Positions 1 to 64,000 of a stretch of DNA of 64,000 nt are shown in pieces. The notes below the pieces were generated by a model, which worked only from the letters and a program-made list of their open reading frames with translations, did no database searches and was not told the DNA's origin. The DNA is from an uncultured Prevotellaceae bacterium (GTDB taxonomy: Bacteria; Bacteroidota; Bacteroidia; Bacteroidales; Muribaculaceae), in NCBI GenBank assembly GCA_900318255.1, contig ONJX01000011.1, positions 28,493-92,492 of the forward strand, in the 5' to 3' direction. Within the stretch, counting starts at the first letter, position 1, and every line of letters starts with the position of its first letter. The translations under genes and the position numbers were made by a program.

Positions 1-2190
1 GCTTGGAGTGATGACGATCTCACCAGCCCTAACCTCAATATTGGTAACTACAAAACCTTGAGCGGCAGTAGCAGTAACGGTGAACTTCTCGCCCTCTTTA
101 ACCTTAGTCACAAGGCTCTCTACTGGAGTGCCATCCTCGAGGGTAACGGCCACGGTGCCGTTGGCCTGCTCGGCAGTGAAGCTGATGAAGCTCTCTACCA
201 CTGGCTCCTGATGCTCAACGAAGCTGATGGGGTGCAGCTGTGCAGCACTGTTGTAGATAGTGGCTACGCCATAAACGTCGTAGGCCTTGTCGTCGGTGGG
301 ATAGTCAACACCAAAGCGGTTGTAAGTGGCAAGAGTCTCCTCGCCAATGACGAGAGTGGTGCCGTCGATAGTAGCGTTCTTAACCACTACATAGATGTTC
401 TGGTTGGCCTCATAGTCGGCAATAGCGATTTCCTGAGCAACGAGCTCGGCAGTCTCGGTAGCGGCTTGCATGCCATTCATGTTGGTCATCTCGATGGTGC
501 CGTTATAGTTGGCCTTCTTAGCGCTAAAGCCAGCGGGAATCACATCGCCAAAGTTATAGGTTTGACCAGCATTGCCATAGATGAGCACGCCACCAGTCTC
601 GTCCTGAGCATAGAGGCGCTGACCAGCCTGACCACTAACCACGAGGTTGCCAGTGAAGACAAACTCGGTGCCGTCCTCGAGAGCGAGGTACTCGGCAGCA
701 GTAGCCACGGTGAGAGTCTTAACAAACTCCTTAGAAACAATAGGAGAGCAATCCTCGGCCTCGTTGAAGGCAATAGCCTTAACGGTAGCGGTCTCGGTAA
801 GCTCAAATGGCTCGGTGTACTCTGTTGAGTTGATAGTTGGGTCGGTACCATCGATGGTGTAACGGATGGTAGCACCCTCTTCCTCGCAAGTGATAGTTAC
901 TGTAGTAGAGCCAATGAATGGGGTCTCGCCAGTGATAACTGGAGCGGCTACCTCAGTTGCCTGAGCAACGAACTCGAGAGGCATGAACTGAGTTCCATTA
1001 AAATATCCTGTGATTCCATAAACATCATAAATGTTGCCATCACTTGGAATGGTCACATTAAAACGGTTATAAAGTGTCACGTTCTCCTCGCCAACAATGA
1101 TTTTACCATTTTCAATGGTAGCACCCTTGATAACAGCATACAAGAATGGATTTTGCTGTGTTACTTGAGCTGGAGTGAGCTCCTGAGCTGTAAGTTCAGA
1201 GGTTGTTGCAGCAGCCGAAAGGCCAGCCATGTTGGTGGCCTCAGGAGCGCCATTGTAAGTAGTCTTTGTTCCTGTCCATCCTGCAGGAATTACATCGTTC
1301 TTGTCATAAGTAGTTGTAGCCTTGAATAACAACATACCACCGGTAGCATCCTGTGCATATAGATAGTTGCCAGTTTGAGCGCTTACAACGAGGTTACCAG
1401 TGAATGTAAACTCAGTGTTATCGGTAAGTGCGTTGAACTCAGCTACTGTAGCAACGTTAACAGCCTGGGGCTTGATAGTGTAAGCAGCAGTGGCAACTGC
1501 GCTCTCGTTCTCATTGGCATCAACAGCGATGGCCTTGATGGTCATTGCCTCGTTAACAACGATAGGCTCCTCGTAGGTCTCACCCACGCTGTTGGCATAA
1601 GAAGGAGTGGTGCCATCGGTGGTGTAGATGATCATTTCGGCATCGGGAGCGCTGATAGTAACTGCGGTGCCAGCCTTAACCTCACCAGCAGCAGGGCTGA
1701 AGGTGGGAGGAGTAACGGTCTGGACGGGTGAACCACCCACTGTATAAGTCACACTAATTGCGCTAACAAACACCTTACCTTTATTACCAGTAGATTGGCT
1801 AACAACAAAAGATGCACTCGCACCAGTTGCTGTTACTGATGTTCCACTTTCCACTGTTTCTCCATCAAATAACAGAACACCATTGTCTTTAACCGAATAG
1901 GTAACTGTCACCGACTTAAGAGTAGCACCAGAAGCTACCACATTAAGCTCTGCACTCTCATTGGCATAAAGGCGCCAGTTGTGCCCATTTGTGTAATACT
2001 TTCCACTATTAGCACCACCAGTTACTGACACAGTAATAATGTCATCCATTGCAAAAGAAGTGTATTGCGTGGCATCTGACCAGCTATTAGCCGTTGCAAC
2101 ATCTTCAATTGTTTTTTCAACAGTCACTTCGGCAGCCCATGCTCCGACTGCGAACATGGCCATCATCACGAGAGATAAAAACTTTCTCAT
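1..2190 (-). CDS. Secreted multi-domain protein with chitobiase-like and OB-fold-like repeats (C-terminus outside window)
   Basis: The frame is open from an ATG at 2190 to the left window edge (730 codons, no stop), so the C-terminus is missing. The N-terminus is a signal peptide (MRKFLSLVMMAMFAVGAWA). After about 150 residues of beta-rich sequence there are two alternating modules. One is a chitobiase/FN3-associated type domain with IYTTDGTTP and IRYTIDGTDP motifs (about residues 160-210 and 395-440). The other is an OB-fold-like domain with TEFTFTGNLVVS and TEFVFTGNLVVSGQ motifs (about 220-370 and 450-610). Such proteins in Bacteroidales are exported and usually end in a T9SS or lipoprotein-independent sorting tail, which cannot be checked here. 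Function is unknown; surface adhesion or glycan binding is an inference. A promoter-like TACCTTTG lies about 100 bp upstream. Confidence 0.85.
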   Translation of the reverse strand, partial: MRKFLSLVMMAMFAVGAWAAEVTVEKTIEDVATANSWSDATQYTSFAMDDIITVSVTGGANSGKYYTNGHNWRLYANESAELNVVASGATLKSVTVTYSVKDNGVLLFDGETVESGTSVTATGASASFVVSQSTGNKGKVFVSAISVTYTVGGSPVQTVTPPTFSPAAGEVKAGTAVTISAPDAEMIIYTTDGTTPSYANSVGETYEEPIVVNEAMTIKAIAVDANENESAVATAAYTIKPQAVNVATVAEFNALTDNTEFTFTGNLVVSAQTGNYLYAQDATGGMLLFKATTTYDKNDVIPAGWTGTKTTYNGAPEATNMAGLSAAATTSELTAQELTPAQVTQQNPFLYAVIKGATIENGKIIVGEENVTLYNRFNVTIPSDGNIYDVYGITGYFNGTQFMPLEFVAQATEVAAPVITGETPFIGSTTVTITCEEEGATIRYTIDGTDPTINSTEYTEPFELTETATVKAIAFNEAEDCSPIVSKEFVKTLTVATAAEYLALEDGTEFVFTGNLVVSGQAGQRLYAQDETGGVLIYGNAGQTYNFGDVIPAGFSAKKANYNGTIEMTNMNGMQAATETAELVAQEIAIADYEANQNIYVVVKNATIDGTTLVIGEETLATYNRFGVDYPTDDKAYDVYGVATIYNSAAQLHPISFVEHQEPVVESFISFTAEQANGTVAVTLEDGTPVESLVTKVKEGEKFTVTATAAQGFVVTNIEVRAGEIVITPS

Positions 2191-2285
2191 AAAAAATGAA
2201 TTAAGTTTAAGAAGTTAATTAATTTGTTGTTTACATAAAAAGGTATGTTTCAGTTGATTAAACCAAAACACCCCTTTTCTTGCTG

Positions 2286-2293
2286 CAAAGGTA
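2286..2293 (-). promoter_or_regulatory. Bacteroidetes -7 box (TACCTTTG)
   Basis: On the minus strand this reads TACCTTTG, matching the TAnnTTTG -7 consensus, upstream of the secreted repeat protein that starts at 2190. A good TTTG -33 box at the usual spacing is not evident, so strength is uncertain. Confidence 0.55.
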
Positions 2294-2359
2294 GTTAATT
2301 TTTCAATAAGATGCCACCGGTGAGCACATTTTTATATTATTTTATAAAACGAAGCTCTT

Positions 2360-3208
2360 TTATCGGTTCTTGACCACTGCCACATATATTATAAGGATGA
2401 CGTTCATCATCAGGGCGTAGATGATGGCGGGGATGGCATACCGGTCATCGCCAAAGACCAGCGGACTGCTGGCAATGGTGATGGCCTGGGCAGCATTCTG
2501 CATTCCTATCTCGATGACGATGGTGCGCCGCTCTTTGGTGCTCAAGCGCATAGCCCAAGCCAGGAGCACACCGCTTGCCATAGCCAGGAGGATGAGCACG
2601 GTGATAGAAAGGCCCAGCTGGCCGAAATTGGCGACTATCGCCTCACGGTTCTTGATGAAAAACACTGTGGCAAGGAAGATTAGCGCGGGGAAGGCAAAGC
2701 GCGACAGCACACGGTGTATTTTCTCGGCAGCACTCCCCCACTTCTTGCGCACGGCAATGCCCACAACAATGGGCACGAGCATGAGCACGATGTTCTGCAT
2801 CACAAGGTTACCCACTGGTAGATGCACGCTGGTGGCACTGCTGGCGGCAGTGGTCACCCACTCCAGGATGAGCGGCACGGTGAAGAGAGTGATAATGCTG
2901 CTACACGCCGTGAGCGACACCGATAGTGCCACGTCGCCCTTGGCGAGCATCGAGAACACGTTAGACGAGCTGCCACCCGGGCAGCACGCTATCAGCACAA
3001 AGCCAATGAGGAACACCGGCTCCAGATGCAATGCCCACCCTATGAGCCACGCCAGCGCCGGCAGCGCCACTATCTGCCCCAGCAACCCGGCAAGCACGGG
3101 CTTGGGGCGATCTTTAAACAATTTGAAATCCTTGAGCTCCAAGTTCAAGCCAAGCTCAAACATGAGCAGCGTGAGAATTGGGATTACTATAAATATCGTT
3201 GCGTTCAT
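2360..3208 (-). CDS. Bile acid:sodium symporter (BASS) family transporter
   Basis: A 282-residue integral membrane protein with about nine hydrophobic segments covering nearly the whole length. The motif ACCPGGSSSNVFS (about residues 74-86) is the hallmark of the BASS/SBF family; the second half carries the matching polar stretch around GMQNAAQAITIAS (about 235-247). The family couples inward movement of organic anions (bile acids, pantoate, 2-keto acids) to sodium. The substrate here cannot be told from sequence. It stands alone between the secreted protein and the porin genes, with no partner subunit. Length is normal for the family. Confidence 0.9.
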   Translation of the reverse strand: MNATIFIVIPILTLLMFELGLNLELKDFKLFKDRPKPVLAGLLGQIVALPALAWLIGWALHLEPVFLIGFVLIACCPGGSSSNVFSMLAKGDVALSVSLTACSSIITLFTVPLILEWVTTAASSATSVHLPVGNLVMQNIVLMLVPIVVGIAVRKKWGSAAEKIHRVLSRFAFPALIFLATVFFIKNREAIVANFGQLGLSITVLILLAMASGVLLAWAMRLSTKERRTIVIEIGMQNAAQAITIASSPLVFGDDRYAIPAIIYALMMNVILIIYVAVVKNR

Positions 3209-3262
3209 ATCATTGATTTATCGAGCGCCTGCGGCGCGGGGAAGGTGGAGCGAGGAAAGTGG

Positions 3263-3376
3263 AACGGGGGATCGGGGATCGGGGATCGGAGATCGGAGAT
3301 CGGAAACGGGGGAAGGGGGGATCGGGGATCGGAGATCGGGGATCGGGGATCGGGGATCGGAAACGGGGGAAGGGGG
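3263..3376. repeat. Tandem heptamer array (GGGGATC / GGAGATC), itself duplicated
   Basis: About 15 near-perfect 7-bp units of the form GATCGGG or GATCGGA. They are arranged as two about 57-bp blocks, each ending in GGAAACGGGGGAAGGGG. The array lies between the BASS gene and the porin gene, both on the minus strand, and codes for nothing convincing. Similar ATCGGAGATCGAGAATCG sequence recurs just upstream of the DPP-IV gene at about 20475-20500. Confidence 0.9.
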
Positions 3377-3411
3377 TGTTAATTATGCATTGAGCATTAT
3401 GCATTGCATTA

Positions 3412-4587
3412 CTAAAACCCTATCTGGAACTGCGTTATCCACGCCTTGGTGTCGGGGCCCATGTTGCGGTCGCTATAGATGTACTGGGTGCTAATGCGGC
3501 ATTTCTTGTAAACCCAGTATTGCAATCCCACCAAGTAGTTGCTAGTGCGGGTCCAGGCGGGGAAAGCGTCACGCGCCTCCTTGCTCAAGGCGGTGTTCTT
3601 GTCGAGGTAGTCATAGTCGAGCACCACGTCAAGATTGCGGAACAGGCGGCACCACAGCTCGGCATAGAAGGCGCGGCTGCCTATGCCGCCATTCTTGCCG
3701 CTCATATACTCGGTGCGAAGCTTCAAGGGTCGCCATTTCACCTCGGCACCCACGCTCCATCGGTTGCGGGTGTAATTTTCACCCTTAGCAACTGTGCCAA
3801 ACATGTCATCGTCCTGAGCATTGCCTTTGCCAATGACAAATGACCCAGAGAGTGTTATATCCTTAGTGGGCAGTACGTTGAGCATAGCCACCACGTCTTT
3901 GTGCTTGTTGTTGTCGCGCAAGTTCATGCCCGCACCATTAAACACCCCCACACTATAATTAAGGTAGTAGTGACCATCGCGTGCCCTGACGGCATCACCC
4001 GTAATCATGGCTCCCAGGTCGCGACCAGCATAGTTGCCATAAAGGGCGTCGCCAGCGATACCAGCCATGTAGCGAGTGCCCTCATTGAGGTTTACTGTGC
4101 CTAGCAACGAGGGCGAGATGATATTTTCAAGCGTGTAGGGCGTCTTGAACTGCCCCACCCTGACCTTCAGTTCGGGCAAGAAGGCATATTGCGCATAATA
4201 TTCATGCAGGTGCTTCGAGGCCTGCGTGCTGGCAGCGTCAACCATTAGGAAGAAACTCAACTTGCGCGTCAGCTCGGCATTGGCCATGAGTATGATGCGA
4301 GTGAGGCTAAACGAGTTCTTGGTCTCGGCACCGGTCTTTGTAATGTCAAACTGTGTCTGAGCATATCCAAAGAGCGTCAACTTGCTTGGCCCTATGTGGA
4401 TGTTCAACGGCATCACAGGCTTCTCGCCCTCCTGCGGCTTCGTTGCCATGATTGCACTATCACTAGTGTTAAGTGTTGACACGCTCACACTGAGGCTCCT
4501 CTTCGGTGCCTCGACAGGCTCTGCCACCTCCTCGGCGACAGTCACAAAAGGCATAACGGCCATTACAGCCGCAATAAGTTTCTTCAT
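3412..4587 (-). CDS. OprP/OprO-like outer-membrane porin
   Basis: A 391-residue protein if started at the ATG at 4587. An in-frame extension to 4668 is possible but would include the promoter -7 box at 4622-4629, so the inner start is preferred. The N-terminus MKKLIAAVMAVMPFVTVAEE is a signal peptide. The body has the phosphate-selective porin O/P pattern: LTLFGYAQTQFDIT opening, FFLMVDAAS, VRVGQFKTPYTLENI, and a C-terminal strand ending in WITQFQIGF with a terminal Phe as in outer-membrane barrels. The role is diffusion across the outer membrane. Bacteroidales members of this family are often annotated as phosphate porins, but the true substrate is usually unproven. Confidence 0.85.
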   Translation of the reverse strand: MKKLIAAVMAVMPFVTVAEEVAEPVEAPKRSLSVSVSTLNTSDSAIMATKPQEGEKPVMPLNIHIGPSKLTLFGYAQTQFDITKTGAETKNSFSLTRIILMANAELTRKLSFFLMVDAASTQASKHLHEYYAQYAFLPELKVRVGQFKTPYTLENIISPSLLGTVNLNEGTRYMAGIAGDALYGNYAGRDLGAMITGDAVRARDGHYYLNYSVGVFNGAGMNLRDNNKHKDVVAMLNVLPTKDITLSGSFVIGKGNAQDDDMFGTVAKGENYTRNRWSVGAEVKWRPLKLRTEYMSGKNGGIGSRAFYAELWCRLFRNLDVVLDYDYLDKNTALSKEARDAFPAWTRTSNYLVGLQYWVYKKCRISTQYIYSDRNMGPDTKAWITQFQIGF

Positions 4588-4621
4588 TAAATTCATAGTC
4601 ATAAGCAGATAATTGTGGCTG

Positions 4622-4657
4622 CAAAGGTAACACTTTTTTCGCGCAAAGCAAAAAAGG
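4622..4657 (-). promoter_or_regulatory. Promoter of porin gene
   Basis: Reads TTTG, 19 bp, TACCTTTG on the minus strand, a perfect match to the Bacteroidetes -33/-7 consensus. The -7 box is at 4622-4629. It places transcription start just upstream of the ATG codons at 4602-4587 and excludes the longer ORF start at 4668. Confidence 0.75.
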
Positions 4658-4696
4658 AGGGAACTCATCGCTCCCTCTTTGAATTTATAAACAAAA

Positions 4697-6316
4697 CTAT
4701 CGAATTATAATTTTGCGATTGCCATTGATATAAAAGCCTGGGGTCGTAGGCTTTGTGTCGCCCAAACTGCGACCATCAATGGTAAACCAACCTTTATTAA
4801 TCTGGGTGAAATCGATAACAACGTCGACCACACCTGTTAGGGGGGCATCTGCGGGCAATTCAAGTGGATAAACGATGAATTTATCACTCACGCCACCTGA
4901 GGTGTAAGGCGTATATTTTGTCTCTTGACTGCGTAGTAGGTTTTTATTATCGCTAAAGATTGTACGACGATTGATAGCGACGAAATCATAAATTCCACAA
5001 TTAACCAATTCAGGGACAGGAAGTTCCTCGTAGAGGTCATAGTGTGGCCTAATTCCTCCAGCAAGTTCCATTGTGTTGATGCCGTTGTCTTCATCGGGCT
5101 CTGGTAGGTAGAAACATTCGTCATCTTCGCAATATATAGTCCAATCCACATGAATAAGTTCCTGTGGCTTGGGCTGGACGAGGGCATAGACTCGGCCATT
5201 GGGACTAAGTTGCGCCCTACCCATAAAAGATGCTGGGATGTAGACATTTTTCTCATAGAGGCCCTGATCACCAATTTCTAAAGTCGCCCCATCGCTAACT
5301 TCAATGACAGGATTCATTTTATCTTTTAAGATGCCAGAGATTGTTTCACCGTTAATAAGATAGCCTATAAAGTCGTCGGGGTCTTCCACATTGGTAAGTA
5401 CCACCCAGTTGCTTTGGTCGTAGCGCTTGCCCTCATGCTCATCCATCAGCCCAGTATTCTTCATGTAGTCAATCTCGCCAGGGTAGGCACGGTCGGGGGT
5501 GAGCCAGTGGTTGTCGTCCTTGGCATAGAGACCGCCATTTTTATCAACATAGACAGCAGTAAGGGCATCTTTAACAGTGTACTCACGATCCACTACGCCA
5601 TAGTTTACTATCCACGACAGGGGGTAGCAGTTAGAATCTTCATCCAAGAGCCATTCATCAAATTCACCTGAAGCTTGATATGCTTCAAGCATGCCTTGTG
5701 GCACATGGCAGTGTGTTCCATTCTCAGGGTTGTGACTTGCAAGACGCGACCCATTAAACTCTGTGCCCCCCACATTGCTCGCATCTCTAAAGATGCCATC
5801 CCACCAGCCTTCAAAGTCTTGAAGTTGACTGTCTTCCATCAGGAAATACACATCGGTGACACCCGTGCACTCAGAGAAAGCGTGCGCTTGAATCTCTGTC
5901 ACCGTTGAGGGTATAACCATTGTTGTGAGACTTGTGCAAAAAGCAAAAGCCTCCTCCTCAATGATCTCCAATCCCTCGGGCAGGATTGCCACTTCAATAT
6001 TAGAACAACGGAAGAACGCGTTCTGCCCTATGCTGGTAATGCCCTCGTCTATGGTGAGATAAACGATGTCTTCGTTATCCTCGAAAGCACCATTGGCGAT
6101 TCCGAAGACTTGATACTCACCAACCTGACCACGTATGTGGAGCGACTGAATGGGTGTCTTCTCGTCCCAGCCGGCAGCCATGTATCCATACTCATGGGCG
6201 ATGGAGTTTTCATACCACTCGTAGACCACGCCGTCAACGACGAGTCCGTCGTTGGCGGCATGACCTACAGTAGCAGTCAGCACAGATAATAGTGCTATTA
6301 ATAAGAGTTTCTTCAT
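4697..6316 (-). CDS. BspA-like leucine-rich-repeat surface protein
   Basis: A 539-residue protein with signal peptide (MKKLLLIALLSVLTATVGHA). Residues about 55-200 hold BspA/TpLRR (LRR_5) repeats with the typical GxxxIGxxAFxxCxxLxxVxIPxxVxxIxxxAFxxC spacing. The rest is a beta-rich region without a family I recognise. The end, GFYINGNRKIIIR, resembles the short basic C-terminal tails of proteins sent out by T9SS. The ATG overlaps the stop of the giant upstream gene (ATGA at 6313-6316), so the two are translationally coupled and probably act together at the cell surface. BspA-like proteins bind host matrix or other bacteria; that role is inferred. Confidence 0.85.
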   Translation of the reverse strand: MKKLLLIALLSVLTATVGHAANDGLVVDGVVYEWYENSIAHEYGYMAAGWDEKTPIQSLHIRGQVGEYQVFGIANGAFEDNEDIVYLTIDEGITSIGQNAFFRCSNIEVAILPEGLEIIEEEAFAFCTSLTTMVIPSTVTEIQAHAFSECTGVTDVYFLMEDSQLQDFEGWWDGIFRDASNVGGTEFNGSRLASHNPENGTHCHVPQGMLEAYQASGEFDEWLLDEDSNCYPLSWIVNYGVVDREYTVKDALTAVYVDKNGGLYAKDDNHWLTPDRAYPGEIDYMKNTGLMDEHEGKRYDQSNWVVLTNVEDPDDFIGYLINGETISGILKDKMNPVIEVSDGATLEIGDQGLYEKNVYIPASFMGRAQLSPNGRVYALVQPKPQELIHVDWTIYCEDDECFYLPEPDEDNGINTMELAGGIRPHYDLYEELPVPELVNCGIYDFVAINRRTIFSDNKNLLRSQETKYTPYTSGGVSDKFIVYPLELPADAPLTGVVDVVIDFTQINKGWFTIDGRSLGDTKPTTPGFYINGNRKIIIR

Positions 6317-9300
6317 TTCTTGATAATCTGCTTGATAGCTCTTGCTCCATTGTGAGTGCGAGCTTCGACGAAATAGACTCCATCAATTAGGTGACTCAGG
6401 TTCAATGTAGCATGATTGTCATCGATGGTGAAGTGGTCGAGTTGCTTGCCGTTGATTGAGTAAAGAGTCACATCCTTGATGATGTCGCCTGCGGTGACGT
6501 TGATCACATCGGTAACCACTGCTGGAGTGATTACTATCGATGATGACAATGTCACATTCTCAATTGCCGACGTGTTGTTAAGGTCAAGCACTTGAGGCTC
6601 GTCGAGGTCGCCATAAATCCAGTCACTGAGCCATTGCAGCTCCTCGCTGAACCACACTTCCTGGCCACCATAGATGGTGGCGAAGCGCACTGTCTTGCCC
6701 GCCTCGTCGGCATTGCCTGCCACGGTGAGCATGTAGTAGCCATCGTCGGTGGCAAAGGTGGCTCCACGGCACTCGCCATCGACAAATGCTGCCAGGCACA
6801 GGTCGTTGACCTCGATGTCTCCCTTCACGATGCGCGCCACAACATTCATGTTGTCGCTGAACTGGTGGTGGTCAACAGGGGCAAATGGCAGGTTGCGAGG
6901 CGCATTCATCATCACAGCAGGCGCCTGATAGGTATTGGCATCAATGGTTGGATAGCGGAAGGTCACAGGCTCGCTGTTGTTGGACTTATAATAATAGCCC
7001 AAACCAGGAATAATGGCTGTGAGATCGCCCTCCCACTTGTAACCGTCGTAGAATGCCACCTGAGTCTTGCTCTTGACGATGTCGCCACGAGTAGGCATCA
7101 GGTCGGCGAAGGCCTCGGCAAGGCTGAGGTTGTAGATTGACAGCGGTCCAATCCAGTTCCATCCCGGGTAGATGGTCTGGGTGGTGTTGCGGGTGTCAAT
7201 CATCGTGCCACTGATGCTGTGGTTGATATCGTTCTTGACCTTGAGTTTGTAGAGGTTTCCAATTGCCAGCGTGTCAAGACCGGCAGAGGTCCACTTAGTA
7301 CCGCTATTCATAGCGAATCCTTCTTTGCCCTTGATGGTGTTGAACGTCTTGGAGTGACCGAAGAGGCTCTCCAAGTCGGCCTTACCAGGCTCGGGCTCGA
7401 CAAAGAGCGATATCCAGTTCCAACCGTTAACGAGGTTGCACTGCTGCTCAATCAAGTCACTTGGTTGCCACACAACAGGGTTGTCGTAGTCACCATAGAG
7501 TCCGTTGGGTTGGTAGGTAGGATTCAGTATCTCGCCATTGAGCTTGGTCTTCACATTGCCAAGCACTACGCCCTTCTCGGCATCATAAATGCGGAAGGTG
7601 ATGGGACTCAAACTTACTACGTCCTCTATTCCGTAGATGGTCATGTTCACAAAGTAGGCATCACGACTAACCACCAATTTGGGCGATGCCACGCCACAGC
7701 ACTTGTCATCGACAAAGGCGGCAATTTTGGTATTGGTATTGGTACAAATCTTGTCGTCTAAGTAGATTTGACCTATCATGTTCATCGAACTCTCGGCTCC
7801 ATAGGGGTCGAATGTCCAATTGGGCTCGTTGCCTGTTACAGTGACATTGATTAGCAACGGGGCACAGATGCCGTCATTGTTGGTCGCGTAGGCATAGACC
7901 ATGTGAGTTCCAACAGGCGCATCGGCTCCCACTGTGAACTCTATAGTTTCCCACTCACCTGTGCCAAGCACGCCTGTGGTTACCGAAGGAGTAATCCAGG
8001 TGGGAAGTCCCGAGATGTCGAAACGCCCGCTCTCGCTGCCCTTGTTGTGCAAAGCTGCGAACATAGACGCCTCGCTCAAGCGGTCCTTCTCAACCAATAG
8101 CGCCTCTTGATCCCATTCTAGAGTGCTGTAATCAACTACTGCACTCCATGTGATGGTCTCCGACAGGTTATCCTGCATGTCACGCACATTCTTGACGATG
8201 AACGTGAGCAAGATACCCTGCATACGTGCCGGCAACGTGTTGAGGTTGATGTAAATCTCGTTGGACGAAGCCGTGAAATCGAAGTCAAGGTTCTGCTTGA
8301 GCGGCGACTTGCGCAGAGCGGGAGCAGTAGAAGATTGTACCACTCCAGGACCTATTGCTTCGCCCATGCCAAGCTGCTCCATGCCAGGAGCATTGTTGAT
8401 GAGGCTGAACTCTGTGATGATGTTGCCATTGGCATCAAGCACACTGTGCTCCATGGGATAGTAGGCGATAAGTCCAGTGACCTGTGCGGTATCGACCTGA
8501 TTGTAGCGGTTGGCTATTACCGAGGTGCCATCACACGCCACATTCCAAACACGCAGCTCATCGATGTCGCCAGTGAACTTGTAGCTCTCCTGAATCATGC
8601 TTGACTGTGGGTCAAACTTGAGGATACCGCCCACATAGAGGTAGTCGCCTGCGGCAGCCGGCAACTGCTGCTCAGCAAGAGTCTTCACGGGCTTGCCGTC
8701 GAGATAAACCACAGCACTTACGCCACGATGCACGTTGAGGGCGATGTGGTGCCAATTGCCGTCGTTGTAGTCGGTGTTGGTGAGCACGATTGGCAGGCCA
8801 TTGCTGTCGAGCGATGACAGGCTATCATTGTAGAGGTGGAGAATCATCGAGTTGTCGTAGTCGAAGCCAATCGATACTCGGTCGGTAACCGAGAGCAATG
8901 TGGCTCGTGCGTTCTTGTCTTTCTCGCCACGGAACCAGGTCTCAACAACATAGCTGTCGGTTGAGCGTGGCGACACACCTCCAATAGGCACCTTGATGAT
9001 GTGCTCGCCATCGAGGTGAGCGGCAAGGTTGGTGTTCTCCACGTTCCACGACTCGGTAGCCAGATGCATGTTGCGTCCACGGGCATAGTCAGTAACGGTG
9101 GTACCGTGACCCTCGTTCATCTTCCAGTAGCCAACCAGTCCTGGCAGATAGGGTGCTACGACCTCATCTTTCTGTGCCAGCAGGGTGCGCACTGGGCAGT
9201 TCTTGTTCCAGAGCACAAGCTCGTGCATCATGCCAGTGAAATCGCGGCCCAGAATGAGTCGGCCGTTGCTATTGTAGTCCGACACAATGGCTTCGTCGAA

Positions 9301-12300
9301 GAGCATCGTCTCGTTGCCATCTTCGGCCATGAGCATGGTGAGAGTGTTTTGCCCCGCCATGCCTTTCACATAGTTAAGAGCGAGGAACACCCACTTATCC
9401 ATTGGCACGGTCTCTATCGACGTGATTGTGATTTCGTTGATAGTGGCATCGATTTGTCCGTTTTCGTTTATGGCAACCTTGAGCATGTTGCCCTCGGTTC
9501 CGTGCTCGATGATGGTGCCGCTGCCCTTGCGCTTGAGCCACAATGATGAGGCGAAGCTGGTGTTGGCGATGGGCAGGTAGGCATCGGTCTCGACTGGAGT
9601 GCCGTTGAACTGCAGCGACACGTCGTGTGAAACCTGGGAGTCGTTGAGCGAACCAGTGATGAAGAAGTTGTCGTCCTTGGTGAGATAACTCTCGCGGATG
9701 TCTTCGTTAAACTTGATTCGGATGTCGTCAGTCGGTGTTAGGATACCAGTGTTGGGATAAGCCTGTCCAAGCAGTTTAGGTCCGCGAGTGTCGCGAATCA
9801 CTTCAATCTCATTGGTCATCGCAGTGTATTCCTTGCCAGCCAAGATGCACATGCTCTCGGCAGCCACCATGTAATGGCCGTCGATGTTGGGCAGCTTGAG
9901 ATCGTAGGTGATGTTGGGCTTATCGTTTGGCATGAGCGACTGTTCGTCGGTCTCGTGGCCTTCGCTATAGTAGCTCTCATCGGTGAGCCATTCGTGGGCT
10001 GTAATCCACTGGGCATCGCCGGCAAAGCGGTATTTGAGTCTCACGCCCTTGAGGCCATTGAAAAGACGGTTGATGTCGCTAATGGTGGCAACTATCTCTT
10101 CTTTATTTTGCACAGCTCGCTGATTGAGGATTGTCTTGTTGAGATTGAGAGTGACTGGTGGCGCTGCAGGCACAAAGTGTGCCGAGAACGAAACAGTCTC
10201 ATAAATCCACCTCTCAGGCTTACACGAGTTGGCAAGGAACAGGGTGATGTCGTTGTAGTCGAGAACGGAGTTGTCGGCCTGTTTGATGGTAAGCGTCTTA
10301 GTGATGGGCACTCCATACTCCATCCACATTTCCACACCGTTGACAAGAGGCTCTCCATCCATATATATCTGCAATCCATTGGGATTGCTTACTGCGTCAA
10401 CATATACTACAGCCGAGGTGAGTGCCTCATGTGTCTCGCTCTCGTTGGTGAATACCACCTGCACTTGAGCTTCTTGACCAGCGGGGATGTCAACGAAGTT
10501 GCGGATAGGCATCGAGATGTGAGGATTATCGCTCTTCATCGTCGCATAATCGAGAAGAGTGCCTGGATTGTAGTACTTGGTGCGTGTCTCACCCTCGTAG
10601 GGGCAACGCGTCTGTCCGCCACGAGTGCGGAAGATGGTGGACCATCCCTTAGGGGATCTAAAGATGTCAACCGTGTGGGCATTGCCGCGCTGCGTATCGT
10701 TGAGCGTGTAACCAAACCTTTCGACTATAGTCGTCTCATCGATGTCATACTTGGTTTGATGATACCCAATATCGGTATTTGAGATAATGATGCAACCACT
10801 CTTATTTATTAGGTAACCGTTTTTGCCTCTATAGGCAAGTCCAGTTGAGAAATTCTCGGTGGAGTTGTCAACGGTATTTGTCGTGGTACCAGTGGTGTTA
10901 GAAACTGTCACACCACGCTCGAACGACTCGTTACCTATTTTGTAATTCGGGTTGTTGAAAGCTTTAATCTTGTCTTCCTCATTGGCGGCAAGGGTTTTCT
11001 TCCACGACTCGATGACCTGGTTACACCAGTGCACACTGTCGCAACCTTCAAAACCATCGGGGAAACGGGCATAGTAGCTTGGGCCATCCATGCCATCGAC
11101 GGCTTGGTCGCCCCACACTTCCTTGTCGCTATTGCTCGAGCCGTAGCGCGGGTCGTCCTCGGAGAGGAAAGTGTAGTAGGTTGACACTTGTGGATCATCC
11201 TCAATCTCGCTCATCGAGTTGATGTGCTTGAGCATGGTGTTGCGGGTGCGCTTAATATTGCTGAACAGGGTAGTCTCGATGTAGTTCTGAGAATACTCAA
11301 AATGAGTATTGAACTTCTCATCCATCGACATGGTCTCTTGCATATCCACTGCCCAAGAACCATCCTCCTGCTTAAAGATTCCAACCTTGTCGGCAGCACC
11401 TATTATATAATTGGTGGAGTAACCTATAAACACATCTCCATCGCGGCCCACATAGTCCATAGTTGAACTAGAAGATGTTGCCACTCCATTGGTGTAGGTA
11501 ACTGACTTGTGATTGTCCCAAGTTTTATGAACGTCATATTTCCATGACACTTGATTCTCACTAACAATATTGTTGTAGAATACTGTGCCGAAAAATGCCG
11601 ATCCAGCAATCATATCATATTCTACAGAGTTGCGTATGTCAACACCAAACTCGGTATTGTTGTGCACACCTCGCACAGTGTAGGTGTAGTCGCTAGTGAC
11701 CGAATCTCTCGCCCAAGTTGCATAGGATGCGTCACCAGGCGGGTCACGCAGCACCATCTGCACATGGCTGGGCCCCGCAGTGATAAAGTTGTTGCCCGTG
11801 GGCACCACGCCAGCAATAATACCGTTTAAGCCTTCATAACTCCACAGTTTTGTCTTGCCTTGAACAACCATCGAGGCGTTCATGTTGCGGGTGAAGGGCG
11901 CCGTGAGGGCTGGTATTCCTGCTCTCCATTTGTAATGCCCCACTCCTACCGAATCGAGCCGCACTTGCTCGGGGTCGAGTTTCGCCATGTCGCCACGTTT
12001 TAATTCGTGGCCATCGATAACGTTGTCCTCGGCAGCAATGAGCGCAGCTTCTCCCAACTCATTGCCAAAGGTGATGACGGAGTCTCGTAGCATATCTTTA
12101 CGCAACCTTCCTGTCGCAATCTTGTCATAGTTCGTGTAAGGCTCATAGGCCATTACCTTGAAGTCGTAAGTACGCCCTAACTGGAAGATGGGGTAGCCAT
12201 AGTTGTAGGTCACATCACCAGTTGACTCGTTGTAATTGTAGATGGGAAGCTTGATTTCTTCACCCATATCGGTGACGGTCAGGGTGTCGGTACCGAAAGC

Positions 12301-15300
12301 ACCTGGTGGCAATCCCATCTGAGTGATGTCTATCACTGGTGTACTGTGATAGGTGAGCATCATCTTCTTGTTACACCTGAACAGTGGCAACGGTTCATTG
12401 TTTACCGTGTAAACGGTGTCGGGAGCAATTGAATCTTTAGGATTGGTGAGATTCACCGCAGGAATTGACAAGAACACCTCATCATTTTCAATGGTAGGAT
12501 TATTGGGGAACCTTACACTTTTCACCATGTAACGAATTGGAGGTATCTTGGCGCTGAATTCACCAGTATTCTCGTCGGTGGTGATAATGATATTTTTCAC
12601 ATCATCAACGTCACCACCAGCGCGATAGGATGTGCTGCTGATATCGAGTGAAGAACTTTCTACGGCAACATTCTCGGGATTAGGCACCCACTCAATGGTG
12701 GTGCCTTGCACTTGCTGCACGGCGTTGAGCATGCGTTGTGAGTGGTCGAGCGGCGTCAAGGTTATTATTGCTTTGCCAATGGTATTCTCGCTCACTCCAT
12801 ATCCCAACGGTTTCTCGCCCTCGGTGTTGCCACCGGTAACACGGCCTGCAAACACCGCTAGCGTGTTATCATAGAAATCGATATGGGTATCATCAACGAA
12901 CTCATAGGTAGCGTCCTCTTCTACAGGATAGCGACCGGCACCCTCAAAGGTGTGGCCGTCGCGGCGAGCCTCGATATAGTGGCTGCCGATAGGTACCGAA
13001 ATCTCATATTCGCCATTTGCGTCGCTGTAGATGAGTTTGTCGTTCTTGTTGCAAGGCATACCGTCAACATAGAATGTCACACTATCGACAGGAATCGTGG
13101 TACCAGAATAGCGAATTGTGCCTCGCACTTTGAAACTTGACACATCGGTAAAGTCATAACCGTTGAGCGACAGCGAATTTGCACTGATGAAACCAGTGCG
13201 GCTGGCAGGATTAAAGGAGTGAATACCCTTGGTGGGGGCTACGGTGTAGCCCGTGCCGCTGCCAGTGAAAGGAATGCCACGAATGATATACTCACCATTG
13301 GTGTTGGTCAAGCCATAAAGCGAAAGCTGATCTTCGCTTGGAACAATTTCCGATGGACGGTTGTTGGTGCCCAAGTCTGGGTGGTTTCCGTTAGGAATGC
13401 CATCGGTATAGGAATAGTCAAAAGCATATTCTTCCAGACCTTCGTCAAAGGGCCAGTAGAGTTTAAGTCCTGTTTCGCGTCCACTGAGCAAGCGGTCGTA
13501 AGTGGTGACAATCTCGTTGTCGGGAAGCGCGCGATTCCATATTCTCACTTCATCGATGTTTCCCTTGAGCGTGTTGTGATGATTTCCTCCATAGGCACCA
13601 CAAATCCTCACTTTAACCTTGTTGTCGGCATCTGCTGGAATTTCGCTGGTGTCGAAGTGAAGAGAGGGGAAATCCTTGAGGTCAAATATGTAAGGATTCT
13701 CGACATCTCCGTTGATGATGAAGGTTATTGAGCCATCGGCATTGTTGCGGATGGTGATGTGGCTGTATTTGTTGTATTCAATTACTCCATAGGCTCCAGT
13801 GGCAGGATTCTTGAACCACTTTTCGGTACCACCGAATTTCAGCATCAGTGCAAAACCGTCATGGTCGCCACCATACTGGTTGTGATTGTAATTGAACAGA
13901 CCGAAATTATAGCCTACGAGGTTTCCTTCGGCGTCATGAGTGTCACCATCATATTTGTCCATCTTGAAAAGTCCCACCCAGTGTTGCTCCTCATCGGGAT
14001 TAATCCACATTTGCAAGGTAAATGGTCGGTCAAGGCGCAGCATGCTGTTGGCAGTACTGGGATCGGCAAGCCACACCATACCGACACCGTCATCAAGCAA
14101 TTTGCGACTGTAGAACTGTGGACGCGAAGTCTCGTCGCCACTGCGCAAGAGGTTGAGCCTTACTCCTTCAACCGCCGTGCCTGTATCGAATTGTACACGA
14201 CCGGCAATCACACCAGCCGCCTGGCTGAAGCCGCTCTCAACAATCGAATTGCTGATAACTCGGCCTGTGCCGTCACAGTCGGCAGAATAGGCGGCCACTC
14301 GATATTCATAGAATCTACCAGGCTCAGCTGTCTGGTCTACGTAGGTATAGTTGGTTGTTGTTCCTGAAGTGGTGCCGATTGTGAGCCAGTCGCTGGCTCC
14401 TATGAAACGCCTGTGAACCTCATAGTAAGTTGGGCTGGTGCCCACCTGTTTTGCTGTCCAGTTAACATGAACGCTTCCCTGGTAGTTGCCCTTACTGATT
14501 GTGACACCAGTCACAATGCTGCCGTCAAGCAAGCTTGACTGAATAGTGTCGCTGGTGAAGTGCAATTTCCCGTCAAGCATATCGGTGTTGACAAAATATC
14601 TGTACACCTCGCAGCTTGACTCAGGCTTGTCATCGGTGAACGAAGCTTTTCCTGCATCACGTGGCACAGTGACTTCTCCATATTTTTTCCTTATTGTTCC
14701 ATCGGGATCAATGCGGTTTACATAGAAAGTTACCGATGTCTCATTCTTGGGCACGTTGCCAAAATCCCAGTCTATCTTGATGTTGTCGGTGACATCCACA
14801 TCCTGGCTGAGGTGCAGGGGTATCACCGTCACGGTGTTGGCCATAACAATGGCTGCATTGATATTAGCGAGTGGCTGGGGGTCGCTGGGAATATCCAACG
14901 GAGCCCACGAATTCTTGAGCTGGAACACCTCATAGCGATAATACTCGTTGTAGTCCAGTCCATACATTTCTTTGTCGATGAAATAATTATCGGACGTTGA
15001 GCCCACTTTCACGCGGTTGCCCGTGTAGGAGCCATACTCGTTCATGGGCGTGCGGTAAATCTGGAAATCTCCTTCCTCGGCGACAGCGTTATCCACCACC
15101 CATTGCAGGCGCATCTCGCCTTTCACTTGGTTGAACGTTGCCGTCACATCAGATGACGCGTTGTTGAAATGCGTTACCGTCTTTGTGGCCTTGGGAAGCC
15201 TCAGCTCAAGTGTGGTATTGTTGTAGACGTAATAAAAAATACCGGTTTTAGTCACTTCGACATTGAAGTTTTGAGCAGGCACGTCAAGCTCTATCGTTTT

Positions 15301-16107
15301 TGCATCACGGTTTTCCAGGAAGATAGATCCGTCGCTGAAGACCGTGCCGTCGTCGGTAACAACTTTGGCCATGTAAGAGCTCCTATAAGTGTGGCCTTGC
15401 GTATCATAAGCCATGGGATTTGGCAGCCAAGTGTTGTCGGCAGTCATCTTCACTTTGTTGGGAGCTGTCCATTCAAGTTCGGCATCCTTGCACTTCTCAA
15501 ACTCCATTTCCAGCCCCTTCAGGTAGCGCATATGGATAGTGAAACTATAGTCTGTATCCCAAGCCCAGAAATGGTCTTGCTTGTAGTAGGTATCATTCTC
15601 AATCTGGATAGCGGTCACGTTGTCAAGACCAGCCTGATTGGGGGCGTAGCGGAACGATAGCCAGGTGCCATCCATGTTGCCATGGCCAATCACACCATAA
15701 GTGTAGTCAGTCTGAGTGAAATTGCCACCTTTAGGCCACTCGCCAATCTTGTGGAGCGAACCAGAGCGTGTCATCACATAGAAAGATTGATCAGAACCAT
15801 TTCTTTCAAAGCCATTGGGTTGACCGTAGTGATAGCGGTACCTGATCGTGACGGTTGGATACTCTGTCGACAGCACTCCGCCAGTATTAGTATCAAAGCC
15901 ACGGAAATTGTTCATACCCGTGTCTTCGTTGATTCCGGTGCACCATTGATAGCTTTTGCCGTGGCTCACCCCGGCGACATAGATGTTACACCAGTAGGTG
16001 CCACCGCCAGGGTCGGAGAACTGACCCGCAATGGCATGTGCCGCAAGCGGTGACAACAACAACGTCATTATCAACGCTAACTGTGTTAAAAATTTGTGAA
16101 TTTTCAT
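6313..16107 (-). CDS. Giant LamG/FN3 surface protein with T9SS type A sorting domain
   Basis: A 3264-residue protein with signal peptide (first about 26 residues). Visible modules: FN3-like (about 530-640), carboxypeptidase-regulatory-like Ig folds (about 640-680 and 985-1080), LamG/concanavalin-type domains (about 690-870, 2185-2305 and 2385-2530, each ending in a DEVRIWN / DELRVWN type strand), and a SprB/Ig-like stretch with RDTRGPKLLGQAYP. The last 80 residues (ITPAVVTDVINV ... LYSINGKQLD ... GVYFVEAR ... KQIIKK) form a T9SS type A sorting domain. The protein should be exported by the T9SS encoded at 25-32 kb and anchored on the surface. Size and LamG content suggest an adhesin or glycan binder. 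It is the first gene of an operon with the LRR gene. Confidence 0.93.
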   Translation of the reverse strand: MKIHKFLTQLALIMTLLLSPLAAHAIAGQFSDPGGGTYWCNIYVAGVSHGKSYQWCTGINEDTGMNNFRGFDTNTGGVLSTEYPTVTIRYRYHYGQPNGFERNGSDQSFYVMTRSGSLHKIGEWPKGGNFTQTDYTYGVIGHGNMDGTWLSFRYAPNQAGLDNVTAIQIENDTYYKQDHFWAWDTDYSFTIHMRYLKGLEMEFEKCKDAELEWTAPNKVKMTADNTWLPNPMAYDTQGHTYRSSYMAKVVTDDGTVFSDGSIFLENRDAKTIELDVPAQNFNVEVTKTGIFYYVYNNTTLELRLPKATKTVTHFNNASSDVTATFNQVKGEMRLQWVVDNAVAEEGDFQIYRTPMNEYGSYTGNRVKVGSTSDNYFIDKEMYGLDYNEYYRYEVFQLKNSWAPLDIPSDPQPLANINAAIVMANTVTVIPLHLSQDVDVTDNIKIDWDFGNVPKNETSVTFYVNRIDPDGTIRKKYGEVTVPRDAGKASFTDDKPESSCEVYRYFVNTDMLDGKLHFTSDTIQSSLLDGSIVTGVTISKGNYQGSVHVNWTAKQVGTSPTYYEVHRRFIGASDWLTIGTTSGTTTNYTYVDQTAEPGRFYEYRVAAYSADCDGTGRVISNSIVESGFSQAAGVIAGRVQFDTGTAVEGVRLNLLRSGDETSRPQFYSRKLLDDGVGMVWLADPSTANSMLRLDRPFTLQMWINPDEEQHWVGLFKMDKYDGDTHDAEGNLVGYNFGLFNYNHNQYGGDHDGFALMLKFGGTEKWFKNPATGAYGVIEYNKYSHITIRNNADGSITFIINGDVENPYIFDLKDFPSLHFDTSEIPADADNKVKVRICGAYGGNHHNTLKGNIDEVRIWNRALPDNEIVTTYDRLLSGRETGLKLYWPFDEGLEEYAFDYSYTDGIPNGNHPDLGTNNRPSEIVPSEDQLSLYGLTNTNGEYIIRGIPFTGSGTGYTVAPTKGIHSFNPASRTGFISANSLSLNGYDFTDVSSFKVRGTIRYSGTTIPVDSVTFYVDGMPCNKNDKLIYSDANGEYEISVPIGSHYIEARRDGHTFEGAGRYPVEEDATYEFVDDTHIDFYDNTLAVFAGRVTGGNTEGEKPLGYGVSENTIGKAIITLTPLDHSQRMLNAVQQVQGTTIEWVPNPENVAVESSSLDISSTSYRAGGDVDDVKNIIITTDENTGEFSAKIPPIRYMVKSVRFPNNPTIENDEVFLSIPAVNLTNPKDSIAPDTVYTVNNEPLPLFRCNKKMMLTYHSTPVIDITQMGLPPGAFGTDTLTVTDMGEEIKLPIYNYNESTGDVTYNYGYPIFQLGRTYDFKVMAYEPYTNYDKIATGRLRKDMLRDSVITFGNELGEAALIAAEDNVIDGHELKRGDMAKLDPEQVRLDSVGVGHYKWRAGIPALTAPFTRNMNASMVVQGKTKLWSYEGLNGIIAGVVPTGNNFITAGPSHVQMVLRDPPGDASYATWARDSVTSDYTYTVRGVHNNTEFGVDIRNSVEYDMIAGSAFFGTVFYNNIVSENQVSWKYDVHKTWDNHKSVTYTNGVATSSSSTMDYVGRDGDVFIGYSTNYIIGAADKVGIFKQEDGSWAVDMQETMSMDEKFNTHFEYSQNYIETTLFSNIKRTRNTMLKHINSMSEIEDDPQVSTYYTFLSEDDPRYGSSNSDKEVWGDQAVDGMDGPSYYARFPDGFEGCDSVHWCNQVIESWKKTLAANEEDKIKAFNNPNYKIGNESFERGVTVSNTTGTTTNTVDNSTENFSTGLAYRGKNGYLINKSGCIIISNTDIGYHQTKYDIDETTIVERFGYTLNDTQRGNAHTVDIFRSPKGWSTIFRTRGGQTRCPYEGETRTKYYNPGTLLDYATMKSDNPHISMPIRNFVDIPAGQEAQVQVVFTNESETHEALTSAVVYVDAVSNPNGLQIYMDGEPLVNGVEMWMEYGVPITKTLTIKQADNSVLDYNDITLFLANSCKPERWIYETVSFSAHFVPAAPPVTLNLNKTILNQRAVQNKEEIVATISDINRLFNGLKGVRLKYRFAGDAQWITAHEWLTDESYYSEGHETDEQSLMPNDKPNITYDLKLPNIDGHYMVAAESMCILAGKEYTAMTNEIEVIRDTRGPKLLGQAYPNTGILTPTDDIRIKFNEDIRESYLTKDDNFFITGSLNDSQVSHDVSLQFNGTPVETDAYLPIANTSFASSLWLKRKGSGTIIEHGTEGNMLKVAINENGQIDATINEITITSIETVPMDKWVFLALNYVKGMAGQNTLTMLMAEDGNETMLFDEAIVSDYNSNGRLILGRDFTGMMHELVLWNKNCPVRTLLAQKDEVVAPYLPGLVGYWKMNEGHGTTVTDYARGRNMHLATESWNVENTNLAAHLDGEHIIKVPIGGVSPRSTDSYVVETWFRGEKDKNARATLLSVTDRVSIGFDYDNSMILHLYNDSLSSLDSNGLPIVLTNTDYNDGNWHHIALNVHRGVSAVVYLDGKPVKTLAEQQLPAAAGDYLYVGGILKFDPQSSMIQESYKFTGDIDELRVWNVACDGTSVIANRYNQVDTAQVTGLIAYYPMEHSVLDANGNIITEFSLINNAPGMEQLGMGEAIGPGVVQSSTAPALRKSPLKQNLDFDFTASSNEIYINLNTLPARMQGILLTFIVKNVRDMQDNLSETITWSAVVDYSTLEWDQEALLVEKDRLSEASMFAALHNKGSESGRFDISGLPTWITPSVTTGVLGTGEWETIEFTVGADAPVGTHMVYAYATNNDGICAPLLINVTVTGNEPNWTFDPYGAESSMNMIGQIYLDDKICTNTNTKIAAFVDDKCCGVASPKLVVSRDAYFVNMTIYGIEDVVSLSPITFRIYDAEKGVVLGNVKTKLNGEILNPTYQPNGLYGDYDNPVVWQPSDLIEQQCNLVNGWNWISLFVEPEPGKADLESLFGHSKTFNTIKGKEGFAMNSGTKWTSAGLDTLAIGNLYKLKVKNDINHSISGTMIDTRNTTQTIYPGWNWIGPLSIYNLSLAEAFADLMPTRGDIVKSKTQVAFYDGYKWEGDLTAIIPGLGYYYKSNNSEPVTFRYPTIDANTYQAPAVMMNAPRNLPFAPVDHHQFSDNMNVVARIVKGDIEVNDLCLAAFVDGECRGATFATDDGYYMLTVAGNADEAGKTVRFATIYGGQEVWFSEELQWLSDWIYGDLDEPQVLDLNNTSAIENVTLSSSIVITPAVVTDVINVTAGDIIKDVTLYSINGKQLDHFTIDDNHATLNLSHLIDGVYFVEARTHNGARAIKQIIKK

Positions 16108-16157
16108 GTTATAAATATTATTTAATTATTATTTTTTCACTAAAAGAATTAAATTTG

Positions 16158-16165
16158 CAAATATA
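16158..16165 (-). promoter_or_regulatory. -7 box of giant surface protein gene (TATATTTG)
   Basis: Minus-strand TATATTTG fits TAnnTTTG, about 50 bp upstream of the start codon at 16107, in an AT-rich leader. It is the only good candidate in this gap. Confidence 0.55.
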
Positions 16166-16316
16166 CTACTTTTTTTCTAAAATACACATTATATTTATTC
16201 ATTGAGCTAAAAAGTGCCATTTTGACTAGATTTTGACTAGATTTTGAGTTGTAAAAACAAGAAGAGACTTATCACAAGCCCCTTCTCAACAATTAAAAAA
16301 TTTATCATGAAAACAG

Positions 16317-16390
16317 TGAATCGGCTGGGATTCGAACCCAGGACCCACAGCTTAGAAGGCTGTTGCTCTATCCAGCTGAGCTACCGATCC
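16317..16390 (-). tRNA. tRNA-Arg (anticodon TCT)
   Basis: The minus strand folds as a full cloverleaf. The acceptor stem GGATCGG pairs with CCGATTC (one G-U); the D arm is AGCTCAGCTGGATAGAGC; the anticodon stem-loop has CTTCTAA with anticodon TCT; the T loop is TTCGAAT, with discriminator A. CCA is not encoded. It reads AGA codons. It is preceded by its own promoter. Confidence 0.97.
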
Positions 16391-16416
16391 AGCTTCTTGG
16401 TACCCCAAAAGCGGTG

Positions 16417-16447
16417 CAAAGGTAATACATTTTTCTGAAAAGACAAA
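16417..16447 (-). promoter_or_regulatory. Promoter of tRNA-Arg
   Basis: TTTG, 19 bp, TACCTTTG on the minus strand (-7 box at 16417-16424), about 27 bp upstream of the tRNA 5' end. A near-perfect Bacteroidetes housekeeping promoter. Confidence 0.75.
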
Positions 16448-16562
16448 ATTTGTGAAATAATTGTTGTAATTTTGCAGCTGAAACAGAAGTCAGAGGCCAG
16501 AAGCTCTTTTTTATATCTCATTTCTTGCTTCATCTCCAGACAAGGCACGCCTTGTCCCTGCA

Positions 16563-16605
16563 AAACACTTAACACTTAACACTTAACACTTAACACTTAT
16601 AACTT
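16563..16605. repeat. Short tandem repeat (AACACTT units) before queA
   Basis: Five consecutive copies of a 7-8 bp unit AACACTTA directly upstream of the queA start codon at 16612. Low-complexity; copy number could vary by slippage and alter the leader. Confidence 0.85.
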
Positions 16606-16611
16606 AAACAG

Positions 16612-17838
16612 ATGTCTTTACTTGACACAGTGCGCCACTTGCGCATCGCCGACTATAACTATCCGCTCCCCGAGGAGCGCATCGCCAAGCACCCGCTGCC
16701 ACAGCGTGAGCAATGCAAGGTGCTGATGTTCAAGGACAACACTATAGAGCAGCACATCTTTCACGAGGTGCCACAGCTGCTTCCTGCCAATGCCTTGCTC
16801 ATCTACAACAACACCCGTGTCATCAATGCCCGCCTGCGCTTCAGCAAGGTCACTGGCAGTCAAATCGAGATTTTCTGCCTCGAGCCAGTGGCGCCCCGCG
16901 ACTACCAGCTCATTTTCCAAACCACCCACGAGTGTACCTGGCTGTGCCTGGTGGGCAACAGCAAGCGGTGGAAAAGCGGCGCTCTAGCTCAAGAAATCGT
17001 CATTGGCGGCGAGACCATTACCATCAATGCCACTCGCGGCGAGCGGCGGGGCAATGCCTTTGAAATCACATTCTCGTGGAACGGCAGCGATGTGACGTTT
17101 GCCACTGTGCTCGAGGCGCTGGGCGAGATACCCATCCCACCTTATCTCAACCGCGACACCGAGCAGAGCGACCTTACCGACTACCAAACGGTGTATAGCC
17201 ACATCGACGGCAGCGTGGCAGCCCCCACGGCAGGCCTACATTTCACCGACGAGGTGCTTGCCGAGTGCGACCGCCGCGGCATAGGGCGTCGCCAGCTCAC
17301 CCTGCATGTGGGAGCAGGCACGTTCCAACCGGTGAAAAGCGACAACATTGGCGATCACGACATGCACACCGAGTTTATAAGCGTGCCACGCGACCTGATT
17401 GCCGAGCTCTCCACGAGCAGCCGCCCAGTGATTGCCGTGGGCACCACCAGCGTGCGCACTCTCGAGAGCCTCTATTACGTGGGCCAGATTCTTGAGACCA
17501 ACCCCTGCACCACTGAGGAGGAGCTGCGCGTGACCCAATGGATGCCTTATACCACTCCATGTGAGATATCGCCCCGGCAAGCGCTGCAAAACATCGTCAA
17601 TTATCTTGACCGCCATGGCGCTAGCGACTACCTGGGCAGCACCCAGCTGATGATTGCTCCAGGCTACAGCTACCGCATCGTCGATGGCATGATTACCAAC
17701 TTCCACCAGCCGCAATCAACACTGCTGCTGCTCGTAGCGGCCTTTGTGGGCAACGACAACTGGCGTCGCATCTACGACTATGCCCTCGACCATGATTTTC
17801 GTTTCCTGAGCTACGGCGATGCCTGCCTATTTCTTTAA
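16612..17838 (+). CDS. queA: S-adenosylmethionine:tRNA ribosyltransferase-isomerase QueA
   Basis: A 408-residue cytoplasmic enzyme that moves the ribose of SAM onto the 7-aminomethyl-7-deazaguanine of tRNA to give epoxyqueuosine. Family signatures are present: NNTRVINARL near residue 65, SVAAPTAGLHFT near 202, LHVGAGTFQPV near 228, VGTTSVRTLESL near 280, and TNFHQPQSTLL near 362. Length is somewhat above the roughly 350 of the E. coli enzyme, as in other Bacteroidales. It is monocistronic here; the other queuosine genes are not in the window. Confidence 0.96.
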   Translation: MSLLDTVRHLRIADYNYPLPEERIAKHPLPQREQCKVLMFKDNTIEQHIFHEVPQLLPANALLIYNNTRVINARLRFSKVTGSQIEIFCLEPVAPRDYQLIFQTTHECTWLCLVGNSKRWKSGALAQEIVIGGETITINATRGERRGNAFEITFSWNGSDVTFATVLEALGEIPIPPYLNRDTEQSDLTDYQTVYSHIDGSVAAPTAGLHFTDEVLAECDRRGIGRRQLTLHVGAGTFQPVKSDNIGDHDMHTEFISVPRDLIAELSTSSRPVIAVGTTSVRTLESLYYVGQILETNPCTTEEELRVTQWMPYTTPCEISPRQALQNIVNYLDRHGASDYLGSTQLMIAPGYSYRIVDGMITNFHQPQSTLLLLVAAFVGNDNWRRIYDYALDHDFRFLSYGDACLFL

Positions 17839-18613
17839 CTAGTTTGTCGCTCTTTGCCCTAGTGTAATTGTCCTTCAATACAAGAAGGTCAATATTTCTT
17901 GTCCTTAATTTTCCTAAAGTTTGAAGGAAAAAATGAGAATTGCTGAATAGAGGTTACTTGAATTGACATAATTATGCGGCACATACAATTGATTTGTGCC
18001 AAATAATTATGCGCAGCGCCATATCGCAACATTTGCACCTTTTATCACCTGACATAAAAAAATGCCGCAAGATTCACATCTCACGACATCCTCACCATAA
18101 AATTTAAATACTAAAACTTATTTACCTTACAATTTTATGTTAACAATGAAAAAGATTTTAATATTCACTAAACATTATTAGCTGAAATACTAACAATCAG
18201 CAGTATTCTTACAAAACAGATTATAAAGTTCTTTCAAAGGAGAAGATTTTTATTTATCTTCTTTATTAGATCACAAACATTACGCAAATTTAAAAATTTA
18301 TAAAATAACCACCAAGCATCATCCAAATTAATAGTGATTTTTTAGGTTTGTTTAAGATTTAAAATACTGCATTTTAACAAAAAACGATAAATTTGTACAT
18401 TTCTACAACACATTAACACAGCACCAATAAGTAGGCTCAAAGAAAAATTAATGCATAATTTTTAGTTCCGCGAGTTGCTTGCTTTGCTATAGTGGCTTAT
18501 CATTATATTGCTTGATGACTGTGATGAGATGATGGGAACTACAACCTCTTGACGGTTTGGCCCACAAGACATGACTCGTTTCCACATCACTCTAAAAACG
18601 ACAAATTAATATT
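17839..18613. other. Long AT-rich intergenic region without genes
   Basis: No credible ORF on either strand. It holds an 11-bp direct repeat ATAATTATGCG (about 17969 and 18004) flanking a GGCACA/TGTGCC hairpin, and an AGAAGA/TCTTCT hairpin near 18240-18265. No RNA family is recognised. The promoter for the downstream ABC gene lies at its right end. Confidence 0.6.
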
Positions 18614-18645
18614 TTTGGAGAATTAATCAAAAAGCGCTACCTTTG
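18614..18645 (+). promoter_or_regulatory. Promoter of ABC exporter gene
   Basis: TTTG at 18614-18617 and TACCTTTG at 18638-18645 with a 20-bp spacer, 28 bp before the TTG start at 18674. Confidence 0.7.
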
Positions 18646-18673
18646 CCACACATATAAATAAAGATACACAAAA

Positions 18674-20473
18674 TTGCTCAAGACGCTATTAAAACAGATA
18701 GGCACATTTAAAATTGCCTCGATACTCACCCCCATCTTCATTGCCCTTGAGGTGGTGATGGGAGTACTCATACCCTACGTCACATCATGGATCATCGACG
18801 AGGGCATTGCTAAAAACGACTTGCCCAACGTGTATAAATATGGTGCCATCATGCTGGTGCTCGCCACCATGAGCATGATATTCGGCATCCTTGCAGGGCG
18901 GTTCTCGGCCATTGCCTCGTCGGGCTTTGCTCGCAACTTGCGCGATGCCATGTTCCGTAACATACAGACGTTCTCATTCTCCAACATCGACAAGTTCAGC
19001 TCATCGGGCCTGGTGACCCGCATGACCACCGATGTCAACAACCTGCAAAACGCATTTCAAATGCTGCTGCGCATCTCGGTGCGCGCTCCGCTGAACCTGG
19101 TGTTCAGCATCTTCATGTGCGTGTTTATCAACACCCAGATGAGCCTCATCTTCGTCATCGCTCTCGCAATACTAGGGACAGCGCTCTACCTCATCATTAG
19201 CCGCACGGTGAAGCTATTCACGCAGGTGTTCAAGAAATATGACGACCTGAACAATGTGGTGCAAGAGAATGTATCGGCAATCCGCGTGGTTAAAGCCTTT
19301 GTGCGCGAGGACTATGAGAACAAGAAGTTTAGCAAGGCGGCCCGGGCGCTCTATAGCCTCTTTGTCAAGACCGAGAGCCTGATGGCACTAAACCACCCGG
19401 TGATGATGATTGTGGTGTATGGCTGCATCATCTCGCTGTCGTGGTTTGGCGCAAAGCAGATTGTGGGCGGTGACCTTACCACGGGGCAGCTCACCTCGCT
19501 GTTCACCTATGTGATGACCATCCTCTCGGCACTGATGATGCTCTCCATGATCTTTGTGCAGCTCACCATGAGTGCCGCCAGTGGCAAGCGCGTGGCCGAG
19601 GTCATCAACGAGAAAGCCCACATCGTCAACCCCGAGAACCCTGTCATGACTGTTGCCGACGGCAGCATCGACTTTAAGAATGTGAAGTTCACCTATAACA
19701 AGACTGGCACCCTCCCCACCCCAGCAACTCTGCTGGCAGGCCAGAGCGCAGCGGCTATCGACGACTGCGACTATGCCGTCAAGGACATCAATCTGCACAT
19801 CGATAGTGGCGAGACAATAGGCATAATAGGTGGCACCGGCTGTGGCAAATCTACCCTGGCGATGCTCATCAGCCGCATGTACGACGTCACCGAGGGCAGC
19901 ATCATGGTGGGCGGAGTTGACGTGCGCGACTACGACCTGGAGACACTGCGCAACAACGTGTCGATGGTGCTCCAGAAGAATGTGCTCTTCAGCGGCACTG
20001 TGCTCGACAACCTGCGGTGGGGAAAGACCGACGCCACGCTCGACGAGTGCCGCCATGCTTGTGAGCTGGCGTGCGCCCATGAGTTTATCGAGGAGATGCC
20101 CAACGGCTATGACACTATCATTGAGCAAGGAGGAGCTAATGTGTCGGGCGGACAGAAACAACGCCTGTGCATCGCTCGCGCACTGCTCAAGAGCCCCAAG
20201 GTGCTTGTGCTCGACGACTCCACCAGCGCTTGCGACACCGCTACCGACGCCCGCATCAGCAAGGCCCTGCGCGACTACATGCCCCATGTCACCAAGATCA
20301 TTGTGGCACAGCGAGTACACAGCGTGATGCACGCTAATCGCATCATAGTGATGGACGGTGGGCGAGTCACCGCATTCGACACTCACGAGAATCTGCTCAA
20401 GACCAGCGAAATCTACCGTGAGATCTACAACATCCAAACTCAAGACTCTGGCGACTTCGACAAACCAAAATAG
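18674..20473 (+). CDS. ABC exporter (fused membrane and ATPase domains)
   Basis: A 599-residue half-exporter. Six membrane segments lie in about residues 15-320, then a nucleotide-binding domain with Walker A GGTGCGKST (Lys392), signature VSGGQKQR (Ser491) and Walker B VLVLDDSTS (Asp514/515). The residue after Walker B is Asp-Ser where most ATPases have the catalytic Glu, so this may be the degenerate-site partner of a heterodimeric exporter. No second half-transporter is next to it, which is unusual for this subgroup. The start is TTG: an in-frame stop at 18659 leaves no upstream ATG. Substrate unknown (lipid or drug). Confidence 0.92.
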   Translation: MLKTLLKQIGTFKIASILTPIFIALEVVMGVLIPYVTSWIIDEGIAKNDLPNVYKYGAIMLVLATMSMIFGILAGRFSAIASSGFARNLRDAMFRNIQTFSFSNIDKFSSSGLVTRMTTDVNNLQNAFQMLLRISVRAPLNLVFSIFMCVFINTQMSLIFVIALAILGTALYLIISRTVKLFTQVFKKYDDLNNVVQENVSAIRVVKAFVREDYENKKFSKAARALYSLFVKTESLMALNHPVMMIVVYGCIISLSWFGAKQIVGGDLTTGQLTSLFTYVMTILSALMMLSMIFVQLTMSAASGKRVAEVINEKAHIVNPENPVMTVADGSIDFKNVKFTYNKTGTLPTPATLLAGQSAAAIDDCDYAVKDINLHIDSGETIGIIGGTGCGKSTLAMLISRMYDVTEGSIMVGGVDVRDYDLETLRNNVSMVLQKNVLFSGTVLDNLRWGKTDATLDECRHACELACAHEFIEEMPNGYDTIIEQGGANVSGGQKQRLCIARALLKSPKVLVLDDSTSACDTATDARISKALRDYMPHVTKIIVAQRVHSVMHANRIIVMDGGRVTAFDTHENLLKTSEIYREIYNIQTQDSGDFDKPK

Positions 20474-20550
20474 AGGAATCGGAGATCGAGAATCGAGGAA
20501 CGGGATACTGACTAAAAACTAAGAACTTAGAACCAAAAACTAAATAAACA

Positions 20551-22704
20551 ATGAAACGATTTATCTATTGCTTTGCTGTTATGCTGCTGTGCTCAGTGAC
20601 TGCCAGCGCTCAAAAGCAGTTTACCCTTGAAGACCTGAACTTTGGTGGCAAGAACTACCAAAACATGATTGCCAAGAACAAAACCCTCACTTGGCACGAC
20701 AACCAGCTTTACCACATCGAGAAAGACTCCATGTGGACCGTTGACCTCAAGAGTGGCAAGGAAAAACTAGCGTTCACCTCACAGCAAGTCAAGAGTTGGG
20801 CAGGCCTCGACAACACGCCAAACCTCAAGTGGGCATCGTTTCCCTACCCCGACAAGCCGCTGATGCTGATTTTTGACCACGACAAGCGCATTCTCGTTGA
20901 TGTGAAAAAGCACAAGCAAGAGTGGACGCAAGATTATCAGGGACAAGACATCGACTGGAGCAAGGCCAGCCGTAATGCGGCTTTCGTAAAAGACGACAAC
21001 CTGTGGATAACAACAGCCGCCGGCAAGACCTCACAGATCACCACCGACGGCTCGCGCAATATTGTCTATGCCCAGAGCGTGCACCGCAATGAGTTTGGCA
21101 TCGAGAAGGGTACCTTCTGGAGCAACAGCGGCAACCAGCTCGCGTTCTACCGCATGGACCAGAGCATGGTCACCGACTATCCGCTCATCACAGTGCCCGA
21201 GATTAACGACTCTACCCAGGTAGAAGCCACTCCAGCCCCTGAGAAATACCCCATGGCAGGCCAAACGTCACACAAAGTGCAAGTGGGCATCCTCGACATC
21301 GCATCGGGGAAAGTCATTTACCTCAACACTGGCGACCCCACCGACCGCTATTTCACCAACGTGTGCTGGAGCCCCGACGACAAGCTGGTGTATCTCTTTG
21401 AGCTAAACCGCGACCAGAACGACTGCCGCCTTGTGAGCTACGACGCCTCGACAGGTGCCAAGGTGGGAGAAATCTACCGCGAGACGAGCGACAAATATGT
21501 GGAGCCACAAACGCCCATCGCCTTCCTGCCCTGGGATGCCACAAAATTTGTGATGCAGAGCCAAAAGGACGGCTACAACCACCTCTACCTCCACAACGCC
21601 GACGGCTCGCTCATCAGGCAGCTCACCAGCGGCAAGTGGGTGGTGATGGAGATGCTGGGCTTTGACAAGGAGCGCAAGGCCATCATCATCGCCAGCAACG
21701 AGATAAGCCCCATCCAAAAGAACATTTTCAGCGTAGATGTTGCCACTGGCAAGCGCACTCGAGTTGACGAGGGCGGCAAAGGGTGGCATGGCGCAGTTCT
21801 CAACGACAACGGCACTTGGCTGGCCGACTACTACTCCGAGCCCGATGTGCCACGCAACATCGCCATCGTGAGCACCGCTACTGGCAAGGCTCAGCGCTAT
21901 TTCACTGCACCCGACCCCTGGCAGGGCTACAGCGTGCCTCAATACAGCTGCGGCACCATCAAGGCTGCCGATGGAGTCACCGACCTCTACTACCGCATGG
22001 TGAAACCCATCGACTTTGACCCAACCAAGAAATACCCAACAGTGGTATATGTGTATGGCGGACCTCACGCTCACAACGTGGACGCGCGATGGCACTACTG
22101 TAGCCGCAGCTGGGAGACCTACATGGCACAGAAGGGATACATTCTCTTCATCCTCGACAACCGAGGCAGCGAGAACCGTGGCCGCGACTTCGAGCAAGCC
22201 ACCTTCCGCCAGCTGGGGCAAGTAGAGATGCAGGACCAGATGCGCGGTGTTGACTACCTGCGCACTCTGCCTTACGTTGACATGCAACGCCTGGGAGTGC
22301 ATGGATGGAGCTTTGGTGGCTTCATGACCATCAGCCTAATGACTAACTACCCCGACGTGTTTAAAGTGGGCGTGGCCGGAGGACCAGTGATTGACTGGAA
22401 GTGGTATGAGGTGATGTATGGCGAGCGTTACATGGACACTCCACAGACCAACCCCGAGGGATATGCCAAGACCAGCCTCATCCACACTGCCAAGAACTTG
22501 AAAGGCCGCCTGCAAATCATCATCGGCCTCAACGACCCCACGGTAGTGCCACAGCACGCCTACTCCTTCCTCAAAGCGTGCATTGGCGCCGACACGCAGC
22601 CCGACTTCTTCGTATATCCTGGCCAGGGCCACAACATGGCCGGTCACCAGAGCGTACACCTGCATGAGCGCATCACACGCTACTTCGACGACTATCTCAA
22701 GTAA
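20551..22704 (+). CDS. Dipeptidyl peptidase IV (S9B serine protease)
   Basis: A 717-residue protein with signal peptide (cut after about residue 21). An N-terminal beta-propeller (about 50-470) is followed by an alpha/beta-hydrolase domain with the triad Ser587 in GWSFGG, Asp662 in GLNDPTV and His694 in GQGHNM. DPP-IV removes Xaa-Pro or Xaa-Ala dipeptides from peptide N-termini and works in the periplasm, feeding peptide use typical of Bacteroidales. The exit motif LDNRGSENRGRDF matches the S9B subfamily. A heptamer-like low-complexity stretch (about 20471-20547) lies just upstream; no clear promoter is seen, so it may be read through from the ABC gene. Confidence 0.95.
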   Translation: MKRFIYCFAVMLLCSVTASAQKQFTLEDLNFGGKNYQNMIAKNKTLTWHDNQLYHIEKDSMWTVDLKSGKEKLAFTSQQVKSWAGLDNTPNLKWASFPYPDKPLMLIFDHDKRILVDVKKHKQEWTQDYQGQDIDWSKASRNAAFVKDDNLWITTAAGKTSQITTDGSRNIVYAQSVHRNEFGIEKGTFWSNSGNQLAFYRMDQSMVTDYPLITVPEINDSTQVEATPAPEKYPMAGQTSHKVQVGILDIASGKVIYLNTGDPTDRYFTNVCWSPDDKLVYLFELNRDQNDCRLVSYDASTGAKVGEIYRETSDKYVEPQTPIAFLPWDATKFVMQSQKDGYNHLYLHNADGSLIRQLTSGKWVVMEMLGFDKERKAIIIASNEISPIQKNIFSVDVATGKRTRVDEGGKGWHGAVLNDNGTWLADYYSEPDVPRNIAIVSTATGKAQRYFTAPDPWQGYSVPQYSCGTIKAADGVTDLYYRMVKPIDFDPTKKYPTVVYVYGGPHAHNVDARWHYCSRSWETYMAQKGYILFILDNRGSENRGRDFEQATFRQLGQVEMQDQMRGVDYLRTLPYVDMQRLGVHGWSFGGFMTISLMTNYPDVFKVGVAGGPVIDWKWYEVMYGERYMDTPQTNPEGYAKTSLIHTAKNLKGRLQIIIGLNDPTVVPQHAYSFLKACIGADTQPDFFVYPGQGHNMAGHQSVHLHERITRYFDDYLK

Positions 22705-22920
22705 CTAACTGAGTCCACTTTAAAAAGTCGCTATTTTTGGAAAAAAACAAACAAAGCAGCAAAAAGAAGACAAATCCAACAAACTTAATATCAACAAAAT
22801 AGAGTTCGTTGTAATTCGTTCAATCCGTGTGCTTTTATTTTTTAAAGTGCTTTTCTTAAGTGCATCAAATAAAATAATAAAAAACTAGAAGCTAAGACGT
22901 GCAAACTGAAAACTATTATG

Positions 22921-22928
22921 TACCTTTG
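22921..22928 (+). promoter_or_regulatory. -7 box (TACCTTTG) for glycosyltransferase gene
   Basis: TACCTTTG 45 bp before the ATG at 22973. The -33 position has only a weak match. Confidence 0.5.
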
Positions 22929-22972
22929 CACAGATTTTAAACGAAACTATTGCAAATAGCACAAGCGAGGTC

Positions 22973-24157
22973 ATGATTTTTTCGCTCGAAATACATTATA
23001 TAGTATGGGCACTACTAGGGGTAGCGCTGCTGCTGTCGCTAGTGTGGGTGGTGTGGTACAACCGCCGCAGCATGAGGCTGTTGAGGTTCATGAAGGTAGA
23101 TGAGCGCACTCGTCGCTACCTGTATCCAGAAGACTTGCCGTCGGTGTCGATCTTGGTCTTTGCCAACGACGACGAGCAGTGGCTCAACAAGTACCTGCCA
23201 ACCATCATGCAGCAGAAGTATCCTAAACCCTTTGAAGTGATAGTGCTCGATGACGCGTCGGCCGATGGCACTAAAGACCTTGTAGGCGAAATGATGGCCT
23301 ATTACGACCACCTTAAGATTGTGGCTGTTCCCGACCACACGCGCGCTCTCTCGCGCAAGAAGCTTGCAGTGATGCTGGGCATCAAGGCCGCCGAGCATGA
23401 TGTGGTGCTAACAACTAATGCCAACTGCCAGGTACACAGCGACCGCTGGCTCATGGCGATGATGCGCAACTTTGGACCAGGGGTTGATGTGGTGCTAGGA
23501 TATTCGCACTTTGCTCATAGCGAAGATGATAGGTTTGGTAAGAATTACCGCATCTTCGACGACATGACCACATCGATGCAGTGGCTGCTCAGTGCTATTA
23601 ACGGCAAGCCCTACCGTGGCACCAGCGACAACCTTGCCTATCGCAAGGAGTTGTTCTACAAGAATAAAGGTTTCTCTAAATCGCTCGACATGAAATGGGG
23701 CGACGACGACGTGTTTGTCAGCGAGATTGCCACCGCCAGGAACACTCGCCTGGAAATCCTGCCCGCGAGCTTCATGTCGTCGCACTACGACGACCTGCCC
23801 CACGCCTTCAGCACCCTCAAGTCGCGCCGCGACTTCACGTCGCATTTTGTGAAGCACAAAACTCAGTTCCGCACCCAAGCTCTCATGTCGCTGGTCTATT
23901 ACCTGAGGTTGGCGGCTATTGCTGGAGCTGTTGCACTGGCCTATACTAACCTAGCTGTGATAGCGATTGCCGTGTTTATTTTGCTGTTCACGTGGTTGCC
24001 GTCGATGTTAGTCACTTTCAGGAACTGCTATCTGCTGCACCTGCCGCTGCTGTTGTTCTCAACACCCGTAATGGTGCTTATAAGACCCATCGTCAACTGC
24101 TACTACAAGATTAAGGGACTTTTCACCCGCAAGAACAATTACACTTCAATTATGTAG
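22973..24157 (+). CDS. Membrane-anchored family 2 glycosyltransferase
   Basis: A 394-residue protein. An N-terminal hydrophobic segment (about 5-27) is followed by a GT-A fold with SILVFANDDEQW and VIVLDDASADGT (about 55-100), and a C-terminal pair of membrane helices (about 305-365). The position of the usual DxD metal motif reads TTNANC instead of TDADC, so metal binding may be changed. MKWGDDDVFVSE (about 238-249) fits the acceptor-binding ED/DD region. Probable role: building a surface polysaccharide or lipid-linked sugar. The acyltransferase 47 bp downstream suggests a common pathway. Confidence 0.85.
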   Translation: MIFSLEIHYIVWALLGVALLLSLVWVVWYNRRSMRLLRFMKVDERTRRYLYPEDLPSVSILVFANDDEQWLNKYLPTIMQQKYPKPFEVIVLDDASADGTKDLVGEMMAYYDHLKIVAVPDHTRALSRKKLAVMLGIKAAEHDVVLTTNANCQVHSDRWLMAMMRNFGPGVDVVLGYSHFAHSEDDRFGKNYRIFDDMTTSMQWLLSAINGKPYRGTSDNLAYRKELFYKNKGFSKSLDMKWGDDDVFVSEIATARNTRLEILPASFMSSHYDDLPHAFSTLKSRRDFTSHFVKHKTQFRTQALMSLVYYLRLAAIAGAVALAYTNLAVIAIAVFILLFTWLPSMLVTFRNCYLLHLPLLLFSTPVMVLIRPIVNCYYKIKGLFTRKNNYTSIM

Positions 24158-24204
24158 CGATTCCTTTCTCTGAATTGTTCTTGCTTGTCCTCCTTTAAAA
24201 TATT

Positions 24205-25281
24205 ATGATTAAGACTCTCACATCTTGGCGTGGCATTTTTGCCATTTGCATCGTGTGCTTTCATTTTAAGATGCATGCGTTTGACCAAATGACCTATGCT
24301 GGTGTGACTTTTTTTTTCATGCTTAGTGGCTTTCTAACGGCCTATAAGCATCGCAGCATCAATTCCTGCAAGCAGTTTTACTGGCGACGCATCAAGCGCA
24401 TCTTTCCCCTGCACTGGCTAGCGCTTGCAGCAATGCTAGTCCTCGACCTGACTTTGATTCATAAGTTCCATTATGGCTGGGACTTGCCGCTGCATGTGCT
24501 GCTGCTCCAATCATGGGTGCCTAGTGAGGCTGTTTTCTACAACTACAGCATCCACTCATGGTTCTTGAGCTCGCTCATGTTCTGCGTTGTTGCCACCCCG
24601 CTGTTGCTAAAGTTTTTTAGCCGTGTGGGTTTAAAGCTTGCATGGGGGGTGATGCTCGTCGCCTGTGTGGCGGTGGCGGTAGTCAATCTCGTTGCTGGCG
24701 AGCAGTGGCACAGTTATCTCTATGTGTGTCCTGCCACAAGGCTTGTTGATTATGCCCTGGGGATGATGCTTGGCGCTACGCTGCGCGATGGTGTCATGCC
24801 CAGCCACATATCAAAGCTGCGTGCCACTGCCAGTGAGATGGTGCCACTCGCGGTGATGATGGCATTTGTCGCCTTTCATGCCAGTGGCAGTGCCATTGCC
24901 GAGCGTCTCGAACACTCCGTGCTGTGGTGGCTGCCGGTGTCGATGTTGCTGGTGATGAATGTCGTCCTCAACACTCAAGAGGGCTACATAGGTAAGATTT
25001 TGTGCCTCAAGCCACTGCTGTGGCTTGGCGGCATCAGCTTTGAGGTGTATATCTTGCAGAAGCTGGTCAACAACGTGTTTGTCTATGCCGTGGCGCCATT
25101 CTTCGGCCACTTTGGTGTGCTCATTTACGACTACAGCTTTGCTTGCACCGTGCCGCTACTGCTCCTCACTGCGTGGCTAGTGAATAAGTTTATGAAATGC
25201 TTCATGCATAATGGACAATGGCTGTGCAGAATGAACAAAAAGGATGTTGATTGTGTTCAAAAAGCTAACAAATTGCAATAA
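24205..25281 (+). CDS. Acyltransferase family 3 (OafA/YrhL-like) membrane protein
   Basis: A 358-residue protein with about ten membrane helices. The N-terminal pattern TSWRGIFAICIVCFHF and GVTFFFMLSGFL, followed by RRIKRIFPLHWLAL, is typical of Acyl_transf_3 enzymes that add acetyl or other acyl groups to cell-surface sugars. The His in CFHF corresponds to the family's conserved His. It probably modifies the product of the upstream glycosyltransferase; that link is inferred from adjacency. The stop codon lies in a small AATAACG/CGTTATT hairpin (25277-25302) in front of the T9SS operon. Confidence 0.87.
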   Translation: MIKTLTSWRGIFAICIVCFHFKMHAFDQMTYAGVTFFFMLSGFLTAYKHRSINSCKQFYWRRIKRIFPLHWLALAAMLVLDLTLIHKFHYGWDLPLHVLLLQSWVPSEAVFYNYSIHSWFLSSLMFCVVATPLLLKFFSRVGLKLAWGVMLVACVAVAVVNLVAGEQWHSYLYVCPATRLVDYALGMMLGATLRDGVMPSHISKLRATASEMVPLAVMMAFVAFHASGSAIAERLEHSVLWWLPVSMLLVMNVVLNTQEGYIGKILCLKPLLWLGGISFEVYILQKLVNNVFVYAVAPFFGHFGVLIYDYSFACTVPLLLLTAWLVNKFMKCFMHNGQWLCRMNKKDVDCVQKANKLQ

Positions 25282-25321
25282 CGACCCGAAAAATGCGTTA
25301 TTAATATAAGTTTTTACCGAA

Positions 25322-26065
25322 ATGAAGTTTTTTAACGCACGACATATTTCTTTTATCGCTCTGATTTTGACGGCCATAGCTGCTGTAGCTCAGGACAATG
25401 ACAAAATCCTGAACCGCCAGTATGCCGACATGAAGCGCATCCATTATGGCTTCTCGGTGGGTGCCAATTTCCAGGACTTGCTCATTACCAACAACGGCTA
25501 TGTGAGTGAGGATGGCCAGTCGTGGTTTGCCGATATTCCCAACCACTCTCCTGGTTTTTGTGTGAATGTGCTCGCCGACTTGCGTCTGGGAGAGCACTTC
25601 AACTTGAGGCTCTCGCCAGGTATGTACTTTGGCAACAAGGTGGTGAAATATTACAATGCCACACCTCCCGAGGGCGCTCTAGAGCCCGAAATTTTCAAAC
25701 AGAGCCAAAACGTGAAGGCCACCTACATTGTGGTGCCACTGGACTTGAAAATCTCAACCAAGCGTTATCACAACATACGTCCCTATTTCACTACTGGCGT
25801 GACGGGGCTCTACGACCTCAGCAAGGAGCGTCCTGAGCAGCTGCGCCTCAAGGACCTGGATGTGATGCTCACCGTGGGCATGGGGTGCGACATCTACTTG
25901 CCGTTCTTCAAGCTGTGCCCTGAGGTGAAATTCTGCTTTGGTCTTAGAAACCTGCTTGAGACCAAGCGCCCTGACTTGCAAGACAACCCCGCAATGGAGG
26001 TCTTCACCAAGAGCGTGAGCAAAATCAAGAATAACATGGTGGTTGTGACGTTTTATTTTGAATAA
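25322..26065 (+). CDS. porT: PorT-like outer-membrane beta-barrel protein of the T9SS
   Basis: A 247-residue protein with signal peptide (cut after about residue 23, AVAQ). It is rich in alternating strands ending with VVVTFYFE, a typical barrel C-terminus. GFSVGANFQDL near the N-terminus and the YFTTGVTGLYDLS region resemble PorT, the roughly 240-residue barrel needed for type IX secretion. Position directly in front of porP supports this. It could also be another member of the outer-membrane PorT_2 barrel family, so the symbol is a likely rather than certain assignment. Confidence 0.75.
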   Translation: MKFFNARHISFIALILTAIAAVAQDNDKILNRQYADMKRIHYGFSVGANFQDLLITNNGYVSEDGQSWFADIPNHSPGFCVNVLADLRLGEHFNLRLSPGMYFGNKVVKYYNATPPEGALEPEIFKQSQNVKATYIVVPLDLKISTKRYHNIRPYFTTGVTGLYDLSKERPEQLRLKDLDVMLTVGMGCDIYLPFFKLCPEVKFCFGLRNLLETKRPDLQDNPAMEVFTKSVSKIKNNMVVVTFYFE

Positions 26066-26073
26066 CAAAGTTT

Positions 26074-27054
26074 ATGCGACGATATTTAAAGACATTGCTT
26101 TTCTCGGTCTCGCTGGTGCTTGCCGCTAATGGTTTCCAAGCGGCGGCACAAATCGATGCACAGCTCACTCAATACTGGGCGCTGCCGTCTTATTACAACC
26201 CCAGCTCGATAGGCAATGTCGATTTCATCCACATCACTGCTGGCAGCAAGCTGCAGTGGATAGGCGTCAAGCATGCTCCCATGGACTTCCTGGCGATGGC
26301 CGACATGCCATTTAAATTCCTAGGTAAGCGCTGGGGTGCCGGACTGATGCTTCAGCAGGAGAATGTGGGTCTTTTCAGCACGCAGACCGTGGCAGCACAA
26401 ATTGCGTGGAAGAAGAAAATGCTTGGCGGTACGCTGAGCGTGGGAGCGCAGGTGGGACTGCTCAACCAGTCGTTCAAGGGCGACAGCATCAGGGTGCCTG
26501 AGAATGACAGTTATCACACCAGTGCCGACGATGCCATCCCCAAAGGCGTGGTCAATGGCAAAGCCCTTGATGTGGCTGCCGGTGTGACATTCACCCACAA
26601 GTGGTTCTGGGTGTCGCTCTCTGGCACTCACCTCACTGCCCCCACCATCAACATGAAAGCTGGTGAGAACGAAGAAGATTTGTATCAGTTCGACACCGGT
26701 CGCAACTTTTATTTGATGGCAGGCAGCAATATTCCCATTAAAAATACGTTAATTGAAATACAGCCGTCGATAATGGTGAAGACCGACACTAAGTTCTGGC
26801 AATATGAGGCCACAGCTCGGTTTCGCTACAACAAGTTTATCTCGGCGGGTGTCGCCTATAGGCACAAAGACGCCGTGTGCGCCATGATTGGAGCGGAGTT
26901 CAAGAATTTCTTTGTGGGCTATGCCTACGATTTTCCCATCTCGGCAATGAACAAGGCCACGCACGGCAGCCATGAGCTTTTCTTGAACTATAACGTGAAG
27001 CTCAACATGGGTGAGGTGAACAGAAACAAGCACAAGAGCATTCGCATCATGTGA
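26074..27054 (+). CDS. porP: PorP/SprF family outer-membrane protein of the T9SS
   Basis: A 326-residue protein with signal peptide (cut near residue 25, QAAAQ). The PorP_SprF family opening AQLTQYWALPSYYNPSSIG and the internal GAGLMLQQENVGLFSTQ motif are clear. The C-terminus is barrel-like. In Porphyromonas PorP works with the PorK-PorN ring; SprF relatives help individual cargo leave. The gene starts 8 bp after porT and precedes porK, the standard T9SS order. Confidence 0.93.
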   Translation: MRRYLKTLLFSVSLVLAANGFQAAAQIDAQLTQYWALPSYYNPSSIGNVDFIHITAGSKLQWIGVKHAPMDFLAMADMPFKFLGKRWGAGLMLQQENVGLFSTQTVAAQIAWKKKMLGGTLSVGAQVGLLNQSFKGDSIRVPENDSYHTSADDAIPKGVVNGKALDVAAGVTFTHKWFWVSLSGTHLTAPTINMKAGENEEDLYQFDTGRNFYLMAGSNIPIKNTLIEIQPSIMVKTDTKFWQYEATARFRYNKFISAGVAYRHKDAVCAMIGAEFKNFFVGYAYDFPISAMNKATHGSHELFLNYNVKLNMGEVNRNKHKSIRIM

Positions 27055-27113
27055 TGCTCGTTAGATTTGATTAGCAACACGATTAACAGATAACATATTC
27101 TATCAAAATATAT

Positions 27114-28559
27114 ATGAAAAAGTTATTGATTTTTTGCTTTACGATAGTAATGCTGGCATCTTGCAGCGGAGTTCGTAAGTCTCTCAACAGTGGTGGAGGT
27201 GAAGTGACCGGAGTGGGAGCCGTCACCTTCAATGAGCCCACACCCTATGGCATGGTGCTCATCGACTGTGGCTCGATGAAGGAAGGCCCGGCAATGCGCG
27301 ACTCGCTCTGGGGCATCGACTCCACAGCAAGAGGTGTGAGCGTTGACGCCTTCTGGATGGACGAGAACGAGGTGACCAACAGCAAGTACAAGCAGTTTGT
27401 ATATTGGGTGCGCGACTCCATCATCCGCGAGCGTCTCGCCGACCCTGCTTATGGCGGCAACGAGGAGTTCAAAATTGAGGAGGACAAAGATGGCAACCCC
27501 ATCAAGCCTCACCTCAACTGGAACCGCAATATCCCCTGGAAAAACCCTAGCGAGGATGAGGAACGCGCCATCGAGAGCGTTTATCGCACCAACCCCATCA
27601 CTGGCAAGAAGGAGCTTGACCCACGGCAGATGAACTACCGCTACGAGGTGTATAACCTCACCGAGGCCGCCAAGCGCCGCAACCGCTTTGACCCCACCAC
27701 TCGCGATTACAACACCGACCATGAAGTGCCCACCACCAATCCCACCATCAGCAAGGACACCGCCTTTGTTGATGACGATGGACGCATCATTCGCCAGACC
27801 ATCACTCGTCCGCTGCAGAGCGAGTACGACTTCGTCAACACCTATATCGTGAACATCTTCCCCGATACCACGTGCTGGATCAACGACTTTGAGAACAGCT
27901 ACAATGAGCCCTACGTGCGCATGTATTTTGCTAACGGCAACTTCAACAGCCACCCTGTGGTGGGCGTGAGTTGGGAGCAGGCTAACGCCTTCTGCCACTG
28001 GCGCACCGAGTTCTTGAAGAAGTCTCTAGGCAAGGAAGGAGTGTATATCGAGCCCTTTCGACTCCCCACCGAGGCCGAGTGGGAGTTTGCTGCTCGTGCC
28101 GGCAAGAACGAGAACATCTACCCGTGGGACGGCAACATACCGCTCACCGAGGATGAGGGGTGCTTCTATGCCAACTTCAAGCCTAACGAAGGTAACTATG
28201 TGCGGGACGGAAGCATCATAACGTCGCCAGTAGGCACTTATGAACCTAATGACAACGGGCTCTTTGACATGGCTGGCAACGTGAGCGAGTGGACCTCCAC
28301 AAGCTACACCGAGAGCATCGACCGCATGACTAACGACCTAAACCCCGAGTATCGCTACAACGTGGCTAAGGAAGACCCTTACAAGATGTCGCGCAAGATA
28401 GTGCGTGGTGGCTCATGGAAAGACGTGGCCCACAACATTCGCAGCGACATTCGCATGTGGGAATACCAGAACGAGCAACGCTCTTACATTGGCTTCCGCT
28501 GCGTGAGAACCAAGGTGGGATATGTGAAGTCGAAACGCAAAAACAACTGCTGCGACTAA
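27114..28559 (+). CDS. porK: T9SS lipoprotein PorK/GldK
   Basis: A 481-residue lipoprotein (lipobox LASC, Cys17). The body is a formylglycine-generating-enzyme-like (FGE-sulfatase) fold: FWMDENEVTNSKYKQF, HPVVGVSWEQANAFC, RLPTEAEWEFAARAG, DMAGNVSEW and RGGSWKDVAHNIRS. With PorN it forms the periplasmic ring under the outer membrane. Compared with FGE it has a large insert at about residues 115-270. Its C-terminal region does not show the NNC codon pattern found in the FGE paralogues at 38-55 kb, so it is a fixed structural copy. Confidence 0.96.
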   Translation: MKKLLIFCFTIVMLASCSGVRKSLNSGGGEVTGVGAVTFNEPTPYGMVLIDCGSMKEGPAMRDSLWGIDSTARGVSVDAFWMDENEVTNSKYKQFVYWVRDSIIRERLADPAYGGNEEFKIEEDKDGNPIKPHLNWNRNIPWKNPSEDEERAIESVYRTNPITGKKELDPRQMNYRYEVYNLTEAAKRRNRFDPTTRDYNTDHEVPTTNPTISKDTAFVDDDGRIIRQTITRPLQSEYDFVNTYIVNIFPDTTCWINDFENSYNEPYVRMYFANGNFNSHPVVGVSWEQANAFCHWRTEFLKKSLGKEGVYIEPFRLPTEAEWEFAARAGKNENIYPWDGNIPLTEDEGCFYANFKPNEGNYVRDGSIITSPVGTYEPNDNGLFDMAGNVSEWTSTSYTESIDRMTNDLNPEYRYNVAKEDPYKMSRKIVRGGSWKDVAHNIRSDIRMWEYQNEQRSYIGFRCVRTKVGYVKSKRKNNCCD

Positions 28560-28599
28560 AAACTAAAAGACAATAACACACACATAACATAGCAATAAT

Positions 28600-29733
28600 A
28601 TGGCTACTGACAAGCAAACTTCAAAAGTGCAGCGCAAGAGAAAAAGGCAGATGGTAACCCAGCGCTTTTTCAACTTCGCTTATAGTATTGGTGCAGCTAT
28701 CGTTATCTGGGGTGCCCTATTCAAAATATTGCACCTCCCCATGGGCAACTTGCTCTTGACGATTGGTATGGGTACCGAGGTCTTGATGTTTATCATCACA
28801 GCATTTGAGCGCCCCGAGAAAGAGTATCATTGGGAAGACGTGTTCCCAATCCTTGACAGTGGTGACCCCGACGACCGTCCCGACTTTGCAGGTGGTCCTG
28901 GTGGAAATATCACTATCAACGGCGACATCAGTGGCGCCGAGGGCGGCGAGGTTGCCATAGCAGCGCCCACACAGCAGCAATCGCCAGGAACAGCAATACA
29001 CATCAGCGAGCTGCCAGGTGAAGGGGCTCCAGCTGTAGTGGCTAGTCCCGAGGTGGCCAGCGCTATCGCCACCATGAGCCAAGAAGAGGTGAAAGCCGTG
29101 ATGGGATTGCCACAGGGGCTTCAACTCACCGACGAGGAGACCCAGTCGCTGAGCGAGAGCATCGCTCGCATGAACGCCGCCAGCGACCAGCTCTCGAAGA
29201 TGGCCGAGCTCACCGAGGCCACCCAGCAATATCTGAGCCAGATGGCCACTATCAGCGAGCAGATGCAGCGCTTGGGCGAGACCACTACCGCACTGAACGA
29301 GGTGCAGAAGCAGCTGCTTGGCAGTTACGAGGCTATTACCAGCAACAGCCAGAATATCTCAGAAAACACCACTGGCTATGTAGAGCAGATGGAAGCCCTG
29401 AACCGCAATGTCACTGGCCTTAACACCATCTACGAGATACAACTCAAGAGCATCTCGTCGCAGCTCGACAGCATCGACCGTGTGAACAGCGGCCTGAAGG
29501 ACATTCGCGACATGTATGAGAAATCGGCTGCCGAGAGCGCTCGCTATTGCGACGAGACCGAGAAGATGGCTCACTACATGAAGCAGCTCAACTCGGTATA
29601 TGAGAAGATGATTAATGCCATGACGGTGAACATGTACCAGCCCATGCCTGGCGCCATGCCCGCCATGCCACCCGTTAACATGCCGCAGCCCGATGACAAT
29701 AACGGCATGATGGCCAACAATAATGTAGAATAA
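28600..29733 (+). CDS. porL: T9SS inner-membrane motor protein PorL/GldL
   Basis: A 377-residue protein. Two N-terminal membrane helices (about 25-70) hold the conserved GALFKILHLP motif; an acidic residue in the second helix (MGTEVLMFI) matches the proton-channel Glu of GldL. Residues about 180-340 form a long coiled coil; the tail is Pro/Met-rich. PorL with PorM forms the proton-driven motor that powers secretion. Confidence 0.96.
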   Translation: MATDKQTSKVQRKRKRQMVTQRFFNFAYSIGAAIVIWGALFKILHLPMGNLLLTIGMGTEVLMFIITAFERPEKEYHWEDVFPILDSGDPDDRPDFAGGPGGNITINGDISGAEGGEVAIAAPTQQQSPGTAIHISELPGEGAPAVVASPEVASAIATMSQEEVKAVMGLPQGLQLTDEETQSLSESIARMNAASDQLSKMAELTEATQQYLSQMATISEQMQRLGETTTALNEVQKQLLGSYEAITSNSQNISENTTGYVEQMEALNRNVTGLNTIYEIQLKSISSQLDSIDRVNSGLKDIRDMYEKSAAESARYCDETEKMAHYMKQLNSVYEKMINAMTVNMYQPMPGAMPAMPPVNMPQPDDNNGMMANNNVE

Positions 29734-29748
29734 TATAGATTTTAGCAA

Positions 29749-31326
29749 ATGGCTACTGGAAAAAATCAGTCACTGGCGAAAATGTCGCCACGCCAAAAGA
29801 TGATAAACCTCATGTATATCGTCTTGACGGCCATGCTTGCGCTTAATGTGTCGAACGATGTGCTCAACGGCTTCAGCCAAGTGGAAGAAGGACTGAAGCG
29901 CTCTAACCGCACCATCACCGCGCGCAACATGCAGATGATGGCTCAACTCCAGGCTTTTTATAACGAAGACCAAGAACACGGCCTTCCACTGCTCAACTCG
30001 GGTAACGAGGTGAGAAATGTCACCGACAGCCTTTATGGCTACATCGATGAGCTTAAGTTGATGATAGTAAAGGAAGCCGATGGCCCCTCGGCCGATGTAG
30101 ATCACATCAAGAACCGTGACAACCTTGATGCCGCGACCATCGTGATGCTATCGCCCGACACTAAACGAGGCGAAAAGCTGCGAATGCGCATCAACAGCTT
30201 CAAGAGTTATATCTCAAAATATGTTGACGACCCCGACAAGCTGCGCAACATTGAGCAGGCGCTATCTACCGAGCCATTCAAGGTGAATGCCGATATCAGC
30301 AATAAGAAGACGTGGGAAGAGTCAATGTTTGAGAACATGCCCACCGTGGCCGCCATCTCGCTGCTTAGCAAGCTCCAGAATGATGTGAGATATGCCGAGG
30401 GCGAGGTGCTCAACCACCTGCTCAAGCTCACTAACGTAGAGGACCTCAGTGACCTGAAGGTGAACTGGGTGAATGCTTTCGTCATCCCTCAGTCGAGGGT
30501 GGTGATGCGTGGCTCGAAGTATCAGTCGCAGATTGTGCTTGCCGCTATCGACTCTACTCAGCGACCAGTGGTCTATGTCAATGGTTCACGACTGAGCAAC
30601 AATAAGGGTCTCTATGAGGTCACTGCCAGCCACTCAGGAACCTTCGACTACTCGGGTTACATCGAGGTGATTGGGCAAGATGGACAACTCATCAAGCGCG
30701 ACTTCAAGTCGAGCTACACCGTTATCGACCCAATAGCCACCGTGAGTGCCACCATGATGAACGTGTTCTATACTGGTATCGACAACCCAGTGTCGATCTC
30801 CGTCCCTGGCATAGGCAACGGCACAGTGAGTGCCACGATGACTAACGGCACACTCACCAAGAGTGGCGACGGATGGATTGCGCGACCATCGCAGGTGGGC
30901 GTGAATTGCGACATCTCGGTGTCGGTAGAGATTGATGGTGTGAGAACCAATGTGGGAACATCAACCTTCAAAGCTCGCAAATTGCCCGACCCAACAGCCT
31001 ATATCAACCTGGGGCAAGACACCCGCTACAAGGGTGGCAAACCGCTGGCTAAGGGCACTCTGCTCGGTGTGAGCGGCCTGCACGCAGCCATCGATGATGG
31101 TCTGCTCGACATTGAGTTCACCGTAGTCAGCTTCGAGACCCTGACCTTCGGCTCGATGGGTGAGGCAATCCCCGAAGTGTCGGCAGGTAGTCACTTCTCT
31201 GAGCGACAGAAGACCAGTTTCCGCCGCATGAAACGCGGCACCCGCTTCTTCATCACCCGCATCAAGGCCACTGGCCCTGATGGCGTGACCCGAGAAATCT
31301 CGCCAATGGAAGTGGTTGTGAACTAA
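29749..31326 (+). CDS. porM: T9SS motor protein PorM/GldM
   Basis: A 525-residue protein. One N-terminal membrane helix (MYIVLTAMLALNVS, about 22-36) anchors a large periplasmic part of four Ig-like domains, ending with the GldM C-terminal domain (ITRIKATGPDG, EISPMEVVVN). It spans the periplasm and passes motion from the PorL motor to the PorK/PorN ring. It starts 15 bp after porL. Confidence 0.96.
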   Translation: MATGKNQSLAKMSPRQKMINLMYIVLTAMLALNVSNDVLNGFSQVEEGLKRSNRTITARNMQMMAQLQAFYNEDQEHGLPLLNSGNEVRNVTDSLYGYIDELKLMIVKEADGPSADVDHIKNRDNLDAATIVMLSPDTKRGEKLRMRINSFKSYISKYVDDPDKLRNIEQALSTEPFKVNADISNKKTWEESMFENMPTVAAISLLSKLQNDVRYAEGEVLNHLLKLTNVEDLSDLKVNWVNAFVIPQSRVVMRGSKYQSQIVLAAIDSTQRPVVYVNGSRLSNNKGLYEVTASHSGTFDYSGYIEVIGQDGQLIKRDFKSSYTVIDPIATVSATMMNVFYTGIDNPVSISVPGIGNGTVSATMTNGTLTKSGDGWIARPSQVGVNCDISVSVEIDGVRTNVGTSTFKARKLPDPTAYINLGQDTRYKGGKPLAKGTLLGVSGLHAAIDDGLLDIEFTVVSFETLTFGSMGEAIPEVSAGSHFSERQKTSFRRMKRGTRFFITRIKATGPDGVTREISPMEVVVN

Positions 31327-31386
31327 TCTATCAAGGACTCTTTAGGAACTACTATAATACTTTTGTTTAATCTTAAACTCACAATA

Positions 31387-32523
31387 ATGAAGTATCTTAA
31401 ATATATAGTGCTGGGACTGATTGTTGCTTTTGCAACCACTGGAGCCACAGCTCAGGTAGTGAAGAAAAGCGGTGATGACCGTCGAGACAAGAAAGATGAG
31501 GGAGGTGTGCACATCACCGGCCGCCAGCAGGCGTTCTATGAGCAACGAGAGCCCAGCGAGGCCGACTTGCAATGGACTAAAGTGGTGTATCGTTCACTCG
31601 ACCTCACTAAAGGCAAGAACCCAGCCCTCTATTATCCCGAGGAGCCTAATGAGGATGGACAGAGCTTGTTCTTCATCATCATGCGCCTGCTTGCCAACAA
31701 CCAGATTAGTGCCTACGAGTATCTCGACGGCCGCGAGATGTTTACCGACGAGTATAAAATAAAGGTTGCCGAGATGTTTGACCGCTTCCATGTCCTCTAC
31801 AGCGAGGCAAAAGGGAGCACCGAGAAAAACCCCAAATATGCCATTGAGGATGCCGACATACCTGGCAACGAGATTATGAGGTACTTTATTATCGAGAAAT
31901 GGGAGTTTGACACTCGCTCTAACGCTATGCGCTCACGTGTCGATGCCCTGTGCCCAGTGCTCTACCGCGAGGACGGCTATGGCGGCGACCCCATCCCATT
32001 CCCAATGTTCTGGGTGAAGCTCAACGACATCAGGCCCTACATCGCCCAGCAGTACATCTTCACCGACGACGACAACAACCTCACCCGTTACAACCTCGAC
32101 GACTTCTTCAAGCTCAACATGTACACTGGCGACATCTATAAGGTAAAGAACCTGCGCAACCAGTCGCTCATGCAACTCTATCCCGACCCAGCAGCACTAA
32201 AGCATGCGCAAGACAGCATCGAGGAACGCCTGCACCGCTTCGACAAGAACCTGTGGGCTCCCACACGCGAAGAGCTACAGGCACAAGCCGAGGCCAAGCG
32301 CAAACTAGAGGCCGAGAAGAATGGTGAGACACTTGAGGAAGGCGAGAACGCCACCGTCCAGGAAGAGAAGAAAGACTCTAGCAAGAGCGTCAAGACCAAG
32401 CGCGGCAGCAACAACGACAGTAAAGACAACAAGAAAAAGAACAATAAGAAGAAGGCTCAAAAGCCCAAAGAGAGCCGCAGCAACCAGGGTGCTGCACGCT
32501 CAGTGCGCAACCGCAAGCGCTAG
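31387..32523 (+). CDS. porN: T9SS ring protein PorN/GldN
   Basis: The ATG at 31387 gives MKYLKYIVLGLIVAFATTGATA, a clean signal peptide, and is preferred over the in-frame ATG at 31363, which would put eight residues in front of it. The GldN family core is present (about 50-270: WTKVVYRSLDLT, FFIIMRLLANNQI, EYLDGREMFTDEYKI). The last about 90 residues are Lys/Glu/Asn-rich and low-complexity. PorN binds PorK in the periplasmic ring. It is the last gene of the operon. Confidence 0.95.
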   Translation: MKYLKYIVLGLIVAFATTGATAQVVKKSGDDRRDKKDEGGVHITGRQQAFYEQREPSEADLQWTKVVYRSLDLTKGKNPALYYPEEPNEDGQSLFFIIMRLLANNQISAYEYLDGREMFTDEYKIKVAEMFDRFHVLYSEAKGSTEKNPKYAIEDADIPGNEIMRYFIIEKWEFDTRSNAMRSRVDALCPVLYREDGYGGDPIPFPMFWVKLNDIRPYIAQQYIFTDDDNNLTRYNLDDFFKLNMYTGDIYKVKNLRNQSLMQLYPDPAALKHAQDSIEERLHRFDKNLWAPTREELQAQAEAKRKLEAEKNGETLEEGENATVQEEKKDSSKSVKTKRGSNNDSKDNKKKNNKKKAQKPKESRSNQGAARSVRNRKR

Positions 32524-32615
32524 AAAACAGTTCATAGTCTTCTCAGTCTTTCCTCTCTAAACACCTACCATCAAGTTTCGGTTACTCACGAAACGAGAAT
32601 AATAAGCCAACACAC

Positions 32616-32668
32616 ACATGCACACAATCCTACCGTCATCTAAAGGATTGTGTGCATGTTTATTTATT
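32616..32668 (+). terminator. Strong terminator after the T9SS operon
   Basis: A perfect 16-bp inverted repeat (32616-32631 with 32644-32659, core GCACACAATCC) with a 12-base loop, followed by a T-rich run on the plus strand. Confidence 0.85.
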
Positions 32669-32705
32669 TTATGGGGCAACCAATAGATTAAAATCAAGAA
32701 TCTAG

Positions 32706-32846
32706 CGCGAGCAAGATTTCAACAACCTGTCGTTCAACTTCAACTCCAGCGACTTGCGCTTTATAGTTCGTATGCCCGATGGCACTACCAAGACACTGAC
32801 TCACGACCAAATCAACGATGTGAAGAAATATTTCCGGGACAGGTGA
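32706..32846 (+). pseudogene. Remnant of a coding sequence (C-terminal fragment)
   Basis: An open frame of 46 codons that starts right after an in-frame stop and has no start codon at its beginning. The translation (NNLSFNFNSSDLRF, MPDGTTKTLTHDQINDV, ending FRDR) has natural composition. It looks like the tail of a lost gene. Family not recognised. Confidence 0.35.
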
Positions 32847-32885
32847 GTATTTTTTGAGGAATAACAGACTATTTGTTTTGCGGGC

Positions 32886-33785
32886 TTAGACCACAAATGC
32901 CAGCAACATGATGATTGTGAAAATGAGCATGTTGATGGCGGTGAGGCCTAGCAGGGGGTTGAGCCTGGCACCCTGGCGATGGTTGAGCATGGACCATATT
33001 GCCACATGGAAAATGAGATATATTACTGGCGCCACAAAAGTCCACTTGGGGAGCGTAGTCTTGTCGCCTATATACACTATTACCCACAATGGCGAGAGCA
33101 TGGCAATCGCCATGAATCCGTTGAACATATAGGCCACCGAAGCCAGTTGGCGCCCAAAGATCACCACAGCCGTGTTCTTGCCAGCCTCTTTGTCATCGTC
33201 CATGTCGCGGTAGTTATTCACCAGCAGCACATTCACTCCCATAAAACCTATGGTCATCGACGCGAGAGTGGCCAGGGCATCGAAGCTTTGGTCGGCAATG
33301 ACATAATAGCTGGCAATGACAGGTACCACGCCATAGAAGAGGAAAACGGTGAACTCGCCTAGCCCATGATAAGACAAGGGGTAAGGCCCGGTGCTGTAGG
33401 CAAGCACACAAGCTGCTATGAGCACTCCCACAGGAATGATTTTCCAGCCCCCGTAAGGGATAAGGCAACATCCCACTGCGCAAGCCACAGCCAGTGTGAG
33501 GTAGGTGACATTGCGTAGCGTGGTGGGCTTGATGTCTCCCTCGGTAACGCCACGCCGTGGGCCCACGCGCCCTTTCTTGTCGGTGCCTTTCTTGTAGTCG
33601 TAATATTCGTTGGCAAAATTCGACGCCACCTGAGCAAGCAGGGCAAACACAAGGCACAGCAGCGCCGGAGCCCACTTAAAGCGGCCTTGCCAAGCCGCAA
33701 TGCCAATGGCCATGAGCACACCGCTCATCGACACTGGCAGGGTGCGCAGGCGCATTGCCTCGAGCCATATCTTGATTTGTTTCAT
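32886..33785 (-). CDS. menA: 1,4-dihydroxy-2-naphthoate polyprenyltransferase MenA
   Basis: A 299-residue UbiA-family membrane enzyme that joins a polyprenyl chain to DHNA to form demethylmenaquinone in the inner membrane. About eight or nine helices. The two Asp-rich motifs are visible: NEYYDYKKGTD (about 59-69) and NNYRDMDDDKEAGKNT (about 189-204). Menaquinone is the respiratory quinone of Bacteroidales. The start overlaps the stop of the upstream lipoprotein gene (33782-33785), so the two are coupled. Confidence 0.94.
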   Translation of the reverse strand: MKQIKIWLEAMRLRTLPVSMSGVLMAIGIAAWQGRFKWAPALLCLVFALLAQVASNFANEYYDYKKGTDKKGRVGPRRGVTEGDIKPTTLRNVTYLTLAVACAVGCCLIPYGGWKIIPVGVLIAACVLAYSTGPYPLSYHGLGEFTVFLFYGVVPVIASYYVIADQSFDALATLASMTIGFMGVNVLLVNNYRDMDDDKEAGKNTAVVIFGRQLASVAYMFNGFMAIAMLSPLWVIVYIGDKTTLPKWTFVAPVIYLIFHVAIWSMLNHRQGARLNPLLGLTAINMLIFTIIMLLAFVV

Positions 33786-34300
33786 TTCTTAACCTGCTGT
33801 TTTGACGATATACTGGTAAGCACCCATGCCATGGGCACTAGCACCTTCATTTTCATGTATTTGCCAGGATTGTTGGCAAAAGTTGCTGCTGCCGAGATGT
33901 CGTCAAAGCCTTGTGCCACGACACAGTAGGTCTTCTCTGATGCGACATATACCACATAGGCTGGCAGGTGCTCCTGCTGTCGCAGGCGGTCACGGCAGCT
34001 CATTGCGTTAAACTTCTGCTGAAACTCGGCAACTACTACGCCATATTTTTTTGCCACTTCGGGCTTGTCGTCGGTGATGTTGAAATAAAGGTTCCGCAAG
34101 CGAATGCTATCACCATCAACCACATAGTTATATTGTGTGCGCTTTGCCAAGTCCTGCTCATACAGCTCACCGCGCTCGCCACTGCGATTAAGCTCGATAG
34201 TTTTCTCATAACTGTCGCGATAGTTCTTCTCAGTGGTGTGGCACGACGCCAACATCGCCACAACAGTCGTCACCAGAATGATATTAAAAAATTTCATCAT
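33782..34300 (-). CDS. Small lipoprotein of unknown function
   Basis: A 172-residue protein with an N-terminal lipobox (MLASC, Cys19). The middle is polar; the end (YVVYVASEKTYCVVAQGF ... AATFANNPGKYMKMKVLVPM) has a strand-helix-strand feel of SPOR-like peptidoglycan-binding domains, but this is only a resemblance. It is the first gene of an operon with menA (4-bp overlap) and has its own promoter at 34323. No link to menaquinone synthesis is known to me. Confidence 0.7.
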   Translation of the reverse strand: MMKFFNIILVTTVVAMLASCHTTEKNYRDSYEKTIELNRSGERGELYEQDLAKRTQYNYVVDGDSIRLRNLYFNITDDKPEVAKKYGVVVAEFQQKFNAMSCRDRLRQQEHLPAYVVYVASEKTYCVVAQGFDDISAAATFANNPGKYMKMKVLVPMAWVLTSISSKQQVKK

Positions 34301-34322
34301 AGCATTATGTGTTTTCTCACTG

Positions 34323-34353
34323 CAAAGTTATTGTTTTTTGCATTTCTGTCAAA
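34323..34353 (-). promoter_or_regulatory. Promoter of lipoprotein-menA operon
   Basis: TTTG, 19 bp, TAACTTTG on the minus strand, -7 box at 34323-34330, about 23 bp before the start codon at 34300. Confidence 0.75.
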
Positions 34354-34402
34354 AAAAATAACGGCAATATCACACATCTTAACAATAACTTAAGTCACGA
34401 GC

Positions 34403-34933
34403 TTAGCGGGTGGCAAAGTAGCGCCACAACGGGGCAAGCATCAGAGCTTGCTTGAGCGTGTCGCTCTTGAGCATTTCGAGAACCTGCTCACGTGTGAGCA
34501 AAACCACTTCAATGTCCTCGGTGCGGTCGAGGTGCTGCTCTTGCAGCAGAGTCACTCCTGTGGCTATGAAGCAGTGAGTAAGATTGTTGCAGGTGCTAGG
34601 GTTTTGACCTATAGTCATGAACTCTTGCCATTGACCGCCACCGTAACCCGTCTCCTCCAGCAACTCGCGGCGCGCGCCGTCCTCGGGGCTCTCGTTAGGC
34701 TCAATGACACCAGCACATAGCTCAACAGAGTCGAGATCGAGGGCATAGCGGTATTGGCGCACAAAGACGAAGTGACCGTCAGCAGTAATGGCTATGACGT
34801 TCACCCAGTCGGGATACTCGAGCACATAGAACTCGTCGTTGATTTCGCCGTTAGGCAACTGCACCACGTCGCGCCTAGCAGTGAGCCACGGACGCCGGAT
34901 GATGTACTGGCTCTTGAGAGTTTTCCAGCGCAT
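34403..34933 (-). CDS. NUDIX hydrolase (ADP-ribose pyrophosphatase-like)
   Basis: A 176-residue cytoplasmic enzyme. The Nudix box is complete: G near residue 86, then ESPEDGARRELLEETGY with the REL-EE-G core that binds Mg. The preceding FVRQYRYALDLDSVEL is typical of the ADP-ribose pyrophosphatase branch, which clears free ADP-ribose and related sugars. It is a single gene; the leader has a low-complexity repeat. Confidence 0.9.
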   Translation of the reverse strand: MRWKTLKSQYIIRRPWLTARRDVVQLPNGEINDEFYVLEYPDWVNVIAITADGHFVFVRQYRYALDLDSVELCAGVIEPNESPEDGARRELLEETGYGGGQWQEFMTIGQNPSTCNNLTHCFIATGVTLLQEQHLDRTEDIEVVLLTREQVLEMLKSDTLKQALMLAPLWRYFATR

Positions 34934-34934
34934 A

Positions 34935-35005
34935 GTCTTTTGAGTTTAGAGTTAAAAGTTGAGAATTGAAAGTTTAGAGTTGAGAGTTAAGAGTTGAGAG
35001 TTTTA
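34935..35005. repeat. Low-complexity GAGTTTAGAGTT / GAGAGTT repeats
   Basis: Imperfect repeats of GAGTTTAGAGTT and TTGAGAGTTAAGAG just upstream of the NUDIX start (minus strand). The rest of the gap up to 35202 is AT-rich with no ORF; it includes a perfect AATTTAAAA/TTTTAAATT palindrome at 35161-35180. Confidence 0.75.
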
Positions 35006-35202
35006 GGGCCGTCTCATGTTCTCCTTCTCCCCTACCCTTATAGCACTCACATAAATCACGGATAAATCTCTCTTTAGCAGCAATTATCGATTGAGGAAAT
35101 TGCCACATATAAAAGTAACTGTGTCTTAAGAATGAGAAGATAATCCGTTTTTACTGTGGCAATTTAAAAGTTTTTAAATTGAACGATATGGAATGAAATT
35201 TT

Positions 35203-35240
35203 AATAAAAACTCGCAACTGTTATAGACAAGACTGCGAGT
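35203..35240 (-). terminator. Terminator of DegT-type aminotransferase gene
   Basis: Minus-strand hairpin with arms ACTCGCA and TGCGAGT (35234-35240 and 35210-35216) followed by TTTTTATT, placed 25 bp after the stop codon at 35266. Confidence 0.7.
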
Positions 35241-35265
35241 AAAATAAATGAAACGAATAGTATCT

Positions 35266-36429
35266 TTATTTTTTGGCTTGCTTGATAGTTTCAACGATAT
35301 AAGCTAAATCTTCGTCGGTTACCATGGGGCCACTTGGCAGGCACAGACCCACCTTGAACAGGGCTTCGCTCACACCGTTGACGTAGGCTGGAGCATCTTT
35401 GAAAACCGGCTGCATGTGCATAGGTTTCCACAGAGGGCGCGACTCGATGTTGGCTTTGTCAAGAACCTGGCGCAACTGCTCATAGTCCATGCCAAACTTG
35501 TTGGGGTCAACAGTGACGGTGTTCAACCAATAGTTTGGCTCCATGTAGTCCTCGGGTGCTACATGTACCTCGATGCCGTCAATGTCAGCAAATGCCTCTT
35601 GATAAACATCTTTAGTGTGAATGTGGTGGGCAAGATGGTCGTTGACAATGGTCATCTGGCCACGGCCTATGCCGGCGCAGATGTTGCTCATGCGGTAGTT
35701 GTAGCCGATGTGCTCATGCTGATAGTAAGGGAAAGGCTCGCGGGCCTGAGTGGCGAAGAAGAGGATGCGCTTGGCGGTTTCCTCATCGGGGCAGATTAGA
35801 GCTCCACCGCCACTGGTGGTGATCATCTTGTTGCCGTTGAACGACATCACGCCATAGTCGCCGAAGGTGCCGACTACCTGACCACGATAGCGGGAGCCGA
35901 AGCCCTCGGCAGCGTCCTCAAGGACTGGAATCTCGTAGCGGCGTGCCACTTCCATAATCTCATTGATATAGGCTGGCATGCCATAGAGATAGACGGGGAT
36001 GATGGCTTTGGGCTTCTTGCCCTTGGCAATGCGGTCCTTGATGGCATCTTCAAGCAGATTGGGGTCCATGTTCCAAGTGCCAGGCTCGCTATCAACAAAA
36101 ACAGGAGTAGCACCCTGATAAGTGACAGGGTTGGCACTGGCCGCAAAGGTAAACGACTGGCAGATAACCTCATCACCCGCCTTCACGCCTAAGTTCACAA
36201 GCGCCAGATGAATAGCCGCAGTGCCAGCACTTAAAGCCACCACCTTCTTGCCCAGGTCACGACCATCATCAGGATGATTGATATACTCCTCAAGGTCTTT
36301 CTCAAAGCCATTAACATTCGGTCCCAGAGGCACCACCCAATTAGTGTCAAACGCCTCCTTAATAAACCTCATCTCCTCCCCCGCCTCACTCATGTGAGCC
36401 AAGCAAAGCCATATCTTATTATTCCTCAT
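35266..36429 (-). CDS. DegT/DnrJ/EryC1/StrS-family PLP aminotransferase
   Basis: A 387-residue enzyme of the nucleotide-sugar aminotransferase family. The PLP-binding pattern is visible: SAGTAAIHLAL (about 66-76), LEDAAEGFGS (about 171-180) and the Schiff-base Lys201 in SFNGNKMITTSGGG. These enzymes convert 3- or 4-keto sugars to amino sugars for O-antigen, capsule or glycoprotein glycans. The closest named type is probably the PglE/LegC-like branch (NDP-4-amino sugar), inferred only. It is transcribed alone and ends in a good terminator. Confidence 0.9.
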   Translation of the reverse strand: MRNNKIWLCLAHMSEAGEEMRFIKEAFDTNWVVPLGPNVNGFEKDLEEYINHPDDGRDLGKKVVALSAGTAAIHLALVNLGVKAGDEVICQSFTFAASANPVTYQGATPVFVDSEPGTWNMDPNLLEDAIKDRIAKGKKPKAIIPVYLYGMPAYINEIMEVARRYEIPVLEDAAEGFGSRYRGQVVGTFGDYGVMSFNGNKMITTSGGGALICPDEETAKRILFFATQAREPFPYYQHEHIGYNYRMSNICAGIGRGQMTIVNDHLAHHIHTKDVYQEAFADIDGIEVHVAPEDYMEPNYWLNTVTVDPNKFGMDYEQLRQVLDKANIESRPLWKPMHMQPVFKDAPAYVNGVSEALFKVGLCLPSGPMVTDEDLAYIVETIKQAKK

Positions 36430-36606
36430 ACCCGTTGGTGGAATTAATTTGTTAATAAATTGATACTGAAAAAGCTACACATATCGCTGATTTTTAACAC
36501 CTTAATAGCAAGAATAAAAAAGCAAAAATCACAACTACGCACAACTTATATGCAAATTTCGTCAATTTTTTTGAGCTATGCAAGCATTTCTCACAAGATT
36601 TAGTGA

Positions 36607-36768
36607 ACTGCAAAGGGTAATGACGACAATGGAGATATGTGTAAAAAGCTCGACACAGGGCGCGAAATGCCTCGTGGCAACCCTGGCGGAGACGACATGG
36701 ACTTTGCCGATTTCGACAAAGTGATCATCTGGCATACCGGTCCCAGTAGTTTGTTTCGCGCACCCTGA
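36607..36768 (+). pseudogene. Short orphan reading frame, possible gene remnant
   Basis: In the 735-bp gap between the aminotransferase and LytTR genes one frame is open from after a stop at 36604 to a TGA at 36766; the first ATG is at 36637 (43 codons). The translation is protein-like (KKLDTGREMPRGNPGGDD, DFADFDKVIIW). No family recognised; it may be a decayed gene end or a real small protein. The rest of the gap is AT-rich. Confidence 0.3.
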
Positions 36769-36890
36769 AATGCCATGAGTACCTTTCAATCGAAACAATG
36801 TACAAGATTGTGGATGCTCTTGATTTAGTCCTCCTGACACAAGTGATGGAGCCAGCCTAAGCAAGTTCAATACACACATTTCAAATAAGG

Positions 36891-36925
36891 GCACTCGTTC
36901 ATTTAGCTGAACGGGTGCTTTTTCT
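36891..36925 (+). terminator. Hairpin terminator
   Basis: GCACTCGTTCA and TGAACGGGTGC form an 11-bp stem (one G-U) with loop TTTAGC, followed by TTTTTC. It lies after the small orphan frame. Confidence 0.6.
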
Positions 36926-37026
36926 ATAACAGTATAGATTGATTCTAGCGAAAATCATTACCCATCCACATACTAAATATTGATTATTTTCCTATCAATA
37001 TATACTAATTATAGCAAAAAAAATAG

Positions 37027-37034
37027 TAAATTTG
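37027..37034 (+). promoter_or_regulatory. -7 box (TAAATTTG) before LytTR gene
   Basis: Fits TAnnTTTG in an AT-rich stretch about 130 bp upstream of the LytTR start; the -33 match is poor. Confidence 0.4.
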
Positions 37035-37164
37035 CCGAATACTAGATTTAATCTCTGGTTTATGGAAAAATAGTTTATGTTTTTTACCCCAGAGGACGTT
37101 CAACAAAAGCTATAACAATTAGAAACTAAGAGAGCCATTAATTAAAAAATCTTTTTTAGAACTT

Positions 37165-37563
37165 ATGTCGAAGATTGTAATAAACACGCGTGATGAGTTG
37201 ACCATGCTTGAGACCAGCCTCGTGGCTGTGGTCAAAGCCAATGGTAACTATTGTACGGTGTACTACATCAACAAGCGAGAGATATTGCTCACAATGCCTA
37301 TAGGTCGAGTCGATGAAATGCTCAAGCGCTACAATAATGAGCACGACAAGTTCATTAAGCTTGGGCGCAGCATTATCATCAATCAGCGCTACATCTATCG
37401 CATCGACCTGCAACGGGAACTCATGTTCTTGAGCGATGGTGGACCCGCCGACCGAGACTTGGTGGTGAAGTTGGGCAAGGGCCTGCTAAAGCCCTATAAG
37501 AATGCTATTGTGGCTAGTATAAAGATAACAAATCAACGAATTCAAAACAACAAAGAAAAATAA
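37165..37563 (+). CDS. LytTR-type DNA-binding regulator
   Basis: A 132-residue protein that is essentially one LytTR domain: SLVAVVKANGNYCTVYYINKR, then RVDEMLKRY, FIKLGRSIIINQRYIYRIDL and a basic end (LLKPYKN). There is no receiver domain, so it would be a free-standing regulator. LytTR proteins bind pairs of short direct repeats upstream of promoters. It heads the signalling cluster and is followed after 13 bp by the FHA gene. It is a candidate for controlling the three look-alike promoters at 38.3, 40.6 and 47.4 kb. Confidence 0.88.
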   Translation: MSKIVINTRDELTMLETSLVAVVKANGNYCTVYYINKREILLTMPIGRVDEMLKRYNNEHDKFIKLGRSIIINQRYIYRIDLQRELMFLSDGGPADRDLVVKLGKGLLKPYKNAIVASIKITNQRIQNNKEK

Positions 37564-37576
37564 TATCTATCAAAGT

Positions 37577-38230
37577 ATGAAGACCATAACCTTAGGACGC
37601 AACGGAGACCAGTCGTTCAGCATTACAGGTGCAAGTGTGAGTGGCAAGCATGCCAGTGTTACGATAAACGATAATGGCAAGTGGGTGCTCAGGGATCTGG
37701 GCTCGACCAATGGCACCTTTGTGCGCGATGATGACACTGGCAACTTGATTGCCGTGGGGCAAGATGGAGTTATCATCAATGAGGGGTCTTTCATTGTGCT
37801 GGCTGCCGACAATTCCACTGGCTGTTGTTTCTATGGCAGGCAGTTGCTCAACCCAAGCGACTACTTTGAGGAGCATCGCTACATGAAGCAGAAGAAAGCC
37901 GAATTCGACCGCATGGAGGAAACCGTAAGCCTCAAGGCCATGCTCATAAGGAAGGGAATATTTTACTCGATGTTGATTTTCACTCTCGTCACCTTTATTC
38001 CTGGCGTTGAAGAGTGGTGCAACAACACGCTTGGAGCCAACCTGTTCATGCTCTATCGTGGGTTGTCGTTGCTCACCATGGGTGCCAGCACGTTCTACGA
38101 CGCTCAGGGCAAGAAGGCTCGCATCAAGAAGTTGCGCAAGAAGTTCAATCAGTGCCCCAACCCCGAGTGTGACCATCGCCTTAGTGCCGACAATATCGAC
38201 AACATGAAGTGCCCACGGTGCCAAAAATGA
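37577..38230 (+). CDS. FHA-domain membrane protein with C-terminal zinc ribbon
   Basis: A 217-residue protein. The FHA domain (about 1-80) has the expected ISGKHA-like VSGKHASVTI, LRDLGSTNGTFV and GSFIVLA; it binds phosphothreonine peptides. One or two membrane helices follow (about 128-170), then a basic helix and a CPNPECDHRL...CPRC zinc ribbon (about 194-216). A reader of Ser/Thr phosphorylation at the inner membrane, matched by the kinases and PP2C phosphatase nearby. Confidence 0.88.
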   Translation: MKTITLGRNGDQSFSITGASVSGKHASVTINDNGKWVLRDLGSTNGTFVRDDDTGNLIAVGQDGVIINEGSFIVLAADNSTGCCFYGRQLLNPSDYFEEHRYMKQKKAEFDRMEETVSLKAMLIRKGIFYSMLIFTLVTFIPGVEEWCNNTLGANLFMLYRGLSLLTMGASTFYDAQGKKARIKKLRKKFNQCPNPECDHRLSADNIDNMKCPRCQK

Positions 38231-38333
38231 ACAGCGGCAGCTCTCATGTGCCATAGCTTATTGTTTCATCAAGAAATGTTGCTGTTTCAGCCAAGAATTG
38301 TGAAAAATGTTGCAAATGCCGTGTTGCGAGCGC

Positions 38334-38341
38334 TAACTTTG
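38334..38341 (+). promoter_or_regulatory. -7 box (TAACTTTG), member of a shared promoter type
   Basis: TAACTTTG with TTGC 20 bp upstream as a weak -33. The 140 bp around it (38258-38400) is closely similar to 47322-47463 and less so to 40490-40600, each in front of a gene or gene group of the cluster. Confidence 0.6.
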
Positions 38342-38400
38342 CAAAGCAATCACAACTAGGAGAGCAGTAAAGATTAAAAAAAATAAACACTTTTATATAT

Positions 38401-39510
38401 ATGAAAAAATTACTTTTATTTTCAATTTTGACTCTACTTACAGTTCTCGTGGCTAGCGCTGCGATAACTTACAGCCGAGAACTTGAGGAGCGCGCCATCC
38501 TTGGCGACAACGTGGCGATGTGGCAGCTGTCGCAGTGCTACCGTTTCAGCCTGGGGTGTGACCGAGACCTTGACAAGGCCGACTATTGGCTCGACCGTGC
38601 TGCCGAGGAGGGCAATGTAGATGCACTAAACCAGAAGGTGTTGCTCGACGACAAGGGCAAGCGCCTAACCGAAGCCAAGCGCCGTGAGCTGGCCGCTGTG
38701 GAGCAGCGAGAACGTGAGCGGTTGTTGAAGTCAAAAGAAGAGCAGCGCCTTGCCGAGGAACAGCGCAGGCAAGAAGAACTTAAAAAGCAAGAGCAAATAA
38801 AGAAACAGACATTTACTGTAAATGGTGTATCGTTCGTTATGGTAGAAGTTAAGGGCGGCACGTTCACGATGGGAGCCACGAGCGAGCAGGGCGGCGATGC
38901 GTATGATGACGAGAAGCCAGCCCACAGTGTTACCCTGTCGAGTTATCACATAGGTGAGACCGAGGTGACGCAGGAGCTGTGGAAGGCGGTGATGGGCAGC
39001 AATCCGAGTAAGTTCTATGGCGCAAATCGCCCTGTGGAGAGAGTAAGCTGGGATGATAGCCAGGAGTTTATCCGCAAGCTCAACGCCAAGACCGGCAAGA
39101 ACTTCCGCCTGCCCACTGAGGCTGAATGGGAGTATGCCGCACGTGGGGGCAGCCGCAGCCAGCACTACAAGTACAGCGGCAGCAACACGATTGGCAATGT
39201 GGCATGGTACTTTGACAATAGGTACTATGACAATAATATGGATAATACTACTCATGATGTAGCCACCAAGCGCGCCAACGAGCTTGGAATTTATGATATG
39301 AGCGGCAACGTGTGGGAGTGGTGCAGCGACTGGTATGGCGATTACAGCAGCTCGTCACAGACCAACCCCCAGGGTCCTATTTCGGGCTCTATCCGCGTGT
39401 TCCGTGGTGGCGGCTGGAACGACTACGCCAGGCTCTGCCGCGTGTCTTACCGCCCCGGGCGCTCGCCCGACTTCCGCTACTACCTCCTCGGCTTGCGGCT
39501 CGCCCTATAG
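38401..39510 (+). CDS. Exported SEL1/FGE-sulfatase protein with DGR-like variable C-terminus (paralogue A)
   Basis: A 369-residue protein. Signal peptide (about 1-20), one SEL1-like repeat (LSQCYRFSLG...DYWLDRAAEEGN, about 40-80), a charged helix rich in Arg/Glu (about 95-135), then an FGE-sulfatase domain (C-type-lectin fold; VKGGTFTMGAT, VTQELWKAVMG, RLPTEAEWEYAARGG, DMSGNVWEW). The catalytic Cys pair of true FGE is not evident, so it is likely a binding scaffold. The last 40 codons (39391-39510) form a variable region: RVFRGGGW then varied codons, ending LGLRLAL. Codons vary against the paralogues as NNC. A 106-bp element with a hairpin follows the stop. Confidence 0.9.
   Translation: MKKLLLFSILTLLTVLVASAAITYSRELEERAILGDNVAMWQLSQCYRFSLGCDRDLDKADYWLDRAAEEGNVDALNQKVLLDDKGKRLTEAKRRELAAVEQRERERLLKSKEEQRLAEEQRRQEELKKQEQIKKQTFTVNGVSFVMVEVKGGTFTMGATSEQGGDAYDDEKPAHSVTLSSYHIGETEVTQELWKAVMGSNPSKFYGANRPVERVSWDDSQEFIRKLNAKTGKNFRLPTEAEWEYAARGGSRSQHYKYSGSNTIGNVAWYFDNRYYDNNMDNTTHDVATKRANELGIYDMSGNVWEWCSDWYGDYSSSSQTNPQGPISGSIRVFRGGGWNDYARLCRVSYRPGRSPDFRYYLLGLRLAL
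39391..39510 (+). other. DGR-like variable region, copy A
   Basis: 120 nt ending at the stop codon; same length as in paralogues D, E, F and G. Variable codons (ATC, TTC, AAC, GAC, TAC, CTC, TAC, CCC, TTC, TAC, TAC) nearly all end in C, between fixed GCC, TGC, CGC, GTG, TCG and GAC codons. Confidence 0.75.
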
Positions 39511-39616
39511 TTCTCCCCTTGTTAAAGCGAGCCAGTGGAATTTTGCCCGAAAAAAGCGAGCTGCGCCAGCGCGAGCAAAACGAGGGCAAAATCGCACTGA
39601 GCGAGCGCCGCAGCGA
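39511..39616 (+). repeat. Downstream hairpin element, copy 1
   Basis: 106 bp almost identical to 54764-54868. It contains ATTTTGCCC and GGGCAAAAT (39540-39548 and 39584-39592) as a 9-bp stem, with an inner GCTGCGCCAGC hairpin. It starts at the base after the stop of a variable-region gene in both cases, the place where DGR targets often carry a hairpin. Confidence 0.8.
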
Positions 39617-39630
39617 CATCACCTATCATC

Positions 39631-39657
39631 ACCGCCGAGCGGAGCGAGGCGGTTTTT
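39631..39657 (+). terminator. Terminator after paralogue A
   Basis: ACCGCC and GGCGGT arms with an 11-base loop, followed by TTTT. Confidence 0.65.
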
Positions 39658-39699
39658 CCAGAAAAAATTAATCAAAAAAAATAACAAAAAATTATTAGT

Positions 39700-40473
39700 A
39701 TGAAACGATTATCAATTTTCTTAGTTCTATCAGTCTCCCTATTGCTGCTTAGCGGCAACGCAATGGCGCAGAAGAGTTATGGATTGTGTGTGGGCCTGTC
39801 GAAGTGTGGCACACCAGGAGCCGACGACATCGCAGCTCCTCAAAACGATGCTGTTGACCTGAAGAAGGTTCTCGTCAAGCAAGGATTCAAAGCGAGTGCA
39901 GTGACCAATCAGTATGCCACTCGCTCCAACATTCTCAACCGCGTGCGCAACATTGTTGATGCCACCAGCTCTCCTAACGACAAGATTGTGCTGTTCTTTG
40001 CCACCCATGGCAGCGAGAATGGCTACCTGCTCACCTATGGAGGTGAGTTCATCAAGTACAGTGAGCTCATCGACATCCTCTCGCACAGCAAGACCAAGCA
40101 CATCTACTGCTTTGTGATGGCATGCTACTCAGGATCGCTTGCCAATGCCCTCACCAGCGACCCCAACTGGGGCGACAATGCAGTGAAGAGCGGTATCACC
40201 TTCATGGTGTCGAGCCGCCCTGGCGAGACTTCAAAGAGCATAAGTCTTCCACACTGGAAGAACTCCTTCTTTGGTCATGCGCTGATCAACGGAATGCGTG
40301 GCCAGGCCGATGCCGACAACAACCGCAAGGTGACGCTCATGGAGCTGTTCCGCTATGTGTATAACGATGTTACTCGTCGCCTTGATGGCAGCCGCGAGGT
40401 GAATGGTGAGACACAGCATCCGCAGCTCATAGGTCCCTCTAGCGAGCATGACACAGTGATTGCACGCTGGTGA
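39700..40473 (+). CDS. Exported caspase-like (peptidase C14) protein
   Basis: A 257-residue protein with signal peptide (cut near residue 24, NAMA-Q). The caspase fold is clear: VGLSKC at the first strand, NDAVDLKKVL, and the catalytic dyad His103 in FATHGSENGY and Cys142 in VMACYSGSL, followed by MVSSRPGETS and FFGHALINGM. Metacaspase-like enzymes cut after Arg/Lys or Asp. Export makes it a periplasmic or surface protease. It sits between a variable FGE protein and the kinase/phosphatase group, so it could be the effector of this module (inferred). There is no added domain. Confidence 0.9.
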   Translation: MKRLSIFLVLSVSLLLLSGNAMAQKSYGLCVGLSKCGTPGADDIAAPQNDAVDLKKVLVKQGFKASAVTNQYATRSNILNRVRNIVDATSSPNDKIVLFFATHGSENGYLLTYGGEFIKYSELIDILSHSKTKHIYCFVMACYSGSLANALTSDPNWGDNAVKSGITFMVSSRPGETSKSISLPHWKNSFFGHALINGMRGQADADNNRKVTLMELFRYVYNDVTRRLDGSREVNGETQHPQLIGPSSEHDTVIARW

Positions 40474-40567
40474 TTTTCGTGAGGCAAAAGTGGGCATTTC
40501 GTCAAGAAACCAGGGTGATTTCATCCAAGATGGCTCAAAAAACTTGACTTAGGCACTTGCCAGGTGT

Positions 40568-40575
40568 TAACTTTG
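40568..40575 (+). promoter_or_regulatory. -7 box (TAACTTTG) for the acidic-protein operon
   Basis: Lies 57 bp before the ATG at 40633; upstream sequence shares the spacing and blocks (TTTCA, CCAAGA, AAAAAA) of the 38.3 and 47.4 kb promoters. Confidence 0.55.
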
Positions 40576-40632
40576 CCTTGTAATTATTAACCCAGTCACC
40601 AGTAATGTGTGACAAAAAAAAAGCATAAAACT

Positions 40633-41751
40633 ATGGAAACAAAGAAAAGCGACATGGCACTTAACTTAGACATTGCCAAGAGTGATAAGAAAAAGAAAAG
40701 TAACGGCAAGATTAGCGGCACCGAACTGGGCGTGGGCCTGGGAGTGGCAACGGTGGTGGGCGCTACCGTGGGGGGCGTGATAGGCCGCAACACGGCAGGC
40801 GGGAGCACCGACGATGAGCCACTGGCGCAGCTCGAACCCGACGATCAGGTGCAAGATGAGGCTACAGCTCAAGAGGAAATGACCGACGACGGCCTCACGC
40901 AGCCCGATGACAAAGCTGAGGGCACCGACAAACAGGATACTCAGCATGAAGAACCTAAGGTCGAGGAGCCCAAGACAGAGGAGCCCAAGATAGAGGAGCG
41001 CAATGGTGAGGAACCCAAACCCGAAGAAAACGACCCTAACGATGTGGCCGAGCGACTCATCGAGAAAGACGAGGTTGACCCCATCGACAATAGCGAGAAC
41101 CTCACGGCTGTGGAGTGGCGCGACATCACCGATGCCAGTGGCAACGAGGTGCATGCCATGATCTTTGCCGACGAGAATGGCATTGAGATAGCATTTGCCG
41201 AGTCGGTGCCCGGCTCAGGAATCTATGACAAGGCTATTGATGGGCTCACTGGCATGGAGGTGGAGATGCCACATGCAGCAAGCTACACCAGTGCCGACTT
41301 TGAGGGCATGCTACACAACGATGGCGGCTACATCGCCCCCGACCCCAATGGCCCTCACTTCGCGCAGAACGATGACATCGACAAGGACATCTTCACCACC
41401 GACAATGGAGAGCTCGTGGCTGAGCGTGACCGCCGCGGCGGCTCACAAGAGCACCATGCCGATGATGAACCTGTGGTTGACATCGATGGCGATGAAGTGG
41501 ACCCGACAGGCGGTGATGCCACCGACGACAACCTCGCCCAGACTCATGCCATGGAAGGCGACAGCGTGGCCGACGACATCGACGAAGGCCTGCTGGCTCA
41601 AATCCTGGGCGACGATGATGCCGATGTCAACGAGGATTTAGTTGAAATCGTTGACGATATTAATCTCGATGAGCCCGAGGTTGACGAAGAACTGCTCGAG
41701 GACGAGGAACTCGACGAGTCAATGGACGACGAGCTCGACGACTCTTTTTAA
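40633..41751 (+). CDS. Very acidic protein with glycine-rich hydrophobic segment, unknown function
   Basis: About 372 residues from the ATG at 40633; an in-frame GTG at 40609 would add eight residues (MTKKKHKT). A short basic N-terminus is followed by a Gly/Val-rich hydrophobic stretch (LGVGLGVATVVGATVGGVIG, about 33-52) that could cross or sit in a membrane. A Glu/Lys/Pro repeat (EEPK units, about 100-130), a central folded-looking block (about 145-230) and a long Asp/Glu tail ending in DELDDSF follow. No family recognised. Co-transcribed with the zinc-ribbon/FHA and PP2C genes, so probably a partner in that signalling set. Confidence 0.75.
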   Translation: METKKSDMALNLDIAKSDKKKKSNGKISGTELGVGLGVATVVGATVGGVIGRNTAGGSTDDEPLAQLEPDDQVQDEATAQEEMTDDGLTQPDDKAEGTDKQDTQHEEPKVEEPKTEEPKIEERNGEEPKPEENDPNDVAERLIEKDEVDPIDNSENLTAVEWRDITDASGNEVHAMIFADENGIEIAFAESVPGSGIYDKAIDGLTGMEVEMPHAASYTSADFEGMLHNDGGYIAPDPNGPHFAQNDDIDKDIFTTDNGELVAERDRRGGSQEHHADDEPVVDIDGDEVDPTGGDATDDNLAQTHAMEGDSVADDIDEGLLAQILGDDDADVNEDLVEIVDDINLDEPEVDEELLEDEELDESMDDELDDSF

Positions 41752-41795
41752 CTGAGCTGATCAAACCAATTGTTATTGATTAAACCATTAAAGTT

Positions 41796-42644
41796 ATGAA
41801 TAACGAAAATAGAAATACCAATCCAAGCCAGCTGCGCATCACATGCGAGACATGTAGCAAATCGTTTAGGATTAACACCCCATCAAAGCCTGGCAATTAC
41901 AACGTTAAGTGCCCTCATTGTGCCACTAGCATAAAAGTGAGCATCGCCGCTCCCAAGCTCAGCGACGCACTGCACGCTCCGCGCATCAAGGCCCCGGTGC
42001 TGGGCGAGCCAGTGAAGGTGCAGCACAAAGTGTATGCCATCAAGAAGCGTGCCATCGTGGGCCGGCCCTACAAGGCTGTGTGCCCCGACTGCGGCAACGA
42101 CATCAGTCTCACTCCCACACTGGCCAACAAGAACTTGAAGGCACAATGCAAGCAGTGCGGCACGGTGGTGGTGTATAAGGCTGTTGAGAGCAATGCCACC
42201 AGCGACGACAGCGACGCAACCGACGACGGCTCACCGGCTGGTCACAAACCTGGAGGCAGGAAAAAAACCGAGCGCCTTAACCCGCCAAGTGGTGCCTTGC
42301 GCTGGAAGCCTAAGGGCTTTACTGAAAGATTGTTGAAGCGGCGCGACATGGTGGGCAGGCTCAAGCGAGGCCCCAACATTGTGGGGCGCAAGAGCCCCGA
42401 CGAGATTAGCGACATTATGATTGAGGGCGACAAGGAGATGAGCCGTCGCTCGGTGGAGATAAATGTCAAAGAGCAAGCCGGAGTCAAGGACTACATCTAT
42501 GAGCTGCGAGTGCTACGCACCACCAACCCCGTGTTCATCAACGGACGTCCGGTGGCGCTCACCGAGGTGGTGAAACTCAACTATGGCGACACCATCATGA
42601 TGGGAAAAACCTCTATTTCATTTTTTAAACTAAAAAACACTTAA
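41796..42644 (+). CDS. Double zinc-ribbon protein with C-terminal FHA domain
   Basis: A 282-residue cytoplasmic protein. First ribbon CETC...CPHC (about 14-47) resembles the MJ0042/zinc-ribbon type; the second CPDCG...CKQCG is at about 90-126. After a Pro/Lys linker the last about 100 residues form an FHA domain: IVGRKSP, MSRRSVEI, NGRPVALTEV, LNYGDTIMMGKTS. It would read phosphothreonine marks set by the kinases at 55-59 kb. The next gene (PP2C) starts 2 bp after its stop. Confidence 0.85.
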   Translation: MNNENRNTNPSQLRITCETCSKSFRINTPSKPGNYNVKCPHCATSIKVSIAAPKLSDALHAPRIKAPVLGEPVKVQHKVYAIKKRAIVGRPYKAVCPDCGNDISLTPTLANKNLKAQCKQCGTVVVYKAVESNATSDDSDATDDGSPAGHKPGGRKKTERLNPPSGALRWKPKGFTERLLKRRDMVGRLKRGPNIVGRKSPDEISDIMIEGDKEMSRRSVEINVKEQAGVKDYIYELRVLRTTNPVFINGRPVALTEVVKLNYGDTIMMGKTSISFFKLKNT

Positions 42645-42646
42645 TA

Positions 42647-43570
42647 ATGAAGATCACCACAGCAACAAGCCACTCGTTTCACCAGATGGGTGGACGTGGC
42701 AATCAGGAAGACTCTCGATATCCCGATGTCGATATCATGCCGGCAGGCCAGCGCGTCTTTATCGTGTGTGATGGAGTGGGGGGATGCGACAATGGCGAGG
42801 TGGCGAGCCAGCTAGTGGCATCAATCATGGGCACGCAGCTCGAGAAAGCCAATCTTGACATGGAGCTCACCGACGACCAGCTGCTCGATGCGCTCGACGA
42901 GGCTTATATCGCTCTCGACAATGCCGCCACCAGCGACCACGATGAAATGGGAACTACACTCACCCTGCTGTGCTTCCATGCTGGTGGAGCCACCATGGCC
43001 CACATTGGCGACAGCCGCATCTACCACATCAGGCCCGGCGAGGGAATCTTGTATCGCAGCGACGACCACTCGCTCGTGAACCAGATGGTGCACAATGGCC
43101 AGCTCACTCCCGAGGAAGCGGTCAACCACCCGCAGAGCAATGTGATAACCCGCTGCATGAGCCCCACGGCAGCCGACCAGCGCCGCAGCATGGCCACAGT
43201 GTTTCACACGGCCAACATCGAGGCAGGCGACTATGTGATGCTCTGCAGCGATGGTGTGCTGCACTGCATGAGCGACGATGAGCTGGTGGCATTGCTCGAG
43301 GGTGATGGCAGCGATGAGGCCAAAGCCCACGAGATGGCAAGCCGCAGCGCTGGCAGCAACGACAACAACACCGCTTGGCTGGTGAGAGTCGAAGCCGTGG
43401 AGCGTGATGCCAGCGAAGAGCTCAAGAACGACAGCGACAGCAATAATCAGCCCGATGCGAGCGACACTGTGCAAAGCCACGGCTCCACCATGTGGATGAG
43501 TGAGCTCGCAAGCGAGCGCCGCGGCAAGCAGTCACTCAAGAAGAGGTGGTTCCGCTTATTTGGAAAGTAA
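42647..43570 (+). CDS. PP2C-family Ser/Thr protein phosphatase
   Basis: A 307-residue phosphatase. Metal-binding motifs are complete: GRGNQEDS (N-terminal Asp), VCDGVGGCDNGE, MAHIGDSRIYHI, LCSDGVLHCM and SNDNNTAWLV. It removes phosphate from Ser/Thr and should oppose the two kinases of the cluster. The C-terminal about 50 residues (after residue 250) are polar and basic. Tight spacing to the upstream FHA gene indicates one operon. Confidence 0.94.
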   Translation: MKITTATSHSFHQMGGRGNQEDSRYPDVDIMPAGQRVFIVCDGVGGCDNGEVASQLVASIMGTQLEKANLDMELTDDQLLDALDEAYIALDNAATSDHDEMGTTLTLLCFHAGGATMAHIGDSRIYHIRPGEGILYRSDDHSLVNQMVHNGQLTPEEAVNHPQSNVITRCMSPTAADQRRSMATVFHTANIEAGDYVMLCSDGVLHCMSDDELVALLEGDGSDEAKAHEMASRSAGSNDNNTAWLVRVEAVERDASEELKNDSDSNNQPDASDTVQSHGSTMWMSELASERRGKQSLKKRWFRLFGK

Positions 43571-43610
43571 GAAATCAAGTCAATTTAAATAATCAAAAAC
43601 ACTGTGAAAT

Positions 43611-45251
43611 ATGAAACACTCCTTTATTATAATAGTGGCACTCATGGCAAGTATCATTGCTGCAACATGGATGCCTATTGACGCTAAAAAGAAAATAAAG
43701 AAGTCACCAACCACTACCAAGGTGGCTACCACACAGGCCGATACCACAGCACAGGCTCCTGCCGACACCACCGCACAAGCACCTATCGACACTCTTGCCT
43801 GGCTCAAGGCACAGGACAAAGAAGGCAACCTGGATGCAACTTTCGCATTGGGCATGGTTTATTACCAAGGTGAGTATGGCGAGAAGCAGGATTACAAAAC
43901 TGCCGCTGGCTGCTTTGCCAAGGCTGCCGACAAGGGGCACCCTCAGGCCACCACAATGCTTGCAACATGCTACCTGATGGGCAACGGCGTGGAGAAAGAC
44001 ATGGAAAAGGCCCGCAAGCTCTACATGATTGCCATTAAGAAAGGCGACAACTCCTTGATTGATATTCTCACACCACTTGCCGAGCAACAGGGCAGCCTGT
44101 TTGCCAGTCAGCTTCTTGCCGAGTGCTACTCTAAAGGCATAGGCGTTAAGGTTGACAAAGCCAAGTCGCTGCATTTCACTGAGATTGCCGCCAATGCCGG
44201 CGACATTGAGAGTTGCTTGACCACTGGGCTCACCTATTATAACAAGAAAGAGCGCGACAAGGCATTCCCATTCTTTGAGAAAGCCGCGCTGGCTGGTGAC
44301 ACGCAAGCGACTTACTTCTATGGCCTCATGCTCTACGACGGCGATGGCGTGACACAAGACCGCGCCAAGGGCATCAAGTATCTGCAGCTGGCTGCCGACT
44401 CGAGCCATGTGGCCGCCAATGCCAAGTTGGGCTATATCTACTTCAACGGCGATGGCATGACACAGGACAAGGTCAAGGGCTTCAACATGATAAAGCGTGC
44501 TGCTGAGCTGGGCAACAACAAGGCGCAGTGGACACTGGCCAACTGCTACCGCACTGGCGATGGTGTGAACCAGGACTACAGCCTTGCCGCTCACTGGCTC
44601 GCACAGGTGGCAACTGGCTCGCGCAAGGGCGACTATGCCACCATGATTGAGGATTTAAAGGCCAAGAATGATCCTTTCTACAGCTATCTCAAGGGACTGC
44701 ACGCCTATTATGTGGCAGGCGACTATGAAGCCGCTCAGCAGCTCTTCAAGGCTGTGGAGAAGGCCAAGAACCCTGAAGGGCTCACAATGCAAGCGGTGTG
44801 CCTCACAAGCAAGAAAAACCCCAAGCACGACCTCAAGAAGGCTGCCAAGCTCTTCGAGAAAGCCTCAAGCACCAGCCCCACAGCATGCTACTACCTTGCC
44901 TATATGCTTGAGACTGGCAACGGCGTGAAGAAGGATGAGGCACGTGCACTGCAGCTGCTCACTAAGGCTGCCGACGGTGGCAATGGCGATGCACAATGCC
45001 GACTTGCCGACAAGTACATCAAGGGCACTGGCACAGTGGGCATGAACATGGAAAAGGCTGCTCACTACTATGTGATGGCCGAGGCGCAGCATGCCCTCAC
45101 CCCCGAGGCTGCCAAGCAGCTTGCCAACCTCTATGAGAACGACTTCATGTCGCTGCCTTCGGTCCCCGACGTGAAGAAGCATGCCGCCGAGCTGCGCAAG
45201 ACCAAAGATAACAACAACCTGCTCAACATGCTGGCGACAACTAAATTCTAA
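43611..45251 (+). CDS. Exported SEL1-repeat protein
   Basis: A 546-residue protein with signal peptide (about 1-25) and a Thr/Ala/Gln-rich linker (about 38-62). At least ten SEL1 (TPR-like) repeats follow, with the A-xx-LG-xY-xG-xGV-xxD-xxKA pattern (for example LGMVYYQGEYGEKQDYKTA and LMLYDGDGVTQDRAK). SEL1 solenoids serve as protein-binding scaffolds. The gene is in line with the PP2C operon and ends before a hairpin at 45270. It shares its repeat type with the N-termini of the FGE paralogues. Confidence 0.9.
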   Translation: MKHSFIIIVALMASIIAATWMPIDAKKKIKKSPTTTKVATTQADTTAQAPADTTAQAPIDTLAWLKAQDKEGNLDATFALGMVYYQGEYGEKQDYKTAAGCFAKAADKGHPQATTMLATCYLMGNGVEKDMEKARKLYMIAIKKGDNSLIDILTPLAEQQGSLFASQLLAECYSKGIGVKVDKAKSLHFTEIAANAGDIESCLTTGLTYYNKKERDKAFPFFEKAALAGDTQATYFYGLMLYDGDGVTQDRAKGIKYLQLAADSSHVAANAKLGYIYFNGDGMTQDKVKGFNMIKRAAELGNNKAQWTLANCYRTGDGVNQDYSLAAHWLAQVATGSRKGDYATMIEDLKAKNDPFYSYLKGLHAYYVAGDYEAAQQLFKAVEKAKNPEGLTMQAVCLTSKKNPKHDLKKAAKLFEKASSTSPTACYYLAYMLETGNGVKKDEARALQLLTKAADGGNGDAQCRLADKYIKGTGTVGMNMEKAAHYYVMAEAQHALTPEAAKQLANLYENDFMSLPSVPDVKKHAAELRKTKDNNNLLNMLATTKF

Positions 45252-45269
45252 TAACTCACAATAAGAGCG

Positions 45270-45302
45270 CAGGGGCTGTGCCCACATTTATCACAGCCCC
45301 TG
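45270..45302 (+). terminator. Hairpin between SEL1 genes
   Basis: CAGGGGCTGTG and CACAGCCCCTG form an 11-bp perfect stem with an 11-base loop; only a short T run (ATTTTTA) follows 10 bp later, so termination may be partial. Confidence 0.55.
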
Positions 45303-45325
45303 GCTTAATGCATTTTTACACAACA

Positions 45326-46132
45326 ATGAAAAAACTCATAACTTCAATTTTACTCATTATTGCCGCCACCGCTCAGGTGTGGGGCGTGGTTTACAGCACC
45401 GAGCTGCAACGTGCCGCCGAGGCTGGCGACATGGTGTCGCAATACAAACTGGCACATTGCTATCACCATGGCAATGGCATTGACGTGGACATGATTACTG
45501 CTGCCTATTGGTACAAGAAAGCGGCCGACCAGGGCGATATGTACTCTCAATCGGCATTGGGCGATTTGTACTACCTGGGCGAAGGTGTGGGCAAAGACGA
45601 CAAAGCCGCACTGCAGTGGTGGAACAAGGCTGCCAAAAGTGGCTACTGGGGAGGAGCTTACAGCATAGGCTACTACTACCTGAAGGCTAAGGACTACAAG
45701 CACGCCATCGAGTGGTTCAACTACTCCAACGAGATCTCGCGTAAAAACTCTGAATTCCCTATTTTGGCAAATTTTGAGCTTGGCCTTTGTTACTACTCAA
45801 ACTGGCAGGGCCAAGACTTTGCCAAGGCTTTCAACCTCTTTAGTCAGGAAGTTGAAGAGAATAACAATTTTGCCAGGGCAAAACTTGGCGAGATGTACAT
45901 GCGCGGACAATTGGTGGCACAAGACTACGACAAAGCCTTCAAGTTGCTCAAGGAAGCCGCCGAGAACGAAATTCAGCCATCGGGCGATGCAATGAACCTG
46001 CTGAGCTCGTGTTACCGTTTTGGCCTGGGTACTGCCAAGGACATCAACAAAGCCGACTATTGGCTCAACAAATCCAAGCAGACCGACAGCGACATGGTAG
46101 TGCTCATAATGCAGGCTCTTAGTGAGAAATAG
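45326..46132 (+). CDS. Exported SEL1-repeat protein
   Basis: About 268 residues from the ATG at 45326 (MKKLITSILLIIAATAQVWG signal peptide); the in-frame ATG at 45278 would overlap the hairpin and spoil the signal peptide. Six SEL1 repeats (YKLAHCYHHGNGIDVDM, SALGDLYYLGEGVGKDDK and others). The last repeat (LLSSCYRFGLGTAKDINKADYWLNKS) is very close to the single SEL1 unit at the start of paralogues A and B, pointing to exchange between these genes. Confidence 0.88.
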   Translation: MKKLITSILLIIAATAQVWGVVYSTELQRAAEAGDMVSQYKLAHCYHHGNGIDVDMITAAYWYKKAADQGDMYSQSALGDLYYLGEGVGKDDKAALQWWNKAAKSGYWGGAYSIGYYYLKAKDYKHAIEWFNYSNEISRKNSEFPILANFELGLCYYSNWQGQDFAKAFNLFSQEVEENNNFARAKLGEMYMRGQLVAQDYDKAFKLLKEAAENEIQPSGDAMNLLSSCYRFGLGTAKDINKADYWLNKSKQTDSDMVVLIMQALSEK

Positions 46133-46169
46133 TACTTATAAGTAAGTATTTATTTGAATCTTTATATAT

Positions 46170-47273
46170 ATGAAAAAATTACTCTTTTTTTCAATTTTGA
46201 CTCTACTTACAGTCCTCGTGGCTAGTGCTGCGATAACTTACAGCCGAGAGCTCGAGGAGCGCGCCATCTTGGGCGACAACGTGGCGATGTGGCAGCTGTC
46301 GCAGTGCTACCGGTTCAGTTTTGGAGTAGCCCAAGACCTTGACAAGGCCGACTACTGGCTCGACCGAGCAGCCGAGGAGGGCAATGTTGATGCGCTAAAC
46401 CAAAAGTTGTTGCTCGACGACAAGGGCAAGCGCCTGAGCGATTCCAAGCGCCGTGAGCTGGCTGCAGTTGAGCAGCACGAGCGAGAGCGGTTGTTGAGGT
46501 CAAAAGAGGAACAGCGTCTTGCAGAGGAACGGCGCAGGCAAGTCAAGAAGCAGACATTCACGGCTAATGGCGTTTCGTTCACCATGGTAGAAGTGCAAGG
46601 TGGCACGTTCACTATGGGTGGCACCAGCGAGCAGGGCAGCGATGCCGACAAGAATAGCGGGTATCCCGAAAAACCAGCACATAACGTGACCCTGTCGAGT
46701 TATCACATAGGTGAGACCGAGGTTACCCAGGAGTTGTGGGAAGCCGTGACGGGGGAGAATCCATGTGTGTTTAAAGGCGGGAACCTTCCTGTTGAGAATG
46801 TGAGTTGGAAGGATTGCCAAAAGTTTATTAAAAAACTCAATAAACTTACTGGCAAAAAGTTCCGCCTTCCCACCGAGGCTGAGTGGGAATTTGCGGCACG
46901 TGGCGGCAATCTTAGCAAGGGATACAAATATAGCGGCAGCGATAATTTAGACGACGTGGCCTGGTTCCGTGAGAACAGCGGCGGCATCACCCACAATGTC
47001 GGCACAAAGCGAGCCAACGAGCTTGGCTTGTATGACATGAGCGGCAACGTGAGTGAATGGTGCAGCGACTGGATTGACAGTTACACTTACAGCAGTTTCT
47101 CGCAGACCAACCCCACTGGTCCCAGTTCGGGCCATTTCCGCGTGATCCGTGGTGGCAGCTGGGACTCCGGCGGCTGGTCGTGTCGCGTGTCGGCCCGGGG
47201 TCAAGGCAGTATCAACAGCAGGTTCAAGCCCGACAATCAGAACGAGTGGCTCGGCTTGCGCCTTGCCCTATAG
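46170..47273 (+). CDS. Exported SEL1/FGE-sulfatase protein (paralogue B)
   Basis: A 367-residue protein. The first about 120 residues (signal peptide, SEL1 unit, charged helix) are nearly identical to paralogue A at 38401, while the FGE domain (about 130-367) has diverged. Domain motifs: VQGGTFTMGGT, VTQELWEAVTG, RLPTEAEWEFAARGG, DMSGNVSEW. The C-terminal region RVIRGGSWDSGG...CRVSARG...LGLRLAL has the same frame as the variable region but is several codons longer, so it is not the strict 120-nt type. Confidence 0.88.
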   Translation: MKKLLFFSILTLLTVLVASAAITYSRELEERAILGDNVAMWQLSQCYRFSFGVAQDLDKADYWLDRAAEEGNVDALNQKLLLDDKGKRLSDSKRRELAAVEQHERERLLRSKEEQRLAEERRRQVKKQTFTANGVSFTMVEVQGGTFTMGGTSEQGSDADKNSGYPEKPAHNVTLSSYHIGETEVTQELWEAVTGENPCVFKGGNLPVENVSWKDCQKFIKKLNKLTGKKFRLPTEAEWEFAARGGNLSKGYKYSGSDNLDDVAWFRENSGGITHNVGTKRANELGLYDMSGNVSEWCSDWIDSYTYSSFSQTNPTGPSSGHFRVIRGGSWDSGGWSCRVSARGQGSINSRFKPDNQNEWLGLRLAL

Positions 47274-47398
47274 TTTCCCCTCGTCAATTCAAGCGAGCAT
47301 TATTATAATCAAGCTCAAAACCTTATTGTTTCGTCAATAAAAGTTGCAGTTTCAGCTAAGGATTGTGAAAAAAGTTTCAAATGCCTTGTTGGGAGTGC

Positions 47399-47406
47399 TA
47401 TCTTTG
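47399..47406 (+). promoter_or_regulatory. -7 box (TATCTTTG), second copy of the duplicated promoter region
   Basis: 47322-47463 matches 38258-38400 over about 140 bp, including CTTATTGTTTC, TTTCAGC, ATTGTGAAAAA, GTCACAACTAGG and GTAAAGATTAAAA. It drives the tandem array from 47464 on. Confidence 0.6.
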
Positions 47407-47463
47407 CAAAGCGGTCACAACTAGGTGAGCTGTAAAGATTAAAAATTTAAACACTTATAATAT

Positions 47464-48579
47464 ATGAAAAAAATAATAATTCTAATCTCCATCTCGCTTG
47501 TTGCATTGGCTACAGCTCTTGCGGCAACTACATTTAGCCGAGAGCTCGAGGAAAAGGCTATCCTGGGCGATGCCGCTGCCATGCACGAGCTCTCGGTGTG
47601 CTACCGCATGGGCACTGGCGTTGCCAAAGATCTTGATAAAGCCAACTACTGGCTTGAGCGAGCTGCACAAGAGGGCAACCCCAATGCACTCGCCACGCTT
47701 GAGCTCCTTGACAACAAAACCAGCCTCACCGAAGCCAAGCGTCGTGAGCTTGCCGCTATTGAGGCTCGAGAGCGAGAACGACTATTGCATGAGAAAGAGA
47801 AGCAGCGAATAGCTGAGGAACGGCGTCTTAAGGAGGAGGAAGAGGCTCTTGTTAAAGATGAATTATTTTTGGTAAAAGGTGTTTCATTTAAAATGATTGG
47901 TGTGCATGGTGGAGAATTCTCCATGGGAGCTAATGTGGCTACAGTAGGAACAGATGACGACGAGTTTCCAGTGCATCAGGTGATGCTCTCTTCTTTTGGA
48001 ATCGCCCAGACAGAAGTAACCCAGGAACTGTGGAATGCCGTAATGGGGAACAATCCGAGTAAATTTAAAGGCAACAAACTCCCTGTTGAGTGTGTTAGTT
48101 GGAACGATTGTATAGAGTTTATTGAAAAACTTAATGCACTGACAGGACGTGTTTTTCGTCTTCCCACCGAGGCTGAGTGGGAATATGCCGCCCGCGGCGG
48201 TCACAGTGGAGGCTACAAGTACAGCGGCAGCGACAACATCTACGACGTGGCATGGTATGAGACCAACAGCAGTGACAAAACACACAAAGTGGCCTCTAAG
48301 CAATCAAACGAGCTTGGTCTTTATGACATGAGTGGTAATGTGTGGGAGTGGTGTCAAGATTTATATGATTACCATTATTATAGTTTTAGTGAAACACGAA
48401 ATCCAATAGGACCCAAAAAGCCTAATAATGAAAATTCTTACGTACTTCGAGGAGGGTGTTTTCAAAGTTTTAAAGGACATTGCTGTGTGAGTACTAGATC
48501 TCAGAGTAAGAGTGATTCTCGCACCCCATCTATTGGATTGCGTCTTGCCTATTCTTTAGGAAATAGGAACATACATTAG
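47464..48579 (+). CDS. Exported SEL1/FGE-sulfatase protein, diverged (paralogue C)
   Basis: A 371-residue protein with the same plan (signal peptide, one SEL1 unit, charged helix, FGE domain with RLPTEAEWEYAARGG and DMSGNVWEW). The last third is AT-rich with codon use unlike the neighbours. The C-terminal segment (LRGGCFQSFKGHCC...IGLRLAYSLGNRNIH) has lost the NNC codon pattern and runs ten residues past the usual LRLAL end. It seems no longer to be a variable-region target, or arrived from elsewhere. Confidence 0.87.
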   Translation: MKKIIILISISLVALATALAATTFSRELEEKAILGDAAAMHELSVCYRMGTGVAKDLDKANYWLERAAQEGNPNALATLELLDNKTSLTEAKRRELAAIEARERERLLHEKEKQRIAEERRLKEEEEALVKDELFLVKGVSFKMIGVHGGEFSMGANVATVGTDDDEFPVHQVMLSSFGIAQTEVTQELWNAVMGNNPSKFKGNKLPVECVSWNDCIEFIEKLNALTGRVFRLPTEAEWEYAARGGHSGGYKYSGSDNIYDVAWYETNSSDKTHKVASKQSNELGLYDMSGNVWEWCQDLYDYHYYSFSETRNPIGPKKPNNENSYVLRGGCFQSFKGHCCVSTRSQSKSDSRTPSIGLRLAYSLGNRNIH

Positions 48580-48610
48580 TTAAATTGATGTTACAAATAC
48601 ATATAATAAG

Positions 48611-49744
48611 ATGAAACTGCTTAAAATTATATTTTTAGTAATAATATCGCTCGTCATTACAAGTAGGGCGATTGCTCAAGTACCTTATAGCATCGAGCTT
48701 AAACAGCGTGCCTATCTTGGAGAGCCAGATGCTATGCATCAATTATCTGTTGCTTATCGGGTAGGAAAGGGTGTTACTAAAGATGTTGATAGGGCTAACT
48801 ATTGGTTGGAACGGGCATCGGAGGAAGGCAATCCTAACGCTATTGCCACTATGGAGTTACTCGGTAACACAACCAGTTTGAGTGATGCTAAGCGTCGTGA
48901 GCTGGCTGCAGTTGAGAAACATGAGCGTGAGCGGCTGTTGAAGGCAAAAGAAGAGCAGCGTCTTGCCGAGGAACGGCGCAAGCAGGAGGAGCAGCGCCTT
49001 GCCGAGGAACGTCGCAGGCAGGAAGAACTTAAAAAGCAAGTCAAGAAGCAGACATTCACGGCTAATGGCGTTTCGTTCACCATGGTGGAAGTTCAGGGCG
49101 GCACGTTCACTATGGGTGGCACCAGCGAGCAGGGCAGCGATGCCAAGAGTAGCGAGAAACCAGCACATAAAGTGACCCTGTCGAGCTATTACATAGGTGA
49201 GACCGAGGTTACGCAGGAGTTGTGGCAAGCAGTGATGGGGAAGAATCCAAGCAAGTTCAAAGGCGACAAGCATCCTGTTGAGAAGGTGAGCTGGGACGAC
49301 TGCCAAAAATTCATCACAAAACTCAATGAAATGACAGGTAAGAATTTTCGTCTTCCAACCGAGGCCGAATGGGAATTTGCTGCCCGTGGTGGCAGTAAAA
49401 GCCGTGGCTACAAGTATAGTGGCAGCAACAATCTCAATGATGTGGCGTGGTTAGACAATAACAGTTATGACAAGATGGCAAACATCCCTAGCTATGGCAG
49501 CACCCACGCAGTAGGCACAAAGCAGTCCAACGAGCTTGGCCTCTATGACATGAGCGGTAACGTGTGGGAGTGGTGCGGCGACAACTGGTACAACTATTCT
49601 GGCATTCCCTCAAATTATAGTTCTAATTACGTGAATCGCGGCGGCGGTTGGGACGACAACGCCAAGCAATGTCGCGTGTCGAACCGCAATCGTCGGTCGC
49701 TCGACCTACGCGGCGACAACCTCGGCTTGCGTCTCGCCCTATAG
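48611..49744 (+). CDS. Exported SEL1/FGE-sulfatase protein with DGR-like variable C-terminus (paralogue D)
   Basis: A 377-residue protein. Signal peptide (about 1-22), SEL1 unit (SVAYRVGKGVTKDVDRANYW), a charged helix with a duplicated EEQRLAEERRRQ block, and an FGE domain (about 145-377). The N-terminal third is AT-rich like paralogue C; the variable region (49625-49744) is GC-rich like A and E-G. The boundary suggests a chimeric gene. It is followed by the first copy of a 44-bp linker repeat. Confidence 0.9.
   Translation: MKLLKIIFLVIISLVITSRAIAQVPYSIELKQRAYLGEPDAMHQLSVAYRVGKGVTKDVDRANYWLERASEEGNPNAIATMELLGNTTSLSDAKRRELAAVEKHERERLLKAKEEQRLAEERRKQEEQRLAEERRRQEELKKQVKKQTFTANGVSFTMVEVQGGTFTMGGTSEQGSDAKSSEKPAHKVTLSSYYIGETEVTQELWQAVMGKNPSKFKGDKHPVEKVSWDDCQKFITKLNEMTGKNFRLPTEAEWEFAARGGSKSRGYKYSGSNNLNDVAWLDNNSYDKMANIPSYGSTHAVGTKQSNELGLYDMSGNVWEWCGDNWYNYSGIPSNYSSNYVNRGGGWDDNAKQCRVSNRNRRSLDLRGDNLGLRLAL
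49625..49744 (+). other. DGR-like variable region, copy D
   Basis: 120 nt ending at the stop; varied codons AAT, AAT, GAC, GAC, AAC, CAA, AAC, AAT, CGT, CGG, CTA, GGC, GAC, AAC; fixed blocks GCC, TGT CGC GTG TCG, and GGC TTG near the end. Confidence 0.72.
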
Positions 49745-49788
49745 GTTAATACACAGCGAAAAAATGAAATAAAAACATACTGAAGCTT
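49745..49788 (+). repeat. 44-bp linker repeat, copy 1
   Basis: Starts GTTAATACACAGCG and ends CATACTGAAGCTT right before an ATG. Near-identical copies at 52684-52727 and 53712-53755 each join the end of a variable-region tail to the start of a gene with the MKH-type signal peptide. Confidence 0.9.
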
Positions 49789-50691
49789 ATGAAACACTTT
49801 AAGTTATTCTTATCCTTGATAGTGGTGCTGGTGGCGGGTCTCGCCGCCAGTGAGATTGCCATGGCTCAGGGCAAGAAGAAATCCACGTCGAAGATTCCTG
49901 TCAAGACCGAGAAGCCGGCAGCGAAGCGCACCCCTCAGCCCAAACAAGAGAAGAAGCGCGAGGCCAAGCCTCAGCCGAAGCAAGGGGACAAGCAACCCAA
50001 GCGTTCGGCCGATGAGATTATCAACGCTTATGTCAACAGCATGGTCTATGTTGAGGGCGGCACTTTCACGATGGGCGCCACGGGCGCCACGGGCGGCGAT
50101 GCGTATGATTTCGAGAAGCCCGCCCACAGTGTTACCCTGTCGAGTTATCACATAGGTCAGACCGAGGTGACCCAGGAGTTGTGGGAGGCGGTGATGGGCA
50201 GCAACCCGAGTGAGTTCAAAGGCTCTAATCGCCCTGTGGAATGCGTGAGCTGGGATGACTGCCAGGAGTTTCTCTCTCGTCTGAACCGCATCACCGGCAA
50301 GCGCTTCCGCCTTCCCACCGAGGCCGAGTGGGAGTATGCCGCCCGCGGCGGCAGCCGCAGCCGCGGCTACAAGTATAGCGGGAGCGACAACATCTACGAT
50401 GTGGCGTTCGATAAGAACAGCAATAGTGAGACAAACAATGTCGGCACCAAGCTTCCTAATGAGCTTGGTCTCTACGACATGAGCGGCAACGTTTGTGAAT
50501 GGTGCAGTGACTGGTATGGCGCTTACAGCAGCATTGCTCAGAGCAACCCCACTGGCCCCAGCTCGGGCTCCTTCCGCGTGCACCGTGGTGGCAGTTGGTA
50601 CGACGACGCCGGGCGCTGTCGTGTGTCGAACCGGAACTTCAACTCGCCCGACAACCGCAACAACCTCCTCGGCTTGCGACTCGCCCTATAG
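49789..50691 (+). CDS. Exported FGE-sulfatase protein with DGR-like variable C-terminus (paralogue E)
   Basis: A 300-residue protein without the SEL1 unit. Signal peptide (about 1-27, ending AMAQ), a Lys/Pro-rich basic linker (about 28-80, KPAAKRTPQPKQEKK type), then the FGE domain (about 85-300; VEGGTFTMGAT, VTQELWEAVMG, RLPTEAEWEYAARGG). The variable region is at 50572-50691. Of the five copies this one has the most AAC codons (AAC at seven variable sites), so it may be closest to the inferred template. The N-terminus is shared with F and G. Confidence 0.9.
   Translation: MKHFKLFLSLIVVLVAGLAASEIAMAQGKKKSTSKIPVKTEKPAAKRTPQPKQEKKREAKPQPKQGDKQPKRSADEIINAYVNSMVYVEGGTFTMGATGATGGDAYDFEKPAHSVTLSSYHIGQTEVTQELWEAVMGSNPSEFKGSNRPVECVSWDDCQEFLSRLNRITGKRFRLPTEAEWEYAARGGSRSRGYKYSGSDNIYDVAFDKNSNSETNNVGTKLPNELGLYDMSGNVCEWCSDWYGAYSSIAQSNPTGPSSGSFRVHRGGSWYDDAGRCRVSNRNFNSPDNRNNLLGLRLAL
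50572..50691 (+). other. DGR-like variable region, copy E
   Basis: 120 nt ending at the stop; varied codons TTC, CAC, TAC, GAC, GAC, CGC, AAC, AAC, TTC, AAC, AAC, AAC, AAC, CTC, every one ending in C. Confidence 0.78.
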
Positions 50692-50759
50692 TTTTTAAAA
50701 TCTTCAACATAATAATCATAAAGTTGAGGGGATATAACTAGTTAACACATACTGAAAAT

Positions 50760-52643
50760 ATGAAAAAAATATTAACGACATTACTTGTTTCAGTTTTTAC
50801 TATCACTGCTGCTCAAGGACAAAACAAATATTCTAAAGAACTCGAAAAGAAAGCTCTTTCAGGTGATGTTATAGCGCAAAACAATCTTGGAGTGTGCTAT
50901 TCCGAAGGCAATGGCGTAGCAAAAGACAATAAAGAAGCCCTGAAATGGTATCTTAAGGCTGCTAATCAGGGCTATAAGACTGCCCAATATAATTTGGCCC
51001 TCGACTACTATCATGGCAATGATGCTGTGGCTCAAGACTATGTTGAGGCTGCAAAATGGTTTACTAAAGCCGCAGAACAAAATGACAAGAAATCACAATA
51101 TATGCTTGGCATCATTTATCATTTTGGCTATGGTGTTGAAAAAGACTACAGTCAAGCCTATAAGTGGTTTGAAAAAGCTGCTAATCAAGGAGACGCCACT
51201 TCGCAATTCTACATGGGATGGTATTATGGTAGTGGTAATGGTGTAGCTCAAGATTACAAGCAATCGGTCAACTGGTACCAACTAGCTAGTGAGAAAGGAA
51301 ATGCCAGCGCCTATTATAACATGGGTGTGTACTACTTGAACGGACAAGGTGTTGACAAAGATTATGAACAAGCATGTCATTGCTTTTATGAGGCAGCCCA
51401 AAGGGGATATGACAAAGCTCTGGAATGGTTAAAAAGTAGGGCGCAGCAAGGTAAGATTGAAGCACAATATTATCTTGCCTGCACCTTTTATTCGGCTAAG
51501 GATTACACCCATGCTATCGAGTGGTTCAAAAAAGCAGCTGATCAAGGCGACAACAACTCTATGGACAAGTTGGGCATAATCTATGAGGAAGGAATAGGAG
51601 TTGACAAAGACTTTAATGCAGCCGAGCAGTATTATCTCAAAGCTACCAATAATGGCTCGCTCAGTGCAATGAATAATCTCGCAATCCTCTATACCGATAA
51701 ACTTAAGCAGCACAATAAGGCCCTAGAATGGTTTAATAAAGCTGTTAAAGAAGGTTATGCCGAGGCTTATAGGAATATTGCCATCATGTATTATTTTGGT
51801 GATGCTGTGGGTGTTGACTATTCCAAAGTGATAGATTATGCTTCGGAATATCTGATTAGAGCCAACATTAAGGATGAGAGTAACGATAGTTACCTGAGCG
51901 CCTTTTGGATGCTTGAGGATGTGTGTGCTAAACACAACAGCACAGGGAAGTATAACACACAGCTTGCATCTAAATCTGATGTTTTCAACCTTTTCAATAA
52001 AGCAGTGCTAAGCGAAAGCCATGAGGCTATCAACGATTTTGGTCTTGGTTTTTGTTATGCCTATGGCATTGGCACTTCTAAAGATATAGATAAGGCAAAG
52101 AGCTTATTTTTTGGTGGCGGTGACTACAACACTCTCTATGATAAAAGCTGTTTCTGTGCGTCAGTTTTTATTGACATGATAAACAATAAGGCACTCGGAA
52201 ACGTCACTGAAAAGCAAAAATATAATATCGCCCAGATTTGGCAATCATGGGACGGCGAGATGGCTGTGATTGTTGCTAAAGCTATGATTGAGGGTAAAAT
52301 CGTAAAAAAAGATGTACAGGGAGCTATTAACACATTGAAACTTGTGATTAAGAATAATGACAATGATTGTCCCGTGGCTGAATATGAGCTGGCAAAGTAT
52401 TATATCAACAACGATATGAAGCAACATTACTCCGATGCTTTTAAACTGTTGAAACATGCATCGGCCGACGAAGAAGCACGACTGGGTGATGCCATGAACT
52501 TGCTCAATACATGCTACCGATTCGGTCTTGGAACCACAAAGGATTTGAAACTTGCAAACTATTGGCTTAACAAAGCCGAGCAAACTGGCAGCAATGATGC
52601 AAACTTAATAAAGCGACAATTAGCAGGCACGAAAAATAATTAG
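50760..52643 (+). CDS. Exported SEL1-repeat protein
   Basis: A 627-residue protein with signal peptide (cut near residue 20). It has more than a dozen SEL1 repeats, for example LGVCYSEGNGVAKDNKEAL, MGVYYLNGQGVDKDYEQA and NTCYRFGLGTTKDLKLANYW. The DNA is clearly more AT-rich than the FGE genes on either side. Its stop is followed at once by an orphan variable-region tail (52659-52683), so it seems to have been placed into or recombined with the FGE array. Confidence 0.9.
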   Translation: MKKILTTLLVSVFTITAAQGQNKYSKELEKKALSGDVIAQNNLGVCYSEGNGVAKDNKEALKWYLKAANQGYKTAQYNLALDYYHGNDAVAQDYVEAAKWFTKAAEQNDKKSQYMLGIIYHFGYGVEKDYSQAYKWFEKAANQGDATSQFYMGWYYGSGNGVAQDYKQSVNWYQLASEKGNASAYYNMGVYYLNGQGVDKDYEQACHCFYEAAQRGYDKALEWLKSRAQQGKIEAQYYLACTFYSAKDYTHAIEWFKKAADQGDNNSMDKLGIIYEEGIGVDKDFNAAEQYYLKATNNGSLSAMNNLAILYTDKLKQHNKALEWFNKAVKEGYAEAYRNIAIMYYFGDAVGVDYSKVIDYASEYLIRANIKDESNDSYLSAFWMLEDVCAKHNSTGKYNTQLASKSDVFNLFNKAVLSESHEAINDFGLGFCYAYGIGTSKDIDKAKSLFFGGGDYNTLYDKSCFCASVFIDMINNKALGNVTEKQKYNIAQIWQSWDGEMAVIVAKAMIEGKIVKKDVQGAINTLKLVIKNNDNDCPVAEYELAKYYINNDMKQHYSDAFKLLKHASADEEARLGDAMNLLNTCYRFGLGTTKDLKLANYWLNKAEQTGSNDANLIKRQLAGTKNN

Positions 52644-52658
52644 AAACCGTTGTAACCG

Positions 52659-52683
52659 CCTCGGCTTGCGCCTCGCCCTATAG
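52659..52683 (+). pseudogene. Orphan 3' tail of a variable-region FGE gene
   Basis: Encodes LGLRLAL followed by TAG, identical in sense to the end of paralogues A, B, D-G, but attached to nothing: the SEL1 gene ends 16 bp before. It is followed by linker copy 2. Best explained as what is left of an FGE gene lost by recombination. Confidence 0.8.
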
Positions 52684-52727
52684 GTTAATACACAGCGAAA
52701 AAAAGAAATAAAAACATACTGAAGCTT
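52684..52727 (+). repeat. 44-bp linker repeat, copy 2
   Basis: One base different from copy 1 (AAAAAAAGAAATA in place of AAAAAATGAAATA). It joins the orphan tail to paralogue F. Confidence 0.9.
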
Positions 52728-53711
52728 ATGAAACACGTTAAGTTATTATTAGCATTGATAGTGGTGCTGCTGGCGGGGCTTGCCGCCAGTGAGATGGCCA
52801 TGGCTCAAGGCAAGAAGAAATCCACGTCTAAGATTCCTGTCAAGACCGAGAAGCCGGCAGCGAAGCGCACCCCTCAGCCAAAGCAAGAAAAGAAGCCGGC
52901 GGCAAAGCCACGGCAGGAGAAGAAACGTGAGGCAAAGCCTCAACCGAAGGCAGAGCCCAAACCTCAACCGAAGGCAGAGCCCAAGAAACCCAAGCGTTCG
53001 GCCGATGAGATTATCAACGCTTATGTCAACAGCATGGTCTATGTTGAGGGTGGCACGTTCACTATGGGAGCCACCAGCGAGCAGGGCGGTGATGCGTATG
53101 ATGCCGAGAAACCAGCCCACAGTGTTACCCTGTCGAGTTATCACATAGGTCAGACCGAGGTGACCCAGGAGTTGTGGGAGGCGGTGATGGGCAGCAACCC
53201 GAGCAGTTTCAAGGGCTCTAATCGCCCTGTGGAATGCGTGAGCTAGGAGGACTGCCAGGAGTTTCTCTCTCGTCTGAACCGCATCACCGGGGAGCGCTTC
53301 CGCCTTCCCACCGAGGCCGAGTGGGAGTATGCCGCCCGCGGCGGCAGCCGCAGCCGCGGCTACAAGTACAGCGGCAGCGACAACATCTACGATGTGGCGT
53401 GGTTCACCCAGAACAGCCGCGACAAGGGTTCAAGCAGTCCTGACTATGGCACCCACGCAGTTGGCACCAAGCTACCCAACGAGCTTGGTCTCTATGACAT
53501 GAGCGGCAACGTGTGGGAATGGTGCAGCGACTGGTATGGCGCTTACAGCAGCAGCGCGCAGAGCAACCCCACTGGCCCCAGCTCGGGCTCTTACCGCGTG
53601 AATCGTGGCGGCGGCTGGTGCAACAGCGCCAGGTACTGTCGCGTGTCGGACCGCGACATCAGCTCGGCCGGCTACAGCAGCCTCAACCTCGGCTTGCGTC
53701 TTGCCCTATAG
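52728..53711 (+). pseudogene. FGE-sulfatase protein with variable C-terminus, interrupted by TAG (paralogue F)
   Basis: The reading frame would give 327 residues but holds one in-frame TAG at 53244-53246. The paralogues have Trp (TGG) there in the motif VSWDDCQEF, so a single G-to-A change made the stop. Before it: signal peptide, Lys/Pro-rich linker (longer than in E), first half of the FGE domain. After it the frame is intact to the end, including the variable region 53592-53711. The product would be a 172-residue truncated protein. Whether it is dead, or kept as a donor of variable sequence, is unknown. Confidence 0.85.
53592..53711 (+). other. DGR-like variable region, copy F
   Basis: 120 nt ending at the stop; varied codons TAC, AAT, TGC, AAC, AGC, TAC, GAC, GAC, ATC, AGC, TAC, AGC, CTC, AAC. 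The TAG lesion lies upstream of it. Confidence 0.75.
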
Positions 53712-53755
53712 GTTAATACACAGCGAAAAAATGAAATAAAAACATACTGAAGCTT
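53712..53755 (+). repeat. 44-bp linker repeat, copy 3
   Basis: Same sequence as copy 1, between paralogues F and G. Confidence 0.9.
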
Positions 53756-54763
53756 ATGAAACACGTTAAGTTATTATTTGCATTGATAGTGGTGCTGCTG
53801 GCGGGTCTTGCCGCCGGTGAGATGGCCATGGCTCAAGGCAAGAAGAAATCCACGTCGAAGATTCCTGTCAAGACCGAGAAACCGGCAGCAAAGCGCACCA
53901 CTCAGCCCAAGCAAGAAAAGAAGCCGGCAGCAAAGCCTCGGCAGGAGAAGAAGCGCGAGGCTGACGAGGCCCCCAGAAAAGTTGTGGAGCGCAAGCCACA
54001 ATCCAAGCCTGAGCCAAAACCAGAACCCAAGGCAGAACCAGCTCTAAGCAACCGCACGTTCACGGCAAATGGCGTGTCGTTCACGATGGTGGCAGTGCAG
54101 GGTGGCACGTTCACTATGGGTGCCACCAGCGAGCAGGGCAGCGATGCCGATAGCGACGAGAGACCAAAACATAACGTGACACTGTCGAGTTATCACATAG
54201 GCGAGACCGAGGTCACACAGGCTTTGTGGGAGGCGGTTATGGGCAGTAACCCTAGCCGCTTTAAGGGGTCGAATCGTCCTGTGGAGAGGGTGTCATGGAA
54301 AGATTGCCAGGAGTTCATAAAGAAACTTAACAAACTTACTGGCAAGCAGTTTCGCTTACCTACTGAGGCTGAGTGGGAGTATGCCGCCCGCGGCGGTCAC
54401 AGTGGAGGCTACAAGTACAGCGGCAGCGACATCATCTACGACGTAGCATGGTTCGACATGAACAGCTCTGACAAGGGCTCAAGCAGCCCCGACTATGGCA
54501 CACATCCTGTTGCGAGCAAGCGAGCCAACGAGCTGGGCATCTACGACATGAGTGGCAACGTGTGGGAATGGTGCAGTGACTGGTGGTATGGCGCTTACAG
54601 CAGCAGTTCTCAGTCTAACCCCACTGGTCCCAGTTCGGGCTCTCTCCGCGTGTTCCGTGGTGGCGGCTGGAGCTACCGCGCCGGGAACTGTCGAGTGTCG
54701 CGCCGGAACAGCAGCTCGCCCGACTACCGGAGCAGCGACCTAGGCTTGCGCCTTGCCCTATAG
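53756..54763 (+). CDS. Exported FGE-sulfatase protein with DGR-like variable C-terminus (paralogue G)
   Basis: A 335-residue protein. The N-terminus (signal peptide and Lys/Pro linker, about 1-100) matches E and F; the next part (NRTFTANGVSFTMV) matches the start of the FGE domain in B and D, so this gene joins two lineages. FGE motifs are complete (VQGGTFTMGAT, RLPTEAEWEYAARGG, DMSGNVWEW). The variable region is 54644-54763. The second copy of the downstream hairpin element follows the stop. Confidence 0.9.
   Translation: MKHVKLLFALIVVLLAGLAAGEMAMAQGKKKSTSKIPVKTEKPAAKRTTQPKQEKKPAAKPRQEKKREADEAPRKVVERKPQSKPEPKPEPKAEPALSNRTFTANGVSFTMVAVQGGTFTMGATSEQGSDADSDERPKHNVTLSSYHIGETEVTQALWEAVMGSNPSRFKGSNRPVERVSWKDCQEFIKKLNKLTGKQFRLPTEAEWEYAARGGHSGGYKYSGSDIIYDVAWFDMNSSDKGSSSPDYGTHPVASKRANELGIYDMSGNVWEWCSDWWYGAYSSSSQSNPTGPSSGSLRVFRGGGWSYRAGNCRVSRRNSSSPDYRSSDLGLRLAL
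54644..54763 (+). other. DGR-like variable region, copy G
   Basis: 120 nt ending at the stop; varied codons CTC, TTC, AGC, TAC, CGC, AAC, CGC, AAC, AGC, AGC, TAC, AGC, AGC, GAC, all ending in C. Confidence 0.78.
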
Positions 54764-54868
54764 TTCTCCCCTTGTTAAAGCGAGCCAGTGGAATTTTGCC
54801 CGAAAAAGCGAGCTGCGCCAGCGCGAGCAAAACGAGGGCAAAATCGCACTGAGCGAGCGCCGCGGCGA
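54764..54868 (+). repeat. Downstream hairpin element, copy 2
   Basis: Nearly identical to 39511-39616; stem ATTTTGCCC (54793-54801) with GGGCAAAAT (54836-54844). Confidence 0.8.
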
Positions 54869-54924
54869 ATAGTAAAAAACACTGAATAATACTCATTGTT
54901 ACTGATTATTTCAAGAAAAAATGT

Positions 54925-54932
54925 TAACTTTG
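54925..54932 (+). promoter_or_regulatory. -7 box (TAACTTTG) for the kinase genes
   Basis: Matches TAnnTTTG, 84 bp before the first kinase start. The leader holds a possible 17-codon ORF (54956-55009, MGMDIYADTCPIVDHKK) ending 6 bp before the kinase ATG; its reality is unproven. Confidence 0.5.
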
Positions 54933-55015
54933 TTGCTTTAAAATCGTTATTCACAATGGGCATGGACATTTATGCTGACACTTGCCCCATTGTGGACCAT
55001 AAGAAATGACCTCAC

Positions 55016-56878
55016 ATGGCTGAAAAAAAGATTTCGCAATGGGCCTTGCCTGCTGGCACTGTGCTGGTGAAAGGGCGCTTCCCTTACGAGGTGGTGGAAG
55101 TGCTGGGGCAAGGCGGATTTGGCATTACCTACAAGGTGATGGCCGACATCATGGTGGGAACTATTCCCGTCACCACCTATTTTGCAGTGAAAGAATATTT
55201 CCCAACGGGCTGCTGGCGTGACAGCGACGGCGTGACGATGCTCTCGTCGCCATCGGTCGAGGCCGAGATTAAGGAAGGACTCAACGACTTCATCACTGAG
55301 GGCGAGCGGCTGCAGCGCATCTGCAAGCTCAACCGCAACATAGTGAATGTGAACGAGGTGTTCAGCGATAACGGCACCGCCTATTATGTGATGGAATATC
55401 TCGACGGTGGCGACATTCGCTCAATGGTGAAGGCCAGTGGAGGCGCAGTGGGCGAGGCACGCATGATGTCGATAATGCGACCCATCGCCAGCGCGGTGCA
55501 GTGCCTGCACGACAACATGATGCTGCACCTCGACATCAAGCCCGAGAACATTGTGATGCGGCGCAGCCGCAAGGGCATGCCCGACGAGCCAGTGCTCATC
55601 GACTTTGGCATTGCAGTGCACTTCAACGCCAAGGGCACTCCCACCACCAAGAATCCCACGGCAGGCACCAGTGCGGGATATTCTCCCATTGAGCAATACT
55701 CGCTCATTAAGCAGTTCGACCCACGACTCGACATCTATGCCTTGAGTGCCACCTGCTTCTACATGCTCACTGGCAAAGATCCCATCGACGCGCTCAACAT
55801 GCCTGCGGGCTTTGTGCGAGAGAACCTGCCTGCACAGCTGAGCGAGCTCACCACTAATGCCCTGGTGCGTGGCATGAGCCGCGACAGGGGCGACCGCCAG
55901 CGCTCGGTGAAGAAATTCCTGCAGGACTTTGAGGCACAGCACACGCTGCAGGTGGGTGATGTGATCAACGGCTCCAGAGGCGACTACATGATAAGTTCGG
56001 TCGAGGAAGAGGAGAACGGCTACATCCATTACACAGCAATCCCATGGATGGGTGCCAGGAAAACTGGCAGTGACACCAATAACACTTCGGCAATAAGATT
56101 CAACGTGTGGGAATGGTGGCTCACTGGATTCCGACGCAGTGGCCAGCAGGTCGATAATTTGCACACAGCCACGCCCAAGCCGTGGCGGTTGGCTCAAAGC
56201 GTGAGTGGACTCACCGAGCCAGGCACAAGTGTTGAGAACGACATGGGTGGCACCCTTGCCGAGCTCGTTGAGCAGAACGGCACTCTCTACTGTGTGGTGA
56301 GAAGTGGATGGAAACCGAGGGCTGCATCTTCGCGATGGCTCAAGCCGCTGCTGGTGGCTGCAGCTGTGGTGGCAGTGGCGTTTGCTGGCTACTATGTTGC
56401 AAAGATGCTCACTGGCGACAGCGGCGATGAGCAGCAGGAGCAGCAATTGGCAAGCACCACACAGATTGACTCAAATGCCCAGAAAGAAGCACCACAGCTC
56501 GAGAATGTGACCGAGAAAGTGATAAAACACCCTAAAAATTTCGGAAGCACTTTCATCTACACCGGTCCTGTCGATGACGATGGCTTGCCTAGCGGAAAGG
56601 GCGAGGGAAAATATGAAGATGGAACTCAAACCTACCGCGGTTACTACAGCCATGGACTGATGAACGGCAAAGGCATCTACAAGTGGAACGATGGCGACAG
56701 CTTTGAGGGCACTTTCAAGGACGACTCGTTTGTGAACGGCAAGCTCACCAACAACAAGAATGGCATCTACTTTGTGGGTGACTTTAAGAACGATGAGGCC
56801 TATAACGGCAAGTGGTATAAAATAAGCAATAACACTGTGCATAGCGTGGTAGCCGATGGCGTGGAAACCACTAACTAA
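55016..56878 (+). CDS. Transmembrane Ser/Thr protein kinase with C-terminal MORN repeats
   Basis: A 620-residue kinase. Gly-rich loop GQGGFG (31-36), Lys59 in FAVKEYFP, catalytic Asp173 in HLDIKPEN and Asp196 in IDFG: all active-site residues present. A single membrane helix (about 442-462) separates the cytoplasmic kinase from about 150 exported residues with MORN-like repeats (GKGEGKYEDGTQTYRG, GKGIYKWNDGDSFEG; about 525-600). MORN repeats bind lipids or proteins, so the tail may sense the envelope. It probably phosphorylates partners read by the two FHA proteins and is reversed by the PP2C enzyme. Confidence 0.93.
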   Translation: MAEKKISQWALPAGTVLVKGRFPYEVVEVLGQGGFGITYKVMADIMVGTIPVTTYFAVKEYFPTGCWRDSDGVTMLSSPSVEAEIKEGLNDFITEGERLQRICKLNRNIVNVNEVFSDNGTAYYVMEYLDGGDIRSMVKASGGAVGEARMMSIMRPIASAVQCLHDNMMLHLDIKPENIVMRRSRKGMPDEPVLIDFGIAVHFNAKGTPTTKNPTAGTSAGYSPIEQYSLIKQFDPRLDIYALSATCFYMLTGKDPIDALNMPAGFVRENLPAQLSELTTNALVRGMSRDRGDRQRSVKKFLQDFEAQHTLQVGDVINGSRGDYMISSVEEEENGYIHYTAIPWMGARKTGSDTNNTSAIRFNVWEWWLTGFRRSGQQVDNLHTATPKPWRLAQSVSGLTEPGTSVENDMGGTLAELVEQNGTLYCVVRSGWKPRAASSRWLKPLLVAAAVVAVAFAGYYVAKMLTGDSGDEQQEQQLASTTQIDSNAQKEAPQLENVTEKVIKHPKNFGSTFIYTGPVDDDGLPSGKGEGKYEDGTQTYRGYYSHGLMNGKGIYKWNDGDSFEGTFKDDSFVNGKLTNNKNGIYFVGDFKNDEAYNGKWYKISNNTVHSVVADGVETTN

Positions 56879-56925
56879 AGAAACGTGGTATTGCGATACA
56901 TAAGTTTACTTAAAAACAGTTTTTT

Positions 56926-58992
56926 ATGGCCGACAATAAAGAATTCAAATATGCGCTTCCTGCAGGATATGTCCTAAAGGGCGGAAATCATGATTACACT
57001 ATTGAGGAAACCCTGGGCAAAGGCGGATTTGGCATTACCTATAAAGTTAAAGCACGCATCAAGGCTGGCAACATCACCGTGACCACCCACTTTGCTGTCA
57101 AAGAGTTTTTTCCATCGGGATGTTGGCGCGAGGATGCTGACCCCACTATGTGTTATGCTCCCACGGCCAAGCAGGAAGTAGAAGATAGTCTTAACGATTT
57201 TGTCAGGGAGGGTAAGCGACTGCAGGAGATATGCAAGCTCAACAGCAATATCGTTAATGTGAACGAGGTGTTCAGCGCTAACGGCACTGCCTACTATGTG
57301 ATGGAATATCTTTCGGGCGGTGACTTGCGCACCATGGTCAAGAACAACAAGGGTGGGCTGAGTGAAGCAACCATGATGAGCATCCTCAATCCGGTGGCGA
57401 GCGCGCTGGCCAGCATCCACAACAACATGATGCTGCACCTCGACATCAAGCCCGAGAACATTGTGATGCGACGCAGCGACGACGCATCGCCCGATGTGCC
57501 AGTGCTCATCGACTTTGGCATTGCGGTGCATTTCAAGAAGGATGGCTCACCCACTACCAAGAACCCATCGAAGGGCGTGTCGTCGGGGTTCTCGCCAAGT
57601 GAGCAGTATGCAGGTGTCTCGAAATTTGAGCCGCGGCTCGACATCTATGCCCTGGCGGCCACTTGCTTTTATATGCTCACTGGTGTTGAGCCCAAGAGTG
57701 CATTCGAGATTACTCCTGCCGACATATCAACCGAACTGGCAGGAAAGGCAAGCGAGCGAACCATAGCTGCCATTGCGCAGGGAATGAACAAAGATGCCAG
57801 CAACAGGCCATCGAGCATCGCGCAGTTCTTGAAACTATTCAAGAAGTCAAATGCTCTGCCTGTGGGCAACGTGGTCAATGGCCAATATCAAAACTACATG
57901 ATAATGGGAGTGGTTGATGAAACCCCTAATTTTATTCATTATAAAGCAACTACTGCTAGTACTGACGACCATTCCACCCATGCTACCTCTAAACTTATCT
58001 ACGACCTGTGGGAAAACTTCATCGCAGGATCCGACACAAGAAATGCCAATGGGACCGTGCAATCGGCACAAGGCGAGAGAATGGCGATGGATGAGATTTT
58101 GAAAGCTGGCTATAGAGTGGGACAGTATGGTTACAAAGCATCGGCCTCGGGATATATCGACAGTGAATATTTCTATAATGGTGTGCAATATCTTGCTGTT
58201 AGGCAGGGATATAAGCCTGAACCAGCATGGATTGGAAAATTCAAATCTGCAATACGGCGCAGCCTTAAGCCTGTGCTCATTGCAGCTGGTGTAGTGCTGG
58301 GAGTTGCTGCTGTGGCATGGGCTGTTAGCGCTATTAGCGATGCCAACAAGAAGAAACATCTTGAGGCTAGCGCAAGATTGCAGCAGGCCATCAATGAGAA
58401 CAATCGAGCAGAGTTGATGGATTTTGCCTCGCAAGACTCTGTGAGAGCATTTTTGCCACTCGCTGTTATCTACGAAGGCGAGCAGCAATATGAGCAAGCG
58501 GTGGAAATGGCACAAAAAGCGCTTGATAGCGGTGAGCTTAATGACGAAAGCCGAGGTGTGGCTCAGCAGCTTATCGACCGTGTCACACCATTGATAACAC
58601 CACAGCAATCAGTACAGACCGAACAAACGACCAACGACACTCAGACCAGCGAGGCTGAACCTGTGGCAACACAACAGGCACCACAACAAACACAACCCGT
58701 TCAACCCACTACTGCCTCAAAGCAACAAGAGCTGAAGAAAGACGAAGAAAAGGCTGAGAGAGAAAAGAAAGCGGCTGCAGAAAAAGCAGCAGACGAGGCC
58801 AAAAAGCGACAGCAGGAGGCAAAGAAAGCTGCTGAACCCGCAAAGCCAGTAGCACCAAAGGATTCCAAAACACCTGCGCAACGCGCCCAGGAGGCCTACA
58901 ATAACGGCGACCTAGGTACTCTCAAATCTATGGCACGAAGCGGAAATGCCACTGCCAAAAAATTATGTAATGGCGCAGGCATTACATATTAA
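56926..58992 (+). CDS. Transmembrane Ser/Thr protein kinase with coiled-coil exported tail
   Basis: A 688-residue paralogue of the preceding kinase: GKGGFG loop, Lys59, Asp173 and Asp196 fall at exactly the same residue numbers. The membrane helix is at about 445-468. The exported part has two TPR/SEL1-like helices (about 480-560), then a Gln/Thr-rich linker and a Lys/Glu/Ala coiled coil (about 610-660), and ends in an ARSGNATAKKLCNGAG helix. Same kinase, different sensor, which suggests duplication followed by tail exchange. It ends the cluster and is followed by a strong terminator. Confidence 0.93.
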   Translation: MADNKEFKYALPAGYVLKGGNHDYTIEETLGKGGFGITYKVKARIKAGNITVTTHFAVKEFFPSGCWREDADPTMCYAPTAKQEVEDSLNDFVREGKRLQEICKLNSNIVNVNEVFSANGTAYYVMEYLSGGDLRTMVKNNKGGLSEATMMSILNPVASALASIHNNMMLHLDIKPENIVMRRSDDASPDVPVLIDFGIAVHFKKDGSPTTKNPSKGVSSGFSPSEQYAGVSKFEPRLDIYALAATCFYMLTGVEPKSAFEITPADISTELAGKASERTIAAIAQGMNKDASNRPSSIAQFLKLFKKSNALPVGNVVNGQYQNYMIMGVVDETPNFIHYKATTASTDDHSTHATSKLIYDLWENFIAGSDTRNANGTVQSAQGERMAMDEILKAGYRVGQYGYKASASGYIDSEYFYNGVQYLAVRQGYKPEPAWIGKFKSAIRRSLKPVLIAAGVVLGVAAVAWAVSAISDANKKKHLEASARLQQAINENNRAELMDFASQDSVRAFLPLAVIYEGEQQYEQAVEMAQKALDSGELNDESRGVAQQLIDRVTPLITPQQSVQTEQTTNDTQTSEAEPVATQQAPQQTQPVQPTTASKQQELKKDEEKAEREKKAAAEKAADEAKKRQQEAKKAAEPAKPVAPKDSKTPAQRAQEAYNNGDLGTLKSMARSGNATAKKLCNGAGITY

Positions 58993-59042
58993 TGGCATCC
59001 TTTTCCAGAATGTAATGTGAGTATAATCTGATAATATTTTTT

Positions 59043-59066
59043 AAACCGCCTTCGGGCGGTTTTTTA
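59043..59066 (+). terminator. Intrinsic terminator after kinase genes
   Basis: AAACCGCC, tetraloop TTCG, GGCGGTTT, then TTTT: an 8-bp perfect stem with a stable loop. Confidence 0.92.
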
Positions 59067-59402
59067 TTTGGTATAGTGGGCGTTACCGCTCACTATGCTT
59101 TTGTTTGGCTGTGCCAGTCATTGGGCTGCGGCTCGGTAACTCTCAAGCAAGCTTGGAGTTTCTCTCACCTTGCACCAATGGTGATGCTCCTCACGCTGCT
59201 TTGCGTGCCTGAAGAATGATATGGATGTTGGCATTATGGATTTTTCATGGCGTGATTTTTGGCTACTGCTGTCACTGCTGTATAACTGTTTTCCGGTACA
59301 ATGTTAGTGCAAGCCGCTCCGCTCGCAAGGCCCAGGTCGGGTTGACTCGAAAATAATCTCACATTGCCATTTTTTTAAAGGCATTTGTACTTGATTTTGC
59401 AC
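59067..59402. other. Non-coding stretch with sequence resembling 63760-63850
   Basis: No ORF. Parts such as CGGTAACTCTCAAGCAAGC (about 59135) and GCAAGGCCCAGGTCGG (about 59316) resemble GGTAGTAATTCTCAGGCAAGC and GCAAGGCCAGGCTACG inside the element at 63760-63850. Confidence 0.5.
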
Positions 59403-59448
59403 AAAAAAACGTTGATAATCTGATTTAAAACCATTGATTATCAACGTT
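59403..59448 (-). terminator. Terminator of the tRNA-Val gene
   Basis: Minus strand: 13-bp perfect inverted repeat AACGTTGATAATC (59408-59420 with 59436-59448), followed by a run of T. It lies directly 3' of the tRNA fragment, as expected for the original tRNA transcript. Confidence 0.85.
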
Positions 59449-59460
59449 GTGCTTACCGGG

Positions 59461-59512
59461 TGGGTGCTGACGGATTCGAACCGCCGACCCTCTGCTTGTA
59501 AGGCAGGACAAC
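59461..59512 (-). tRNA. 3' part of tRNA-Val (anticodon TAC), likely attachment site
   Basis: The minus strand reads anticodon loop CTTACAA (TAC), variable loop, T arm GGCGG-TTCGAAT-CCGTC, acceptor half AGCACCC and discriminator A. The matching 5' half (D arm and GGGTGCT) is absent: beyond about 59512 the sequence is unrelated. A tRNA cut in this way, next to phage-type genes, is the mark of integration into the tRNA 3' end. The intact gene should be re-formed at the other end of the element, right of the window. Confidence 0.75.
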
Positions 59513-59600
59513 GACCCTGTACAAGTCTGATAGTTAATAAATTATGTTGGTTATAAAAACGTGAACAATCATTTGGGCAATCATTAGCAAAAAAGTGCGC

Positions 59601-59993
59601 TTATATTTTGCCGATTAGTTCCAACAATTTTTTGTTCTCTTTCTCCAGATTATCGATTCTCTGCTGGCTCTTTACAAGCAAATCCACCAGTTGTGAAATA
59701 GTGTTCTGCAGAGACTCCACGTTAGGCTCGCCCTTGATGATGTTGTCAAAAGAGAGCGGCTCCAATTTAGGCAGATCTTGCGAAGGAACAGGATCTGGAA
59801 CAGTTTCAATGTAGTCATTGATGTTGCTGATACCAAGCTCTTTGACCACAATCTTTATCAGTTTGTCGGGGGCGGGACGCTTCCCGTGCTCAATCTGAGA
59901 CAGGAACGCCTGTGGATAGCCGATGCGGTTAGCCAGCTCTGACTGTGTTATTTCAGCGTCTTTCCTTAATCGCTTTAAATCAAGCCTTTCCAT
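59601..59993 (-). CDS. Xre-family repressor
   Basis: A 130-residue protein. The N-terminal helix-turn-helix (about 5-60: ITQSELANRIGYPQAFLSQIEHGKR) is of the Cro/CI type; residues about 95-130 form a leucine-zipper-like coiled coil (LVKSQQRIDNLEKENKKLLELIGKI) for pairing. Divergent from the other genes of the element across a 189-bp control region, as for phage lysogeny repressors. Confidence 0.88.
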   Translation of the reverse strand: MERLDLKRLRKDAEITQSELANRIGYPQAFLSQIEHGKRPAPDKLIKIVVKELGISNINDYIETVPDPVPSQDLPKLEPLSFDNIIKGEPNVESLQNTISQLVDLLVKSQQRIDNLEKENKKLLELIGKI

Positions 59994-60050
59994 AATCTTA
60001 TGAAAATAAGTCCCAAAAAAGTGCTCAATTAATTTGGAGTTTAAGCAAAA

Positions 60051-60116
60051 TAATGCTTATATTTGCAATCCAAATGCTAATAAATGCTACTAATGAGTAT
60101 TCACTTTGCAAAGTTA
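60051..60116. promoter_or_regulatory. Divergent control region with operator-like repeats
   Basis: A plus-strand -7 box TATATTTG (60058-60065) and a minus-strand TAACTTTG (60109-60116) flank repeated AAATGCTAATA / AAATGCTACTA units (about 60071-60091), which could be repressor sites. Assignment is tentative. Confidence 0.45.
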
Positions 60117-60182
60117 AGCAATTATAATCATTATAACAAAATAATAACCACTTTTTTTTAATATTAAACTTTCTTTTTTATC

Positions 60183-60428
60183 ATGACATTTCAAGAGATT
60201 TATCAAGATGTTAAGAGTCAGGCGAATACATTTATTGAAGATATCGCCAAGTTGACACACAGGTCAAAAGCAGCAGTGAGGAAATGGATTGCAGGAGAAT
60301 GCGCTCCTGACATGAATGTCCAGGAGAAGCTCTCACAGTACTTCAATAGACCAATTGAGGAGCTCTTTCCACCCAAAGAGTGTACCCAGCGCACGAATGA
60401 GAGAAAGGAGGAGGGTGATGGTGACTGA
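60183..60428 (+). CDS. Small HTH regulator (Cro-like)
   Basis: An 81-residue protein with a helix-turn-helix look (IEDIAKLTHRSKAAVRKWIAGECAPD, then VQEKLSQYF). The C-terminus is charged. As the first plus-strand gene facing the repressor it is placed like a Cro or early activator. The next gene starts inside its last codons. Confidence 0.7.
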   Translation: MTFQEIYQDVKSQANTFIEDIAKLTHRSKAAVRKWIAGECAPDMNVQEKLSQYFNRPIEELFPPKECTQRTNERKEEGDGD

Positions 60429-60615
60429 AGAGCCAAGAGTAAAAGAGGCATCAAGGTATTCTCTAGAAGAAGCGAGCAAGCTGTTGGGCATGCACAGGAA
60501 CACCCTGCTCAAATATGCCAACAAAGGCATTATAAAGACAGGGATAAGAAGGTCTAACTCCCGCAGGTTCTACCTTGGCAGAGAGATATTACGCTTTTGG
60601 AAAGCACAGTTATAA
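60418..60615 (+). CDS. Excisionase-like/MerR-type small DNA-binding protein
   Basis: About 65 residues from the ATG at 60418, overlapping the previous stop by 11 bp; a longer in-frame start at 60316 would overlap too much and adds a non-protein-like Arg/Ser stretch. SRYSLEEASKLLGMHRNTLLKYANKGIIKT is a winged HTH_17 (excisionase/MerR) motif, with RRFYLGREILRFW as the wing. It may direct excision or regulation of the element. Confidence 0.75.
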   Translation: MVTEEPRVKEASRYSLEEASKLLGMHRNTLLKYANKGIIKTGIRRSNSRRFYLGREILRFWKAQL

Positions 60616-60639
60616 ACAATTTATAAATAAGGTGTAAAA

Positions 60640-61662
60640 ATGAGAGGCTGGATAGCACTTGACCGTGGCATAGTGTTCCACTGGGTATGGTACGACACAA
60701 AAGCGCTTAAATGGTGGCTTGACCTCGTGATACAAGCAGCATGGAAAGACTGTGAGGTGAGATTCCTCGGGCAGCGAGTCTCCCTAAAGCGTGGGCAGCT
60801 GGTGACTAGCATGAGGAGACTTGCCCGCCGATGGGATGCCGGAGATGTAAGAACCGCAAAGCGATGTCTTGAGGATTTTGTTCTAGACAAGATGGTGACT
60901 GTTGAGAAAGAAGGTGACGTCACAATAGTAACGATAACCAACTACGACAAGTATCAGCTAGACAAGTTCCGCTCAGGGAAGTTTGTTGATGATGAAGTCG
61001 AGGATGATTCCCATGGAATGAAATCAACAAGTGAGTTGGATGAAGACTTTCCTGAGTTTGTTGGTGAACATAATGAGGAAGCAGAGGATTTTGATGATGA
61101 AAGTAAAGAGTTTTCTGATGACGATGAAGACAAGAAAGATGAAGACATGCATCACGAACTCCATCACGGAATCCACCACGAAAGAACAATATATAATAAA
61201 ACAAAAAACAATATTTCTCTCACTAATGCGCTTGCGCGTGAAAATAAATATTATGAGAAATTAAGAGATTCTGAGATGTTCACCAAGAAAACTATGGAAG
61301 CATTGAAAGTGACAAAAGCAGAATTGCACAAGAGACATAAAGAATTCTACAAAGAGATGCAGATAAAGTCATTTGAACACAAGAATTTCAACGATTATAA
61401 ACGCCATTTCTATGACTGGCTGAAAAAAATGATTCAGGATGGCAAAAGAAACGCAAAAAATAAACGAAATTCTGCTGGGAGAGGCTCCAAAGCCAAGGCG
61501 AAACCCGAAAACAGTGGAGGGACTCAAAGTATACCACAAGCAGCTGGAAAAGCAACCGACACCCGAGGAGAAGCGCAAGAAGGATATGGCGAAACTGGAG
61601 CGTCGGCTTCAGACAATCCGCTCAGTAGGGCAAAAATTAGAAAAGCTGAGACAGATGGTTGA
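60640..61662 (+). CDS. Phage-type replication initiation protein (replisome organiser)
   Basis: A 340-residue protein. The N-terminal 115 residues form a winged-helix DnaD/replisome-organiser-like domain (GWIALDRGIVFHWVWYD, LKRGQLVTSMRRLARRW, VTIVTITNYDKYQ). A long acidic linker (about 120-185) is followed by a helical part with FNDYKRHFYDWLKKMIQDG (about 250-268), known from Bacteroidales phage replication proteins. The last 70 residues lie in a 224-bp overlap with the next gene and are low-complexity, so the original stop may have been lost. It should recruit the loader and helicase to the element's origin. Confidence 0.78.
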   Translation: MRGWIALDRGIVFHWVWYDTKALKWWLDLVIQAAWKDCEVRFLGQRVSLKRGQLVTSMRRLARRWDAGDVRTAKRCLEDFVLDKMVTVEKEGDVTIVTITNYDKYQLDKFRSGKFVDDEVEDDSHGMKSTSELDEDFPEFVGEHNEEAEDFDDESKEFSDDDEDKKDEDMHHELHHGIHHERTIYNKTKNNISLTNALARENKYYEKLRDSEMFTKKTMEALKVTKAELHKRHKEFYKEMQIKSFEHKNFNDYKRHFYDWLKKMIQDGKRNAKNKRNSAGRGSKAKAKPENSGGTQSIPQAAGKATDTRGEAQEGYGETGASASDNPLSRAKIRKAETDG

Positions 61663-62269
61663 CATTCGCGCAGAACAGAGAGTCTTGTGGAACATTCTTC
61701 TGAAAATAGAGCCCAGATTCGACAAAAAGAATTATGATGTCAAGATATTGTACAGCATCCTTGGATGGGTCTGGAGAATAGACAGCTGGAACGTGCTGAA
61801 ACTGGACTATTCAAAAGGACTTTTTCTATATGGTGACATCGGGCGCGGCAAGTCGATGACGCTGATGTTGCTGCGGGATTACCTGAAGGATGTGCGCACA
61901 AGACATAAAGAATACTGCAAATCTGAATACAGATTCGGCACAGAATGGATGTCGGCAAGCATGATAGCGAACAGATACGCGGCCGATGGCCTGCCCGGAC
62001 TGGACAAGTTGCTCAAACATGACTGCTGCCTGTTTGTTGATGAGTTAGGAAGAGAGCCCAATCCGGCAAGCAACTACGGCACAAAGATGAACGTGCTCCA
62101 GTTCCTGATGCAGATCAGGTATGACAACAGATATTCATGCGTGACTCATGCGACAACGAACCTGCCTCTTTGCGAGATAGAGACGTTATATGGCAAATAT
62201 ATAGCAGACAGATTCCTGGAGATGTTCAACTTTATAGAATTCAAGGGCAAAAGCCTTCGCAGACCATGA
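61439..62269 (+). CDS. DnaC-like helicase-loader ATPase
   Basis: A 276-residue AAA+ protein. Walker A GDIGRGKS (about 131-138), Walker B CLFVDELG (about 197-204), and a sensor-like HATTNLP further on. It loads the replicative helicase at the origin chosen by the upstream protein. The start at 61439 gives a sensible helical N-terminus but overlaps the previous gene by 224 bp; a later ATG at 61655 would give a small overlap only. The next gene starts in its stop (ATGA). Confidence 0.85.
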   Translation: MAKETQKINEILLGEAPKPRRNPKTVEGLKVYHKQLEKQPTPEEKRKKDMAKLERRLQTIRSVGQKLEKLRQMVDIRAEQRVLWNILLKIEPRFDKKNYDVKILYSILGWVWRIDSWNVLKLDYSKGLFLYGDIGRGKSMTLMLLRDYLKDVRTRHKEYCKSEYRFGTEWMSASMIANRYAADGLPGLDKLLKHDCCLFVDELGREPNPASNYGTKMNVLQFLMQIRYDNRYSCVTHATTNLPLCEIETLYGKYIADRFLEMFNFIEFKGKSLRRP

Positions 62270-62838
62270 TAATAAAGTCTTTCAAGAAACTAATAAGAAT
62301 CTTTAAATTTGCGAATGAAATGGCAAAATACGATTTAAAGATGAGTGACATTAGAGTGTACGTAAAACTGGATTCTTATCTGGCGGAGTGGCTGGTGCAT
62401 GAGCATGGAGGAATACCTGTGGCATTCCCAAAAAACTCGTATGAGAATGACGTGCTGGAGATGAGCCTGACTTTGAGACCGAAAAACTTGGAAGATGACG
62501 GAGATGGCCCTGGGGAAGGTAAAATTCCTATAGCCGTGCCGTATTTCAAATACAAGAACGTGAAGTCATACAACTACCTGCCGAAAAACGGACAGCTGGC
62601 GATTCAGAAAAGCATCAGACAAAGGTTCATGATGCAGCTCTGGCGTGACCTTCACAAGTTCGGAAATATAGGCAAGCAGAGAAAGGAACTCATTTTCGCA
62701 TGGATGGAGGCACACGGAATAACGCCATCAGACACGAACTGGAATACGCTGGCGAAGATATATCAGCGTCGACAAGATGTGTATCGAAAACAAAGAAAAA
62801 TGGCGAAAAATACAGTTAACGAACCTTTAGAAACTTAA
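62266..62838 (+). CDS. Hypothetical protein of the replication region
   Basis: About 190 residues from the ATG at 62266, which overlaps the loader stop as ATGA; upstream in-frame codons are only shadow of the loader gene. Mixed composition, no membrane segment, C-terminal basic helices (RQDVYRKQRKMAKN). No family recognised. Coupled translation suggests a role in replication. Confidence 0.7.
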   Translation: MIIKSFKKLIRIFKFANEMAKYDLKMSDIRVYVKLDSYLAEWLVHEHGGIPVAFPKNSYENDVLEMSLTLRPKNLEDDGDGPGEGKIPIAVPYFKYKNVKSYNYLPKNGQLAIQKSIRQRFMMQLWRDLHKFGNIGKQRKELIFAWMEAHGITPSDTNWNTLAKIYQRRQDVYRKQRKMAKNTVNEPLET

Positions 62839-62961
62839 TTCAAGTTAAAACGGGGCTAAAAACTGCACTACTTGTCAAGATAGAAAATCATGTATATTCC
62901 ATAGTTTCCAGAATGTTCCGTAATTGTTTTATAATAGCTTGTTATTCATTGATTTAACGTT

Positions 62962-63381
62962 ATGATACGGCAGAGATTACCAGGAATTAAGAGTCTTGGC
63001 TTTGTCCAAGGAAAAAATCTACAGCGACAGATGATGATGAAGTCGTTGGCGGGTTTGCCAGTGGCCATAATGACGGACATAACACCGATAAACTTTGTGG
63101 GCAATCCAACCTGCGAGGCGGCATCTGACTACGACAACGGTGGTCGAATTGAGAAGACGACGCTGAAATTCATCACTGATGAAATTATAGTGCATTACCC
63201 TGATATCGCATTCGTGGTTACAGACACAAACGGAGAGTCGTTTGTGGTTGGAGCACGCGAAAAACCACATCCCATTATACGGATGACAATTTCTACAGGT
63301 GATCCAGGCGGCGAGCCGGCAGTGTTCTCTTATGAGGTTACGCTGTATGCGCAGCGCTCTCTAATTCCCTGCTCAGTATAA
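62962..63381 (+). CDS. Hypothetical protein
   Basis: A 139-residue protein, beta-rich after a basic N-terminus (AFVVTDTNGESFVVGAREKPHPIIRMTIS). No family recognised; it looks like a small soluble phage-type protein. It stands alone between 120- and 560-bp gaps. Confidence 0.65.
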   Translation: MIRQRLPGIKSLGFVQGKNLQRQMMMKSLAGLPVAIMTDITPINFVGNPTCEAASDYDNGGRIEKTTLKFITDEIIVHYPDIAFVVTDTNGESFVVGAREKPHPIIRMTISTGDPGGEPAVFSYEVTLYAQRSLIPCSV

Positions 63382-63429
63382 ATTATAGGTTCTATGATTT
63401 TTTGTATGGTAATTTTTTTTCATGAAGTG

Positions 63430-63630
63430 AATATTTATGGTTATTAAGGGATTTAGAAGTTAATTAGTTTATGTCTAACTCCGTGAGTGGCTTCGTTGAG
63501 AAACGCGGTCACTATTCCTCTCTCAAAAGATACATTTGGATTAGATGTTGCATATTTTTTATGGTTATTTAGGGAAGATCATTTTTAATGTACTCCGTTA
63601 AGGTGCTTCGTTGGGAAACGGGGTTCCTTT
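63430..63630 (+). repeat. Two imperfect direct repeats with conserved hairpin
   Basis: Units at about 63432-63513 and 63557-63627 share TTTATGGTTATT..AGGGA and then ACTCCGT...GCTTCGTTGRGAAACG. The core CGTT-GAGA-AACG or CGTT-GGGA-AACG forms a small hairpin with a GNRA loop in both; the second is followed by a T run. A structured RNA or regulatory element is possible. The rest of 63382-63942 has no convincing gene. Confidence 0.6.
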
Positions 63631-63942
63631 TTTTATCCTGTTCCACGTCTGCGCTCTCTTTTGGTCTCCATTCATTAAGTGAAAAGATGGGTTCATAGCC
63701 GTAAGATTGAAGTTAAACATTTCCTTGCCCTCACCGCTTGCCTTTACGCTGCAAAGTTATTCCGCTCTACTCACTAGCAAGGCCAGGCTACGTTGCTCTG
63801 AAAATTCTCCAGCCCTTCGGGTAGTAATTCTCAGGCAAGCCTTGCTCTCTGTGAGGGCGAACGGACTTTGCAGGCAGTGTAAAGGCGAAGCTGTAAGTGA
63901 CGGCAAGATCAATGATGTTTAACTTTTTAAATAATTACTGCT

Positions 63943-64000
63943 ATGAATGAATTATCTCTTTTCAGTGAATCAATGAATGGTGCCCAGAGCACTGACATGG
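63943..64000 (+). CDS. Start of a gene cut by the window edge
   Basis: ATG at 63943 opens a frame to the edge (MNELSLFSESMNGAQSTDM). The opening MNELxLF is common in Bacteroidales phage antirepressor/KilA-type proteins, but 19 residues are too few to assign it. Confidence 0.45.
   Translation, partial: MNELSLFSESMNGAQSTDM

Follow-up and report, generated by a model that had tools for sequence, protein, structure and literature searches.

The window, a stretch of 64,000 nucleotides from an uncultured Prevotellaceae bacterium (Muribaculaceae in the GTDB lineage), carries a group of paralogous genes of the formylglycine-generating enzyme (FGE) type, five of which (A, D, E, F, and G) end in a segment of exactly 120 nt running to the TAG stop, just as claimed in the original prediction (Table 1). 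The products of these genes are predicted to be exported and to possess a C-type-lectin fold, and neighboring genes encode kinases, a PP2C phosphatase, FHA proteins and a caspase-like protein. While five paralogues are indeed present in the locus, the count needs two amendments: gene F is interrupted by an in-frame stop codon, and a sixth copy of the 120-nt type is found outside the locus, on contig C47. A 30-nt relic between genes E and F is likely a remnant of another target gene.

Table 1. Coordinates of the target genes, variable repeats (VRs) and related features in the window. Mismatches are to the template of genome G010, at A and at non-A template positions.
Feature	Positions	Strand	Details
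Gene A	38401..39510	+	N-terminal hydrophobic stretch, Sel1-like repeat (below Pfam cut-off), FGE/C-type-lectin-fold domain; PF03781, E 1.7e-48
VR A	39391..39510	+	22/33 A, 10/84 non-A; 5' anchor GGGCTCT at 39384-39390
Imperfect stem-loop after VR A	39531..39602	+	z -0.09, no better than shuffles (G010: -6.8, -8.3)
FGE paralogue	46170..47273	+	VR skeleton ends (CRVS ... LGLRLAL); longer segment, not a 120-nt copy
FGE paralogue	47464..48579	+	Without VR codon pattern
Gene D, FGE-domain target	48611..49744	+	
VR D, most drifted copy	49625..49744	+	14/33 A, 19/84 non-A
Gene E, FGE-domain target	49789..50691	+	C9:78527-79177
VR E	50572..50691	+	14/33 A, 7/84 non-A
Relic, last 30 nt of a VR	52654..52683	+	Downstream spacer nearly the same as for D and F
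Gene F, pseudogene	52728..53711	+	In-frame TAG at 53244-53246
VR F	53592..53711	+	16/33 A, 9/84 non-A
Gene G, FGE-domain target	53756..54763	+	PF03781, E 4.9e-51
VR G	54644..54763	+	18/33 A, 6/84 non-A
Imperfect stem-loop after VR G	54786..54851	+	Form as after VR A; z -0.30

Within the segments, bases 1 and 2 of the varied codons differ among the copies while C is mostly kept at base 3, and the codons listed in the prediction after the fixed Trp were correct on re-reading. When the 16 codons that read AAC, AGC, or GAC in the G010 template (described below) are scored, 15 of them end in C in copies A, E, F and the one on C47, and all 16 do so in copy G, so that the claim of a nearly invariant third base stands for these copies, but not for copy D (8/16), an outlier that also shows the most non-A changes. 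Likewise, the codons between the varied sites form a fixed skeleton overall, though not one that is wholly frozen, as CGN, GGN and TGY codons and one TCG codon change silently. The 7 nt upstream of the segment, GGGCTCT, are conserved in A, F, G, and the C47 copy. Selection may vary binding residues in domains of the C-type-lectin/FGE type, and thus ordinary selection on ligand-contact residues, with the third-base C supplied by codon usage and with no DGR involved, needs to be considered. However, 84 of the 96 codons in the six copies end in C, far above the 53.1 (sd 4.7) expected from the encoded residues and the local codon usage, a count reached in none of 200,000 simulations. This explanation is also contradicted by templates found beside a reverse transcriptase in members of the same genus, leaving it hardly credible.

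Intact DGRs of this type were found in two of the 101 genomes of the genus examined, G010 and G005. In both, the cassette consists, in this order, of an FGE target, an accessory gene, a DGR reverse transcriptase with an SQ motif, and a template in which the varied codons read AAC, as predicted for the template of the window segments, and the DGR origin of the latter is thereby upheld. The two systems share with the window copies the FGE targets, the template skeleton and the VR length, and G010 also shares the 5' anchor. The three VRs compared there differ from their own templates at 16/33 (G010 VR1), 17/33 (G010 VR2), and 18/33 (G005 VR1) of the A positions and, unlike the window copies, at none of the 84 non-A positions. 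Against the G010 template, the six copies of the window genome show 14-26 mismatches at the 33 A positions and 6-19 at the 84 non-A positions, a bias toward A in all six (Fisher p 2e-12 to 0.03, D being the weakest).

VR-like matches, some of them short (35-60 nt), were detected in 34 congeners, in a scan that scored up to five candidates per genome, and 32 of these genomes lack this type of reverse transcriptase, suggesting that its loss may be recurrent. A locus is available for 27 of the 32; the 21 that could be aligned without gaps are all A-biased at p < 0.01, by a test that takes the G010 template as the reference, treats sites that are not independent, and drops the six gapped loci. Other reverse transcriptases with an SQ motif occur in the same genus (genomes G086, G089, G063, and G025), and thus the lack of a G010-type enzyme does not equal the lack of any DGR. 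Separately, 80 loci of relatives were listed, from other Bacteroidales and others.

The genome-wide search proposed along with the prediction, for a DGR reverse transcriptase and an AAC template, returned neither from the organism's own assembly (98.02% complete, 58 contigs). With the G010 enzyme as the query, no candidate was obtained. The single RVT_1 match, on contig C14, carries the motif LPQGAPSSP in place of the congeners' SQ motif, and in PADLOC and NCBIfam it is matched best by retron-type or other defense reverse transcriptases (the NCBIfam ones all below cut-offs); on the grounds of this motif and these matches it was rejected as the supplier. The template pattern is absent from the assembly, the five exact matches to the skeleton pattern are all VR copies, and the template flanks are absent even with up to three mismatches allowed. 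A pattern match on contig C20 was rejected as a template, as it sits within a long unrelated reading frame. The only HRDC-type accessory gene met in the assembly is a truncated one, beside the copy on C47, its match covering residues 1-93 of 153. Such a relic is no proof of inactivity, as G010, whose cassette is intact, also carries a truncated second accessory copy.

From these searches it appears likely that the segments are no longer rewritten, even if a reverse transcriptase and a template could sit in a gap of an assembly that is 98.02% complete and in 58 contigs. The original prediction had proposed live supply in trans, which would now require a DGR located either in the 2% of the genome missing from the assembly or on a mobile element that escaped binning. 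The incompleteness of the assembly, the A-directed pattern kept in the VRs and the anchor kept in four of the copies are all in line with such supply. However, a common live template would give identical non-A sites, as in the two VRs of G010, which are served by one template and show 0/82 non-A differences, while any two copies of the window genome show differences at 5-19 of 82 such sites, leaving a current common supply unsupported. The prediction named the lack of a DGR-type reverse transcriptase or template in the complete genome as its refutation, and on that measure the claim of a live array fails, to the extent that an assembly of this completeness can tell. Supply by phages, in particular, was rejected, as the template skeleton has no exact counterpart in viral contigs and the 16 reverse transcriptase loci recovered from them with two peptide patterns are distant (35% identity at most). 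A protein database speaks against live supply as well: protein A is the single member sequence of its 90% cluster, found on 16 contigs, though these may come from the same samples assembled more than once. The cluster of protein G, with its three member sequences, weighs on the other side. Thirteen database relatives of A or G differ from these at 10-17 of the 17 A codons and at 0-5 of the 22 other VR codons. Overall, we consider live supply in trans rather improbable.

The extent of the non-A drift can be judged against the gene bodies. In the G010 pair, silent codon differences amount to 59/159 in the bodies and to 0/17 in the VR (p 6e-4), whereas in the 15 pairs of the window genome, with VRs aligned without gaps, they reach 0.13-0.44 in the VRs and 0.18-0.52 in the bodies, so that the drift, mostly at third bases, is roughly of gene-body size. 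Pooled over these pairs, which are not independent, silent divergence is still lower in the VRs (69/240) than in the bodies (742/1803), suggesting that templating may have last occurred after the duplications; individually, 2 of the 15 pairs show this at p < 0.05, uncorrected. The same non-A differences could also arise if several DGR-bearing lineages, each with a template of its own, had contributed the genes through transfer or duplication after their VRs had been written, in which case a working DGR would never have been needed in this lineage. Different templates could indeed produce such differences, as those of G010 and G005 differ at 17/120 sites, and VR-like matches are spread across the genus. 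What makes this scenario unlikely is that the cassette relic, the truncated accessory gene, adjoins the C47 copy, and that D, the 30-nt relic and F have a near-identical downstream spacer, as in local duplication.

A hairpin downstream of the VR is a feature of studied DGRs. Strong hairpins follow both VRs of G010 and the VR on C47 (z -7.1), and the stem-loop after VR A is possibly an eroded form of the former. No such stem is found directly after VRs D and E, and the spacer of F is common to D. As to the proteins, formylglycine-generating enzymes possess two active-site cysteines; protein G, the one aligned to PDB 6muj, has a single cysteine where the C-x4-C stretch has two, and the FGE cysteine pair was not found. 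Of the proteins with a solved structure, the one that protein G matches best in sequence is Treponema denticola variable protein 1 (PDB 2y3c, E 1.1e-40), a DGR target from a species of another phylum than the organism of the window. A predicted structure of protein G was set aside because of its low confidence (mean pLDDT 52.8, below 50 in the VR region).

In conclusion, the current evidence suggests that the five segments and the C47 copy are probably leftover targets of a lost DGR, no longer being rewritten: they are A-directed, they are related to the targets of intact systems, and an assembly 98.02% complete yielded neither reverse transcriptase nor template. A cassette of the G010/G005 type would have placed mutated cDNA copies of its template at the 3' ends of several FGE-fold paralogues, after which the reverse transcriptase and the template would have been lost from the lineage. 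The encoded proteins may persist as a set of binding variants that no longer changes, with at least one target, F, having presumably decayed since.

Leftover targets are a kind already known from T. denticola, and the window locus would add another case. The T. denticola study describes target genes left over in isolates without reverse transcriptase or template, one isolate, al-2, retaining six targets with the core system missing (PMC4891356). Common to both cases are VRs whose differences from relatives' templates fall mostly on A, with neither reverse transcriptase nor template identified, and intact systems that include an HRDC accessory gene (PMC4891356). The case at hand differs in concerning a Bacteroidales genus, with FGE paralogues that cluster next to kinase, phosphatase, and caspase-like genes, in that drift was measured against gene bodies, and in that 32 of 34 VR-bearing congeners lack this reverse transcriptase type. 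Another point of comparison is Thiohalocapsa PB-PSB1, for which supply in trans was inferred for multi-locus DGRs from perfect non-A matches to a genomic template (PMC10907252). As presented there, it shares with the window genome the possession of several targets, some of those in PB-PSB1 lying at incomplete loci, and of targets with FGE domains (two, in PB-PSB1, in a putative conflict system; PMC10907252), but the perfect non-A match to a template was not found in the window genome.

These observations suggest that a single assembly can separate live from dead multi-target DGRs, by the non-A sites compared between targets and against gene bodies. Genomes of this genus commonly carry VR-like segments but no reverse transcriptase of this type, so that surveys anchored on the enzyme would overlook such segments. 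It also becomes testable what happens to diversified proteins once the mutator is lost. One tentative scenario, which we consider possible though not favored, is of a hit-and-run kind, in which a DGR enters members of the genus, produces a burst of variants in paralogous genes for exported lectin-fold proteins and then disappears. What remains would be a recognition repertoire, fixed and inherited, that is wired to the kinase/phosphatase/FHA/caspase-like cluster. If true, germline-like receptor families would owe their authorship to a retroelement that is itself transient.

All five FGE-type copies (A, D, E, F, and G) were located where the original prediction placed them, each with a terminal 120-nt segment, the variable repeat (VR), running to TAG (see the table), and a sixth VR copy was found on contig C47 of the same genome. 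Gene F carries an in-frame TAG, and a short VR remnant within the array is likely a leftover of another target gene. The proposed fixation of C at base 3 of the varied codons stands for the six copies together, scored at the 16 codons that read AAC, AGC, or GAC in the template of a congener, G010 (84 of 96 cases, where residue and local codon usage would give 53.1, so that codon usage does not account for it), but not for copy D, an outlier with C at 8 of 16 codons. Across the six copies, template-A sites hold 2.68 different bases per site on average, the means being 1.15 for non-A sites at codon positions 1-2 and 1.61 for non-A third positions.

Array features and mismatches of the VR copies against the G010 template
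Feature	Window position	Mismatches, A sites	Mismatches, non-A sites	Basis or remark
FHA	37577-38230			Pfam
VR, copy A	39391-39510	22/33	10/84	
Caspase-like C14	39700-40473			Pfam
FHA + zinc ribbon	41796-42644			Pfam; zinc-ribbon match just under cut-off
PP2C	42647-43570			Pfam
FGE paralogue with VR-like ends	46170-47273			Longer variable segment
VR, copy D	49625-49744	14/33	19/84	
VR, copy E	50572-50691	14/33	7/84	
VR 3' end remnant, 30 nt	52654-52683			Spacer downstream almost identical to those of D and F
In-frame TAG, gene F	53244-53246			
VR, copy F	53592-53711	16/33	9/84	
VR, copy G	54644-54763	18/33	6/84	
Two protein kinases	55016-58992			Pfam
Sel1 proteins	Around array			Pfam
VR, copy C47		26/33	9/84	

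As to the source of this pattern, VR E used as a query against 150 genomes (its own, 90 others of the genus, and 59 of the order) returned VR-like matches (E <= 0.001) in 37 (its own, 34 of the genus, and two of the order), with at most five candidates scored per genome and some matches short. The predicted template with AAC at the varied codons, along with a reverse transcriptase (RT) of the diversity-generating retroelement (DGR) type, is present in two congeners (G010, contig C23, and G005, contig C30, the latter with one AAT). Both cassettes are complete, consisting of an FGE target, a small accessory gene (with an HRDC domain detected in G010), an RT carrying the DGR motifs IGNLTSQ and YMDD, and then the template, beginning at the RT stop codon; G010 possesses a second target. 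Compared with their own templates, the three VRs of these cassettes carry 16, 17, and 18 mismatches at the 33 A sites and none at the 84 others. Because the mismatches against templates are A-directed in these VRs as in our copies, the DGR origin of the 120-nt segments is as good as certain. The stretch following the template, around AACAGGAT...TCTCCCG, is conserved between G010 and G005 (loci L085 and L086), and it may be part of the template RNA.

The RT and template expected elsewhere in the genome were both sought in its assembly (3,145,470 bases, 58 contigs, 98.02% complete), and neither was found there: the G010 RT as a query gave no candidate, the template pattern, present in G005, G010, G077, and G106 among the 150 genomes, had 0 matches, and two template-flanking sequences conserved between G010 and G005 were not recognized with up to 3 mismatches allowed. 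The single RT domain (RVT_1) of the assembly (contig C14, L001, 1303-2637) was rejected as a DGR enzyme, being retron-like/defence-type. The accessory gene is represented by a truncated frame beside the C47 copy, matching residues 1-93 of 153; a full-length relative is 83% identical, and a database protein from two short contigs (P0168) ends in the same truncated residues. This relic is by itself no proof of DGR loss, because G010, with its complete cassette, also has a truncated second accessory copy.

One template serving several targets keeps them identical at non-A sites. The two G010 targets agree at all 82 such sites, and their silent codon differences number 59/159 in the gene bodies and 0/17 in the VR (p 6e-4). 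In contrast, each of the 15 pairs of our copies has 5-19 differences over the 82 non-A sites, which argues against the live supply in trans originally proposed, and their silent VR differences (2/15 to 7/16) are near the values of their gene bodies. VR silent divergence is below that of the body for pairs D-E and D-C47 (p < 0.05, uncorrected), and it is somewhat lower over the pooled, non-independent pairs (69/240 versus 742/1803), so templating may have outlasted the duplications before it ceased. The same non-A comparison was applied to the DGR targets of Thiohalocapsa PB-PSB1 (PMC10907252). An 18-bp stem lies 3' of the G010 VRs (z -6.8 and -8.3) and a 22-bp stem 3' of the C47 VR (z -7.1); imperfect stems form 3' of VRs A and G (z about 0), and no such stem directly follows the stop codons of VRs D and E.

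In the database listing, the 90% cluster of protein A has one member sequence (16 contigs) and that of protein G three (17 contigs). Leaving aside P0149, P0050, and P0139, 13 of 16 fetched FGE relatives were compared, nine with A and four with G; the relatives may be paralogues. Set against A or G, they show changes in 10-17 of the 17 A codons and 0-5 of the 22 other VR codons; over the body, 29-61 of 286-330 aligned residues are different. VRs were thus rewritten between lineages, with no second member listed in the cluster of A.

FHA, caspase-like, PP2C, Sel1, and protein kinase genes cluster around the array (window 37577-58992), and a kinase gene is also found upstream of the C47 copy. Read by eye, the targets start with hydrophobic stretches of the kind seen in export signals. 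The best match of protein G among solved structures is the Treponema denticola variable protein 1. Aligned with a true FGE, protein G has just one cysteine where the active site has its pair, which makes an enzyme role unlikely; we infer binding and signalling roles.

Leftover DGR targets without RT or template are already described for Treponema denticola (PMC4891356), and the genome studied here is likely another such case. No further account of lost or leftover DGRs was found in a search of open-licence papers, where one review was the sole match for DGRs in Muribaculaceae. Within the genus (101 genomes including our own, 48 with at least 90% completeness and at most 5% contamination), the G010-type RT is encoded in two genomes (E <= 1e-30). 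Separately, G089 (contig C5, L111) encodes a different DGR-like RT close to a repeat rich in asparagine codons and unlike the FGE type. In G077, with no match to the G010-type RT, a VR on contig C51 (L123) is followed, about 350 nt on, by a template broken off after some 50 nt; this locus is another decayed cassette. Other SQ-motif RTs are present in some VR-bearing genomes of the genus, and many of these assemblies are incomplete, both of which qualify a reading of repeated loss. With the G010-type RT missing in 32 of the 34 other VR-bearing congeners, with A bias in 21/21 gap-free alignable loci (of 27 loci from those 32 genomes), and with the partial template of G077, DGR loss with the targets kept looks recurrent in the genus.
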